A stretch of 64,000 nucleotides of DNA, from contig CAXIPT010000010.1 in assembly GCA_964030475.1 (NCBI GenBank), forward strand, positions 254,177 to 318,176. Direction: 5' to 3'. Under the pieces are notes generated by a model. It did no database searches, was not told the DNA's origin, and saw nothing but the letters and a program-made list of their open reading frames with translations. The translations under genes and the position numbers were made by a program. This stretch comes from Tethya wilhelma. Taxonomy: Eukaryota > Porifera > Demospongiae > Tethyida > Tethyidae. Positions 1 through 64,000 of the stretch are shown piece by piece. Every line of letters begins with the position of its first letter. Position 1 is the stretch's first letter.

Positions 1-3000
1 GTCCAGACGGAGTTCACTAGAACCATGAACAGGATCCTGTTTGATAAGACTGTCACAGCTCAGCCTGGAACATTTCCCTTTGTCACCCTCCCTGACCCCA
101 GGGTGGAGAGGGTGCCACAGACAGGTACCAGCAACAAGAATGTAGAATAATAATATCCACAGTTTTTAGATTAAATTTTGATAAAATTAATTGTCTTGTT
201 ACAACATACAAATTTTGTGATTTGTAGTGTAGCTACCATAATTATAACCTCACCAAAAAATATTTTGTCAACCTACAAGTAATGCATGCACTTTCTTTTC
301 TGTTACGCTTTATTTGTAATTTTTGAAGAAAATTCTCTCCTGCATAAGCAACTACTCAATTGCTTTGTGATAAAATTTTCACAGTGATATAATTATTATA
401 TGTTCATTCCTCCTCTCCCTCTAGGTAAGCACCCTGATGTCCCTCCGTTTCCCCTGGCTGAGGTGAGGGATCGTTTCAAGTTCCTCTCTCTGACCACCAG
501 TCGTGAGGCCCTCTCTGTGCTGGAGAATGTGAGGCTGGAGTGTGGCAAGGTGTGCGACATGAGTCTGTTCCACACCGGAGTCAGCAAGCACCTCAAACTG
601 GAGGAATTTGACCAGACACAGCAGCAAGCATCCATGCAGGTACACAGTGTGTGTGTGTCTTTCTCATTGGTGTAATATATATCATGTGTGTGCACGTGTC
701 AGTGACATTGTGTGATGGTGGAGGTGGTAAAGTCCATGTGGTTTGAGAATGCTGCAGTAAGTGAAATAATGAGATTCATGCAATACTTTCCTTATGGGAC
801 AAGATAGCTAACTTTTGTCTGGTAAGGCATATATAGAAAGCTGGAAAACCAATCAAAAGAAAGGAAGAACCGGCACTTTCCAATGTAGCTTTAAATTTTG
901 AAATTGGTTGGATAATAACAAACTTATTTGATTTTTTCTACTGACCTTCTTTAACCCAGATGGACTTTAGTACTGTATAATGTTAAAGAAAAATTGCATA
1001 TCATAGATGCTTAACTAGCCAAACAGTTGCCTGTGATTGTGTGCCTAGTTGTTTGTACATATTGTTGTTAAGGTTCAGAGTCACTAAAGATTACCATACC
1101 CTCTCCACTCTCTCTCCCTCAGGTCCAGACCTACCTGAAGGAGACCTGGGTGCCCACTCTCAAGTCATCCATCCGTTCCTGTCTGGAGCGTGTCAGCAAG
1201 GGATGGTTCAACATCTATGAGACTGACTTTGAAGTCTACCAAGGCTCCAAGCTCAAGAAACTGATAGAACTCATCAAATTTGCCATGCAGGTACTGTATG
1301 TTGTTGCCATCTAATGGACTTATCATATACCATAGATTGTGAAATTTTCATCGCTATAAATTTTCTCTTGTTTAATTTTCACGTGTTTAATTTTCGCCAC
1401 TTTGACCGATTCAGTAAAGATCACCATACGTTTTAAATGTTTGCATGTTTAACTTTCTCCACTGGCGCACGTACCGAAAATTTTTTAATGCTAAAAATTT
1501 CCCAATCTACGGTAGATGGAAATTATAGAAGAGTAATTATGTTTGAAGAAAAGCCATATTTAAACTTGGTGTTATTTCAACTTGAAGGATCAAGCAGCCC
1601 CTCCTAACGTATTGAAATCAAATTTTTTTGTGGGAAAATACTTCCATAGATTGATTTTGCAAAAACCACAAGCTTTGAAGATTTTTAACTATATTCTATG
1701 GACATGCTTCTCTAAGTGTGCTATTCCCATGTTGTTGTTCCCCTATAGGACTCCCTGCGCACCCTAGTGTTGGACTCCCTGAGGTCGTTTGTCCAGATGG
1801 TGTGTGATGCAGCCTCCTCCACCATGGCTGTGCCAGGAGACTTCCACTGGCAGGACCCTCTCACTGAGTCCTCTTTCAAGTGAGTCAATCAAGATAGTAC
1901 AGTATGTTATAGCATCAAGAAATTTATAGTAATACTTAGAGGGATTCATTTTAGTGACAGCATTTACATAGTCTGCATTTATTTACTGAATCCAGATCTG
2001 TTACACATACATGCATGTATACTTGTGTCTATGTGTAGGTTGTATGCTAAATCTCTGATTATTATATCAATCTTGTTATAATTATAGTGAATGTTATCCC
2101 AAGATCTTTTGTACTTCCGTACATGTATATTAAATCTATTCTATATCCCACTAGGCCTCTGAACGGTCCATTGTTTGCCCTGGACCTGGTCCTTGACAAG
2201 AGTGGCTGTCACTACTCCACTGACCTGGAGAGCTTCCAGCCCACCCTGGTGGCCATCTTTGACAGAGGCATCAACGCCACCCACAGTGTGCCTCAGATAG
2301 AGAAGGTAGGGACCACACTGTAGGGCTAGAAGGCTCACAGTACACAGCACTGTATTGCTTTCAATACTCACACTTTACGCTGTCAACTTTGACCATCTTT
2401 CTAGCACAAAATATTGGCAAGAATGAAATTTGGCAGATTATCAAAATTCCATGTTTAGTGGATTTTATTTTGGCAGTAGCGCACGCAGCAATACACATAT
2501 TCTGTGTGTACCTGCGCAAAAATGACTGTTTTGTGGATTTAATATTACCAGTCCTTGCTAAAACTGTCAATCCACCAATATTAAAATCCGCCAAATTTTT
2601 GTGCTATACTGTATATCATTCATGTTGCTATCCATTACTATTCAGTGTGTGTACGTAGTATTTTATGTCCATGTGCTATATGATCTCTGTAGTTCATTTT
2701 GGATAAGCTGTTCTGGCCAGAGCTGTATCTCCTTGAAGCTGTTGGTCTCCATGAGCCTCAGGTGGATAGGATGAGGGAGCAGGTGTGTCATGCCATGGCC
2801 CAGTCCATCATCCCCCTGATGGCCTACTCCCAGCAATATGTCTCCTACCTCGACCTCATGAACCTCGACATCAAGAGCTACATAGAGTGAGACAGACATA
2901 CGTACACAGCTTTTACTGTGTCATATATAGGGAAAGGTTTCACTGAGTAAAACTATGTGAATGACCTTGTTTGATATTTTGTGTTTAACAATTCTGGGTG

Positions 3001-5543
3001 AGTAATGTGATATCCATGTGTACATTATTGAGAAATTTGTTGGTAAAACATACACAGATCAATCTTGATTTCCAAACTGCATGAAATTTTACTCATCATA
3101 ACATTTTTTTATATTTTCTTTGCTGTATATTCTATATTTGATCGACTGATCTCTAAAGATTCCTAGTCCTGGATATCCTGTACAATGTTTTCATAGTTAT
3201 TAGGTTTATCACTGTATGCATGTATCTCATTATTACAGGGGCTTTGCTGGTGAGGAGGAAGAGCCAAAGACCACTGCTCAGATTCGTGCTGAGATTGACT
3301 CCCATCTGGCAGGCAAAGTGAGAGTGGAGTCCACCCTGCCCCAGTCTATTGTCATAGGACCATTCCATGTGAACACTGACTCTGTGAGATTAGCTCTAGC
3401 TAAGAAGCACAAGGACATTGCCAAGGCTCTTCTTGAGTATCTGGTTACTGCACTGCACAAGGAAACTGAAGAGGTAAGATATGAAATAATTTAGCTTCAC
3501 TCCTAGACCTTGTCTCTCACAAAATTATTCCTAAGGAAGGCTTAGGTAGAAGCTAAGTTTGTTTGTTGTCAATGTGTAAGTGTTGTATACATGCATGCAA
3601 ATCCAGTCTATTGTGTACTGTTTGCACTCTGAATACTTTGAGTATATATAGCATCTTAATTCCCCACTGAAGCCAACTGAATTAGTCATTGCCACAAATT
3701 TTAGCCATAACATAATATGAGAGCTAGTACACTGTGGCCTTGCATTATTGCTCCACTGCTGTTTTCCCCTCAGATCTGTGATGAGTTCCGTGAGATCTCC
3801 TACAAGCTGCGAGAGCGAGCCAACACCATTGAAGACCTCACTGAGCAGAGGGAGTACATCAAGACAGTCCCTGAGACCATGGCCTCCTACCAGTCCAGGA
3901 TAGACAGGGCCATGGGTGACTACGACACCATTGAGGAGTACTTCTATCCCCTCTCTGATGACGAGTTCAACAACCGGTAGGTGCATCTAGGTGTACGTAA
4001 CAAGCCATATGAACAATGTTGTATATATGTACACTGTATGTCAGTATACACTTTTTCCCCCTTTTGGTTAGTATTTTCTTCATTCTTTTGCCAAAGTTTG
4101 TTTTTTAACTGCATACCACTAATTTGGTAGCCTCGTTCCCAGGCTCCCCCCTCTCAGATAGTACGGAAAGGAAAGGGGGGAGCCTGGTCGCCAATCTCAC
4201 GTGACATACGTCATTGGCGATTACAACGTATGGTAGAGAGCGCGCTCTTTCCCGGGTTTTTGCCAACAGCTTTCAAAAGAATTTTACAGTCTGTGAGATC
4301 GAGATAGGAGGGTCAGGTAAGTGAAAAAAGAAAGTAGTTACTTTTTTATCCGTAGACTATGAATTCAGCTAATACAAGTAATATTAGAGAAATATACCTG
4401 GTCTTTGTTCTGCTGGCTGTATTTTCTGCTGCAAAAATCTTGAGTAAAAGTCATACAAAGCTATTACACGTGAGCGCTCGCAACGTCACCATGAATTTTT
4501 GCGTGGGCGCAATTTTTTACCTGTCTACCGACGTCTATCCTTTACGTCACTCACGTGAGATTGGTGACCAGGCCCTCTGCTGTGCTTTTTTGCAAAAAAA
4601 GCTAAAGGGAGGGGCCTGGGATCGAGGCTACTAATTTGGAAGATTTTCATAGTTAAAAGATTTGTAGTCTGTGGAGACTATATATAAAAAAAAATAACCA
4701 CTCATTATAAATACACACAATGTGCAACTTAACTATAGTTAGTGTATTTTCTTCACTGGTAAACTGCGTAGAAAACTTGCTAGCAGTTACTAACACCAAC
4801 ACCTTTGTAAAGAACGAAGACATGACTACTTATATGCAGTGTACACTTAATTCTTCTTCAATTTTAGTGTTTCTGCAGGACTCTTTCTTTGTTATTGTAG
4901 TATTATTGTTTCCATGACACTATACCTGTACTCACTTGTATTACGACTGGATTCAATCCCTACTACAGCTGGGACACCCTGTCGTGGCCTCGGAGGATCA
5001 TCGATCAGATTGAGATGAGTGAGAACCAGATGGATCAGGATGAACAGAAGTTCCACAAGAAGCTCATCGATGACCAAACAGCTCTGGAGGACAAGCTGGA
5101 CAGCCTGCAGGTCAGCAATGAGAGAGAGCTAGGTTGTTATGATCAATGCAACCTATTGTAGCTCCTCAATTTGTGATAACCACACAATGCATGAAGAAAT
5201 TAATCATAGGCCAATGGATAGACACTGCCTTGTTTTATCACTAACTGCTTGTCTCATCCTATTGATAATTTTTATCACTACTAGTTATCAAACAATGTCC
5301 AAAACAATTGCTAGCATAACTTGGTTGGGTGGTCTGTTCTTGGTATATCCTTGTACTCACTGTATGTCCTGATGTTCTTTGCTGTAGATGATCGTTGCTG
5401 GGTTTGCTGCTCGTCTTGACATGAGCAAGGCTGCTGAGACTGCCAACGAGGTGCGTAGGGTGATGAAGGACCTCAAGGACTGCCAGGCCCAGGGGGCTCT
5501 CTACAACCAGAGGGAGAGGCTGTTTGGCATGCCAGTCACCCAG
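1..5543 (+). CDS. Axonemal dynein heavy chain, tail region (exons 1-10 of those visible)
   Basis: N-terminal tail part of an axonemal (ciliary) dynein heavy chain, the motor subunit that drives doublet sliding. Exons: 1-124, 425-639, 1123-1290, 1749-1879, 2155-2305, 2693-2886, 3239-3473, 3774-3976, 4969-5110, 5388-5543. All have AG/GT borders, and the phases of successive exons join without a break. The first exon is cut by the window edge, so the true N-terminus is missing. The tail is poorly conserved; identity comes from the unbroken continuation into the linker and AAA modules. Tail text such as ERLFGMPVT and the style of the linker suggest a single-headed inner-arm chain (DNAH3/7/12-like), but I cannot fix the paralog. 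Introns 1, 3, 5, 8 and 10 carry repeats described separately. Intron 6 (2887-3238) and the remaining short introns show nothing recognisable. Confidence 0.9.
781..975. repeat. Dispersed repeat, copy 1
   Basis: Shares CTTATGGGACA, CTGGTAAGGCATA, GGTTGGATAATAA and TTTTTTCTACTG in order with 9422-9606; about 195 bp, in dynein intron 2. Confidence 0.7.
1328..1514. mobile_element. MITE, TACNGTA family, copy 1
   Basis: Imperfect terminal inverted repeats TACCATAGATTGTGAAATTT and AAATTTCCCAATCTACGGTA, in dynein intron 3. No coding capacity. Confidence 0.75.
2402..2606. mobile_element. MITE with TAGCACAAA ends
   Basis: Terminal inverted repeats TAGCACAAAATATTGGC and GCCAAATTTTTGTGCTA, 205 bp, in dynein intron 5. 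Confidence 0.65.
4128..4630. mobile_element. MULE-type MITE with 9-bp target duplication
   Basis: Inverted ends TAGCCTCGTTCCCAGGC and GCCTGGGATCGAGGCTA, 503 bp, flanked by a perfect 9-bp direct repeat CTAATTTGG (4119-4127 and 4631-4639). A 9-bp duplication suits Mutator-like elements. Related fragments occur at 16189, 32957 and 36558. In dynein intron 8. Confidence 0.9.
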
Positions 5544-5873
5544 GTGAGGGAGGTAGGAGGGGGAGGTTGGAGGGTGTAGGGCAAGTATGTTGAATGCACA
5601 ATAACTGTACTTGAGTCAGCTAGAGTTAAGCCTATATTGGTTAGCTATGGTTGTGATCAATGACCAACAACATCACTATCACTGTGCATGGACTATACCA
5701 CTGCAGCTATTCAATCATTTTAGCAACTTTATGTTTGTGTTCAGTTTTATCATTTATGACCACCATTATCATGTTGAATAAAATACTTTTTTGCCTTTAG
5801 AAAGTTGGGGGTCATTTTTGAGATATGTATAGTCTATTCAAGAGCAGTAAGAATTAGTGGTAGCGGTTGTAAC

Positions 5874-6083
5874 TACCGTATAGCTCCAAATTTTCGCGGT
5901 ACAATATTTTCGTGAATTTCGTGATTTGGCTGTGTATCACGAAAATTTTCTCCACGTAAATTTAGAAAACCGTATATCGGCAATATAATTTCAGAGATCG
6001 TGATTCACGAAAATTAGCTCAAAACGGCAAAGACAAACTTTTCACGAACTTTTTGAACCACGAAAATTTGGAGCTATACGGTT
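5874..6083. mobile_element. MITE, TACNGTA family, copy 2
   Basis: Nearly perfect inverted ends ACCGTATAGCTCCAAATTTT and AAAATTTGGAGCTATACGGT, 210 bp, ending 24 bp before dynein exon 11. Confidence 0.85.
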
Positions 6084-6107
6084 TTCTGTGATTCTCTCCC
6101 CTCTTAG

Positions 6108-8792
6108 TATGAGAAGATCGGTAGGCTGACTCGTGAGTTTGAGCCGTTCAAGAACCTCTGGATCACTGCTGCTGATTGGGTGAAATGGCAAGAGACGTGG
6201 ATGAATGACTCCCTCATTAACATTGACCCTGAGGTGCTCTCCACCAGTGTCAACAATGCCTTCAAGGTCATGCACAAGAGCGTCAAACACTTCAGGTTGG
6301 TGGATAAATCAACAGTGTTAGATTCTCTGTATAATGGAATGGGTGGGTTGATGAACGGGAATGTCACATCATTTGTATTCTAGCACAAGTGTGATATAAT
6401 AGTGTAGGATCCTGATTGCGTGTTCTCCTTAGAAATTCTATGGCATTGTGCTAATCTCAGGGTGGGTGGGAACTACATGTAATAATCCAACAGCCCAAGT
6501 TTACTAACTATAAAAGCAAGAATTCTTCTGGATCTGCAGATTACTCACATTAACTAAAGCATTACACATAGGACTCTCTTTGATAACAGTTAAAAGGGGA
6601 ATGCACACACACACACACAAGAGGCTACAAGCACAGATTTGTGTAGTGATTGTGAGGTCTAGGGTGGATTACATGTATGGATGTAATTCTACCCACGCAG
6701 GGACTTGCCTGGCTCACTGGCTGTGGCTCAGCAGGTGAAGCAGCAGATAGAGGACTTCAAGCCCTACATCCCTCTCATACAAGGCCTCAGGAACCCTGGA
6801 ATGAGAAACAGGTTAGTGTGTAAACTGATACTAGTTAGCCTATTCAGTACTACGCTGGGTAAATATTGTTCAGGTTTGAAGTAATTAAACAGATTTATCT
6901 CTTTTTTTAAAAAAAAACAAACTTGCCCAACATCGCGTGCTTAGTACCCGCTAAGCCATCACCGTTTAACTCTGATTGTCTTATCAATCATTACTAGTAT
7001 TGTGTCACTACTATGTATAAAACTCCCTGTTGAGATTTTGAATAATTTAAGCATTGAGAGGGTTATTCTTATTTTCACTGACCGATCCCCTACTTCAGCC
7101 ACAAGTAATGATTATTGTTAGAGTATAAAATTCAACATTTACAAGTACAGAAACTCAGTTCTACTTGTGACCAGTTTGAGACTACAGCTATAACAATAAT
7201 AGTGTATGTTGACAGTATTAAGACTATTGGGAAAATTGCAGTATTAAATACTTGGAAGCTATAGTGTTAATTGCCAAGCTATTAGATATCTGTTGTCATT
7301 AGTTAAAGCCTACCATGGCATGTAAATTTTCTGATTTGTGCAAGCCTGATGCCAAGGCCGGGTATGCTATGGATGAACTGCTAGATCTTAGAGAGGATGA
7401 TCTTAGAAATTATGCAACTGCTGTAAAGAAGTTAATTGAAATGATTAACGAACGTCTTAAGAAAATTAAGGATGAAAGAGGCAAAGAAGTGGATGAATTC
7501 TATATTGGAAAGACGTTCATTCAACAAAAGAAGAGACGAGGAAGAACAGGAAATAGTGGAACAAGGCGTTACATTGATTTTGACCCCCTCAAATCAAGTA
7601 CCTGGAAAATAAGTGGTGGTATTAACCAGCGCTTCAGGAAACACAAAGATGAAAGCTATGGGGAAGATGGTTTATTTGTACTTACAGCAATCACCAAGGA
7701 CTGTATTCCTAAGGGAGCAAGTGGTCATCAGGAGGTGTATGCTTTAGCCATCGAGAGCCAGCTCATTGCACACTACATGTTTGTAGCGCCCGATGAAAGA
7801 TTGGCTAATGATACAATTTATCCTGGAAAAAGTGACAAGAAAGGATCTATTGCGTATGTTATCTATGTGGCATTCTCAATGGAAGAAGATGATAGTAGTG
7901 ATGATGAGTCAAGTGATAGTGAGACTGCCAATCCTTAAGATAGTGATAACTCTATACAGTTCTTTGCTTGTAGCTAGTATTAATGGTTTATTGTAAGAGA
8001 TGCATGCTTTTTCAGATGATTATTATAAACTAAGTTATATCTTGCTTAATATTTTGTTGCGTTCAATATTAATTATTTAAAGTATTATTTAGTATAGCAT
8101 TTTTGTTGCTAATGGTGTTCCCCCTAATTTTTAGAATGGTTTATAAATTAGTGTGATTCGGTCTGTTTCATTTGTGTATGATATGTCATTTTGGTTAGGA
8201 AAATATGTTATTGATTTTCATTTTGTTTCCTATGTGTCTGGCTATAAATTAGTACAAAAAATATACCTAGATAATAAGATTGAAAAAAAAAAAAAAATTG
8301 GAGCAACAAGTATGACCACTGTATGTTTGTGGCTGTAGTAAGTATTTATTTCACTGCTATGGTGTGTTGCTGACCTACCAAAGCATCACAGGATGCATGA
8401 AGTGTATCCATTGAATTAGATGATTTCTTCCTCCAGACATTGGCAGCAGCTCTCTGATGAGCTGGGTATGATGGTCCAGCCTAAGCCCACCCTCACCTTC
8501 TCCAAGTGTCTTGAGATGGGTCTGGAGCAGCACATTGACACCATTGCTAAGGTGGCTGAAGTGGCAGCGAAGGAGTTCTCTATTGAACAGGTAGAGGATG
8601 GAAATGGCTCCTTATATTCGTTATTCCTACATGAGTAATGCTTATATGTTCTTCTGAAGATAAATAAGCCATTTCCTCTCAATTCACATAATTTGATATA
8701 TATTTATTGCCTGCATCAAAGCCATAACCTTTCTATTTGTGATCACCATACAATAACACAGCACTACATTGAGATACAAGTATGTTCATTGA

Positions 8793-8829
<37 letters not shown>

Positions 8830-11800
8830 CTTCAACTAGGCTCTTGATAAGATGGAGTCAGAGTGGGAGCCTGTGTTGATGGAGATCAGTGGTTACAAGG
8901 AGACTGGTACCTACATCATGAAGAGTGGCGATGACACCGGCCAGATGTTGGATGACCACATCGTGATGACCCAGGCCATGTCCTTCTCACCCTACAAGAA
9001 ACCTTTTGAAGGAAGGATCACCACCTGGGAGAATAAGCTGAGGACAACACAGGTATATTTAGGCAGTGGTTTTGTTTTGTGTGTTGTGCACTATATACTG
9101 GCTTCAGTCCCACAATGTTGTCAGGGTTCTGCCCACACTGGTCGGCAGTGGTCGGGACCAACCACCAAGGGACTTTTTTGCGATGTTTTTGTAACCATTA
9201 TTAATTTTAACCACCACTCTAGATTTCTGGGCAGAACACTGTGTTATCCCAATTGAATTGAACCATTATGGTTTACCAAGCTACCTTTCAAATGATCCAT
9301 GTGGCTTGGGAAGTTGTGATGGTTGGTGCCATTGAGTTATCATTGTGAGAACGAATGCCAATTTGCTCACAGTCACATTCACTATGTTGATATTGCATGC
9401 CAGTCAATGCTATCTTATGGCCAATACTTTTCTTATGGGACATACAGCTAACTTGGCTGGTAAGGCATAGCAAGCTGGGAGAGCAACCAAAACAACGGAG
9501 TGATTGAATGCATTCGAATGATGTTTGAGAAATTTTAAAATCGGTTGGATAATAAGAAAGTTATTCAATTTTTTCTACTGGCATTCTCAAACCAGATGAT
9601 TTTGCACCAAAGTCTGTTCATGTTCACCTCAGCTGGATGTAGACCTGCTTTGTTTTAACTGGTTGTAGATGCTACATTATCATGATTCTCTTTTCACTTT
9701 TACTTGCGTTATGTCAATTCTGTTGCTACTTGGCTTTTGTCTGCATAAAATATAAGAAAAGGATTTTCATTTGCATAAATATGCACCGAAGCTCAAACTG
9801 AGGTATTAGCTACCTTTAAGCTTTATAAGCCAAGTGTTTTCATTCTCAGTTGCATTTTTGCAATCGACACGATGGACTAACTTTCCACTTTGAAATGCAT
9901 TTATAAATCGTTGTGTTTCCTGTTGTATTTTGAGTGTTTTGAAATTCATGTAATGCAAAGCCGGAAGTGCATAGAAAGTAAGTGATTTCAAACAAAAATG
10001 CATCTGTGTAAATGTGGCCATTATGTAGAGCCACAGTCGATGCTAAATTACCAAAAATTATGTATTATTGTATAGTATGTAGCATGGAATGCCATTTGGT
10101 TGGATCACTGTTTGTAGGATGTGATGGAGGAGTGGGCCACCTGCCAGAGGTCGTGGCTCTACCTGGAGCCCATCTTCACCAGTGAGGACATCATGAGGCA
10201 GCTGCCAGTGGAGGGAAAGAGGTACCAGACCATGGACAGGATGTGGAGGAAGATCATGCAGGCTGCCAAGGGAGACCCCAAGGTAGAGTATTTGTGGACT
10301 CTCTGGAGTATTGTTTAAATGCACACATTGTAGCTCTTGCTTCAGTTGTTAATGGGAATGTGGGAATAACCTGTATTCTGAGCGTTTTAGTAACAAATCA
10401 TTAATGTAGTCAAATTGTATGCATATATAACAGTACATGTGTCTCTAATCAGGAAATATTATTTTGCCAAATAGCATAATATTATTGATTGAATGTCCTG
10501 GATTCAAAGTAGTTATCTTTCCTGTGAACGGCTTTTTACCACAGCTGTGGTTAAGAGTCAATTGTTCCAGTGGGTGAAATTTCCCAGTGCTCACTATGAC
10601 AGTCTATTGTTGTTTCTGATTGTTCCCACCCAAGGTGATCTCCTTCTGTGCTGACAACCGTCTCCTTGAAAACCTCCGCGAGTGCAACAAGCTCCTGGAG
10701 CAGGTCCAGAAGGGCCTCAGTGAGTACCTGGAGACCAAGAGGTCAGCCTTCCCTCGATTCTACTTCTTGTCAGATGATGAGTTGTTGGAGATCCTCTCTC
10801 AGACCAAAGACCCCACTGCCGTACAGCCCCACCTCAGGAAGTGCTTTGAGAACATTGCTAAAGTGTGTTGGTGTAGTGTGCATTCCTTTAGAGTGATTTG
10901 TGTGTTGGTGTGTGTGAGCTTGAAGGTAGATCTGTACATTGAGGCTTGTTTAGGAATGTACACAGCTAGCTATCAATGATCTTCCCACAAGTTGTTTACA
11001 AACTTGTTTAGGACATGTACCCTTCTGTGAATGTGTTCTGCTTTTATTTACTTATTACTTTGACAATCTTTGCCATCTATAAAGCTTGTCTGGTAAAGGT
11101 TGTTAATGTAACAAACCAGATATTGAGCAATATCAGTTGGCATACAGAGGGCCTGATTCTATAACCAAAGAAACCACACTCCAGGAATCGAACAAAAAAA
11201 CATTTTCAATTGGGGTTCATGTTAGCTTCATTCCCAGGACCTCAGTTTAGTAGCTTTTTTTCACATTCAAAGATTTTTTTCTTGTATTTTCTCCCTTTCC
11301 TTTTTTTTTTTCTGTATGTGTGTGTGTGTTGAGGGGGTGGTAGAAGCACACATTTATTCTCTACTGTACTGATTACAATATTGGCGTATTATGTGTGATG
11401 TATTTCTAGCTTCGATTTGAGGAGGACCTTGCCATCACTAAGATGTTCTCTGGTGAAGGTGAGGAGGTGCCATTCTGTGAGACCCTCTACCCCACTGGCA
11501 ACGTGGAGGACTGGCTGCTGGAGGTGGAGAGGGTCATGAGAGCCTCCCTCAAGAAGATCATAGAGGACTCTCTCATCAACTATAAAGAGGTACTGGTTCA
11601 TCTTATCATTGTCAGCCACTAGCGTTGTTACCAGACTCCTCCTTTGTGAATATTGTTAAAAGAACTTAAGTATACTGTAGATCAGGAAATTTTCGTGTTC
11701 AAAATATTTCGTAAATGGATATTTAATTTTCGTAAAATAACGGATCATTGCGTTCAAAAGTTCACGTTTAAAATTTTCGCAGACTTTGAATTTTCATAAA

Positions 11801-13474
11801 TGCAGTGTCATATGAAAAATTTTGAACTACGAAAATATCCTGATCTACAGTATACAAGGCTAGTCAGACAGAATAGTGCAAATGGTGGTTCATGGCATAC
11901 TCATTCTTATGCAAGACTGTATCACACAATGTTACTTCAATTCTTCTTAATTTAATTTTTTTGAAATGTGTATTTAAATGCTATCTGTTCTTACCCTGTA
12001 GATTCCTCGTACTGAATGGGTATTGAAGTGGCCAGGTCAGGTGGTGATTGCTGGATGTCAGACCTACTGGACTTCTGAAGTCACTGAAGCTTTGAACCAA
12101 GGAAACCTGCCTGAACTCTATGAGAAGATGTTAGGACAGGTGAGATGTAGTTTGAAGTAGTTTAATCCAATTAAGTGTGTTTGGGGGATTAGCTCAAATG
12201 GTAGAGCGCTCGCTTAGCATGCGAGAGGTACCGGGATCGATACCCGGATCCTCCAAGTTTTTTTCTACTTTTGTGAAAATAGATTTGAATTTTCTAATTT
12301 TCTCCCAGCTCAAGTGATAGAGTGCTTGCCTTGCATGCGAGAGGTACTGGTATCGATAACTAGATCCTTCAAAGTTTTGTCTAGCTTTTGTAGAAATAGT
12401 TTGGAGTTACCTGTATTGACTTAGTTTGTTCAATTTCTTGAGTGTAGTTGGGGGATTAGCTCAAATGGTAGAGCGCTTGCTTAGCATGCGAGAGGTACCG
12501 GGATCAATACCCGGATCCTCCAAGAATTTTTTTCTACTTTTGTGAGAATAGATTAGAGTTTTCTAACTGACCTCAATAGTTTAATGTTTTGTAAGTGTGG
12601 TTGGGGGATTAGCTCAAATGGTAGAGCGCTCGCTTAGCATGCGAGAGGTACCGGGATCGATACCCGGATCCTCCAATTTTTTTTTCTACTTTTGTGAGAA
12701 TAAATTTGATTTTTCTGACTGACCTCAATAGTGTGATGTTTCTAAGTGTAGTTGGGGGATTAGCTCATATGGTAGAGCGCTCGCTTTGCATGCGAGAGGT
12801 ACCGGGATCGATACCCGGATCCTCCAATTTTTTTTTTACTTTTGTGAGAATAAATTAGAGTTTTCTAACTGACCTCAATAGTTTAATGTTTTGTAAGTGT
12901 GGTTGGGGGATTACCTCAAATGGTAGAGTGCTTGCTTAGCATGTGAGAGGTACCGGGATCGATACCAGGATCCTCCAATTTTTCTCCTACTTTTAAAAGA
13001 ATTTATTCGAGTTTCTAACTGACCTCAATGGTCTGATGTTTCAAAGTGTGGTTGGGGGATTAGCTCAAGTGGTAGAGCGCTCGCTTTGCATGTGAGAGGT
13101 ATCGGGATCGATACCCAGATCCTCCAATTTTTTTTTCCTACATTTATGAAAATTTTTGAGTTTTTCAATTATATTAATGTTTCTTGTGATAGGGGAATTA
13201 GCTCAAATGGTAGAGCACTCGGATTTGTTTTTGATTTTTTAGATATTGAAATGACCTTGATTTTCCTCTATACTTAGCCTCAACTTTTTATGATTTGTCT
13301 CTCCCTTCAGCTTGCCGACCTCGTCAGCCTGGTAAGAGGCAAGCTGTCCAAGGTGAGCAGGATGATCATGTCAGCTCTGATTGTCATCGAGGTCCATGCC
13401 AGAGATGTAGTGGTCAAAATGCTCCAAGAGAAAGTAAAGAATGTGAATGATTTTGAGTGGATCTCACAACTACG
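6108..13474 (+). CDS. Axonemal dynein heavy chain, linker region (exons 11-19)
   Basis: Linker (DHC N2-type) part of the same gene. Exons: 6108-6295, 6701-6811, 8437-8590, 8840-9052, 10118-10282, 10635-10862, 11410-11589, 12002-12139, 13311-13474. Recognisable dynein linker text includes [20 protein letters not shown] (exon 15), [16 protein letters not shown] and [16 protein letters not shown] (exon 16), and [13 protein letters not shown] (exon 18). The linker is the lever that swings across the AAA ring during the power stroke. Intron 12 (6812-8436) is large because it contains a complete intronless gene at 7315-7938. Intron 18 (12140-13310) contains the tRNA-Ala array. Intron 14 (9053-10117) has a short MITE and a dispersed repeat. 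Intron 15 (10283-10634) and intron 16 (10863-11409) show nothing recognisable apart from simple T and TG runs near 11305-11330. Confidence 0.93.
7315..7938 (+). CDS. Intronless GIY-YIG-like protein nested in a dynein intron
   Basis: A 207-residue open frame with its own ATG in a good context (CTACCATGGCA), inside dynein intron 12 and on the same strand. The N-terminal third is helical and charged. Then comes EFYIGKT (about residues 61-67), a basic segment, [11 protein letters not shown] (about 104-114), and [14 protein letters not shown] (about 142-155). The order YIGKT, then R...H, then a glutamate in a helix matches the GIY-YIG nuclease core (tyrosine strand, catalytic Arg/His, metal-binding Glu). 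The tail is acidic and serine-rich ([14 protein letters not shown]). Function is unknown. Lack of introns and the nested position fit a retroposed or mobile-element-derived gene. The fold assignment is inference from motif order; a pure hypothetical protein is the alternative. Confidence 0.7.
   Translation: MACKFSDLCKPDAKAGYAMDELLDLREDDLRNYATAVKKLIEMINERLKKIKDERGKEVDEFYIGKTFIQQKKRRGRTGNSGTRRYIDFDPLKSSTWKISGGINQRFRKHKDESYGEDGLFVLTAITKDCIPKGASGHQEVYALAIESQLIAHYMFVAPDERLANDTIYPGKSDKKGSIAYVIYVAFSMEEDDSSDDESSDSETANP
8796..8827. repeat. (GT)n microsatellite
   Basis: Uninterrupted GT run, ending 13 bp before the acceptor of dynein exon 14. Confidence 0.95.
9122..9241. mobile_element. Short MITE with CAGNGTTCTGCCCA ends
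   Basis: CAGGGTTCTGCCCA and TGGGCAGAACACTG at the ends, 120 bp; flanks TGTTGT and TGTTAT are an imperfect target duplication. hAT-like by its CAG ends. Confidence 0.65.
9422..9606. repeat. Dispersed repeat, copy 2
   Basis: Same ordered blocks as 781-975, in dynein intron 14. Nature unknown; no inverted ends seen. Confidence 0.7.
11673..11852. mobile_element. MITE, TACNGTA family, copy 3
   Basis: Inverted ends TACTGTAGATCAGGAAATTT and AAATATCCTGATCTACAGTA, 180 bp, in dynein intron 17. Confidence 0.85.
12183..12255 (+). tRNA. tRNA-Ala (AGC), array copy 1
   Basis: A 73-nt cloverleaf. The acceptor stem GGGGGAT pairs with ATCCTCC and contains the G3:U70 wobble that identifies tRNA-Ala. The anticodon stem-loop CTCGC-TTAGCAT-GCGAG gives anticodon AGC. 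The T arm CCGGG-ATCGATA-CCCGG is perfect, and the discriminator base is A. A T run follows (pol III terminator). Confidence 0.95.
12301..12371 (+). pseudogene. Degenerate tRNA-Ala copy (copy 2)
   Basis: Aligned with its neighbours along its whole length. The acceptor 5' strand has become TCTCCCA, which cannot pair, and the T arm has several changes (TACTGGTATCGATAACTAG). Anticodon would be TGC. Probably a dead copy. Confidence 0.75.
12450..12522 (+). tRNA. tRNA-Ala (AGC), array copy 3
   Basis: Complete 73-nt cloverleaf with G3:U70, anticodon loop TTAGCAT (AGC) and intact T stem CCGGG/CCCGG. The T loop has one change (ATCAATA). The anticodon stem is CTTGC/GCGAG with one T:G pair. Likely functional. 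Confidence 0.92.
12603..12675 (+). tRNA. tRNA-Ala (AGC), array copy 4
   Basis: Identical in the mature region to copy 1: G3:U70, anticodon AGC, perfect acceptor, D, anticodon and T arms, followed by a run of nine T. Confidence 0.95.
12754..12826 (+). tRNA. tRNA-Ala (TGC), array copy 5
   Basis: A 73-nt cloverleaf with G3:U70 and a perfect T arm. The anticodon loop is TTTGCAT, giving TGC. One D-loop change (CTCATATGG). The anticodon differs from AGC by a change inside the array. Confidence 0.92.
12905..12977 (+). tRNA. tRNA-Ala-like (AGC), array copy 6, probably decaying
   Basis: Acceptor stem and G3:U70 kept; anticodon AGC. The A box has TTACCTC instead of TTAGCTC, the anticodon stem is weakened (CTTGC/GTGAG), and the T stem has a mismatch (CCGGG/CCAGG). 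Structure can still be drawn, but promoter and stability are compromised. Confidence 0.6.
13054..13126 (+). tRNA. tRNA-Ala-like (TGC), array copy 7, possibly decaying
   Basis: Acceptor stem with G3:U70 intact; anticodon TGC. Anticodon stem CTCGC/GTGAG has one G:T-type weak pair, and the T stem TCGGG/CCCAG has one mismatch. Confidence 0.65.
13192..13226 (+). pseudogene. Truncated tRNA-Ala 5' half (copy 8)
   Basis: GGGGAATTAGCTCAAATGG followed by TAGAGCACTCGG matches the 5' half of the preceding copies and then stops; no 3' half follows. Confidence 0.8.
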
Positions 13475-13842
13475 GTTAGTGATTGAAGTTAGTTGTTTCT
13501 TTATGTGCTGTACAATTACGCCAATCAGAAAAGTTTCTTTTTTCTTTCTTCTTCTTCCTCACTTCCTGACTAACTTAATTCAGCATGGTTTCCAGAGAAA
13601 CAGAAGGCATTGAACCCACTTTCAATGTACAAAGTAACAACGGTCTTCACTCATGGAATTTTTGAAATTCACATGTGCATTGTAAACTCAGTTTTGCATC
13701 ACCACACATTCTTAAATCACATATGTGTACGATAGCATGTTCATAATCCTGGCATGTGTACTTGAAAAAGTAAATACAGCCAAGTAATACCATGGCCATT
13801 CTGAGCTTTTGTGAAATAGTTTAGCTCCACAAGTTAGTTTAT

Positions 13843-15063
13843 TTACTCTGTGTGTACACTTGAAAACAAATGTGTGAGGTACCAATATTCATTTAATAAC
13901 GTAAGTGCCATGACACAAAGCTGAAAAAAAAAAAAAAAAAAAATACCACGCCTCCTCATTTTCCTCATGAGTACAATTGGATCAATGATGACAATGAAAG
14001 AAAATAGACTTCGAAAGATTAAAAGGAGTACTATTCTAAATCCGACACCTCTACTGTTTAGTCTTTGCATTGAGCCTTGCTCTCCAGGATTAGATGCACC
14101 AATAAGAGAGAGTACAAATGATGGGAACACCACTCCAAATAGAGCTGTGAAGAGTAAGATGTATGTAGTTGTTGCACGCCTTTCAGATTGTCCTTGATCT
14201 CTGGGAGCTGATTGTGACTCATTATTTCCATCTGACCTATTGAGGTTTGAGATCTGAACAGTTTTTTTCAGTTTCCTTGCTTTACAGAACAAAACAACGT
14301 ATAGAATGAGGCAGGTGATCAAACTTATGTTGCCCACAACTATTGTGAACACTATAAAGTTCTGACATGATTCAGCATTAATGAAACAGATATTCTCTAG
14401 TGTGAAATCACAAGCCCAGGTAGATCTATCTAGAAAATCATAACAGTCTAAACCTGGAATTCCTAATATAGGAGCAAATCCTATAAAAAAGGCAATGATC
14501 CAAGCTGCTACAGACAATGGTATAATGACACGTTTACGATATTTGGGGAACTGAAAAGGAAAATAAACAGTACACAGTCGATCTAGACCCAATGCAAACA
14601 TGAGAAAATTGCGAACAAGTCGTGCGAAGCGAACAATCAAATTGTGTATGTAACACACACTAGATTCAGTCAACCATGTGTCAAAAAAAATATTGATGAT
14701 GCTATCGGGAAAGAAATAGAGAGTGATAATCAAATCAGCGATGATAATTTGCAGGATCAGATAGAAGCTCATCTTGTGTAGTTGCTTGTACTTTGCTATC
14801 AACACGATGATGTACGTACTGAATATGACAGCAAATAGCATCCCTCCAATGTAGTAGATGAGTGGGATGTATTGTGCTGCTGTGATGGCTGCAGAACTCA
14901 GGGAAAGTAGTTCTTGATTGATTCCACAGTTATTAGTGACATTTGTAGTATTTGGTTCACCATCTGTGGTGTTCATCAGCCCAGTGTTTGGAGATGATTC
15001 ATCCATCTTGGTCAAGATTTGATTCTCCTTGTAAACTGTGCAGCTATTAAAGTGTCTTTCCAT
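13843..15063 (-). CDS. Rhodopsin-like (class A) G-protein-coupled receptor, intronless, nested antisense in dynein intron 19
   Basis: A 406-residue open frame from ATG at 15063. The N-terminus is rich in N-glycosylation sites (NTT, NVT). Seven hydrophobic segments follow: TM1 near IYYIGGMLFAVIFSTYIIVLI, TM2 FYLILQIIIADLIITLYFF, TM3 beginning after a cysteine (SSVCYIHNLIVRF) and ending LDRLCTVYFPF, TM4 VIIPLSVAAWIIAFFIGFAP, a second loop rich in cysteines, TM5 FIVFTIVVGNISLITCLILY, TM6 YILLFTALFGVVFPSFVLSL and TM7 FRSLFSFIVIIDPIVLM. LDRL stands in place of the DRY motif, and IIDPIVLM resembles the NPxxY end of TM7. Ligand cannot be inferred. A run of 19 A on the + strand (13924-13942) encodes a poly-Phe stretch just after TM7, so the last 30 residues are sensitive to slippage or sequencing error. 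A second ATG (MDESS) lies 18 codons downstream. Confidence 0.88.
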   Translation of the reverse strand: MERHFNSCTVYKENQILTKMDESSPNTGLMNTTDGEPNTTNVTNNCGINQELLSLSSAAITAAQYIPLIYYIGGMLFAVIFSTYIIVLIAKYKQLHKMSFYLILQIIIADLIITLYFFPDSIINIFFDTWLTESSVCYIHNLIVRFARLVRNFLMFALGLDRLCTVYFPFQFPKYRKRVIIPLSVAAWIIAFFIGFAPILGIPGLDCYDFLDRSTWACDFTLENICFINAESCQNFIVFTIVVGNISLITCLILYVVLFCKARKLKKTVQISNLNRSDGNNESQSAPRDQGQSERRATTTYILLFTALFGVVFPSFVLSLIGASNPGEQGSMQRLNSRGVGFRIVLLLIFRSLFSFIVIIDPIVLMRKMRRRGIFFFFFFQLCVMALTLLNEYWYLTHLFSSVHTE

Positions 15064-15535
15064 TTGCTTTTATAACAAGTGAAGATTTCCAACATTTTTC
15101 ACGATGCCCTTTTCATTGTATTTTGAATTGAACTATGAAGTAATAACAATCATAGTGTTATCTGACACCCTTTGCAAATCATGCATGCTCCCAATTCTAC
15201 ATTTATCACAGTGTCGATGACACATTTGAGTTGTAGAATGTCTGCTCTTTCTTGTTTAGGTAGCTGCAGAACCATGTATTATTACAACTTGCAGCCTCAT
15301 CTGACTCTATACTGCTTATTTTAGGAAATTTTGTATGTATAGCTTAATGCACCAAGACATTTACCACAATGTGTATAGTTATTCTTAGATACTACTTAGT
15401 CTAAGTACTGTAATTTGATTGGACAGCTACAGGTCTCTAAATTTCATAGAGACCTGCTACTGAAAAAGAGTACCTATGAATAAATTTATGAGTACAACTT
15501 GTACAAACCTCAATTTTGATTGGGTATCTAAACTT

Positions 15536-15650
15536 GTTAGACACTGTTTTGTTTGTTTTTACGTGTTTTAGAACCCTCGCTGCACTCGGGATTCTATATA
15601 GCAGCCTTCGTGTTCTAAAACACGTAGAAAACTCAAAAACAGTGTCTAAC
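15536..15650. mobile_element. Short hairpin element in dynein intron 19
   Basis: Arms GTTAGACACTGTTTT...ACGTGTTTTAGAAC and GTTCTAAAACACGT...AAAACAGTGTCTAAC, 115 bp in all, able to fold back along nearly its whole length. Confidence 0.65.
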
Positions 15651-15731
15651 TATAATTTAGTGAATGCTTCATGTGCCTTTTGTTTGAAATTACCCAAGCT
15701 CAACTTGGCAAATATGTTCTGTTTGCTGTAG

Positions 15732-18700
15732 ATATTACTGGGAGGATGAGCTGCTGATGAAAGCAGTCAATGCTCAGTTCAACTATGGCTATGAGTACCT
15801 TGGCAACACTGGTAGACTGGTCATCACCCCACTCACTGATCGATGCTACCTCACTCTGACTGGAGCCCTCCATCTCAAGTTTGGAGGAGCCCCAGCAGGT
15901 CCAGCTGGCACTGGCAAGACTGAGACCGTCAAGGTGAGTATATATCATGGCAAGTAGTAAGAACTTTACAAAATAAGAATGTGCAGTGTTGTAAAAACAC
16001 TGAAACAAGGCAAGTCTGTGAATTTCAGCACATGACCCTGATAGTTTATAAGCATAAACATTTTGTATTGTGTCAATGGGAGAGTTGACCTATTCCTGCT
16101 GCCATACATACTACTGTACATAATATAATAAGTCGTGATGTTTCATTCTACGCTTATGGATTGGTAAAAATTTAAAGACTACATTGTAGCCTTGATCCCA
16201 GGCTTCTCCCTTCATTAGTTTTTTCTGCAAAAAGAGCAATGAGGTTATATAATCAATGTACCTCTCAAGTTTGTGACCTTTATGTAATTTCTTGCATTTT
16301 ATGCTTTATCTGTGTTCTAGGATTTGGCCAAGGCTATGGCCATTCAGTGTGTGGTGTTCAATTGCTCTGACCAGTTGGACTTCATGGCTATGGGCAAGTT
16401 CTTCAAGGGACTGGCCAGTGCTGGTGCCTGGGCTTGTTTCGACGAGTTCAACAGAATTGACATTGAAGTGCTCTCAGTGGTGGCCCAACAGATCACAACC
16501 ATTCAAATAGCACAACAACAGAGGGTAAGTATAAGCCAAACCTCAAGTTTTTTCGTGTAAATCCTTTTTATTATCAATTAAGCTGTACCCATCTTATCTT
16601 ATAAAGTTTTGACAGTATGTCATGAACGTTCTATTGTTATACATGGACTTAAGGATTACTCGAAATCATTATTATGCTATACCTTTAAGCTTTTATTGTT
16701 ATGCCGTTCAAATAGTTATTTTTGTTTGTTTTCTCTTCAATGCTGACTCTGTATGTCACATACTACATATCTGTTGTTCACTGTAGGTGGATCGGTTCAT
16801 GTTTGAAGGTGTTGAGATCCTCCTCAAGGCCTCCTGTGCTGTCTTTGTCACCATGAACCCTGGCTATGCCGGTCGGACTGAGCTCCCTGACAACCTCAAG
16901 GCTCTCTTCAGACCAGTGGCCATGATGGTGCCGGACTACGCCATGATAGCAGAGATCATGCTCTTCTCCTTTGGATTTTCAGACGCTAAAGTTCTTTCAA
17001 AGAAGATTGTCTCAACCTTCAAACTCTCATCCGAGCAACTTAGCTCCCAGGTATGCAAATTGGTAGCTTTGTTACGCCTGATGCTTTTTTTAATTTTCTG
17101 TTCAGTAATGTTTTTCAAAAGTATTATTGTTTAAACAGGCTGGGTGTAAATTTGTATAGTTAATACTTTTTTTCCCACTGATGTACCTCTAGGACCATTA
17201 TGATTTCGGTATGAGAGCTGTGAAGACTGTCATCTCAGCTGCTGGTAACATCAAGAGAGAGTACCCCGACATGGAGGAGGTAAGAGCTAGCAGATGGTGA
17301 TACTTTTCATTTTACCATCATACATAGTATTATTTTGTGTAATATTTGAAGCAGTAACTGTGAAAATTATGACTTTGTAACTGTGTCATTGCAGGAGTTG
17401 ATAGTCCTGAGAGCCATCCGTGATGCCAATGTGCCCAAGTTCCTGATGGATGATCTGAAGCTGTTCAATGGTATAGTGTCTGATCTCTTCCCTAAGATCA
17501 AGGACGTGCCTGTGGACTATGGAGACCTCGAGAAGAACATTAGATCCAAGTCTCTGGATAAAGGCCTTGATGATGTTGATGGTAGGTGCAGAGTGTATGT
17601 ATATAGGTAGCATAGTGGATCCCACAACATGTCAGTAGTGAATGTTTTCATCTACATCCCTTTTTTCATTCGTGCATGTGTATCACATGTGTGCAGTTAT
17701 CTTCAGGCATATAGTACTGAGCTTTAGTTTAAAGGAGATCCTTACCTACATGCCTAGATACATACTTGTAGTGTCTATACAATTATACTGCTATGGAAAG
17801 GGGAAAACAATATTGATATTAGTTGTGTTTGTTGGATATGTATGAAAAATACTAATAGTCTGAAGTTAATGCTGCAAGGGGCGGTGACTCCCATATGCTC
17901 TGTACTTGTGCCTGCGACCGCGGTCAAGATGATGGTCAACGGTCAAGGCGAAATTTTCTTGCTGGTCAACGGTCAAAATGAAAATTTAAAATGGTCAAAA
18001 TGAATTTCAGAACGGTAAAGTTGGTAAAGGTCGTCCAAATGACGTCATACTGAAACTACGGTCAACGGTCAAGCTCAAATTTTAGCACTGGTCAAGGGTC
18101 AAAATGAAAATTTACAACGGTCATGATCTTGACCGCGGTCGCAGCCGCTAGTACAGAGCATATATGAGTCGCCGCCCCTTGATGCTGTAATTGTGGAGAT
18201 TCAGTCTTACCTATTGTTCATGCATAATGTATATCTAGTAGTATGTTGCAATAATTACTTATTGATGTATAGCCTTGTACACATGCAACCCTGAATTTGT
18301 TGTATAGCTCTAGAGGAAGTCTAGGATGATTTCCTTAGTATTTAATGTGTTTGTAAGGGCTGCTCAGTCAGTCTGCTCGCTATCTATGATCCTATGGTTG
18401 ATGAATGTTAACAGTTGTCAGTAGCTAGCTGGCACTTCCTGCACTTGCTCGCAGGACAGCAGACTCAACTTATATAACAGTATGAGAGCAACTCTCTCAT
18501 TGGCCTAGCCTGTCTAGCCATCGTATACGCTTATCGTCATTGTTGTTACAGTCCACCCTGGGAGTTCAACACTCTCAGCCTAACACCTATTATTCTTGTT
18601 ACTGTAAATGTAGCCAGCACTGTCCCTCCATTCCTCCAGGGTTTGTCAAGAAGTGTATCCAGCTGTATGAGACCACTGTGGTCCGCCATGGTCTCATGTT

Positions 18701-19397
18701 GGTGGGCCCCACCCTCTCTGGCAAGACCAGGTGCTACGAGGTACTCAGAGATGCCCTCTCTGCTCTGAAGGGGACCTTCACTCCTGGAGGAGTGCCCTTT
18801 GAGAAGGTCCATACGTTTGTACTCAACCCCAAGTCCATCACCATGGGCCAGCTCTATGGAGAGTTTGACCCACTCACTCACGAGTGGTAAGAGAATGTGC
18901 TTGGATATAGCTGATATTGTAATTGTGCATGCAGTAAGGGTGTTGGGTCTTGGGACCAATTGTGATGTGCATATTCTTAGATGTATGCGTAGTTTCATGC
19001 TTCCCTTTGCAATATGTGTGCTCAATTTTGTATTGTGTTTGCATATATGTATGTGCATGGATAATGTGTTGGTATGGTCTCATAGTATTATTACTGGTCA
19101 AACATTTCTACAGTAACTTATATTTTTGCTTCCTTGTACTCTTTCAATGTGATACTACAATGTATCTATGTAAGTAGCTTTTAGTCTTGTTAGTTTTATT
19201 CATGCTCACTACCCTATAGGACTGATGGTATTCTGGCGTGTCTCATTCGTGCTGGTGTCAACAGTGGTACTCCTGATAAGAAGTGGTACATCTTTGATGG
19301 TCCTGTTGATGCCATATGGATTGAGAACATGAACACTGTGTTGGATGACAACAAGAAGCTCTGTCTCTCTAGTGGGGAGATCATCAAACTCACTGAG
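15732..19397 (+). CDS. Axonemal dynein heavy chain, AAA1 and start of AAA2 (exons 20-26)
   Basis: Motor part of the same gene. Exons: 15732-15933, 16321-16524, 16787-17050, 17193-17279, 17395-17581, 18640-18886, 19220-19397. AAA1, the main ATPase site, has its Walker A loop GPAGTGKT at 15898-15921 and Walker B in ACFDEFNRI (exon 21), followed by [15 protein letters not shown] (exon 22). AAA2 has the P-loop GPTLSGKT at 18705-18728, then [17 protein letters not shown] and [20 protein letters not shown], ending EIIKLTE at a good GT donor. AAA2 normally continues with a SPATVSRCG-type segment, then AAA3-AAA6, stalk and C-terminal domain. I see none of these on the + strand from 19398 to 64000. 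All 26 exons together are 4,629 nt, exactly 1,543 codons, with no stop or frameshift, so this part looks functional. Confidence 0.95.
17875..18181. mobile_element. MITE with long inverted ends and 6-bp target duplication
   Basis: Ends CAAGGGGCGGTGACTC and GAGTCGCCGCCCCTTG, with outer arms of about 30 bp, flanked by ATGCTG on both sides (17869-17874, 18182-18187). The inside is built from GGTCAACGGTCAA-type repeats. In dynein intron 24. Confidence 0.85.
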
Positions 19398-19613
19398 GTA
19401 TGATATAGTTACCATATATCTTCTAAAATTTAACATTGATTCGATGAAATGCATTTAACTGTATTTCTCAGCACAGTGGTCATTATGCGATTGAGTACGT
19501 AATCATGTGTTCAATGCTTATAGACCAAATGCGTAACAATTTGGCAATTGATGGTTTAACCTGTCAAATTTCAATCGATATTGGTATACTTAGTTTAACT
19601 ATTTAATAACAAA

Positions 19614-19615
<2 letters not shown>

Positions 19616-19663
<48 letters not shown>

Positions 19664-19664
19664 T
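19616..19664. repeat. (AAT)n microsatellite
   Basis: About 15 AAT units between the last visible dynein exon and member A of the seven-transmembrane family. Confidence 0.95.
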
Positions 19665-19873
19665 TAATATTAATAATGGATTTGAAGTGCATGTAATTTA
19701 GGCATTTGTAACAATAAAACTATACAACATCAGGCGATACTCTCTATTATACAACACACATTATAAATAGTAAGCATAATCTTTCCAACAAACTTGTTAC
19801 TTGTATATGTTTTGTACTCTAGTGTTGTATGCATGAGGTTAGTATCTTCAGTCACACATGTACATGTATATAG

Positions 19874-21745
19874 TTAAAGAAGTGTTTGGCAAATAGTAAA
19901 GAAAAAGCCCACCAATAGAAACAGAAAGTAAATCGGGCTGCTTATGTCGATCGGGATATCGGTGCCAATGAGTCGTGGACGAAAGTCATATTTTCCTTCT
20001 TTTGAAATCTTGTTTAGTGTACCAAATTCCTTGCGTGATATTCTTTTATCCATTTTTGTGAAATATCTTTTGTGATAAGCTTCTATTCTCTTGGCACACA
20101 AGTAGGGTATTAGAAGGGTAATCAGTTGGTTGATGTTGAATGTGAGATAATACAGCTTTGGGTAAATCGAGGTCAAGGTGTCTGTTTCATCTTGCCATGG
20201 TAGTAGGACGTTTCCAACCTCAAGTGAGGCTGCTATGAAGTAGATGATCCACGGTAGTATGAACCACGTCTGAAAAATTTCATTCAATGTTTTTACCTTT
20301 TTTCCTTTTTCACGATACTCCTGTGTAACTGTTTTGACATACTCATCTGTTGAGTTCAGTTGCTGTACAAGTATGCTAATCGCATCATTTTCAGGAAGTC
20401 CCAATTCAGCCCTGGAAGAGTCATTGCTGGAATTTTCATTGCCTTATGGCCACCACACTCTCCCAACCACCATTGTAGTGACAATCATCCCAACTCTCAC
20501 TGAAAAGGCCCATATGTAGCGTAGTACATTTACAGCACAGTAAGCAATGTAGACTATGCCAATCTCCTTGTCGCAAGTTACTCTCTTCGTGTGTTCGATC
20601 TCTTGTACTATCCCAAGTGCAGGAATGCCCACCACCCCAAGTAAGAAGTAGGGAATTAAAATGATAACAATGCAAATTAGCGTCGGTGTAGTGCAAAGCC
20701 TTTTCCCCCCAGCGTTTATAACTGTGTTGATAAACTTTAGATCTTTCCCTACGAATATTATCAATCCATAACTGAGAAAGCTGTATTCAGCGATTCGAAG
20801 TATATTTATGAGTGTGTATATACAAACCGTAAATATCTTGACCAGTTTGATGTTAGTTTGTGTTCCATTCGACACTGCACCTATGTACGTATTGTTTGGA
20901 TTGCTGATGCATGTGTTTCCTCCAACTTCAGTTGAATATCGTGTGACAAGCAACAACATCTTAACAACAAATGTGCATATAGCCAGAGTTGACACAAGTA
21001 CTGCCACTACTTGGGCTCTCTCCCATTTCCTCTGCCAAGCAAAATAAAATAATAGTTACTGTTATACTCTTGGCACATTTTATTATATGTATGCATTCTG
21101 TCATTGTATTTTTTAATTGGCCTACTATAGCATCAATGTCAAAGTGATAATTTGCCACTAGTTCAATTTCTGAAGTGTTATAAATGGAAAGCACTGAATC
21201 AATAGTAAAGAAGAAGCAGTAGTTCTTGCTCAGAGTCTTACTTCAGGCTTAAAGAATGGGACTATAAATGAACGCACGAGTTACTAGACATTTTTATTCT
21301 TACTTAACAATATGCTGTATAGTAGCTACTGAGATTAACTTGACATTCTGAAAACCTTGGGATGCTTATTGATTACTAATTGTGTTGCTATTCTTGTGCT
21401 TACACATATATAGCTTTAAAATTGCCTACCTCATCTCTGACTATATTTCCCAGCCTATCTTGATCATCTCCGGGCACTGGATCGTACTGTATGTGTGCAA
21501 TATATTTTTAATGCATACTCTTATGCACATTTAATGTTTATAAACTATTAATTAGCCCTCAATGTCTGCTAATGTTAAGCAAGAGTCATTACAATCAATT
21601 TGTGTGTGTATAGCTGTTCAGTGAAAGCTGCATTGTATAGGCAAAGTATATAATAATTTTGCACAAATTTCCCAAATTAAGGAATTACTGCATTGTATTG
21701 TAGCTGTTATATAACTCTTACCTCACTTTGAACATTGCTTGCCAT
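19874..21745 (-). CDS. Seven-transmembrane protein, unrecognised tandem family, member A (in-frame stop)
   Basis: Three coding exons with phase-0 joins: 21722-21745 (ATG, MASNVQSE, 24 nt), 21430-21486 (YDPVPGDDQ..., 57 nt) and 19874-21031 (transmembrane body). The body has seven hydrophobic segments, a glycosylated first outer loop (NNT, NGT) and the family motif FQTWFILPWIIYF before TM5. An in-frame TAA lies at 20444-20446, between TM4 and TM5. Either the gene is dead, or the stop is removed by a 45-nt intron (20412-20456, GTGG...CCAG, length divisible by three) that would also delete the usually conserved Trp after RV. The same stop is present in member B, so it predates or was copied with the duplication. 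Function unknown; a receptor or channel at the cell surface is plausible. Confidence 0.7.
20070..21090. repeat. Segmental duplication, copy 1 (pairs with 22841-23860)
   Basis: About 1,020 bp essentially identical, at a constant offset of 2,771, to 22841-23860, covering most of the body exon of member A. Confidence 0.93.
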
Positions 21746-22803
21746 TTTAAACGAATGTTAAATTCACAATTGTAAAAGCTTGGTGCTGGACTTGCTCTGA
21801 GTTGTTATGTTGTTTACAGGCCTATATACTAACATATATATGCAATATTCATATATATAGTAAATGAATGTATTATGGAGGGCACATGTGACAGGCGTTT
21901 CTATTATTCACTTGTTTTTCCAAGAAAAATAATACTATGATGTCATCATTGTTTTTGCATGTGATACAATATGTAAATTTCATGTGATTCTGTCAGTCGA
22001 TCTGGCTGTAGTGGACTGTCATTCCAATGTATTGCATGCACTAGTGTATCTGATTTTCTGGAAACATATGTATGAATAAATTAAATGGCATAATTATACT
22101 GAGTGTACCATCAAATTGTAGCCTTGTTCTCAGACCTTCTTCAGAATGCACACTATTTATGCTGGCATTATTTATTTCATATCGATTTACACGAAAAACC
22201 AAACCATTATTACGAACTTTCAGCCAACAATCTTCCTTAGTCTCTGACCATATCCTGACTAACTGACTGACCTTAAAAATCATTGGACAATCACTAACTT
22301 TAGACCACATTCTGGCCAACTGACCTTCACAGTAATGGCAGCCTGTTTCTTCAGGTACTCCAATCTCTTTTGGTGGGCCTTTCTTTGTCAATAGCCCTTC
22401 TAATGAGCCTGTAAGGCCACAGTCTGCCTCTCTCTCTCTTTCTCTCTCTCTCTTAGTATATAGAACACGTATAATTGTTGTTTTGTATCTTGCTTAAGTT
22501 TAGTATTATATGTTATGTCGTGTTATATTTGTTATGTAGTATTATTGATAATAGGATTCACACACTTGTATTAGCAATGCTATAGTATCATTATGGGGTG
22601 TGCCACATTGCAGTGTGATGAATTGAGCCTGGTATAATAACACTGCATGATTAACAATTACCATGAATATCATCACTACTTAAACTCTATTGGGAGTAGT
22701 ATAGTCCCATGTATTATGACAATATTCATACATATCCACAGCTTGAGCATAAATATAACATACAAAACATTGAGTACTCAGCAGTACGTAGCCATGTTTA
22801 TGA
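21746..22803. other. Intergenic, upstream of member A
   Basis: No gene seen. The part 21830-22150 is related to 25910-26180 (shared GGCACATGTGACA-type words and GTAGCCTTGTTC...AGACCTTCT), so the two genes' 5' flanks descend from one ancestor. A CT-rich microsatellite lies at 22422-22454. Confidence 0.7.
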
Positions 22804-22840
22804 TCATGTGCACACTAAGTGGTAGGTATATATGGCATAA

Positions 22841-23860
22841 TTGTGATAAGCTTCTATTCTCTTGGCACACAAGTAGGGTATTAGAAGGGTAATCAGTTGG
22901 TTGATGTTGAATGTGAGATAATACAGCTTTGGGTAAATCGAGGTCAAGGTGTCTGTTTCATCTTGCCATGGTAGTAGGACGTTTCCAACCTCAAGTGAGG
23001 CTGCTATGAAGTAGATGATCCACGGTAGTATGAACCACGTCTGAAAAATTTCATTCAATGTTTTTACCTTTTTTCCTTTTTCACGATACTCCTGTGTAAC
23101 TGTTTTGACATACTCATCTGTTGAGTTCAGTTGCTGTACAAGTATGCTAATCGCATCATTTTCAGGAAGTCCCAATTCAGCCCTGGAAGAGTCATTGCTG
23201 GAATTTTCATTGCCTTATGGCCACCACACTCTCCCAACCACCATTGTAGTGACAATCATCCCAACTCTCACTGAAAAGGCCCATATGTAGCGTAGTACAT
23301 TTACAGCACAGTAAGCAATGTAGACTATGCCAATCTCCTTGTCGCAAGTTACTCTCTTCGTGTGTTCGATCTCTTGTACTATCCCAAGTGCAGGAATGCC
23401 CACCACCCCAAGTAAGAAGTAGGGAATTAAAATGATAACAATGCAAATTAGCGTCGGTGTAGTGCAAAGCCTTTTCCCCCCAGCGTTTATAACTGTGTTG
23501 ATAAACTTTAGATCTTTCCCTACGAATATTATCAATCCATAACTGAGAAAGCTGTATTCAGCGATTCGAAGTATATTTATGAGTGTGTATATACAAACCG
23601 TAAATATCTTGACCAGTTTGATGTTAGTTTGTGTTCCATTCGACACTGCACCTATGTACGTATTGTTTGGATTGCTGATGCATGTGTTTCCTCCAACTTC
23701 AGTTGAATATCGTGTGACAAGCAACAACATCTTAACAACAAATGTGCATATAGCCAGAGTTGACACAAGTACTGCCACTACTTGGGCTCTCTCCCATTTC
23801 CTCTGCCAAGCAAAATAAAATAATAGTTACTGTTATACTCTTGGCACATTTTATTATATA
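22841..23860. repeat. Segmental duplication, copy 2 (pairs with 20070-21090)
   Basis: Same sequence as 20070-21090. The left junction joins it to unrelated DNA; on the right a MITE follows, then diverged homologous flank (24014 onward against 21090 onward). Confidence 0.93.
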
Positions 23861-24013
23861 CAGTGTTCCCCCAAAGAGGCATTAGGGGGGCGCTCCCCCC
23901 TCCTTTCAACTGCCTCCTCCCCATACAAATACATATAAGACTGCTAATTTTCGGAGAATTTTAAGCAACCCCTCCCACTCCCCCTCTTTACTTTTTTTCT
24001 GGGGGAAACTCTG
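23861..24013. mobile_element. MITE with CAGNGTTNCCCCCA ends
   Basis: CAGTGTTCCCCCA and TGGGGGAAACTCTG at the ends, flanked by ATATA on both sides, 153 bp. It interrupts flanking DNA shared by members A and B. Confidence 0.75.
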
Positions 24014-25658
24014 ATATAATTATATACATCCTGTCATAGTATTTGAATTGGCCTATTATAGCATCAAAGTAAAGCATTAATTTGGCACTATTCCAAGTTG
24101 CATTGACTTATACCTATCATATATGTAACAAACAAATGGCAAGCAAAAAAGTAAAAAAATTTTGCTTGATATAGGCATGTCTGTAGTTGTAATTATAAAG
24201 TAGTGTGGCAACATTAATTTAATGTGATTAGGAAAGCCATCTTGGACATTGCATCAGTTGGTAGTTATTATTGAAGTCTAGTTTACATGATTCCAAATTT
24301 TGAAAATAATGCTAAGAAATGGTAGAACAATAAATGCCTATAATTGACTAGTTAAGAAAAACAAATTGCCATCATCAGCAATGCCACAATTAACTAATCC
24401 ATCCTCATTGGTTGATAAAGGGTTAAACAAGAGAGTGATCTAGTGTGCAGGTATTCCCATTTCTCTGAAATGTCACAACACGTCAAGGCATGGCATTCTA
24501 TACATATTGACACATCCACTTCCTTTAATACCTTCCATGTACTCTGGGGCGTGTTCTTCTCATTAGGCTGCATATATATACAAACAATGTCATGATTATT
24601 TATGGGTATTCAGCTCAGTGAATTGATGAATACTGATGCACATTTCACATTTAAACATGTAACAACAGTGCTGCATGATCATCGTCAATTTGATTCTGGC
24701 CTGACTTGGTCATCAGTGTATGCTGCAGTCACTGAACTGACCATGCATGAACACTGAGCCACTATCATGCCATAGTTCTACAAAGTGTTATGTTTTTACT
24801 CACTAAATGTAACTTACAAGACTTGCAAGCAATTGAGTAACCTGTTTCAGTACCTGGGCCAAGCACAAGCCTAAGCACAAATCCAGTCCAACTGAGCTCT
24901 ATGATAACACATGCTACACTGGGTGTGATCAATATATACATGTGCAGCTTCGAAGCAAAGCACTCAGAGAAGCACAAAAGCTGTAGATCTCATAAACTAC
25001 AGTGTTTATAACAAGATGCTATATGCAGTACATAAGATAACTTTGATTTATGAATGTAAATACCTTCTATTTCCCATGTAGAGTTGCCGTTCTTCAGATT
25101 ATCCCATAACTGATAGGCAGACGTACACATAAAACAACACTCATAATCGCACTGAGGCTTAATTAATAAGTATGGAATAGGCAGTAGGTGTAACGTTAGG
25201 TTCTAAGTTTTCACTATTTCTAGTTTGCAGAAAATGTCTTTGCTGCTTAATCTAAATTTGTAAGTGGTGTTTTTTTTTTTGTTTTTGTAAGAGTTACGAA
25301 AGCAGTAACTGAGTTAAATATTTTCCCCCTCCTACAACAGCTGTGGTAGCTTGATACATCACACTTTATATTGCAAAACCCTCTGCCAGTGGAAGCTTTT
25401 TGATTGTTAACAAATTCAGACTATCTCACCACTTTTGTTCTTACGGATGTATATCTTACAAAGTGTTATTTATATTTACCTCTTTGTTTCCAGCAACGTC
25501 TTCCATTCCCTGTTGGTTCTTTCCACGCACTGTATCATACTGTATGTGTGAAGTAATTATTGTTCATACATACTCTTAATTGTGATCAAAAAAAAATGAC
25601 AACTAGAAGTATCTTAATCAACCTACAAATGTTAATATAGTATGATAAATTTTTGTGG

Positions 25659-26340
25659 GTGCATGTTTGTTCAGTGAAAAACACAAAAAGTTTAGGCACA
25701 GTGAATTATTTTAGCACAGAATTAAGATATTTTATGTTGTATTGTAGCTATTATACAACTCTTACTCCTTTTCTGCAAAGACATGCCATTTTAACTCTCC
25801 TGTCAGGCCTTTCCACTTGAGCTGAATGTAAATTCACAATAAACAGTAAAAGCTTGGTACTGAACTTGCTCTGAGTTGAGATTGTGTTACATTGTGTAAA
25901 GGCCTACTAATATTCATATCATTGCTTGTGGTGAATGAATGTATTATAGAAGGGACATGTGACATATATTCCAGTTATTCACTTGTTTTTCTCAGAAAAA
26001 CAAGATTACATCACGATTTCTATTATGTGTAATATCAGTGTGTGCATGCATTTTATGTTATTCTATCCGTCAATCTGTCATTCCATATGTATCACAAGCA
26101 CTAATGTATCTGATTTCCTGAGAGTGTGTGTATTGTATAACTGAGTCAATTTGTAGCCTTGTTCCTAGACCTTCTCCAGAATGCACATTAAATTTTTGGA
26201 GTTGCAATGATACGTTGCATGGGGAATGCCTGGCAAAACTTCTTGTCGTATTGTGTTTTAGTGATAGTAATTGCCCTTAGTGAGGGTTAATCTAGTCTGC
26301 ATTTTTGTTTGTTTGTTTTGTGTGTGTGTGTGTGCGTGCA

Positions 26341-26388
<48 letters not shown>

Positions 26389-27830
26389 TGTCCAGTGAAA
26401 ACTGAAGAGTGCTAGATGGTGATAAACAGCTGTTGTTCACGCTATTCAAACTGCCATTTGTATGCCATGCCTATCACTTAATGTCTCCATGATCATCTAT
26501 GTGACTACTACTACTCAGTGTTTTGTTTTGCCCAGCCTGTGGAAATGTATGAATTCTAGTCATAGCAGGTACATTGGCTTAAATTATAGTTTTATTGTAT
26601 AGCCATTGTCTGTCTTGAACTTGATCTGTATTGATATATGCTTACTCTAGTTCATATGTGGTTTCAATTAGTCACCAAATATTGAGTGATTTGATGATAA
26701 CAAATTTAAAGTGTTTTTGCAATGTTGAAAACTACAACATCAAGAATTTTCCCTACTTCTGGCATATACATACATGTATTTACTGCATTATCAATACATT
26801 GTTACACAAATTTACAAAACTGTATGTGTATTCTATATGCTACCTTTAAGATGTTCATCTAGAACAAAATTTAACCACATATTATTTACTTTCAGTAGTT
26901 ATAAAAGAGTTTTGCATACAGTAAAGAAAAAGCCCACTAGTAGAAATATAAAATAGAGTGGACTACTTATGTCAACTAAGATATCAATCCCAATGAGCCG
27001 TGGACAAAAGTCATAGTATTCAATTTTTGTAATCTTCATCATTGCACCAAAATTTCTTGCAAAAATTTTCCGCTCCATACGTTCATAGTATTTCTTGTGA
27101 TAATGTTCTATTTTCTTAGCACACAAGTAAGGTATGATGAGGGTGATAAGCTGGTTGATGTTGTACATGAGGTAGTAGAGTTTGGGGTAAATAGATGTGT
27201 ATTCTTCTTTGTCATCTTGCCAAGGTAGTAGCACATTTCCAACTTCAAGAGAGGCAGCGACAAAATAGATTATCCAAGGGAATATAAACCAAGTCTGAAA
27301 TATTTCATTGCAAGTATGTACTAGCTTTCCTTTTTCGTTATATTTTTTGTCAAGTCTCTTGACATATTTGTCTGTTGCATGTAAATCTTGAATATGTCCC
27401 TCGGATATTGGTGTTTCATCACTATTGGATGTTTCTTCCTCATCACTACATTCTTCCCATACTTGTTTTATCGCTAGTGTATAGACAATCATTCCTACAC
27501 GCACAGAAAAGTCCCACGCATATCGTAGCACATTTATGGCACAATATGCTATGTATACTCTCCCAATGGTTTTATCGCACTCTTTTTGTTTTGCATGTTC
27601 GATCTCTTGCACAATCCCCAAGGCTGGTATAACTGCTATTCCCAGTATGAAGTAGGGAGTCAACATTATAATGATACAAGTTAACAAAGATGGTTTGCAA
27701 AGTTGTCGTGTGCATATATTTTGTAGTTTTTTAGAATATTTTTTGTTGTCACCACACTTTTGTACTACAGTTATAAGTCCGTAGCACAGAAAGCTGTATT
27801 CAAAAACTCGAAGTACTCCAAGCAAAGTGT
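25659..27830. repeat. Tandem duplication unit 1
   Basis: About 2,172 bp directly followed by a copy at 27831-30019. The only difference I noticed is the length of the GT microsatellite (26338-26386 here). Confidence 0.95.
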
Positions 27831-27837
27831 GGTGCAT
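26899..27837 (-). pseudogene. Seven-transmembrane family, member C' (N-terminally truncated duplicate)
   Basis: A 312-residue open frame identical to the intact member at 29088-30242 from GVLRVFEYSF onward. It lacks the two 5' exons, TM1 and the glycosylated first loop, because the duplication junction falls at 27830/27831. The junction happens to create an ATG (MHHTLLG) in frame. Six transmembrane segments remain. Product, if made, would have an altered N-terminus. Confidence 0.75.
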
Positions 27838-28513
27838 GTTTGTTCAGTGAAAAACACAAAAAGTTTAGGCACAGTGAATTATTTTAGCACAGAATTAAGA
27901 TATTTTATGTTGTATTGTAGCTATTATACAACTCTTACTCCTTTTCTGCAAAGACATGCCATTTTAACTCTCCTGTCAGGCCTTTCCACTTGAGCTGAAT
28001 GTAAATTCACAATAAACAGTAAAAGCTTGGTACTGAACTTGCTCTGAGTTGAGATTGTGTTACATTGTGTAAAGGCCTACTAATATTCATATCATTGCTT
28101 GTGGTGAATGAATGTATTATAGAAGGGACATGTGACATATATTCCAGTTATTCACTTGTTTTTCTCAGAAAAACAAGATTACATCACGATTTCTATTATG
28201 TGTAATATCAGTGTGTGCATGCATTTTATGTTATTCTATCCGTCAATCTGTCATTCCATATGTATCACAAGCACTAATGTATCTGATTTCCTGAGAGTGT
28301 GTGTATTGTATAACTGAGTCAATTTGTAGCCTTGTTCCTAGACCTTCTCCAGAATGCACATTAAATTTTTGGAGTTGCAATGATACGTTGCATGGGGAAT
28401 GCCTGGCAAAACTTCTTGTCGTATTGTGTTTTAGTGATAGTAATTGCCCTTAGTGAGGGTTAATCTAGTCTGCATTTTTGTTTGTTTGTTTTGTGTGTGT
28501 GTGTGTGCGTGCA

Positions 28514-28577
<64 letters not shown>

Positions 28578-30019
28578 TGTCCAGTGAAAACTGAAGAGTG
28601 CTAGATGGTGATAAACAGCTGTTGTTCACGCTATTCAAACTGCCATTTGTATGCCATGCCTATCACTTAATGTCTCCATGATCATCTATGTGACTACTAC
28701 TACTCAGTGTTTTGTTTTGCCCAGCCTGTGGAAATGTATGAATTCTAGTCATAGCAGGTACATTGGCTTAAATTATAGTTTTATTGTATAGCCATTGTCT
28801 GTCTTGAACTTGATCTGTATTGATATATGCTTACTCTAGTTCATATGTGGTTTCAATTAGTCACCAAATATTGAGTGATTTGATGATAACAAATTTAAAG
28901 TGTTTTTGCAATGTTGAAAACTACAACATCAAGAATTTTCCCTACTTCTGGCATATACATACATGTATTTACTGCATTATCAATACATTGTTACACAAAT
29001 TTACAAAACTGTATGTGTATTCTATATGCTACCTTTAAGATGTTCATCTAGAACAAAATTTAACCACATATTATTTACTTTCAGTAGTTATAAAAGAGTT
29101 TTGCATACAGTAAAGAAAAAGCCCACTAGTAGAAATATAAAATAGAGTGGACTACTTATGTCAACTAAGATATCAATCCCAATGAGCCGTGGACAAAAGT
29201 CATAGTATTCAATTTTTGTAATCTTCATCATTGCACCAAAATTTCTTGCAAAAATTTTCCGCTCCATACGTTCATAGTATTTCTTGTGATAATGTTCTAT
29301 TTTCTTAGCACACAAGTAAGGTATGATGAGGGTGATAAGCTGGTTGATGTTGTACATGAGGTAGTAGAGTTTGGGGTAAATAGATGTGTATTCTTCTTTG
29401 TCATCTTGCCAAGGTAGTAGCACATTTCCAACTTCAAGAGAGGCAGCGACAAAATAGATTATCCAAGGGAATATAAACCAAGTCTGAAATATTTCATTGC
29501 AAGTATGTACTAGCTTTCCTTTTTCGTTATATTTTTTGTCAAGTCTCTTGACATATTTGTCTGTTGCATGTAAATCTTGAATATGTCCCTCGGATATTGG
29601 TGTTTCATCACTATTGGATGTTTCTTCCTCATCACTACATTCTTCCCATACTTGTTTTATCGCTAGTGTATAGACAATCATTCCTACACGCACAGAAAAG
29701 TCCCACGCATATCGTAGCACATTTATGGCACAATATGCTATGTATACTCTCCCAATGGTTTTATCGCACTCTTTTTGTTTTGCATGTTCGATCTCTTGCA
29801 CAATCCCCAAGGCTGGTATAACTGCTATTCCCAGTATGAAGTAGGGAGTCAACATTATAATGATACAAGTTAACAAAGATGGTTTGCAAAGTTGTCGTGT
29901 GCATATATTTTGTAGTTTTTTAGAATATTTTTTGTTGTCACCACACTTTTGTACTACAGTTATAAGTCCGTAGCACAGAAAGCTGTATTCAAAAACTCGA
30001 AGTACTCCAAGCAAAGTGT
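27831..30019. repeat. Tandem duplication unit 2
   Basis: Copy of 25659-27830 with a longer GT run (about 28518-28574). It continues into the intact 5' part of member C, so this is the copy with the full gene. Confidence 0.95.
27938..27961 (-). other. Duplicate of the 24-nt first exon MACLCRKG
   Basis: Second copy of the exon at 25766-25789, carried along in the 2.17-kb tandem duplication, with the same ATG and GTAAGA donor. It sits just upstream of truncated member C' and could supply it with a start by splicing, but I see no second exon between them. Confidence 0.5.
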
Positions 30020-30780
30020 ATACAGCAACTGTAAATTGGTTATCTAGGTCTATTTCTTTGTGAGTGCTCAAGGTCTCATTTCTAGATAAGGTGTTATTAC
30101 TTTCCAGTTGAGGTTCGCTGCATTTGTGAGCTACTAGTCTTGCTGAGTAGCGAGGAGTAAGCAGGAGAAGTTTAGCAGTGAATGTAGCTATGGCCAGAAT
30201 TGACACAACTATGGAAACAACTCTAGCCTTCCTCCATTTCACCTGTCAATCCAAGTTAACATTTTGATTTTAACTTTTCCACTTTGGTATATATATGTTA
30301 TACCGTATAGCGGGATATTTTCGTGCGGTTAAAATTTCGTTTCAGGCCTTGAAAACAAGTTTTCGTGGTCTTATTTTCGTTCTGGACCCATGACGTGACC
30401 ATTGATTGATATTACCCGCGGCCACGTTTTAAAAATTTCAGATTTTCGTGGGCAAAATTTTCGTTTTCATGCTGACTGGAACGAAAAGAACGAAATTTTT
30501 CCCTCACGAAAATTTCCCGCTATACGGTAGTAATCAATCAAAATTAAACTGACAACAACAACAAAAAAATACTATACCAGTCGTAGAAGTAGCAAATTTA
30601 CTTATCGTGCAATAGTTACCTGATTCGGCTCATTTTCATCTTTTTGAAGAATGTATTTGGCCTTTACGTTCTGTAGTTTATGATGATTAGTATGCATGTG
30701 CTACTTATTCCCAAAATGTCTACTAAGCACTTGTAGTTTCTACAACATATACTCACCCCATCATCATCATTGATATCCAT
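29088..30780 (-). CDS. Seven-transmembrane protein, unrecognised tandem family, member C (intact)
   Basis: Exons 30757-30780 (MDINDDDG, 24 nt), 30620-30670 (NVKAKYILQ..., 51 nt) and 29088-30242 (384 codons plus stop), all joined in phase 0. Product about 409 aa. Seven hydrophobic segments: near VVSIVVSILAIATFTAKLLL, FTVAVYTLLGVLRVFEYSFL, LLTCIIIMLTPYFILGIAVI, YCAINVLRYAWDFSVRVGMI, TWFIFPWIIYFVAASLEV, YYLMYNINQLITLIIPYLCA and PLYFIFLLVGFFFTVCKTLL. N-glycosylation sites lie between TM1 and TM2. Loops TM2-3 and TM6-7 are strongly basic, so the N-terminus should be cytoplasmic and the very short C-terminus outside. One cysteine in the first and one in the second outer loop are conserved in the family. 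The long TM4-5 loop is charged. I do not recognise the family. Confidence 0.85.
30301..30529. mobile_element. MITE, TACNGTA family, copy 4
   Basis: Inverted ends TACCGTATAGCGGGATATTT and AAATTTCCCGCTATACGGTA, 229 bp, in an intron of seven-transmembrane member C. If the outer TA is the target site, this fits Tc1/mariner. Confidence 0.85.
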
Positions 30781-30939
30781 TTGGATCTTATATGAAGGGA
30801 CTGTCTTTTTCTTGTGAGTTACGTTTGGAAGTTTCTTCTGTTTTAGAAGAACTTATTTGTCTTTTTTTCTTATTATATACACATAAAAATGATGAACAAG
30901 GAAATATTAGGTACTACTGATAATATTCATTGTGTTAAA

Positions 30940-31225
30940 TTATAATGAATCTATTACTGGTGCTTCCCCTTTCTTTATCCTGTTTGTATTCATTAGTCTA
31001 TATGCTGATTAATGGTGTAATATTCATTTGCCTTGTTGATGTAATATTACAGTCTATATATATAAACAAGTATTTCCTAGTCGTGCTAGATTATGATGAA
31101 TACTATACTGGTGCTCCCCCTTTCCTCTATGTGCTGACTAATGGTGTAATAATTATTATTCATTTGCTTTGGTGCTTTTTTATGATGTAATATTAAAGTT
31201 TACAAACAAGTATTTCCAACAAGTA
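30940..31225. repeat. Diverged tandem duplication downstream of member C
   Basis: ACTGGTGCTTCCCCTTTC...ATTAATGGTGTAATA...AACAAGTATTTCC occurs at 30955-31080 and again at 31108-31220. Non-coding. Confidence 0.75.
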
Positions 31226-31426
31226 TTAAATTCTTTATATAGAAATAAGTAGGATAGGAGTGTGCAGTGCTGTAGTATATGGGTGTGACTAGTACAATGG
31301 TAAAAGTATAAAAGCACAAAAAATAAAGTAGAACAGCCACAACTTAGTACAATATTATTGGTAATTACTAAACAAACCTCATAAGCCATAGACAAAATAT
31401 TAGTTGCTCAGTGTTCATATCAAATT

Positions 31427-34311
31427 TTATATTATTGTTTTGGCAACTGTAAAGAAAAATCCTACCGCCAGAAACAAAAAATAGAGTGGGTTGCTTATAT
31501 TGATTCTTATTCCAGTAGCTATTATTCGGGGAGTGAAGTTGTAGCCTTCATTTTTTGAGATTGTCATAGTGGCTCCAAAATCTTCCTCAGATAGTTGCTC
31601 TTCCATCCATGTGTAGTATTTCCTGTGGCGGGTTTCTAGCTGCTTGGCACAAAGATAGGGCACTAGGAGTGTAATCAATTGGTTGATGTTATACATAAAC
31701 CAGTAAATCTTTGGATAGTCAGATGTAAACTTCCCATTGTCATCCTGCCATGGGTGTAGCACATTTCCAGCTTCTAGGGAGGCAACCAGGAAGTAGATGA
31801 TCCAGGGTACAATGAACCAAGTCTCAAACACTTCATTGCATGCTTCTGCTAGCTCCCCTTTTTGCTCGTACATTGTTTTCAGTTCCCTAACTTTTTTTTG
31901 AAGTTTGTTTATTTGCTGAATCAATTCAGTGCTGTTTGAGTATGTTTTATGTGTTTGTGTAGCTGCACTATTGTTAATCCCTTTTAACCACAGCTGGCTA
32001 ACTGTTACAGTGCTAACAATCATGCCCACTCGTACCGCTACAGCCCAACTGTAGCGTAGTGCATTCACTGCACAGTAAGCAAAGAAAACAATGCTGATAT
32101 TTTGAGACGTGTTACATTTCCTTAAGTGTATAACTTCTTGTACAATCCCTATTCCGGGAATTGCTATTATACCAAGTAAGAAGTAGGGAGACAGGATGAG
32201 ACAAATTCCAACCATCCATTTCCGATTGTTTGAAGCAATGTCTTTAATATTACCTTCTTTATTTTTTTTGTTACTGAAAAACGCAAATTTAATTAATCCA
32301 AAGCTGAGCAAACCATATTCAACTATTCTGAGTACGTATACTACTGCAACAATTGCAATGGTAAAATAATAACTGCCACTTGTTTGATTGCTTTGGTCTT
32401 CATTGAATCTTGAAAAAACATTTGATCCAATTTCAAATGTGTTGCTAGGGAATGATTCACAAGGATCGGTGTTAGCTAGCTCTCCATATCGTGTTAGAAT
32501 TAATGCTGCATTAATGACAAATGTTGCTATCGCTAGAATTGACACTATGATGGCTGTGATTTCTCCCCATCCTACTTGAGCCTGTATGTAAAATACCATA
32601 AAATTAAAGTGATGTACTATTAAGTGCATTGTAAAATTATGTTGTAACAATAATTAAAAGTGTTAGTGACTAACTCACCGATCCATTGTGTTGCCTTCCA
32701 TTCTATAGATATAGAGTGAACAAAAAATCTGTCAGACAGCAGACATACAGACATACAAAACGTACGGTGGTCCTGGAGGGCAAAATTGATTTTTAACTTA
32801 AGCGATTTACTTAAGCGATTTTAACTTAAGCATTTTACTTAAGTGATTTTACTTAAACGATTTTACTAACGCGATTTTACTTAAGCGATTTTTACTTAAG
32901 CGATTTTACTTATGCGATTTTAATTTTAGCAATTCTAACTTAAGTTATTTAACTTTAGCCTCGTTCCCAGGCTCCTCCCTCGCTAATTTTTCCTATACGT
33001 ATTAATTTCGATAAGCTATTTTAAATTAACTGATTTATTTGTTAAACAATTTTAGGCCTTAGAGAAAACCAATTAATTAATTGGCCATTTCATTGAAACA
33101 TTTATAATATCTACTGTACATAACTATACAATTGTATTTTAATAATAATTATTGTTCATTATCAAGCTGGAGAATTTTCAGATATTTTGTAGAAAGGGGT
33201 GTTCGATTGTTGATGATGCTTCAAGATCCATAATAATATGGACCACATGATAACACACAATTATGCAATAATTACAATATCATGCTGCTATTGTAAGGTG
33301 GTGAGTATCCTTATAACATTGCGCAATAACAATTATAATAATTATTGTTAACATAATTGCTTTTATTATAATTTATGCTAGTCTATCGAGCTAGACCCTT
33401 TTTTCTACCCCTGACATGCGACAGGAGGAAAAAAGTGTCTAGCACAGGTCACTGTTACAACGCAATTCATTAGTACAGAAGCCATAATGCATAATGTGGT
33501 TGGTTGTAAGTGGTTGTAAAACCAAACTGGTAACTGTAATGATATTCACCACCTTTTGCAGCAGTGGTAGCAATAGTAGCATGCTGCTGTAGTATTCATA
33601 ACACCACTTATCCTACAACCTCACAGCTAGTAGGCCTTGCAGCGCCTACGCAGTAATTGCTTTTGAGATTTCGAAAGCTTGCGCTCATTGGTCGAAAACG
33701 GCCGTGACGTAGGCAATTAAAAGTGACCTGTGCTAGACCCTCTTTCTCTCCCTGGCATTAGGCAGCGGTGAGAAAAGGGTCTAGCTTGATAGACTAAATT
33801 TATGCATGTACAATCACTTCTAACAATAATATAATAATTATTGTAAAGCACGCTTATAATTAATATTAACAAACAAGTTATAGGTACCAAAATAATAATT
33901 ACACTGTACTGTACAAGTATCTTATGCATTGCTGGAGTAACAATTATAAGGTATATTCTAACAAAAACTTTAATGACCCCCCTAAAATCGCTTAACAGAT
34001 AGCCTAAAATCGCTTAAGTCAAATCGCTTACGTTAAAATTGCATAAGTTAAAATCGCGTAAGTAAATTTTTCCCTCCAGGGCCACCATAAAAACGACTAC
34101 TGTTACCCTTACTGTGCATGCGCACGCCAAGGGTTAGTTACTGTACGTAATACATACTATAACATTACAAGAGATGTATTATAAAGTGCATTGTATAATT
34201 TTGCTGTTGCAATAATTAGCAGTGTTTACTTAGTTACTAACTCACCAAGCCATTCCGTTTAGAAGGTGTGGTATCATTTGGTTTCTGTATATATTGAATG
34301 CAGTAAGTCAT
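31427..34311 (-). CDS. Seven-transmembrane protein, unrecognised tandem family, member D (intact)
   Basis: Exons 34246-34311 (MTYCIQYIQKPNDTTP..., 66 nt), 32679-32702 (NGRQHNGS, 24 nt) and 31427-32581 (384 codons plus stop), phase 0 throughout; about 414 aa. Predicted membrane spans at about 38-60, 101-123, 153-177, 193-221, 283-302, 319-341 and 394-414, the last ending at the C-terminus. Glycosylation sites occur in both the TM1-2 loop (NQT) and the TM3-4 loop (NTS, NIS), which places those loops outside and the N-terminus inside. The first intron (32703-34245) is enlarged by a 1.3-kb transposon with a second one inside it. The start is the first in-frame ATG of the 5' exon; an upstream non-coding exon is possible. 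Confidence 0.85.
32766..34086. mobile_element. 1.3-kb non-autonomous DNA transposon with TTAAGCGATTTT subterminal repeats
   Basis: Inverted ends GGTGGTCCTGGAGGGCAAAA and CCCTCCAGGGCCACC. Beside each end lie many copies of ACTTAAGCGATTTT or its complement. No transposase. Lies in the first intron of seven-transmembrane member D and contains another element. Confidence 0.8.
33379..33796. mobile_element. Nested MULE-type MITE with 9-bp target duplication
   Basis: Ends TAGTCTATCGAGCTAGACCC and GGGTCTAGCTTGATAGACTA, flanked by a perfect 9-bp repeat AATTTATGC (33370-33378, 33797-33805). Inserted inside the 32766-34086 element. Confidence 0.9.
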
Positions 34312-34565
34312 GCTATCTAATAGATTCATATTGATGTTTTATTAAGTTATAGTATTACTGTACATCATTTCACACACATGAGTTTAATTGATTACATGCT
34401 AGAGTTAAATTATGCCATTATACAAGATAAGCTGCTATAATATTTTTTTTTTCTTCTACAAGTAGAGACAAGAGCTAAATGAGCCTTGTGAAGTAGTATT
34501 GAGTACATGCAGCAGTTTTATGAAATGCGAACTACTAGCTGTAGCTGCTATTGACCTATTGTAAT

Positions 34566-35068
34566 ACAAGTACAGTAAAAATTTCATAAAAATTACAGTG
34601 TAGGAATGGGCAGTGCGGTAAAAAGTAAGGAAACAAGGCATGTCGCAATTTCGGCACATGACTACTTCATTTTCATTTTTGATTCCTCATACATCCTGTC
34701 ATATGAAAATAAATATTGGTATGCTTCAAACAATGTTGTACTGCCCGGATAAAATAATGGTTTGAATTCATAGATCATGCATGCCAATCAGTATGCTGCA
34801 GAGTGTGCCACTTTATGGTCGGATTACTGACAGGGAGTGCCGATGGATTAATTCAGGTGTGGAACTTAACTGTTAGCTAGCTAAGTGGGGCAAAGTATAT
34901 AAGCAGGCAATCTAGGCAAAGTTGTTTTAGTTAATGCTCAATACTCTACTTGAGCATAAAAAAATGAAGTAGTCATGTGCCGAAATTGCGACATGCCTTG
35001 TTTCCTTACTTTTTACCGCACTGCCCATTCCTACACTGTAATTTTTATGAAATTTTTACTGTACTTGT
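34566..35068. mobile_element. Element with 108-bp near-perfect inverted arms
   Basis: The arms 34566-34673 and 34961-35068 are almost exact reverse complements, separated by about 287 bp. They include GGAATGGGCAGTGC and GGCATGTCGCAATTTCGGC. Fragments of the same family occur near 15975-16100, 35590-35650, 59545-59660 and 63775. Confidence 0.85.
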
Positions 35069-35404
35069 TCATTCACTTTTTTCAACACTAAAGTGAGGAG
35101 ACTATATCAGGGACTTAGTAAGTCCTTACAAAAAGCTTGAGTAGCAGTACTATTAGGCTAATGCGCATGCACATTAAATGCCACGTGGATAGATAACGAC
35201 CTTTGACCTCTACCTACAAAAGATGGCTGCATTGAAGTGTATGAATTTATATACTAAGTTTTTAAGCTTTCTAGCTCTTGTTTTAACACATTTGGGCAGA
35301 AAGCGAGTGTAAAAGGCACTAGTCCAGATGAGAACAAGTTGTTCTGTGTAGTCAAAACAAGCTCAACGTCTTTTGTTTCTCTGGAAATCGCTTTCAAGTA
35401 AGTC

Positions 35405-35432
35405 AGTTAGTAAGTAAGTAAGTAAGTAAGTG
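35405..35432. repeat. (TAAG)n microsatellite
   Basis: Six or seven TAAG units in otherwise unassigned DNA. Confidence 0.85.
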
Positions 35433-36557
35433 AGAACAAAATTGCGTGGGTGTAGCTTCTAACTAGCGCTCGCTACGAGTGCTTACGAAAGCTTCTGTGA
35501 GTTTTAGGCCATGCAAGCGTTTGTTAATCTGTCTGAGAGAGCTTCTGAGCAAGTTTGAAGGTTTAACTTTGTCTTGCTAGATTTTTATGGTGATAAACAT
35601 TTTGTATTGTGTCCAGGCTATGGGACAGTCGGCCCATTCCTACTATACGTACTACCCTACGTTTGATACAGTGTTAGCTAGCTATGGAAGCTATAAATGC
35701 TTTAGATGGTACTTCTTTGGAAAGTGAACTAATTGAAACAGCAATCTGTAAACTTAAGTAGAATGAATCTATACTCTCAAAGAAGTTTAATGACACTTAA
35801 AAATTGTAGCTATAGTTTACTCGTGCCAAAAGGGAGCGTGATAGTGATGTAAAATATCTGAGTGTGTACATACTTTAGATAGTTTTGATCGTCGAAAATG
35901 GTCGGGGTTAAGATTGAGTGGTATAATTATTGTACTACAGTGAGTCCAAGCGTAGATAAAGAAGGGGAGAGAGATTGGTAACGGGAGGTGTGGTCAGCCT
36001 CTCGCGTGATACTCTAGCATTACTTTTTTATGGATCCACGTGATGGCGGAAATTTTCTTTGAAGTGCAGGGACATTTCGCCTTAGCACAATAGCACAACA
36101 ACTCTTTTAACCAAAATGCTATTCTTTGGTAATGCTGGGCTTTATATGGAATGGAATGTTGTCTGTATGTGAAGTTACCATGTGCCACTATGAAACAACG
36201 AAAGTAAATGCTGTGTTATTGCTAAAGTATAAACTTCTGTAAAATTTACTATAATATACCTCTATCTCTGTATAAAATGAATCCTGTTGTGTTTTTATAG
36301 TTTTAGTGTGTATACATCTCTCTAATTATTGTATGGTGCATTGAAAGCTGGAGTTTGTATGTTAATTTGTCACAAAAATATTCATGTATAGTACTTGTTA
36401 TGGCAACCATTCATCCCTGTGTAGCACAAATAGTTTGAGATGTTGATTCCGGGGTTTATATCATGCCAAATGCATTGTTTTACCATCGTATGCACTCAAG
36501 CATTTGTGTAGATATGCCTCATACATAGTCTTTGGTTCCACGATCATTAGGACAAGG

Positions 36558-36653
36558 TAGCCTCGTTTCCAGGCTCCTCCCAGCTCTTCAAGTTACACGT
36601 TGAATTCTTAGACTGTGTAACACTAAAAGAGGGTGTGGCCTGGTACAAGGCTA
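36558..36653. mobile_element. Internally deleted copy of the TAGCCTCG MULE-type MITE
   Basis: TAGCCTCGTTTCCAGGCTCC at one end and GTGGCCTGGTACAAGGCTA at the other, 96 bp; clear kin of 4128-4630 but without a visible target duplication. Confidence 0.6.
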
Positions 36654-37002
36654 TGGATAAGGAGATAAAGAAGCAACGATGATTCAGTAGCAGCAATCAG
36701 CCCTCAGCAACCATCATGATTTGAGTATAGGCAGCCAATTATCAATATTTTTTGGACACTTGTCACTAGTTTCTGAACTGTCTTTACCAAATAAACAGCT
36801 ATGCTCTGCTATGTAGTCAGATAAAACACCATCTGTATTATGCATTATGTAATCCGTAACATGCCTCGTATTGACCACACATCCCGTTTCCACCCCCCAC
36901 CCCTCCCCCCTTGTATCTACTGTCCAAGCAAACACTTAATGTTGGTTTCTTTATAATGCTGTTAATGATAATTACTGTACTTTTGAAAGGCTTAACATGG
37001 TA

Positions 37003-37055
37003 CAGTGTTTCCCTCAGCAACTCCCCCACTTTACTTTTGTCCTGGAGGAAACACT
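37003..37055. mobile_element. Very short derivative of the CAGTGTTTCC MITE
   Basis: CAGTGTTTCC and GGAAACACTG ends with the same CCCCACTTTACTTTTG.CCTGG interior as the element at 23861, only 53 bp long. Confidence 0.65.
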
Positions 37056-37210
37056 GTCACAGTGGTAGTACATACAGTAAAGTATTCCTTATCTCTATAT
37101 AATAGGATGCATAAAATGTACTTGGCAAGTATGACACTTCTGATGTCATATTCGCTTGACAACTTGATCAATTTTAAGGTTATAATATATATATCTTATT
37201 GTAACACTAA

Positions 37211-37834
37211 AGCCCCGTCACGCACCAATCCGGATTACTATAAACCGGTTTAGAATGTGCATTGGGAGCGTTTACACACGTTATTGCAATCTAGCTTGGA
37301 CCTTTGCAGTGTAAACGCAAAACCTGAATTAAAGCCAGATAAATGGTGTGCGTTAATTAGAGTGAAAATTTTAGCGAGTAGAAAAAAATAGTTTTAGCAA
37401 GCTCAAAATGCTACAGTTTATGCTAAAACAGATACATTTTTGTAGCACTACTTTCCTTTTACTCCTCGAGTGTTATTTGCGACAGAACCTTCCTTCTTTT
37501 TGGTGTTCTTGGATTGCAGCCTCTTTTCAGGTAAAAAAAACACAGCGCTAAAATTTCAGTATAATTTTACATACTTTTACAACTCATAGCTACGCAAACA
37601 ACATTATTTTGCCGGCCATTAATCGCTAGCTAGCTCTAATCCACTTCTCAAGCCGGCTCAAGCGTTTACACGTAGCTTAATCTGGATTCAAACCATTTTA
37701 AACCACCTCCCTGAGGTGGATTAGCTAAACCGGTTTAAAATCAGTTTCAAGTCGGTTTAGGTGTGTTTACACGTAATCCAGTTTAATTTTAAGCCGCCTT
37801 CAAGCCGGTTAAGGAGCCTCGTGTAAACGGGGCT
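37211..37834. mobile_element. PIF/Harbinger-like MITE
   Basis: Ends AGCCCCGT and ACGGGGCT flanked by TAA on both sides; the interior is full of AAACCGGTTTA-like words and GTTTACAC. A 3-bp TAA target fits PIF/Harbinger. 624 bp. Confidence 0.7.
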
Positions 37835-38178
37835 TAAGTGCAGAGGTCAAAATAACAGCCAGTCATCAGTCATTTACTGTGCATTTAATCAAATTGACCA
37901 CTTATAACAACTTATGCAAGGACACTTTAACAAGACAAAAAAGGCACTAAAATTGACATTGTGGTTCATGGCTTGTAACAGTCACTTGTATGTGTCTCTC
38001 TGTAAACACTATATAGTAGTCTAAATGTGGTCAGCTTAAATGGCCACTACTTTAGTAAAATGCCCACACAAAATTAGGTTTGTATTGACGTTTTGAAGTG
38101 CACTCTAGAAAAATTATTTTGCCTCTGTAAGTGGACATGGTAACAGCTGAAAATGGTTTCATTCCTTCCTTGTTTTAC

Positions 38179-38259
38179 CTCAAGTAATTGATCCTTTTCT
38201 GAAACTGCAGGTGGCCTATCATGATTTATTGTACCTCGTTCTTCTTCTATATCAGACAT
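38179..38259 (-). CDS. Orphan candidate first exon
   Basis: ATG followed by 27 codons (MSDIEEERGTINHDR...QLLE) ending at a GTAAAA donor. DNA just upstream (about 38310-38630) resembles the region upstream of the large ankyrin gene (about 52930-53190): both contain GCTTGTCATTTGTT.GGTCAAAG and TATGCTTGTGTCAAC. No following exon is visible, so this may be the remnant of a lost gene driven by a related promoter. Confidence 0.35.
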
Positions 38260-39102
38260 TGTCACATTGAATTGATCTCAAACACTTGAACAGAATATTG
38301 TGCTCCTGTAATACTACTCAAGAAGCACAGCTTGTCATTTGTTAGGTCAAAGTTTTCACAATTGACAGACTCAAACTATAGCTGCACTCTCAGTAATACT
38401 TGACACACTCGATCTAACCCTTATTTTTGATGGCAGTGAGAGCAACTCAACTTTCTCTATAGCCCAGCTTAACTTGCGTATGCTTGTGTCAACAATCACT
38501 TGACTAGCTACTCATGTCATGTGAAGCTAGTATATGTATGTAAAATATACACATTCATTATATTCAATATAGATGATAGTGGTGATATTTGTAGTGGTTG
38601 TGATTTCATTGTTGTTAATACCATTATGTTGCTACAACATACATCATTCAATCACAATGCCGGCAGTACAACCCCTATCTTGTGGCTGATGTCTGGTATA
38701 TTTAATAGCCACACCAATCTTGATACTTTCCTATTTCAATTTGTAAAATTTTGTTTTCATAATTATGCGTACATATAGCAATTAGCTAACTGATGTTATG
38801 TAGACACAAAAGTTCAATGGAAAAATCTTGAGATCTAGGTGGCATTTAAACTCAAGTCTTTTGAATTCTAGTCGAATCCTGTCATATTATTACAGCAATG
38901 AAATTAATTTTGGCATTGACAGCAATGAAATTATACATTATATATTGGGTATATCATACATACGTGTATACACTTTAATAGATACATGTTACTGTAGCTT
39001 TACATGACATTTGTCACATGTATATGTACAACAGTTACTGTATATTTAACAACCATTGGTACTAATCTTAGTTTTTGCTGCATTAAGGACTCTGGAAAGG
39101 AG
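38260..39102. other. Intergenic with promoter-like region related to the large ankyrin gene
   Basis: 38310-38630 resembles 52930-53190 in ordered blocks; the remainder is AT-rich and unassigned. Confidence 0.55.
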
Positions 39103-39950
39103 TTAAAGGAACTGTGTGACTATATAAGCAGTGTTTTGTTACTAAAAATAAAATTTGTGACATTTTTTGCCGTTTTGTGACGTTTTTTGCTTATATGTCG
39201 TACCAATTCCGGCAACGTTTTGCATCCTACTCCATATATTGCACATTTGCTGTTACTCGCGTAATTGGGGCGAGCCTGAGCGAGCCCCAGTGGAACAGTG
39301 AAACATTGTGAGGAAGTGTAATGCCTGCACGACGTTGACCAAACCGGAAATAGCTAAGCTGCTCGAATAACACAAAAGCCAAAAAATTTATAAAGATCCG
39401 GGCCTCAGACTTACGGTATTTCTATTTACACGCGCACGCAAAATTGAAAAACAAAGAGCAAGAGCTCTGAGCTGGACGCGCGCACTTACACATCGAAAAG
39501 TCTTCAAGTTTATCAGCACTGCCACGTATACAGTCAGCTCAGCCTAGCTATAGCTAGTTGCTCATTTCTTCACAGACACAACCTTGTTCCCAGCTGAATG
39601 GACAGCTACACTGTACACACTGACAGCCAGATTCAGTGGTACCAGCCTGCTTGTCAGTTAGTAACCTCCAAAATCATTTCAATAAGTTTGCCCATAGATA
39701 TTAGGTTTGTTATAACTGGAGTAGATAATCATGCGTTTGTTTATCTACTTATAGCATGGTCTTGTAAATGAAGATCCTTCGCTCAGGCTCGCCCAACAAT
39801 GTTTCCATCTGACTAGTAGTACTACATGGTCAGCTGTTATTACAAGCCTAAGTAGCTTGCTAATGGGCACTTAAAACTGTAAGGTTTCAGGTCATGTTCA
39901 TTAATTTTATGATAACAAACATCGCTTATATAGTGACACAGTTCCTTTAA
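39103..39950. mobile_element. Non-autonomous DNA transposon with TTAA at both ends
   Basis: Inverted ends TTAAAGGAACTGTGTGACTA and TAGTGACACAGTTCCTTTAA, the similarity reaching about 38 bp inward. Terminal TTAA on both sides suggests a piggyBac-type target. 848 bp, no coding sequence. Confidence 0.75.
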
Positions 39951-39983
39951 GTATATATAATATATTACACTATATATAATTAT

Positions 39984-42900
39984 GTCTAATGCACAAAAAC
40001 AACAACAACAAAAGCAATATATAAGTAAATCTATTTGGTTGTAGGCACATGTTGACTAAGTCCCCTTAATTTATGTGTCATCTCTATCTATGGTGCATGT
40101 GTCTCTTTTGATTGTAGTATCTACATGTAGTGTTTGAATTGATTCAGCTAGCACATGTTCATTCACTGCTGGTGATCTCAAAGCCTCCACCAGATCACTC
40201 CACCTTGGTTTAGTCTTCAGCCACTGTTTCAACATTTCAGTGAAGCATCTGTTGACATTGCCACGATTCTCCTCTTGTATTATGTCAAGTGACAAGGGAT
40301 CGATGTCCAATTGTACACCAATGATCTGCCATTGTAGGCGAGCATCCCATATCTCATTCTTAACAGTGCGTAGATCAGCTCTACTGAGTTTACCTACATT
40401 ATGAGAACAGATCTATGTGTGTCACTGTGCTTGTAATGATATCAAATCTATACTTGTATGTACCTTCAGTGTCAGCTGTTTGAGCTAAGTCACCTTCCTG
40501 AGTTGAGTCATGGTGTGAAAGTGGTATAATAGGGCTGCCTGCTAAATCCTGTATGTGTATGCAAGTGTAATTGTGTGCTATAAGTGAATAGTATTTTGAT
40601 ACTATTCACTAGTAATCATAGTTTATTCTAGCGAATCCACACTGTAATGCCCACAATGTTTTTTTCCAATATTATGCCAACTTACAAAGAGATTCCTTCC
40701 ACCAAACACACTGATTTCATTCAACTTGTCCCTCAGACACTGGTATGTCCCATCACAGCTATCTCTCCATGAATGCAGCACACTCTCTTCACTGTCATCA
40801 TCTTCACTAGATTCTGAATCAGAGTTTATTGTTTCTACTGATTCTTTAAAATGCTCTACTATTATTGTATTATGCTTCCTAAGAGATTTCTCAACTTGAG
40901 ACACAAAACGATCATTCATTTGCTCTTCTAACCTTTCTTCATCAAATATTCTTAGCAACATTGATGGTTTGAAGTTAGCGTAGGGTTCCAAAGATAGTAG
41001 TTTGTTCAGAGGAATGGACTTGCCCTTATTTGTAACGGTTGATGGTTTTCCATTTACAATACTTTCTGCAACTTCTTTCAAACTGACCGGGTCTAGTTCT
41101 TTAGTTGGAATCAGTGGATATTTGACAACTTCGAAAGGATCGATAAATGACTCTACAGGGACTACATTGCTGCAGAATGTTTCAGCTGCTTGAAAAACTT
41201 TGTTTATTACCTTAGAATGAAGTTGGAGGCATGCTATTGTGGTTTCCTGACTGCGCATCCGAATAACAACTGTTCTACTGGTGTCCAGTAACTCCACCAG
41301 TGTCTCCACTCCATCTCTGTTTCCCCAGTAGATACCATTCTTCCAAATTGAACACTTTCGCTGCAGTGCTGGATGGTCAGCATCAGATGATGTGGATTGT
41401 TGATTGTGAGGAAAGGCAAAAGTGAAGGCCATTCTAAGGAGAAGAATATGAAGAAATTGTGTTGTGAAAAAATCTTCCATTCTTGAGCACTGTAGCATCC
41501 ATCCAAAGTGGAAACCATAGTCTTGTCTTTGCTCCCACACGTGACTTGGAGCACTCAAGCTGACTAGGCCAGGGAAGAAAAAATGACGAGTGGTTTTTGG
41601 TTTAGTTTCATTGTCACTTTTCTGGTCAGATGAGGTCTTGGTACTCTCGTCTATCATTTTGATGATTTCATTATCGTGAATTTCTTGACAAAATTCCATG
41701 TGACTTAGAAAACCTATCAACATTCCTGAATCATAGTCAAATCGGTTGCTTATATTAGTCAGAGGCACCACTCCAGTGCTGCTTGACAGCTGACAGTGTT
41801 CTTTGAAATCCTTTGGTGCAAATATTGTCCCTGTAACATGAGAAAGAAGTGTCATTTTATCGATTATGACCCAGCTATTCTCTTCAGAAGTGGAGTTTGG
41901 TAGGTACAGAATGTGTCCTCTGTCATTTAGCTCTTTGCAGATAGCATCTAGATCTTTTGGCGTATTTGGCAAAAATGAAGATGCTTCATCTTTGCTTTCT
42001 TTCTTGATCTCCTCTTGAATTTGATGTAACTGAACAGCTACAGAATGTTTGAAGTGTTCAATGAGATAGACAAAGAATAAGTGTGTGTTAAAGCCAATCA
42101 GCTTCTGAATTCGTAAAACGTCAGAGCTTTTTTTTATACATTGACGTAGCTCAGACATTCCTTTAGATTGGTAGAATTGGCAGTCCATTGTCACCAACCC
42201 ATTGAAAGTATAGTAACTGCTCTTGAGCAGTGGTTTGATTATTTCCAGTTTCTTCTTGAGGTCTTTTCCTTGAGACTTCACAATATCAGCATGGCTTCCA
42301 ACTACAATGATGTGAGGTTTATTGTCGACTGATGTACACTGGCTCTTCAGAAATGACAGCCAGTACGATACAGTATGTCTGATGTCTTGTTCATCCTTGC
42401 TTATGTCTACTACAAGTAAGAATATTGGAGGCGATAACTGGATAGAATTTTGTAGCAGAGCTGCATGACTACCATAAAACTCCCTATGACCAGCAAAGTC
42501 GAACAGAGTTACATGACCACAAAGTTTACTCTTAAAATCGTGAGGAATTACTCCTGCAGTCTTCTCTTCTACTTTGGTGACTTTCTTTGACACTAGTGCT
42601 CGTTGGAGGAGAGATGTCTCCTTTTGAAGAGCTGCAGTTAGAGTGGTCTTTCCCGCTGAGGGATTGCCAACTATGAAAACTTTGATTGGAGGTTGAATCG
42701 GCTCTTTCATCCCCTTATCTATACCAAATGACTTATAAATATCTTTTGTGTTGGCACCGTTGCATATTAGTTCATGGATTATCTCTGGATCAGAAGTCGT
42801 TCCACTTGGAGGAATTCCAAAACTGTTTTCAATATTAGGATCACACTTTGCCACTTGTAAGAGCACTTTTATGATGGAGATGTATCCGTGTTGACATGCA

Positions 42901-44585
42901 ATGTGGAGTGGTGTGTTTCCTTTATTGTTCTGGACATTAGGGTTGCACCTTGTTGTTGATTCAGTAACAAGAGTCTTAACTATTGTATCTGAACCCCTAT
43001 CACATGCTATATGAAGTGCAGTGTTCCCATCGGGATCTGCAATGTCTGGGTTGCATTCTTTTCTGTGAACGAGTGAGCCCACAATGGCTGTGTGATTCCT
43101 GTCACATGCCAAGTGTAGTGGAGTGTTTCCATATTTATTGACTGAGTTTACATTGCAGTCTACAACTGTTAGAATAATTTCCACCATATCCTGAAGATCT
43201 CTATAGCAGGCAAGGTGTAGACCTGTATTATTGTCTTTGTTTCGTCGATTGATACCATTGTGTGGTATTTTATCTGCTGCAGTGGCACCTTGCTGATCTT
43301 CTTCTGTGGGTCCATTTGTATAAGTTTTAGAGTATAGTATTTTTGTAATAATACTAGCAATTTCATGTAAAGGACTTTTTCCGTGCTTGTTGATCAGAGT
43401 AACATCACAATTCAATTTGGTGATTAGGAGTCGTATCACACTCACTTGTTCACATTGACATGCATAATGCAAGGGAGTGTTTCCTTCACAATTAGCCAGA
43501 TTAGGATTGATACCCGTTTGAGCACCGAGAAACTTCACTACCTCCACTCCTTTTGTTTTACAAGCAATGTGCAGTGGTGTGTCTCCATCATTGTTAACCA
43601 GATTAGGATCGCAACCTACTTGAGTAACAAGGTATTTCACCAATTCTACATCTTCAGTTTCACAAGCAATATGCAAGGGTGTGTCCCTGTTATTGTTGGC
43701 TAAGTGAGGATTACCGTTTCCTTTCTCAATAAGAATGTGGAGAGTGTCTAAGCTAGATGCTCCCCCCTTGCATGCTAGGTGGAGAGCTGTATAGCCATTT
43801 TTGTTTGGTGTATCTGCCTTGCAGTTTGATTTGTCGAGTAGGAATTCAACAGTTTCTGGCCTACCCCCAAGACTCGCCATGTGCAGTGAATTGTTACCAT
43901 CACTGTTGAGATCCTCTGGTTTGCATTTTAGAGCTTCCATAAGATGTTTCACAGATTGTAATTCCTCAGTCTTACATGCTATATGCAACACAGAATTTCC
44001 GTTCCGATTCCATACATTAGGATCACAGTGTAAACTATTTATTAGGTAAGATGCTAATTCAAACTCTTTTGAATTCACAGCCCAGTGGAGCACAGAGTTT
44101 CCTTGATCTAGTAAACTAAAGTCACAGTTTGTGTTTTCGACCAAATAAGCTGCAGCCTCCAGATCTCCTTTCTTACACGCCAGCCACACTCCACTGTTGA
44201 ATATACTAGGCTCCCTATCTTTGACATTCTTTGCCAAGAAAATCACTACATCTAAATGATTGTTATTACTTGCTATATATACAGGTCCATTGGTTTTTGA
44301 ATTGTGAGCAGTTCTTTCAAATCTGAAATCGTATTTTTGGCTCTTTACAAGAGTCCCCACTATATTCACATTTCCCTTTTCACAAGCTAGATCTAGCACA
44401 GTGCGGTGAAATCTATCTCCTATTGTTGGATCAAAATTATAATGTTTTACTAGGATTTCCACTATGTCAGCAAATCCATGTAAGCACGCTACATGTAGTG
44501 GAGTGAATCTGTATTCAGTATTGTCTGTAGTATTTATTCCACATTCTTCAAGAGTGGCCAAGTATCTAACTACATCAGTTTTACC
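39984..44585. repeat. Segmental duplication of the ankyrin-ROC gene, copy 1
   Basis: Matches 44796-50121 over the 3' flank, Death exon, middle exon and the long exon back to the start of the second ankyrin block. The intron before the middle exon is 137 nt here but 806 nt in the other copy. Confidence 0.92.
40071..44585 (-). CDS. Ankyrin-ROC-COR-Death protein, 5'-truncated copy
   Basis: Exons 40686 to about 44585 (ankyrin repeats, ROC GTPase, COR), 40464-40548 (DLAGSPIIPL..., 85 nt) and 40071-40393 (Death domain and stop). The donor for the first is GTAAGT inside the long frame (after GRNLF), and all phases fit. It is nearly identical to the right-hand copy from the second ankyrin block onward, but homology stops abruptly at 44585 and an in-frame TGA lies a few codons upstream, so the N-terminal half is missing. 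The ROC P-loop (GNPSAGKT), DFAGHREF and VGSHAD motifs are intact. There is no ATG at the 5' end of the open frame (it opens at ATC, with a TTG nearby), so a real product would need a downstream Met or an unseen 5' exon. Gene or recent pseudogene cannot be decided here. Confidence 0.75.
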
Positions 44586-44795
44586 TATGATTCATACAAG
44601 GCCTGTCTTGTAGCTGTATTTATTAGCCATACCCACCGTGAAGTTTACGTAATTTAGTACATATTATACTAACTGATTTCCACACACACTTATAGAACTA
44701 GTATAGTTTGACAACATTCATATTCCAAAAACTGATATTTTGTACCTTATAGTTACAGTTGAACTGTAGTACATACTCTAGAATAGGGTTAACTC

Positions 44796-45227
44796 GTAAT
44801 GCACAAAAAATGCAACAACAAAAAAGTGAATTTACCCGTTTGTAGGCATGTATTAACTAATTTTCCTGAGTCTCTTTGTCATCTCTATCTAAGGTGCATG
44901 TGTTTCCTTCGATTGTAGTATCTACATGTAGTGTTTGAATTGTTTCAGCTAACACATGTTCATTCACTGCTGGTGATCTCAAAGCCTCCACCAGATCACT
45001 CCACTGTGGTTTAGTCTTCAGCCACTGTTTCAACATTTCAGTGAAGCATCTGTTGACATTGCCACGATTCTCCTCTTGTATTATGTCTAGTGACAAGGGA
45101 TCGATGTCCAATTGTACACCAATGATCTGCCATTGTAGGCGAGCATCCCATATCTCATTCTTAACAGTGCGTAGATCAGCTCTACTGAGTTTATCTACAA
45201 TAAGACAACAGGGTTGTGTGTGTGTGT

Positions 45228-45258
<31 letters not shown>

Positions 45259-48200
45259 GGTGTGTGTGTGTGTGTGTGTGTGTGCGCCCGCGTGTGCATG
45301 CGTGTAATGATTTCAATTTGATGTATGTACCTTCAGTATTAGCTGCTGGAGCTAAGTAATCTTCCTGGGTTGAGCTATTCTGTGCAGGTGGTTTAGTAGG
45401 GTAGTCTGCTAACTCCTGTTCATGTGTGCATGTGTAGGTGTATATCCCATAGGTTGTGCTATGAATATATTCCATGCTATATATGAATAATATTAAAGCA
45501 GTAGGCTTGCTAGCTGTATGCTAGCTAGTCGTTTACAGGCTAGTAAAGTTCGCTACTATATATCGTTTACAAATCAGTTTGAAAGTGAGAAACCTCGATT
45601 ATCAGAAGAGCGCTGGATTGAAGCATGGTTTTTTGAAATTTGACTATAGCTACTCTAGGCTAGTATGATACAAGCAACTATAAATCTGTAGTTATCTAGC
45701 TATGGAGTCTTTTGGCAGGCTAGCGAGACTAGCTGGAGCTTTCTTTGTTCAAAAAAAGCAGCCAGAAATTTGAAAATTCACCATTGAACAAACAAAATGG
45801 CAACAGGATTTTTCAAAATTTGTCTGTGTCCATCGCCGAGTCTTATATCAACTATAGCTTGACTCCAGTGTTGTGAGTATTCTTGTATCTATATACTACT
45901 GTAGCAGTTTGGTAGCTAGCTATATAGCTAGAGAATATATACCAGTAGTGCTGTACTCTTAAGTAATCGCAGTACACAAACCACATGCAGTACAATATCA
46001 GTGATATACGCCCTGACCACAGTGCAATATCATATATATGCACTGTCGGCACTTTGATCCACGTCACAAGTGGGCTACAATTCTTATTATGACCTGTATA
46101 CACTTGATACATATGTTATGTGTGTGATACATGATAAAATTCATAGTTTATTGTATAACAAAGCGCAAGATTTCACAAAGTCTATGCCCACAATGTTGTT
46201 TCCAATATTGTGCCAACTTACAAAGAGATTCCTTCTACCAAACACACTGATTTCATTCAACTTGTCCCTCAGACATTGGTATGTCCCATCACAGCTATCT
46301 CTCCATGAATGCAGCACACTCTCTTCACTGTCATCATCTTCACTAGATTCCGAATCAGAGTTTACTGTTTCTACTGATCCTTCAAAATGCTCTACTATTA
46401 TCGTATTATGCTTCCTAAGAGATTTCTCAACTTGAGACACAAAACGATCGTTCATTTTTTCTTCTAACCTTTCTTCATCAAATATTCTTTGCAACATTGA
46501 TGGTTTGAAGTTAGCGTAGGGTTCCAAAGAGAGTAGTTTGATCAGAGGAATGGACTTGCCCTTATTTGTAACGGTTGATGGTTTTCCATTTACAATACTT
46601 TCTGCAACTTCTTTCAAACTGACCGGGTCTAGTTCTGTAGTTGGAATCAGTGGATATTTGACAACTTCAAAAGGATCGATAAATGACTCTACAGGGACTA
46701 CATTGCTGCAGAATGTTTCAGCTGCTTGAAAAACTTTGTTTATTACCTTAGAACGAAGTTGGAGGCATGCTAGTGTGGTTTCCTGACTGCGCATTAGAAT
46801 AACAACTGTTCTACTGGTGTCCAGTAACTCCACCAGTGTCTCCACTCCATCTCTGTTTCCCCAGTAGATACCATTCTTCCAAATTGAGCACTTTCGCTGC
46901 AGTGCTGGATGGTCAGCATCAGATGATGTGGATTGTTGATTGTGAGGAAAGGCAAAAGTGAAGGCCATTCTAAGGAGAAGAATATGAAGAAATTGTGTTG
47001 TGAAAAAATCTTCCATTCTTGAGCACTGTAGCATCCATCCAAAGTGGAAACCATAGTCTTGTCTTTGCTCCCACACGTGACTTGGAGCACTCAAGCTGAC
47101 TAGGCCAGGGAAGAAAAAATGACGAGTGGTTTTTGGTTTAGTTTCATTGTCACTTTTCTGGTCAGATGAGGTCTTGGTACTCTCGTCTATCATTTTGATG
47201 ATTTCATTATCGTGAATTTCTTGACAAAATTCCATGTGACTTAGAAAACCTATCAACATTCCTGAATCATAGTCAAATCGGTTGCTTATATTAGTCAGAG
47301 GCACCACTCCAGTGCTGCTTGACAGCTGACAGTGTTCTTTGAAATCCTTTGGTGCAAATATTGTCCCTGTAACATGAGAAAGAAGTGTCATTTTATCGAT
47401 TATGACCCAGCTATTCTCTTCAGAAGTGGAGTTTGGTAGGTACAGAATGTGTCCTCTGTCATTTAGCTCTTTGCAGATAGCATCTAGATCTTTTGGCGTA
47501 TTTGGCAAAAATGAAGATGCTTCATCTTTGCTTTCTTTCTTGATCTCCTCTTGAATTTGATGTAACTGAACAGCTACAGAATGTTTGAAGTGTTCAATGA
47601 GATAGACAAAGAATAAGTGTGTGTTAAAGCCAATCAGCTTCTGAATTCGTAAAACGTCAGAGCTTTTTTTTATACATTGACGTAGCTCAGACATTCCTTT
47701 AGATTGGTAGAATTGGCAGTCCATTGTCACCAACCCATTGAAAGTATAGTAACTGCTCTTGAGCAGTGGTTTGATTATTTCCAGTTTCTTCTTGAGGTCT
47801 TTTCCTTGAGACTTCACAATATCAGCATGGCTTCCAACTACAATGATGTGAGGTTTATTGTCGACTGATGTACACTGGCTCTTCAGAAATGACAGCCAGT
47901 ACGATACAGTATGTCTGATGTCTTGTTCATCCTTGCTTATGTCTACTACAAGTAAGAATATTGGAGGCGATAACTGGATAGAATTTTGTAGCAGAGCTGC
48001 ATGACTACCATAAAACTCCCTATGACCAGCAAAGTCGAACAGAGTTACATGACCACAAAGTTTACTCTTAAAATCGTGAGGAATTACTCCTGCAGTCTTC
48101 TCTTCTACTTTGGTGACTTTCTTTGACACTAGTGCTCGTTGGAGGAGAGATGTCTCCTTTTGAAGAGCTGCAGTTAGAGTGGTCTTTCCCGCTGAGGGAT

Positions 48201-50121
48201 TGCCAACTATGAAAACTTTGATTGGAGGTTGAATCGGCTCTTTCATCCCCTTATCTATACCAAATGACTTATAAATATCTTTTGTGTTGGCACCGTTGCA
48301 TATTAGTTCATGGATTATCTCTGGATCAGAAGTCGTTCCACTTGGAGGAATTCCAAAACTGTTTTCAATATTAGGATCACACTTTGCCACTTGTAAGAGC
48401 ACTTTTATGATGGAGATGTATCCGTGTTGACATGCAATGTGGAGTGGTGTGTTTCCTTTATTGTTCTGGACATTAGGGTTGCACCTTGTTGTTGATTCAG
48501 TAACAAGAGTCTTAACTATTGTATCTGAACCCCTATCACATGCTATATGAAGTGCAGTGTTCCCATCGGGATCTGCAATGTCTGGGTTGCATTCTTTTCT
48601 GTGAACGAGTGAGCCCACAATGGCTGTGTGATTCCTGTCACATGCCAAGTGTAGTGGAGTGTTTCCATATTTATTGACTGAGTTTACATTGCAGTCTACA
48701 ACTGTTAGAATAATTTCCACCATATCCTGAAGATCTCTATAGCAGGCAAGGTGTAGACCTGTATTATTGTCTTTGTTTCGTCGATTGATACCATTGTGTG
48801 GTATTTTATCTGCTGCAGTGGCACCTTGCTGATCTTCTTCTGTGGGTCCATTTGTATAAGTTTTAGAGTATAGTATTTTTGTAATAATACTAGCAATTTC
48901 ATGTAAAGGACTTTTTCCGTGCTTGTTGATCAGAGTAACATCACAATTCAATTTGGTGATTAGGAGTCGTATCACACTCACTTGTTCACATTGACATGCA
49001 TAATGCAAGGGAGTGTCTCCTTTACAGTTAGCCAGATTAGGATTGATACCCGTTTGAGCACCGAGAAACTTTACTACCTCCACTCCTTTTGTTTTACAAG
49101 CAATGTGCAGTGGTGTGTCTCCATCATTGTTAACCAGATTAGGATCGCAACCTAGTTGAGTAACAAGGTATTTTACCAATTCTACATCTTCAGTTTCACA
49201 AGCAATATGCAAGGGTGTGTCCCTGTTATTGTTGGCTAAGTGAGGATTACCGTTTCCTTTCTCAATGAGAATGTGGAGAGTGTCTAAGCTAGATGCTCCC
49301 CCCATGCATGCTAGGTGGAGAGCTGTATAGCCATTTTTGTTAGGTGTATCTGCCTTGCAGTTTGATTTGTCGAGTAGGAATTCAACAGTTTCTGGCCTAC
49401 CCCCAAGACTCGCCATGTGCAGTGAATTGTTACCATCACTGTTGAGATCCTCTGGTTTGCATTTTAGAGCTTCCATAAGATGTTTCACAGATTGTAATTC
49501 CTCAGTCTTACATGCTTCATGCAACACAGAATTTCCGTTCCGATTCCATACATTAGGATCACAGTGTAAACTATTTATTAGGTAAGATGCTAATTCAAAC
49601 TCTTTTGAATTCACAGCCCAGTGGAGCACAGAGTTTCCTTGATATAGTAAACTAAAGTCACAGTTTGTGTTTTCGACCAAATAAGCTGCAGCCTCCAGAC
49701 CTTCTTTCTTACACGCCAGCCACACTCCACTGTTGAATATACTAGGCTCCCTATCTTTGACATTCTTTGCCAAGAAAATTACTACATCTAAATGATGGTT
49801 TTTACTAGCTATATATACAGGTCCATTGGTTTTTGAATTGTGAGCAGTTCTTTCAAATCTGAAATCGTATTTTTGGCTCTTTACAAGAGTCCCCACTATA
49901 TTCACATTTCCCTTTTCACAAGCTAGATCTAGCACAGTGCGTTGAAATCTATCTCCTATTGTTGGATCAAAATTATAATGTTTTACTAGGATTTCCACTA
50001 TGTCAGCAAATCCATGTAAGCACGCTACATGTAGTGGAGTGAATCTGTATTCAGTATTGTCTGTAGTATTTATTCCACATTTTTCAAGAGTGGCCAAGTA
50101 TCTAACTACATCAGTTTTACC
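44796..50121. repeat. Segmental duplication of the ankyrin-ROC gene, copy 2
   Basis: Right-hand partner of 39984-44585; the break at 50121 lies inside the coding sequence. The larger intron (45416-46221) includes DNA absent from copy 1. Confidence 0.92.
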
Positions 50122-52896
50122 GTAGAAGCAAGCTGTATGTAAGGGGACATTACTTTCCCATATATCATGATTACATTTTGTGTGTATTCTGCATTTTTTT
50201 TCATCGACTAGAAAACGTACAATGTCTGTATGACCGTGTTTACAAGCTTCATTGACTGGTGTGTACATCTCTGAGTCAGTATACTTGTGGTCTTTACATC
50301 TCCATTTTCCATTGAGTATGTATGGATCTGCACCAAATTCCATGAGAACTTTTACAAATTCCAGTGAGCCTGCTCGGCAAGCATAGTGTAAAGGAGTGTT
50401 ACCAATACACAGAACTCTTGCCTGTTTCAACGTGTTTGTTCTTCTGAACCATTCGTCATTATATAGATTATCGTCAGGTTTTATACTATTAGGATCTGCT
50501 CCCTTTTCCAACAGCTTGGTAGCTTCAGCGAAATCTCCCTTGATGCAAGCTTCAAGTAATTGTTGGTTCAGTTCGCTAGGATGAAGCACTTTACCCATTA
50601 CTTTACTATTAGTACTGTGGTATACAAGTTGGTGAATTATCTCTAGATTTGAAGTCATTCCATTTGGAGCATTCCCAGAATTATTTTTTATGCTAGGATC
50701 GCTTCTAAAATCTAAGAGCAGTATTACGACTTTAACAAATCCATGTTGACATGCAATGTGGAGTGGTGTGTTGCCTTCATTGTTCTGGATGTTAGGGTTA
50801 CACCTTTCTCTTGAGTTAATGAGATAGTAAACTAATGTATCTGAGCCTTTATCACAAGCTATGTGAAGTGCAGTGTTACCATCAGAATTGGGAATATTCG
50901 GGCTGCAGTCTCTTCGTATGAGTGTAGCAACAATGGAAATATTTACTTCTTCACATGCCAAGTGTAGTGGAGTGTTACCATGTTTATTGACTGAGTTTTT
51001 ATTGCAATTTACAATGTCTAGTAAGATTTTTACAATGTTATCATGACCTCCAAGGCAAGCAAGGTGTAGAGCCGTATTGCCGTTGATGTTTGGTTGATTG
51101 ATGTCATTGCTATGTTTTTCATCATGTGTAGTGGTTCCTTCTTCGTTTTCTTGATCTCCAATCTTATGAGCCATATCTTCTTGTCTAGACTTGTGATGTA
51201 AGAGCTCAATAAGGATTTTAGCAATACCAAATACTCCATTTTCACACTCATCATGTAGGGGGCTATTTCCATACTTGTTAAGCTGATTTGGATCGCAATT
51301 TAGTTCAGTGATCAATAGTCGTATAACATCCTTTTGTTTATATTGACATGCAATATGTAGAGGTGTGTCTCCATCATTGTTAGCAAGATTAGGATCACAA
51401 CCCAGTTGAGTAGCAAGGTATTTCACCACTTCCACCTCTTTAGTTTCACAGGCAATGTGCAAAGGGGTGTCTCCTTGTTTGTTGACTAAATGAGGATTCC
51501 CTTTTCCTTTCTCGATGAGAATGTGGAGAGTTTCTATAGTGAGTGGTCCTCCCGTGCAGGCTAGGTGGAGAGCTGTGTCACCATTTTCGTTGGGTGTATT
51601 TGATTTACAATCTGAATTGTCAAGCAAGTATTCAACAACTTCTGGCCAAGTCACACAACTTGCAAAGTGCAGTGAATTGTTACCATATCTGCTAAGATCC
51701 TCTGGTTTGTACCGAAGAACTGTAATAAGGTCTTTTGCAAGTTGCAGTTCCCCATCTGCACATGCTGTGTGCAGCACAGTTTCTCCTTCTTGATTCCATA
51801 TGTTCGGATCGCAGTGCGCCTCATTTGTTAGGTAAATTGCTAAATCTAGGTTTTTCAGTTTCGCTGCCAAATGAAGCACAGTGTTGCCATCTTTGTCTAG
51901 AGCATTCAAGTCACAATTTGTGTTTTCAACCAAATAAGTTACAGCCTCCAGATCTCCTTTTCTGCATGCCAGGTGCAGTCCACTGTTGAATATGCTAGGA
52001 TGACTGTCTTCAACATTCTTTGCCAGGAAAATCACCACATCTAAATGTTTACCCTTACTTGCAAAGTCGACGGGTCCCGGTTTGGTTGATGCATCTTCAG
52101 CAGTTCTTTTAAATCTGAAATCATATTTTGTGCTCTTAACTAGAATCTCCACAATATCAACGTATCCCTTTGCACAAGCTATATCAAGAGGTGTGAGTTG
52201 CCTTTTGTCAAGTACTGTTGGATCGAGATTTTCAGTTTTGACAAGAACTTCCACTATGTCAGAAAATCCACGAGAGCATGCCATGTGTAGGGGAGTTAAT
52301 CCACATTTTTCATGTTCAGTATTTAAGCCAGAATTCTCAACAGTGACCAAATATTTAACTACGTCAGTTTTGCCATAGTAACAAGCCACGTGTAACAGGG
52401 TATTGTTCTCACTGAATTTCACATCTAACTTACATTTTTTCACTCCAACTAGGTATTGTACAATAACTGTGTGGCCATGTTTACAAGCTTCTTGAATTGG
52501 AGTGAGCAAATCAATATACTTGTGATCTTCACTTACCCTTTTTCCATTCTGTTTGTACGGATCTGCACCAAATTCCATGAGAATTTTTACAAATTCCAGT
52601 GAGCCAGCTCTGCAAGCATAGTGCAATGGAGTGTTACCGATGGACAGAACTTTTTGTCGGTTCCGTATGTTTGTTCTATTGAACCATTCGTCATAATTTA
52701 GATTATCGTCATGTTTTGTACTATTTGGATCTGCTCCCTTTTCCAACAGATTGGTAGCTTCAGTATGATCTTCATTGATACACGCCTCAAGTAATTGTTT
52801 GTTGAGTTCCCCAGGATCAAGTTGTAGTTGAGAACTACATTCTGAAGTTTGCTTGTTTTTATTTGGCGATTCTTGTTTCTCCTCTGGTTTATCCAT
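44857..52896 (-). CDS. Ankyrin-repeat ROC-COR GTPase with C-terminal Death domain (DAPK-like without kinase)
   Basis: Exons 46222-52896 (2,225 codons), 45331-45415 (ELADYPTKPP..., 85 nt) and 44857-45194 (338 nt). The long frame continues to 46141, but a GTAAGT donor at 46216-46221 fits the downstream phases; product about 2,365 aa. Domain order: ankyrin block 1 (about 30-765), a repeat of that whole block (about 766-1550, starting with ELNQQLLEAC), ROC GTPase (P-loop GNPSAGKT near 1564, DFAGHREF near 1620, VGSHAD near 1689), COR-like region (about 1740-1960), a Ser/Asp/Glu-rich stretch, and a Death domain (about 2260-2345; WQIIGVQL, MLKQWL, WSDLVEALRSPAVNEHVLAE). ROC-COR plus ankyrin plus Death is the architecture of DAPK1 minus its kinase; such proteins act as cytoplasmic signalling scaffolds. 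ATG at 52896 is a true ATG. Confidence 0.9.
45213..45303. repeat. (GT)n microsatellite in an ankyrin-ROC intron
   Basis: Interrupted GT run just upstream of the Death exon of the complete gene; absent from the corresponding intron of the truncated copy. Confidence 0.95.
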
Positions 52897-53979
52897 TTAA
52901 AAAAAAACTTTAGTAATACTAGTCCATTAACATTGTACTGCTTGTCATTTGTTGGGTCAAAGATAACTATCCCAGACTTGAACTAACTACACTCTCAGTA
53001 GCACTTTACTTTTGTTCCTTTTAGCAGAAGAGTGGGAGAGTTAGTCTATAGTCTAGCTAAATTATTATGTATGCTTGTGTCAACTATCACGTGACTATAA
53101 ATGTCATGTGAGACTATAATATGCATCTATCAAATGTGCACACATATACCCAATAGATGATAGTTATGATATTCATAGTGATTATTATTCATTGTCTTTA
53201 GTGGTCATATACACACCCACATCGATTACTGTCCTAAAAGGTCAATACTCAATAATTCATTTCTGTACCTCCTAAAATGCTTTGCAAGTTCATCTCTTTG
53301 AGCAGCCTATGCATAGTATTATACCCAATAGTTGATAGCTGCATGTGATTTTCTGTTATGGTATCAGCAAGCTCGCATGCATCTTGTTCTTTTACATGAA
53401 CACCCAGCATTTAAACAGTGTGCTTATTGGCAATATGTGTGTTATTGACTCCACCTTATAGTATTTGTTACGTGCCCCTGGTTTATAAAAGTCTATACAG
53501 CCAAAATTGTATTCATTAGCTGACTTAGTATCGTGTGATATCTGTTGTGTTGCTTATTATTTCTGTGCATTAATTTATGCCAATCTTGTGTACCAATGAT
53601 TAAGTTCTAAAGTGTGCATCAGAATCTTAAGAGCACAAAATACAACTTAAGGCGCAAAAGGATGTTTTTGCTTGAGCTGGTCTTACTAGTGGCTTAGTCA
53701 TCGGATGAGAGTACTTTACAGTGTGGTACTTGGCTCGATCCCTATTATATTCCTTGCATTATCTGATCTGAATCATCAGTAACTGAGCAAAAGATCTAGA
53801 GAATAATGATATGAATTGACACAAATTGCAATAGTAGCTAACCTGACTGGTTTGTATGCTAAGTAGTTGATAGACTTATAGTATTACACTGCATATAATT
53901 TTCGAGTACTGTATCAACTTTAAAAATTATAGTAAAATGATTATATGTTGTATACTTACAATTAACATTATTCATCAAG
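52897..53979. other. Intergenic between the ankyrin-ROC gene and member F
   Basis: The left part is the promoter region of the ankyrin-ROC gene (related to 38310-38630). The right part shows no recognisable gene, RNA or repeat. Confidence 0.6.
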
Positions 53980-55996
53980 TTACAGTAGTGCTTTAATGAT
54001 TGTTAGAAATAAGCCTAAAAATATAAACAGATAATAAAGTGGGCTGCTTATATCAATTAAGATCCCTGTTCCTACTATCCGTGGACGAAAGTTAAAGTGT
54101 TCAACTTTTGCAATACTCATCTGGGTACCAAATCTTTGCTTGGCAATTTGATCTTGCATATCTATAAAGCGCTTGCTATGGCAAGTATCCATTTCCTTAA
54201 CACACAAGAATGATATGAGAAGAGTGACCAACTGGTTGATGTTGTATGCAAGATAGTACACTTTGGGGTAAATAGGTGTTGAGGTGTTTGAAGAGTCCAT
54301 CCATGGTTTTAAGGCATGTTCAACTTCAAGAGAAGCAATCACAAAGTATATGATCCATGGTATGATGAACCAAGTTTCAAAAGTTTTATTGAGTGCTCTT
54401 ACAAGCTCACCATCTTCATAATACTTTTTGTAAACTTTTGCAACATACCTCTCTATCCTGTACATGTCTCTAGCATAAGTGTGAGCATCCTCTGGTAAAT
54501 TCTCAGCTGCTTCAATTTCAACATCATTAGACCTCAGCCACACCCTCCTGACCACTATTGTACTGATGATCAGTCCCACACGCACTGAAAAATCCCATAT
54601 ATAGCGAATGAGGTCTGTAGAGCGATAGGCATAAGAGATATAAGCAACATCTGTATCACATGGCTGTCTTTTCACATGCTTGTATTCCATAACAGATCCT
54701 AAAATTGGAACTGTTATTCCTAGCAGTAAGTAGGGAAGTAACACACAACCAAGCACTATTTGATGAGTGATTTTCAGTTTTGTGTGTGTTGTGATAACTG
54801 TGGCCATTTTCTTATCACTAGAACACCTCTTTAGGAATTTGTATGATCCATAACCGAGGATTCCATATTCCAAGACTCTGAGTAGACCTAGGAGTCCAAT
54901 AACAATTGGAATAAATACCATTTCTATGGTTCTATTTGAGGTCTTGTTTGTCTCCTGTAGATTGCATTTGTTTGTAAGTTCAATTGAATATCGAGTTGTT
55001 TTTAGAGCTGCTCTGGTTGAAAATATGATGCAAGCCAGAACTGACAGCATTAGTATAATGTGCCTCTTCGATCCACACTGTGTCATGAATGTATTCCAAA
55101 AATAAGTAATAAATAAATATTAGACAATAAATAATAATTTGAGAACAATAATATTGTATAGAATTGTTTTTTTTTTTTTAATGTACAAATAGTAAGCCAT
55201 CTTGAATCACTTATTAACAGTTGTAGAGTTGCAAAATTTACCATTCTCCATAAAAATTCTTTAGAAAGGAAATATGAATCTGAAAGGCTTTGTCTAGTTA
55301 TTGTTTTGTGTAAAGTACATCTTGTATATAAATCTACCTGTGTATGATTGTAGCCTACATATGAGAGTGTGTTTGGGACAGTATGTAAATGTGATTCCCC
55401 TTTGGTTTCATTGTATTCCCCTCAAAAGTATTTTGTATGGTTACAACTAGCTGCTGCTTTAGCCACAGCTACATATGACTGGTTTTTAATTTTAAACAGT
55501 CTCCTGATTTGGACTGTATATATATTTCCTGTTAAAACATAAAACTCTACTAAAATTACATATACTTACTAAAGTAATAAGTATATCAGTTTCTTATGCT
55601 TGTGAACTTGTTTAAAGATAACCAACCTACTAGTCTCAAACAGCTAAGCTCTCAAACAGCTAGTTAACCTTGTAGGTCCTATATATCTGTTATATATCCA
55701 GATATACTCCTTCCATTCATTTTACTTTGTCTAATGCCATCTTGGGATGGGTATAAACTATTACCTATTCAGAGTATAAAGTTTACCTTAAGATGACCTT
55801 GTGTTTGACGTTCTTCTGTGTCAGTGACATCTTCCAGCCTTGAGTAACTGTTCTGTATATTCTGGACAGAATTGTGTGATAGTATGACCAAACAGTAATG
55901 TGTCACCATTGAACAATGATACTATGTAACAGACATAATAGAAATACCACTCACTGTAGCAGTTCCTCCATAGAAGGGCCACTTTCTATAGTCCAT
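53980..55996 (-). CDS. Seven-transmembrane protein, unrecognised tandem family, member F (intact, diverged)
   Basis: Exons 55955-55996 (MDYRKWPFYGGTAT, 42 nt), 55787-55852 (NSYSRLEDVTD..., 66 nt) and 53980-55077 (365 codons plus stop), joined in phase 0; about 401 aa. Same layout as members C and D: glycosylated first outer loop (NKT, NRT), cysteines in outer loops 1 and 2, FETWFIIPWIIYF before TM5, YYLAYNINQLVTLLISFLC for TM6, and DISSPLYYLFIFLGLFLTII for TM7 at the very end. An ATG at 55086 could start the body without the 5' exons, but the CAG acceptor just after it and the conserved small-exon pattern favour splicing. It is separated from the main cluster by the ankyrin/ROC genes. Confidence 0.83.
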
Positions 55997-56845
55997 TTGT
56001 TCTCTCAATAATGACCAAGTCTTTGCCTTGTTACTGATAGTAAAAATTCTAGCTAAAATAAACTTTCTAGCTAACTAACTTCTTCTAGTTACAATCATGA
56101 AAGTAGATTTGATTTGATAGCATTAATGCTTGTTCGTAATCAGGTATTGAAAGTCCCTGGTGAGCCCTTGGTTGTGACATTCCTTTGTTTTGTGACATTT
56201 TAGAAAAACAAACACATGATAGGTATGTTGAAAGTTTATTTTTAATCCATATATATACACGTTTATGTTACACACACACAACCACACACTGACACATACT
56301 GAGTATGTTAGTCCTTGGTATGAAACTGCCCACATCATGGTTCTACTCAGGCCCTCTGACTATGAAAGATAACATAATTAATATGGTAAAGATCATCATT
56401 ATAGTAAATCAATTATTGATTTATAGTAGTATATGCAAAGTGTACGAGAATGAAGCTATTTACTTCCATATCAGGATTTACAGTGAAACCTCCAAACAAA
56501 GGACACTTTGGGAACAATATAAATTCAGCTTGTTTTTCCTTTGTAGAGAGGTTGTTCTCTTCTCGGAGGTTGTGTTTGTATTGCTACAATAAGGAATTGG
56601 AATTTTTGGGAACGAAGAATTGTCCTTTGTTGAGAGGTTAATAATACCATGTCCCTTTCTTGGAGGGTACACTATCAGAGGTTCTACTGTATCTAAAGTT
56701 AGCCAATATATAGCAATGGGCTGACAGTACCAATATAATACATTTGGAGAGTATATCCGGAGCCAAAAGTTATTCCTAAATGCATGCACAGTTTAGTTGG
56801 TATAACATTGTGTACACTTAACATTAGTATAGTAATGATTTACAT
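55997..56845. other. Intergenic upstream of member F
   Basis: No gene. 56483-56690 carries CCTCCAAACAAAGGACA...TTGTCCTTTGTTGAGAGG, an inverted-repeat pattern that looks like a short DNA element of about 200 bp; its limits are unclear. Confidence 0.5.
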
Positions 56846-56959
56846 ATTGTTAAGAAAAAGCCCACCAGTAGAAACAGGAAATAAAGTAAATAAAATAAAA
56901 GTATAACATAAAGTGGGCTACTTATATCTATCAAGATCCCTGTTCCTAATATGCGTGGT
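56846..56959 (-). pseudogene. Relic of the C-terminus of the seven-transmembrane family
   Basis: Minus-strand text resembling PRILGTGILIDISSPLY and FLFLLVGFFL of member F, interrupted by about 30 bp of AT-rich insertion. No other part of a gene is nearby. Confidence 0.7.
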
Positions 56960-57169
56960 AATTAATAACACTAGGTACTCTACAAAAAATTATTTAAGTC
57001 CTTCACAAAAGTAACCAATAAGCGTGTGCATTAAGTATTAGTGTATCCTTTCACATGATAAAGAAAAAGACTAATTCACGATTAATTTACTGATTTTTGT
57101 TCTGCCTTTTTTTACCTTCATATTTGACACTACATGAGTAAGGAAGACAAGTTAAGAGCTCTATATTAG

Positions 57170-58249
57170 TTATTGTATGTAGAGTTCAATGAGCTCTAGT
57201 GGAATGTCAGTGAAGTCTGGCTCATCATAGATACACAGACGTAGCTCAATATCGTCAGTCGTAGGATTTGGCAGGTCCTTTGTGAACCATGGAGGGTTGT
57301 TGAACTGACAGCATTTGCTATTGGATGAACACCCCTGTCCATCCCAGAGGGGGTCATTTTGAAAGAATTCTCCAAAAATTGGTTCAGATTGAGACAACTT
57401 TCGTGTTGTGCCACTCTCACAGAAATAATCATTACCTACAAATAGAGGAGGGATACCTGGAAATTCAATTGATGTGTCACAAGGGCAAAGAGAGCTTTCT
57501 TCTGAATAATCTCCTTCCGTGAGTCCAGCTACAAAGGTCCAGATGTGTTGTCGTTGGCCATCAAGTCCATGAGTCAGACTCACTCCATCAACATATGGAT
57601 GATTGAGTGCGATGTCATCATCATGATGATAGTAAAAACCAAATGCTAGAGGTTCTCCAAATTGATATCCTATGATTCTCCCACAAACTCGACTGTACTC
57701 AGAACCTCCGACACTGAATGTAGTAGAAGAACAATAGTCGTAGTTTCTGTATATGTGACATGTCCTCTTAGAACGCGAAGTCAGTTTGAGTCCAGGAGGA
57801 CAGTTGTAACTGGTATCAGTCATGTTGATGAAAGCCACTTGCCTCCATCCCAGACTACCATTGCCACAAGTGTTTCGTATAGTTGTGACCGGAATGGTAT
57901 CTTGGTCTGTTGGTGTTTCAATTTTGTCAGTTGTTACCGTGCTCTGTTTAGTAGAAGTGTTTTCTTCTTCAGTTTTTGCAATAGTTAGCGAATCTTTGTT
58001 TGATGTTGAAATGCTTTGTTCATTTGTAGTCTTTTCTGTTATGTCGAAAAGTTGCTCAATCAGTGGTCCAAACCTATTTGTTATTTCTTGCTTCAGTTGG
58101 TCAAACTCTCTAGTGGTACTAGGACACTCTCCTTCCAATGTCTGGGGCTTATACACTTTAGCTGCTACTGCACTGACTTGGAAGTTCCCAGCACTAGTAG
58201 TGATGACTAAAACTAGGCAGATCGCGAACAACTTAAGGAAGTGGTTCAT
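57170..58249 (-). CDS. Secreted cysteine-rich protein, unrecognised family, member 1
   Basis: Intronless, 359 aa, from a true ATG at 58249. The signal peptide is MNHFLKLFAICLVLVITTSA. A helical segment (TTREFDQLKQEITNRFG) leads to a Thr/Ser/Glu-rich linker (about 75-125), then a compact cysteine-rich domain of about 230 residues. Its landmarks are TCGNGSLGWRQVAFINMTDT, YNCPPGL, YSRVCGRIIGYQFG, VDGVSLTHG, RQHIWTFVAGL, CPC, NDYFCESG, DPLWDGQGC, CCQFNNPPWF and DIELRLC. About a dozen cysteines and NMT glycosylation point to an extracellular fold. I recall similar unnamed domains in sponge and cnidarian proteins but cannot name it; a lectin-like or fibrinogen-like role is guesswork. Confidence 0.85.
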   Translation of the reverse strand: MNHFLKLFAICLVLVITTSAGNFQVSAVAAKVYKPQTLEGECPSTTREFDQLKQEITNRFGPLIEQLFDITEKTTNEQSISTSNKDSLTIAKTEEENTSTKQSTVTTDKIETPTDQDTIPVTTIRNTCGNGSLGWRQVAFINMTDTSYNCPPGLKLTSRSKRTCHIYRNYDYCSSTTFSVGGSEYSRVCGRIIGYQFGEPLAFGFYYHHDDDIALNHPYVDGVSLTHGLDGQRQHIWTFVAGLTEGDYSEESSLCPCDTSIEFPGIPPLFVGNDYFCESGTTRKLSQSEPIFGEFFQNDPLWDGQGCSSNSKCCQFNNPPWFTKDLPNPTTDDIELRLCIYDEPDFTDIPLELIELYIQ

Positions 58250-58389
58250 TTTAGCTATATTGTTTCGTAGTCGTTGAAATATTTTGTTCAGTTGTATCTT
58301 TTTTTTGTTTTGGAGAGGAAAATATAGTTTAACTGCCAGTACTTTTTAGTGTTCTTGCAAACTTAATTTCCATGTGGATTATGGGAACA

Positions 58390-58396
58390 TTTTATA
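58390..58396 (-). promoter_or_regulatory. TATA-like box of secreted member 1
   Basis: TATAAAA on the minus strand about 140 bp upstream of the ATG, in the context GAGTATAAAATG, conserved in position and sequence with the box upstream of the second gene. Confidence 0.5.
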
Positions 58397-59820
58397 CTCG
58401 TGTCATGCACATGTGTATTGAATGTAATTTAATGTGTGGCCATATGTATCACATGTACTTTTTGATTGTCTTAGTGCATGCACTTTTTTGAGTTGACCCA
58501 GCACATGCACCTGTTGAGATACCTCAGTGACTGTTTCTATCCTTTGGAGATTCAAACCTCAGCATTTGTTACATAATTTGTGTAATTCTGTATAATGCTG
58601 TAGGACGTACACTAACAGTGTACAGTTTGTACCATAATTTACAGCATACGGTGACTAAGACTCCCAAATCCATTACTGTAATTGTATTCTGTACACATGC
58701 TGGTCTACTATTATACATTTGTAAACAAGTGAGATCCCATTCAGGCATCCCTTAACATGCTCCTCTACAAGGTTAGTGAATTGAGAGCAATCAAACTGCA
58801 CACTCCCTATTGCACTTCATGCATGCATGCACCACGATGGTGTAATTACCCATTTCCCTGTATAAAACCAAGAAGCAGCTCACTCCTTTATTGCTCTTTT
58901 TGCATATTTGAGTGATTTTTTCGCTTCACTTTGCTGAGACATCATCTTTGTCAACTTTTGATAGTGCCCACATAAATTTTACACGAGTTTTACTGCCATA
59001 TGTGTACACACTGCACTCAGTTTTAAGAACCCAGCATTTATTTCTCGATTTGCATTAGCTCTACCCGGCTTTAAAATTAGTCAGGCTTTAATTTGAAATA
59101 CATGCAGTATACAATTTGAGATCATATTATTATGGTTTATGCAGCGTCGTTCCAAGGTTTCTACTTCACGAACATTTTCTTTAAAAATATGGAAAGAGAG
59201 AGCCTGGTACTGGTAGAACAAAGCTAGGTTTTATGTGCTATTTTTGTATAAATTTTGTTAGCAACATTGCTTACTAGTGACCTTTGGTCAAAATCAAATC
59301 GAGAAGAACCTTTAAAAGCTGCTACAAAGATTTAAGGAATGTGTGATTGAGTGAGTGACACATGCATGCTGTGGTTCTGTTAAATCAATATAGGTGGGGC
59401 CAAATTAAGTGGGTGTGGTTTGTGATCCCAACAAAATTTTTCACTGCTCTTTGCGCTCTCTTTCCTGATTATAGTCTCCTTGTGCCTCTTCATGCAGTGG
59501 AGACTGTAAGGTATAGAGCTGTGTACTTCCTTGGGAGTTTTTAAACGTGAACATTTTGTATTGTATCAGTTGTACAATCAGCCCATTCTTACTACAGCAT
59601 GTATGATTATAGTTTTGGTAGCACTGCCCATTCCTGCGCTGATAGAGTTTTGTGAAATGTCTGCTAGTTCTAACATACTATAGTTAATACATTTGCACAA
59701 ATCAATTACACTAATTAATCTACAGAAACCGATTACAACTTCTAAGTCTGTCATAAAACTAAACATAAATGCATTAGTGTAACCACGATTGGGAAAGACA
59801 TGTTATGTACTCAATATCAG
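58397..59820. other. Intergenic between the two secreted-protein genes
   Basis: 58440-58870 is duplicated at 62065-62650. 59545-59660 carries pieces of the 34566-35068 element family (GAACATTTTGTATTGTAT, CACTGCCCATTCCTG). Otherwise nothing recognisable. Confidence 0.65.
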
Positions 59821-60900
59821 TTATTGTATGTACAGTTCAATGAGTTCTAGTGGAATGTCTTGTACCCATTTAGCATTAAAAATACACAGACGTAGCTCAA
59901 TATTGTCAGTTGTAGGATTGGGGAGGTCTTTTATGAACCATGGAGGGTTGTTGAACTGACAGCACGTACTATTGGATAAACAGCCCTGTCCATCCCAGAG
60001 GGGGTCATCTGGAAACAATTCTCCTGGATCATAATCAAATGTACGATCAGGCCAGGTTCTTGTTGTACCACTCTCACAGAAATAGTCATTATCAAGGAAT
60101 AGAGGAGGGAGACCTGGAATTTCTGTTGGTATGTCACAAGGGCATTGAGCTGCATCATATGGATGATCTGCTTCTGTGAGTCCAACTGCAAAGGTCCAGA
60201 TGTGTTGTCGTTTTCCATTAGGTCCATGAGTCAGACTCACGCCATCAACATATTGATCATTGAGTGTTTTGCGATATTTTTCTTCAAAATAATAATATTC
60301 ATAGTAGTCTTTAAATGCATAATTTACTCCAAATTGATATCCTATGATTCTCCCACAAACTCGGCTGTACTCAGAACCTCCAACATTAAATATAGTAGAC
60401 GAACAATAGTCACTGTAATAGTCTTCGGATGAGTGACATGTCCTCTTAGAGTATGAAGTCAAGTTGAGTCCAGGAGGACAGTTGTAACTGGTATCGGTCA
60501 TGTTGATGAAAGCCACTTGCCTCCATTCCAGACTACCATTGCCACAAGTGTTTAGTATAGTTGTGGCCAGAGTTGTCTTTTGTTCTGTTGGTATTTCATC
60601 TTTGTCAGTTGTTACCATGCTCTGTTCAGACGCAATGTCTTCTCTTTCAGTTGAATCTTTCTCTGATTTTGGAATGTTTTCGGCTGTAGTCTTTTCTGTT
60701 ATTTCTAAAAGTTCAATCAGAGGTCCAAACCTATCAGATATTTCTTGCTTCAATTGATCAAATTCTTTAGTGGTACTGGGACACTCTCCTTCCAAAGTGT
60801 GAGTCTTGTACTCCAAAGCGGCTGCTGCACCCACTTTGAAGTTCCCAGCACTAGTAGTGATGATAAAGCAGATCACGATCAACTTAATAAAGTAGTTCAT
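59821..60900 (-). CDS. Secreted cysteine-rich protein, unrecognised family, member 2
   Basis: Intronless, 359 aa, ATG at 60900, same layout as the gene at 57170-58249. The signal peptide (MNYFIKLIVICFIITTSAG), the start of the helix, the domain landmarks and the C-terminus PLELIELYIQ are strongly conserved. The Thr/Ser/Glu-rich linker and two loops (around the YYEYYYFEEK tyrosine-rich stretch and the acidic patch before DPLWDGQGC) differ in sequence and length. Such conserved-core, variable-loop divergence after tandem duplication suggests diversification of a binding surface, which is inference. Upstream DNA is shared with member 1. Confidence 0.85.
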   Translation of the reverse strand: MNYFIKLIVICFIITTSAGNFKVGAAAALEYKTHTLEGECPSTTKEFDQLKQEISDRFGPLIELLEITEKTTAENIPKSEKDSTEREDIASEQSMVTTDKDEIPTEQKTTLATTILNTCGNGSLEWRQVAFINMTDTSYNCPPGLNLTSYSKRTCHSSEDYYSDYCSSTIFNVGGSEYSRVCGRIIGYQFGVNYAFKDYYEYYYFEEKYRKTLNDQYVDGVSLTHGPNGKRQHIWTFAVGLTEADHPYDAAQCPCDIPTEIPGLPPLFLDNDYFCESGTTRTWPDRTFDYDPGELFPDDPLWDGQGCLSNSTCCQFNNPPWFIKDLPNPTTDNIELRLCIFNAKWVQDIPLELIELYIQ

Positions 60901-61032
60901 TTTAGGGTATAAAAGTTTTTAAATTGCTTTGTTCAACTGTAGCCTTTTCTGTAAGCTTGGAGAGGAAAATGTAGTGTACTACACTAATTGACGTTCTTGC
61001 GAAACTTAATTTTAATCTGGACTATGAGAGCA

Positions 61033-61040
61033 TTTTTATA
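61033..61040 (-). promoter_or_regulatory. TATA-like box of secreted member 2
   Basis: TATAAAAA in the context GAGTATAAAAATG, about 135 bp upstream of the ATG, matching the site upstream of member 1. Confidence 0.5.
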
Positions 61041-61945
61041 CTCATGTATCATCCGCACATGTATGGAATGTAACTGATTATACAGCCATATCTATCACAT
61101 GTGCCTTTTGATTGTTTGGGCACATGCAGTTATTTAGTTAAGTAAACATGCACTTTTTTTAGTTAGTTGAGGCAATGTGCCTATCCTTTAGAGAATCAAA
61201 CCCAATCATTTGATTACTTAATGAAGTATAATTACACTCTACTCAGTGTATCATTTAATATATAATTGTATAATTGTAGTGCACGCGCATGAAGGAAGCT
61301 TAACAGTATCAGATTTCATGCCTTGTCAAATTTATCTGCTCATCCATTATCATCAAATTGTTTGTGCATGTGTACTATCTTGTGATTTTTATACCTGATC
61401 AAAGTTGATCTACTATCCAATTCTATGCACGATCATATTGTGGCTATGAAGGTTTATAACTATTTTTCTTATATTTAGAAGATGGAAGATGGCATATTAT
61501 TATGACCACACACCTATCTATAGCTTCATACACCCAGTGTATATATATATGTACCTTGATCCCTGTGGACGTTATAGCATTACATGTGGGGTGGTGAAGA
61601 AGAATGGAAATTTTGTCAGATACATATGGTTTTCATCAAGGTTTTCCTCCGCTGAACTATCCTGCATGTGCTGAATAATTATAGTTAATTTACTGCATTT
61701 ATGCCACACTTAAGTACTATTGAATATGGTCGCACGGTTTACATGTAAATGCAGATTTGGCAACCTTAACTATAGTTATAGGTGCATGCTCTCTCTAAAA
61801 ACTCCTCATCAAATATTGGCTGATTGCTCACTGTGATTGACTAGTTGATATTTTATCATACGGTAGTACCAGTAAGTATTTGACCAGTATACAGTTTATT
61901 GCGAACCATGCTTGGGGCATTTAGCCTTACCCACATTAGTTTTTG

Positions 61946-62056
61946 TATGTTGAGTGGAATGGCATTGAAGTCTGTGCTTTTATAAATGCACAAACGTAGT
62001 CCGATATCATCAGTTGTAGGACTGGGAAGGTCCTTTGTGAACCAATACCGTTTAGC
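61946..62056 (-). pseudogene. C-terminal relic of the secreted cysteine-rich family
   Basis: Minus-strand WFTKDLPSPTTDDIGLRLC and FNAIPL match the end of the two intact genes, but nothing upstream does; the homology breaks near 62056, where DNA related to the upstream region of member 1 begins. Confidence 0.75.
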
Positions 62057-62091
62057 TGCCAGAACCTGATGTGGCCATATGTATCACATAC

Positions 62092-62268
62092 ACTTTTTTT
62101 TATTTTTAAGTGCCTCTTCAGGTTTACAAATGGAGCTGAGTTAACTTCTAGGCAGAGCTTGAAAGAGAAAATGGGAAACAAATGCCTGTGGCACTGGAGG
62201 GACTCGAACCGCCTACCCATGGGTTGGGAGTCAGAGTCAATGGTGAACAAGCCACCAGGCCACCCCAG
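62092..62268 (-). mobile_element. tRNA-derived SINE
   Basis: Interrupts DNA otherwise shared with 58440-58870. On the minus strand it starts with a tRNA-like head with A box TGGCCTGGTGG and perfect B box GGTTCGAGTCC, followed by an unrelated body and an A-rich tail (AAAAATAAAAAAAA). Flanking T runs may be the target duplication. Confidence 0.75.
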
Positions 62269-63109
62269 TTTTTTGATTGTCTTAGTGCATGCACTTTTTT
62301 GGGTTGTCTCAGAACATGCACCTGTTGAGATACCTCAGTGGCTGCCTTTGGAGAATCAAACCTTAGCATTTGCTACATAATTGTGTGTAATTCTGTAGGA
62401 AATTCTCAGTGTACAGTTTGTACTATAATTTACAGCATACGGTGACTAAGACTCCCAAATCCATTACTGTAATTGTAATCTGTACACATGCTGCTCCTAC
62501 TATACATTTGTATGCAATTGAGATCCTATTCAGGCATTCCTTAGCATGCTCATCTAGAAGGTCAGTGAATTGAGAGCAAATAAACTGCACACTCCCTATT
62601 GCACTTCATGCATGCATGCACCACGATGGTGTAATTACCCATTTCCCTGTATAAAGCCTGGACAATTAATTACTAATGGCGGTTGGTGACCGAGCATTAA
62701 TCTGAGACTGGCATTTAATTGAGACCTTGTGTAAAAAACATTTGATAAGGTTGTGTTGAAATTTTAGATGGGCCAAGCCTAGTATGATGATGAACTGTCA
62801 AGCAGCTCCCTACTGCATGCATGGGACATCATTTTTGTCAGCTTTTCATGCATGGTTCCCATGTATATATATATATATATATATAAGTTTTACGCGGGTT
62901 TTACTACCACATGTGTATGCGGTGCACTCGATTTCAATAACCTATAGTGTTTATTACTCAATTTTCCTTAGCTCTCCCTGGCTTTAAAATGAGTCTGGCA
63001 TTTTTGTCAAATGTTTGCTAAGTCTTCAGTAATGAATCACAACTTCTAAGTCTGTCATAAAAACTAACAAGGTATTAGAGAACAGGACATGTTATGTACT
63101 CAATATCAG
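62269..63109. other. Intergenic, duplicated flank of the secreted family
   Basis: Continues the duplicate of 58440-58870 to about 62650, then unassigned DNA with an (AT)n run near 62863-62885 and a further patch related to 58950-59090. Confidence 0.65.
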
Positions 63110-63206
63110 TTATTGTATGTACACTTCGATGAGCTCTAGTTGATTTTCATGAGAGGATGTACCATCATTAACACACTGGCGTAGCTCGATATCATCAATT
63201 GTAGGA
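63110..63206 (-). pseudogene. Second C-terminal relic of the secreted cysteine-rich family
   Basis: Reads TIDDIELRQC...ENQLELIEVYIQ and stop on the minus strand, matching the last 30 residues of the intact members; the rest is absent. Confidence 0.75.
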
Positions 63207-63981
63207 ATCGATAGGCTTATATTTGTGTATAAAGCTATTTAGAGCAGACTTCAAAAAGTTTAGATGCTCTCGATGACAACTCCAACAATTTCAAGAATTT
63301 ATTGTGTGGTTAATTGCACAAAGTTCATGAATTCACTGAGTAGTATCTTGAGTGATTGACCATTTGATAATTCCTAGTACAATATTACTGGGTATGCAAG
63401 AATGGCATTTAAATAATTTAAGATGTAATGTTTTGACCATTATTTGTAGTTTGAATGCCAACTACCATGCAGTAGTCAACAGTTTATTAGCTAATGACAA
63501 ACCATACATCGGGCATTCAGACTTATACTTACATGTATGTAAAATATGTGCAGTTTTAATGCTCTTCACATAGTTTATGAAAGGAGCTAAACTAAGTAGG
63601 ACCGGTGTGGGTTTGAAGTTGCAGCAAATTTTTTGCTGCTTTTTTCTTGCGGTTATTTCTTTGTTCTCTCTTTCCTTAAGTCCGTGCCTCTTCAATCATG
63701 CAGTGGTGGCTGTATGCATGTTTTAAAGCTTATATTGTTCTGTCTTTCTCTGAGAGTATGTAAGCATACATACAGCCAACCCAACATAGTTTTGACAGCA
63801 CTGCCCATTCCTGTAATGAAGTATTTCTACTTGTAACATATATACTACACATTTTGTACAAATTTATAACACTAATATTGAAAAAAGGTACAAGTCTGTC
63901 ACTAAACTATCAAAAATGCATTAAGAATTAGACTTAGTGTTACCATGAATGAGCAAAGACTAATAAAGTGCCCAACATTAG

Positions 63982-64000
63982 TTATTGAATGTAGAGCTCA
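63982..64000 (-). CDS. 3' end of a further secreted-family copy running off the window
   Basis: TTATTGAATGTAGAGCTCA reads ELYIQ or similar plus stop on the minus strand, the C-terminus of the family. The copy continues beyond the right edge. Confidence 0.5.

Follow-up and report, generated by a model that had tools for sequence, protein, structure and literature searches.

The sponge Tethya wilhelma carries a multigene family of seven-transmembrane (7TM) proteins that is real and constrained, and whose predicted fold, in the models obtained, is a far closer match to subunits of insect gustatory (GR) and odorant (OR) receptors than to the other PDB chains in the comparison. Six copies are located in the 64,000-nucleotide stretch analysed here (the window). 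The best explanation as a whole, to which we assign a probability of about 70%, is a constrained 7TM family with an insect GR/OR-like predicted fold, whose members are proposed to act as ligand-opened channels.

Gene copies in the window

The six related members, all on the minus strand, lie between positions 19874 and 55996. Three of them are intact: member 4 (29088-30780; exons 30757-30780, 30620-30670 and 29088-30242, with the seven TMs all in exon 3), member 5 (31427-34329; exons 34246-34329, or with the start at 34311, 32679-32702 and 31427-32581) and member 6 (53980-55996; exons 55955-55996, 55787-55852 and 53980-55077). Member 1 (19874-21745; exons 21722-21745, 21430-21486 and 19874-21031, GT-AG, phase 0) has a full-length 7TM frame that is interrupted once, by an in-frame TAA at 20444-20446, where the TM4-5 loop is encoded and within the homologous stretch, and is likely a pseudogene. 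Member 2 (22804-23826) is a truncated copy of member 1, identical to it at 319/319 compared codons; it contains the same TAA, its frame diverges past TM6 and TM7 is absent. Member 3 (26899-27843) is a copy of member 4 truncated at the 5' end, with 99.7% identical residues over 310 compared codons; TM1 and the first part of TM2 are missing, and the frame is open from TM2 to TM7. The earlier note had attributed seven hydrophobic segments to all six members: the six related copies stand, and all seven TMs are present in only four of the six, namely members 4, 5 and 6, which are intact, and the TAA-bearing member 1.

The four modelled genes (members 1, 4, 5 and 6), whose exons were predicted from splice signals and reading frame alone, have a common architecture. 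Two small phase-0 exons, of 24-84 and 24-66 bases, precede one exon of 1098-1158 bases that contains all seven TMs; the introns are GT-AG, and the two phase-0 introns are found immediately upstream of TM1. The TM7 of member 4 (29088-29150, minus strand; ...SPLYFIFLLVGFFFTVCKTLL*) is a predicted pore-lining helix with the stop codon immediately after it, and its C-terminus would be outside. A class A GPCR gene is found nearby, at 13843-15069.

The family across the genome

The genome comprises 124.6 Mb in 204 contigs, the window corresponding to positions 254177-318176 of contig C10. The search with member 4 matched 36 stretches, which we grouped by position into loci; the resulting counts are lower bounds and include broken copies. 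Subfamily A has at least 18 loci: 13 of them on C10 (118-309 kb), one on C3, two on C6, and two fragments, of which C16 carries one and C85 the other. Subfamily B has at least seven loci, on C3 at 9.42-9.44 Mb, and subfamily C at least three, on C6 and C11. Queries with a B member and a C member recover identical groups and tie them to one another, and a profile comparison of A with B gave a probability of 99.6% over 270 columns. Among the listed open frames, one of at least 370 residues covers most of the match at 10 of the 18 A loci, 4/7 B loci and 3/3 C loci, a count that leaves out an A locus with a 370-residue frame ending short of TM6 and a B locus whose match is divided among frames.

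Relatives from outside this genome, none of which carries a name, are P0001-P0013 for subfamily A and P0014-P0027 for subfamily B, with P0012 and P0013 brought in by a profile search with alignment A1. A tree of 29 rows pairs L017, a gene located elsewhere, with P0003 (support 100/100), and each of the three window genes included with a C10 paralogue (100/100, 100/100 and 87/67); C_L037 forms a long branch, and its placement is unsure.

The ratio dN/dS was run for eight pairs. Members 3 and 4, and likewise members 1 and 2, are near-identical and give no usable ratio, and the pair of members 4 and 5 is saturated. The other five pairs yielded 0.50 for member 4 and L011 (dN 0.088, dS 0.176), 0.40 for member 5 and L015 (dN 0.220, dS 0.543), 0.26 for member 1 and L012, 0.29 for member 6 and L019 (dN 0.399, dS 1.357, near saturation) and 0.21 for member 4 and L012 (dS 1.5, near saturation). 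These ratios indicate proteins under constraint and, together with the shared two-intron layout, a family beyond chance.

In a separate observation, silicatein-type cathepsins were found at L057 and L060, two of the 30 Peptidase_C1 loci fetched. They have Ser in place of the catalytic Cys (QGDCGASYAFS), a substitution that marks silicateins, and thereby indicate a siliceous demosponge.

Membrane topology

Seven membrane helices are present in both AlphaFold2 models, one of member 4 (model 1) and the other of P0011 (model 2), two divergent members of the family. Hydropathy gives eight peaks, two of them within the long TM4; the shuffle control (mean 4.7, maximum 8) carries no information, since a protein this hydrophobic still shows up to eight peaks after shuffling.

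The cytoplasmic N-terminus proposed in the earlier note agrees with the charges flanking the TMs, since K+R favour the N-in orientation in 13/13 complete subfamily A members. Summed over 12-residue flanks, the totals are 180 versus 109 K+R for the open frames, which carried a few intronic residues ahead of TM1, and 181 versus 109 when the three window proteins were recounted as spliced and three of the paralogues were trimmed. The margin is a single residue in two of the 13, including member 4, the member that was folded, and the 13 are related, so that the tallies are not 13 independent tests. The TM2-3 and TM6-7 loops are basic, as had been noticed, with 77 K+R against 26 D+E and 114 against 85, respectively, over the 13 members. 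Glycosylation sequons had been noticed in both the TM1-2 and TM3-4 loops; the first contains one in all 13 complete members and the second in 1/13 only, so the general claim fails there. The long TM4-5 loop, predicted to be cytosolic, contains sequons in 8/13, which argues mildly against N-in, although N, S and T abound in this loop. The C-terminus does fall inside or just after TM7, as all 14 rows of A1 stop at the last TM7 residues. Taken together, the flank charges and the TM1-2 sequons point to an intracellular N-terminus, as expected of the 7TM ion channels (7TMICs) under the criteria of Benton and Himmel (2023).

Predicted fold

No sequence-level link to known chemoreceptors was detected. 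The Pfam 7tm_6, 7tm_7 and other chemoreceptor models matched none of 31 proteins (14 of A1 at E up to 1, and 17 of A6 at E up to 10), and Pfam searches with five window ORFs and the same A1 and A6 sets gave scattered weak matches, none common to more than three members and none pointing to a chemoreceptor family. One of these, DUF898 (E 7e-4 in 1/14 A1 members), was taken as a chance transmembrane match. Searching the PDB by sequence returned nothing credible, and PDB profile searches with A1, A4 or A6 no GR or OR chain. PF08395 gave one weak match elsewhere in the sponge genome (E 0.4, below the cut-off), and the controls were silent, so that this search does not establish absence. The TYhhhhhQF motif is found in TM7 of 0/13 complete members. 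A viral-structure library gave no match below E 0.68, and the IMG/VR contig scan no relative.

Structure prediction followed by a Foldseek comparison with insect receptor structures favours the insect-receptor-like fold proposed earlier. Among the chains passed on by Foldseek, the top 20 PDB entries for both models are all insect GR, OR or Orco, and the weakest of these lies above the best other entry by 5.1 and 7.1 Z units in the two models. For the GR/OR rows, Foldseek gave moderate TM-scores (0.32-0.53) and weak E-values. Of all chains compared, insect GRs (Drosophila Gr43a and Gr64a, Bombyx Gr9; structures such as 8x84, 8zdz, 8uvt and 8jme) have the highest Z; they match over 306-323 residues at 6-10% identity and share with the sponge family the N-in topology, the long TM4-6 and a C-terminus just past TM7. 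ORs and Orco (6c70, 7lic, 8v3d and 8v00) match at 6-11% identity, with Z mostly slightly below the GRs.

The long helices corresponding to TM4, TM5 and TM6 span residues 159-201, 217-254 and 290-332 in model 1, and 150-197, 222-258 and 295-338 in model 2. Judged from their lengths, they would project into the cytosol as the anchor typical of 7TMICs. A split of TM7 into a cytosolic TM7a and a pore-lining TM7b, another 7TMIC character, is probably absent, as the models contain no clear TM7a helix. In model 1, TM7 is a single helix (366-384), and the linker from TM6 (pLDDT about 71-84) has no helix of four residues or more, while model 2 shows a nine-residue helix (343-351) between TM6 and TM7. 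TM7 itself has a pLDDT of only 63-73 (model 1) or 65-79 (model 2), and the two models were built from shallow alignments, of 19 and 16 rows, that have sequences in common. The training cut-off of AlphaFold2 is April 2018; it precedes the release of the Orco entry on 2018-08-22, which makes a memorised template unlikely.

The interpretation as an insect-receptor-like family is thus supported by fold and topology, and by these only. We call the family insect-receptor-like rather than GR or OR because it differs from insect GRs in three features that were not found, namely the GR motif of TM7, a resemblance to Pfam 7tm_7 and a distinct TM7a helix.

Conservation and the putative pore

In A1, the most conserved segments are TM6 (0.78), TM5 (0.71) and TM7 (0.69), and the most variable are the loose part of IL2 (0.30), EL1 (0.32) and IL1 (0.33). 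Within TM2, variability is not higher in the outer half (0.57) than in the inner one (0.53), so that an outer binding pocket is not outlined by conservation. Eight columns of A4 are invariant across subfamilies A, B and C, and seven of them, as we mapped them onto the lead sequence of A4, are found where TM4 ends on the cytosolic side, in the stretch of TM5 or between TM6 and TM7, the pattern that would be expected of a conserved coupling core. For Bombyx Gr9, passages of PMC11100771 describe an anchor made of S2, S4, S5, S6 and S7a, with S5 coupling ligand binding to S7b, and a pore lined by S7b, with its gate at I440 and F444 and with T436 in a hydroxyl ring.

The aligned ranges of model 1 reach S7b of Gr43a, Gr9 and Orco. 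Their last sponge residue is 385, which stands opposite residue 443 in Gr9 (442 for one entry), 421 in Gr43a and 470 in Orco. The aligned ranges of model 2 end at P0011 residue 397 against 443, 421 and 471, respectively. The sponge chain would therefore stop about where the insect chains have a conserved Gln. When residues are counted backwards from there, the gate of the insect channels may fall near K382. This fourth residue from the C-terminus is Lys in eight, Glu in four and Thr in two of the 14 A1 rows, and Gln in member 1 and L012, and the residue three positions before it is Thr or Ser in 14/14; as both placements are taken from range ends, they could be shifted.

A specific, distinctly doubtful reading is that the proteins are 7TMIC chemoreceptor channels of an expanded sponge family whose pore mouth is charged and not hydrophobic, the charged residue sitting near I440 of Bombyx Gr9 and I418 of Gr43a, with a Lys ring favouring anions and a Glu ring cations. 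Its pore register depends on range ends that lie one residue apart among the Gr9 entries, in a TM7 modelled at moderate confidence. If it were true, a four-residue ring would give paralogues of opposite ion preference within one family, and opposite signs of response would have evolved before nervous systems.

Other explanations of the fold

The same features of TM7 would suit proteins that have the 7TMIC fold and are not channels, with a PHTF-like, intracellular or scaffold role, for which the fold says nothing about sensing. The absence of TYhhhhhQF, the missing TM7a helix of model 1 and the Lys or Glu found in 12/14 near the hydrophobic gate site of insect channels, as placed from the range ends, all point in this direction. 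Moreover, PHTF and plant DUF3537 are described as 7TMIC-fold families in passages of PMC9998090, the function of PHTF being unknown. Searches of the sponge genome with PF12129 (the N-terminal domain of PHTF) and PF12056 found nothing over the cut-off, and control genomes were equally silent, so that these searches do not establish absence. Receptor families, unlike housekeeping proteins, commonly expand in this way, and the roughly 28 loci, where intact genes stand beside broken ones, look receptor-like in this respect. The TM1-2 sequons of all 13 members also suit a secretory-pathway or surface protein, and TM7 is among the best conserved segments. A role other than as a channel is unlikely.

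We consider it decidedly improbable that an unrelated sponge 7TM family arrived independently at the same fold and topology. The lack of any link through Pfam, the PDB profile search or PF08395, and the 6-11% identity of the structural alignments, are what such convergence would leave, and Benton and Himmel, in the abstract of PMC9998090, could not exclude it even for their own candidates. Against it, the match takes in almost the whole chain with its long anchor helices, and the GR/OR entries stand well clear in Z of everything else compared.

A divergent GPCR or transporter-like protein has next to no chance of being the answer: seven hydrophobic segments alone would be compatible with it, and a class A GPCR gene is indeed close by, but the structural match to that class, which the earlier note had named as refuting, is not favoured, the best Z shown for class A GPCR chains being 5.4 and 5.8 in the two models. 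An assignment as a rhodopsin-type GPCR had been tried, and neither a 7tm_1 profile match nor a GPCR fold was found.

Discussion

On the favoured reading of the family as ligand-opened channels, four subunits would join where TM4, TM5 and TM6 extend into the cytosol and would there form the anchor, and their four TM7 helices would line a single central pore. Small dissolved molecules may bind in an outer cavity among TM1-TM6 and, by shifting TM5 and TM7, open the pore, which would depolarise the cell or admit calcium. Tandem duplication followed by divergence may have widened the range of ligands, as with insect receptors.

Another parallel in the literature is that of the animal GRLs, including GrlHolozoa (Benton and Himmel 2023), which have the 7TMIC fold and were likewise recognised by structure and not by sequence; the sponge family comes from one genome and unnamed database proteins. 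PMC9998090 places homologues, in its abstract, "across Animalia except Chordata", and a 2024 review (PMC11526382, section 2.3.1) names protostomes, cnidarians and placozoans as groups with GR homologues, with sponges off the list. Searched by term, the main texts of PMC9998090 and PMC7746228 yielded no mention of sponges, and none of the open-licence papers listed reports 7TMIC, GRL or GR proteins in sponges. The family is therefore, provisionally, new to the literature.

The family represents natural variation in a poorly understood pore, with a TM7 that lacks the GR motif and possibly a charged mouth. If its members are channels, the kind of receptor that insects use for taste and smell would be present in an animal without nerves. 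As 7TMIC channels, they would provide a concrete, expressible set of genes for chemical sensing without neurons, and would bear on whether the insect-type channel served sensing at the root of the animals.

Sequence variation within the 7TM family

In subfamily B of the proposed insect-receptor-like 7TM family, TM7 is strongly conserved, with a sequence close to SAGYSFTLILTSFAFVLSFVTAFT, and similarity is higher in this segment than in the N-terminal half (L034, L035 and L036 in this genome and the relatives P0014–P0027 outside it). The TM4-5 loop, predicted to be cytosolic, carries a large Ala/Thr/Glu-rich insertion in two other family members, L030 (contig C10, about 246.6–248.3 kb; open frame of 690 aa) and L029 (contig C6, about 6.09 Mb; open frame of 580 aa), and an acidic EDPGDDPG repeat occupies the same place in a third, L025. 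Intron 1 of member 5, an intact family gene, contains at 32770–34090 repeat units resembling taagcgattttaac and acttaagtaaaatcgc in both orientations, which, read by eye, are perhaps a small inverted-repeat element.

Other genes in the window and the genome

A single-exon class A GPCR gene is found on the minus strand at 13843–15069, with a 7tm_1 match of 70.7 bits, above the cut-off; it is one of 40 stretches matching 7tm_1 in the genome, 35 of which exceed that cut-off. Two minus-strand ORFs in tandem, at 57170–58345 (391 aa) and 59821–60918 (365 aa), encode Cys-containing, apparently secreted proteins with a Thr/Ser/Glu-rich N-terminal part, for which Pfam returned nothing at E 0.001. Elsewhere, on contig C2 at about 20.68 Mb, the Peptidase_C1 loci L057 and L060, about 3 kb apart, encode silicatein-like cathepsins in which the catalytic Cys is replaced by Ser (QGDCGASYAFS).

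Two very long minus-strand ORFs, at 40623–44591 (1322 aa) and 46141–52896 (2251 aa), contain ankyrin repeats and a Roc GTPase domain, the Pfam search covering the first ORF only. Judged by eye, their common part appears near-identical, and the two look like a recent tandem duplication.
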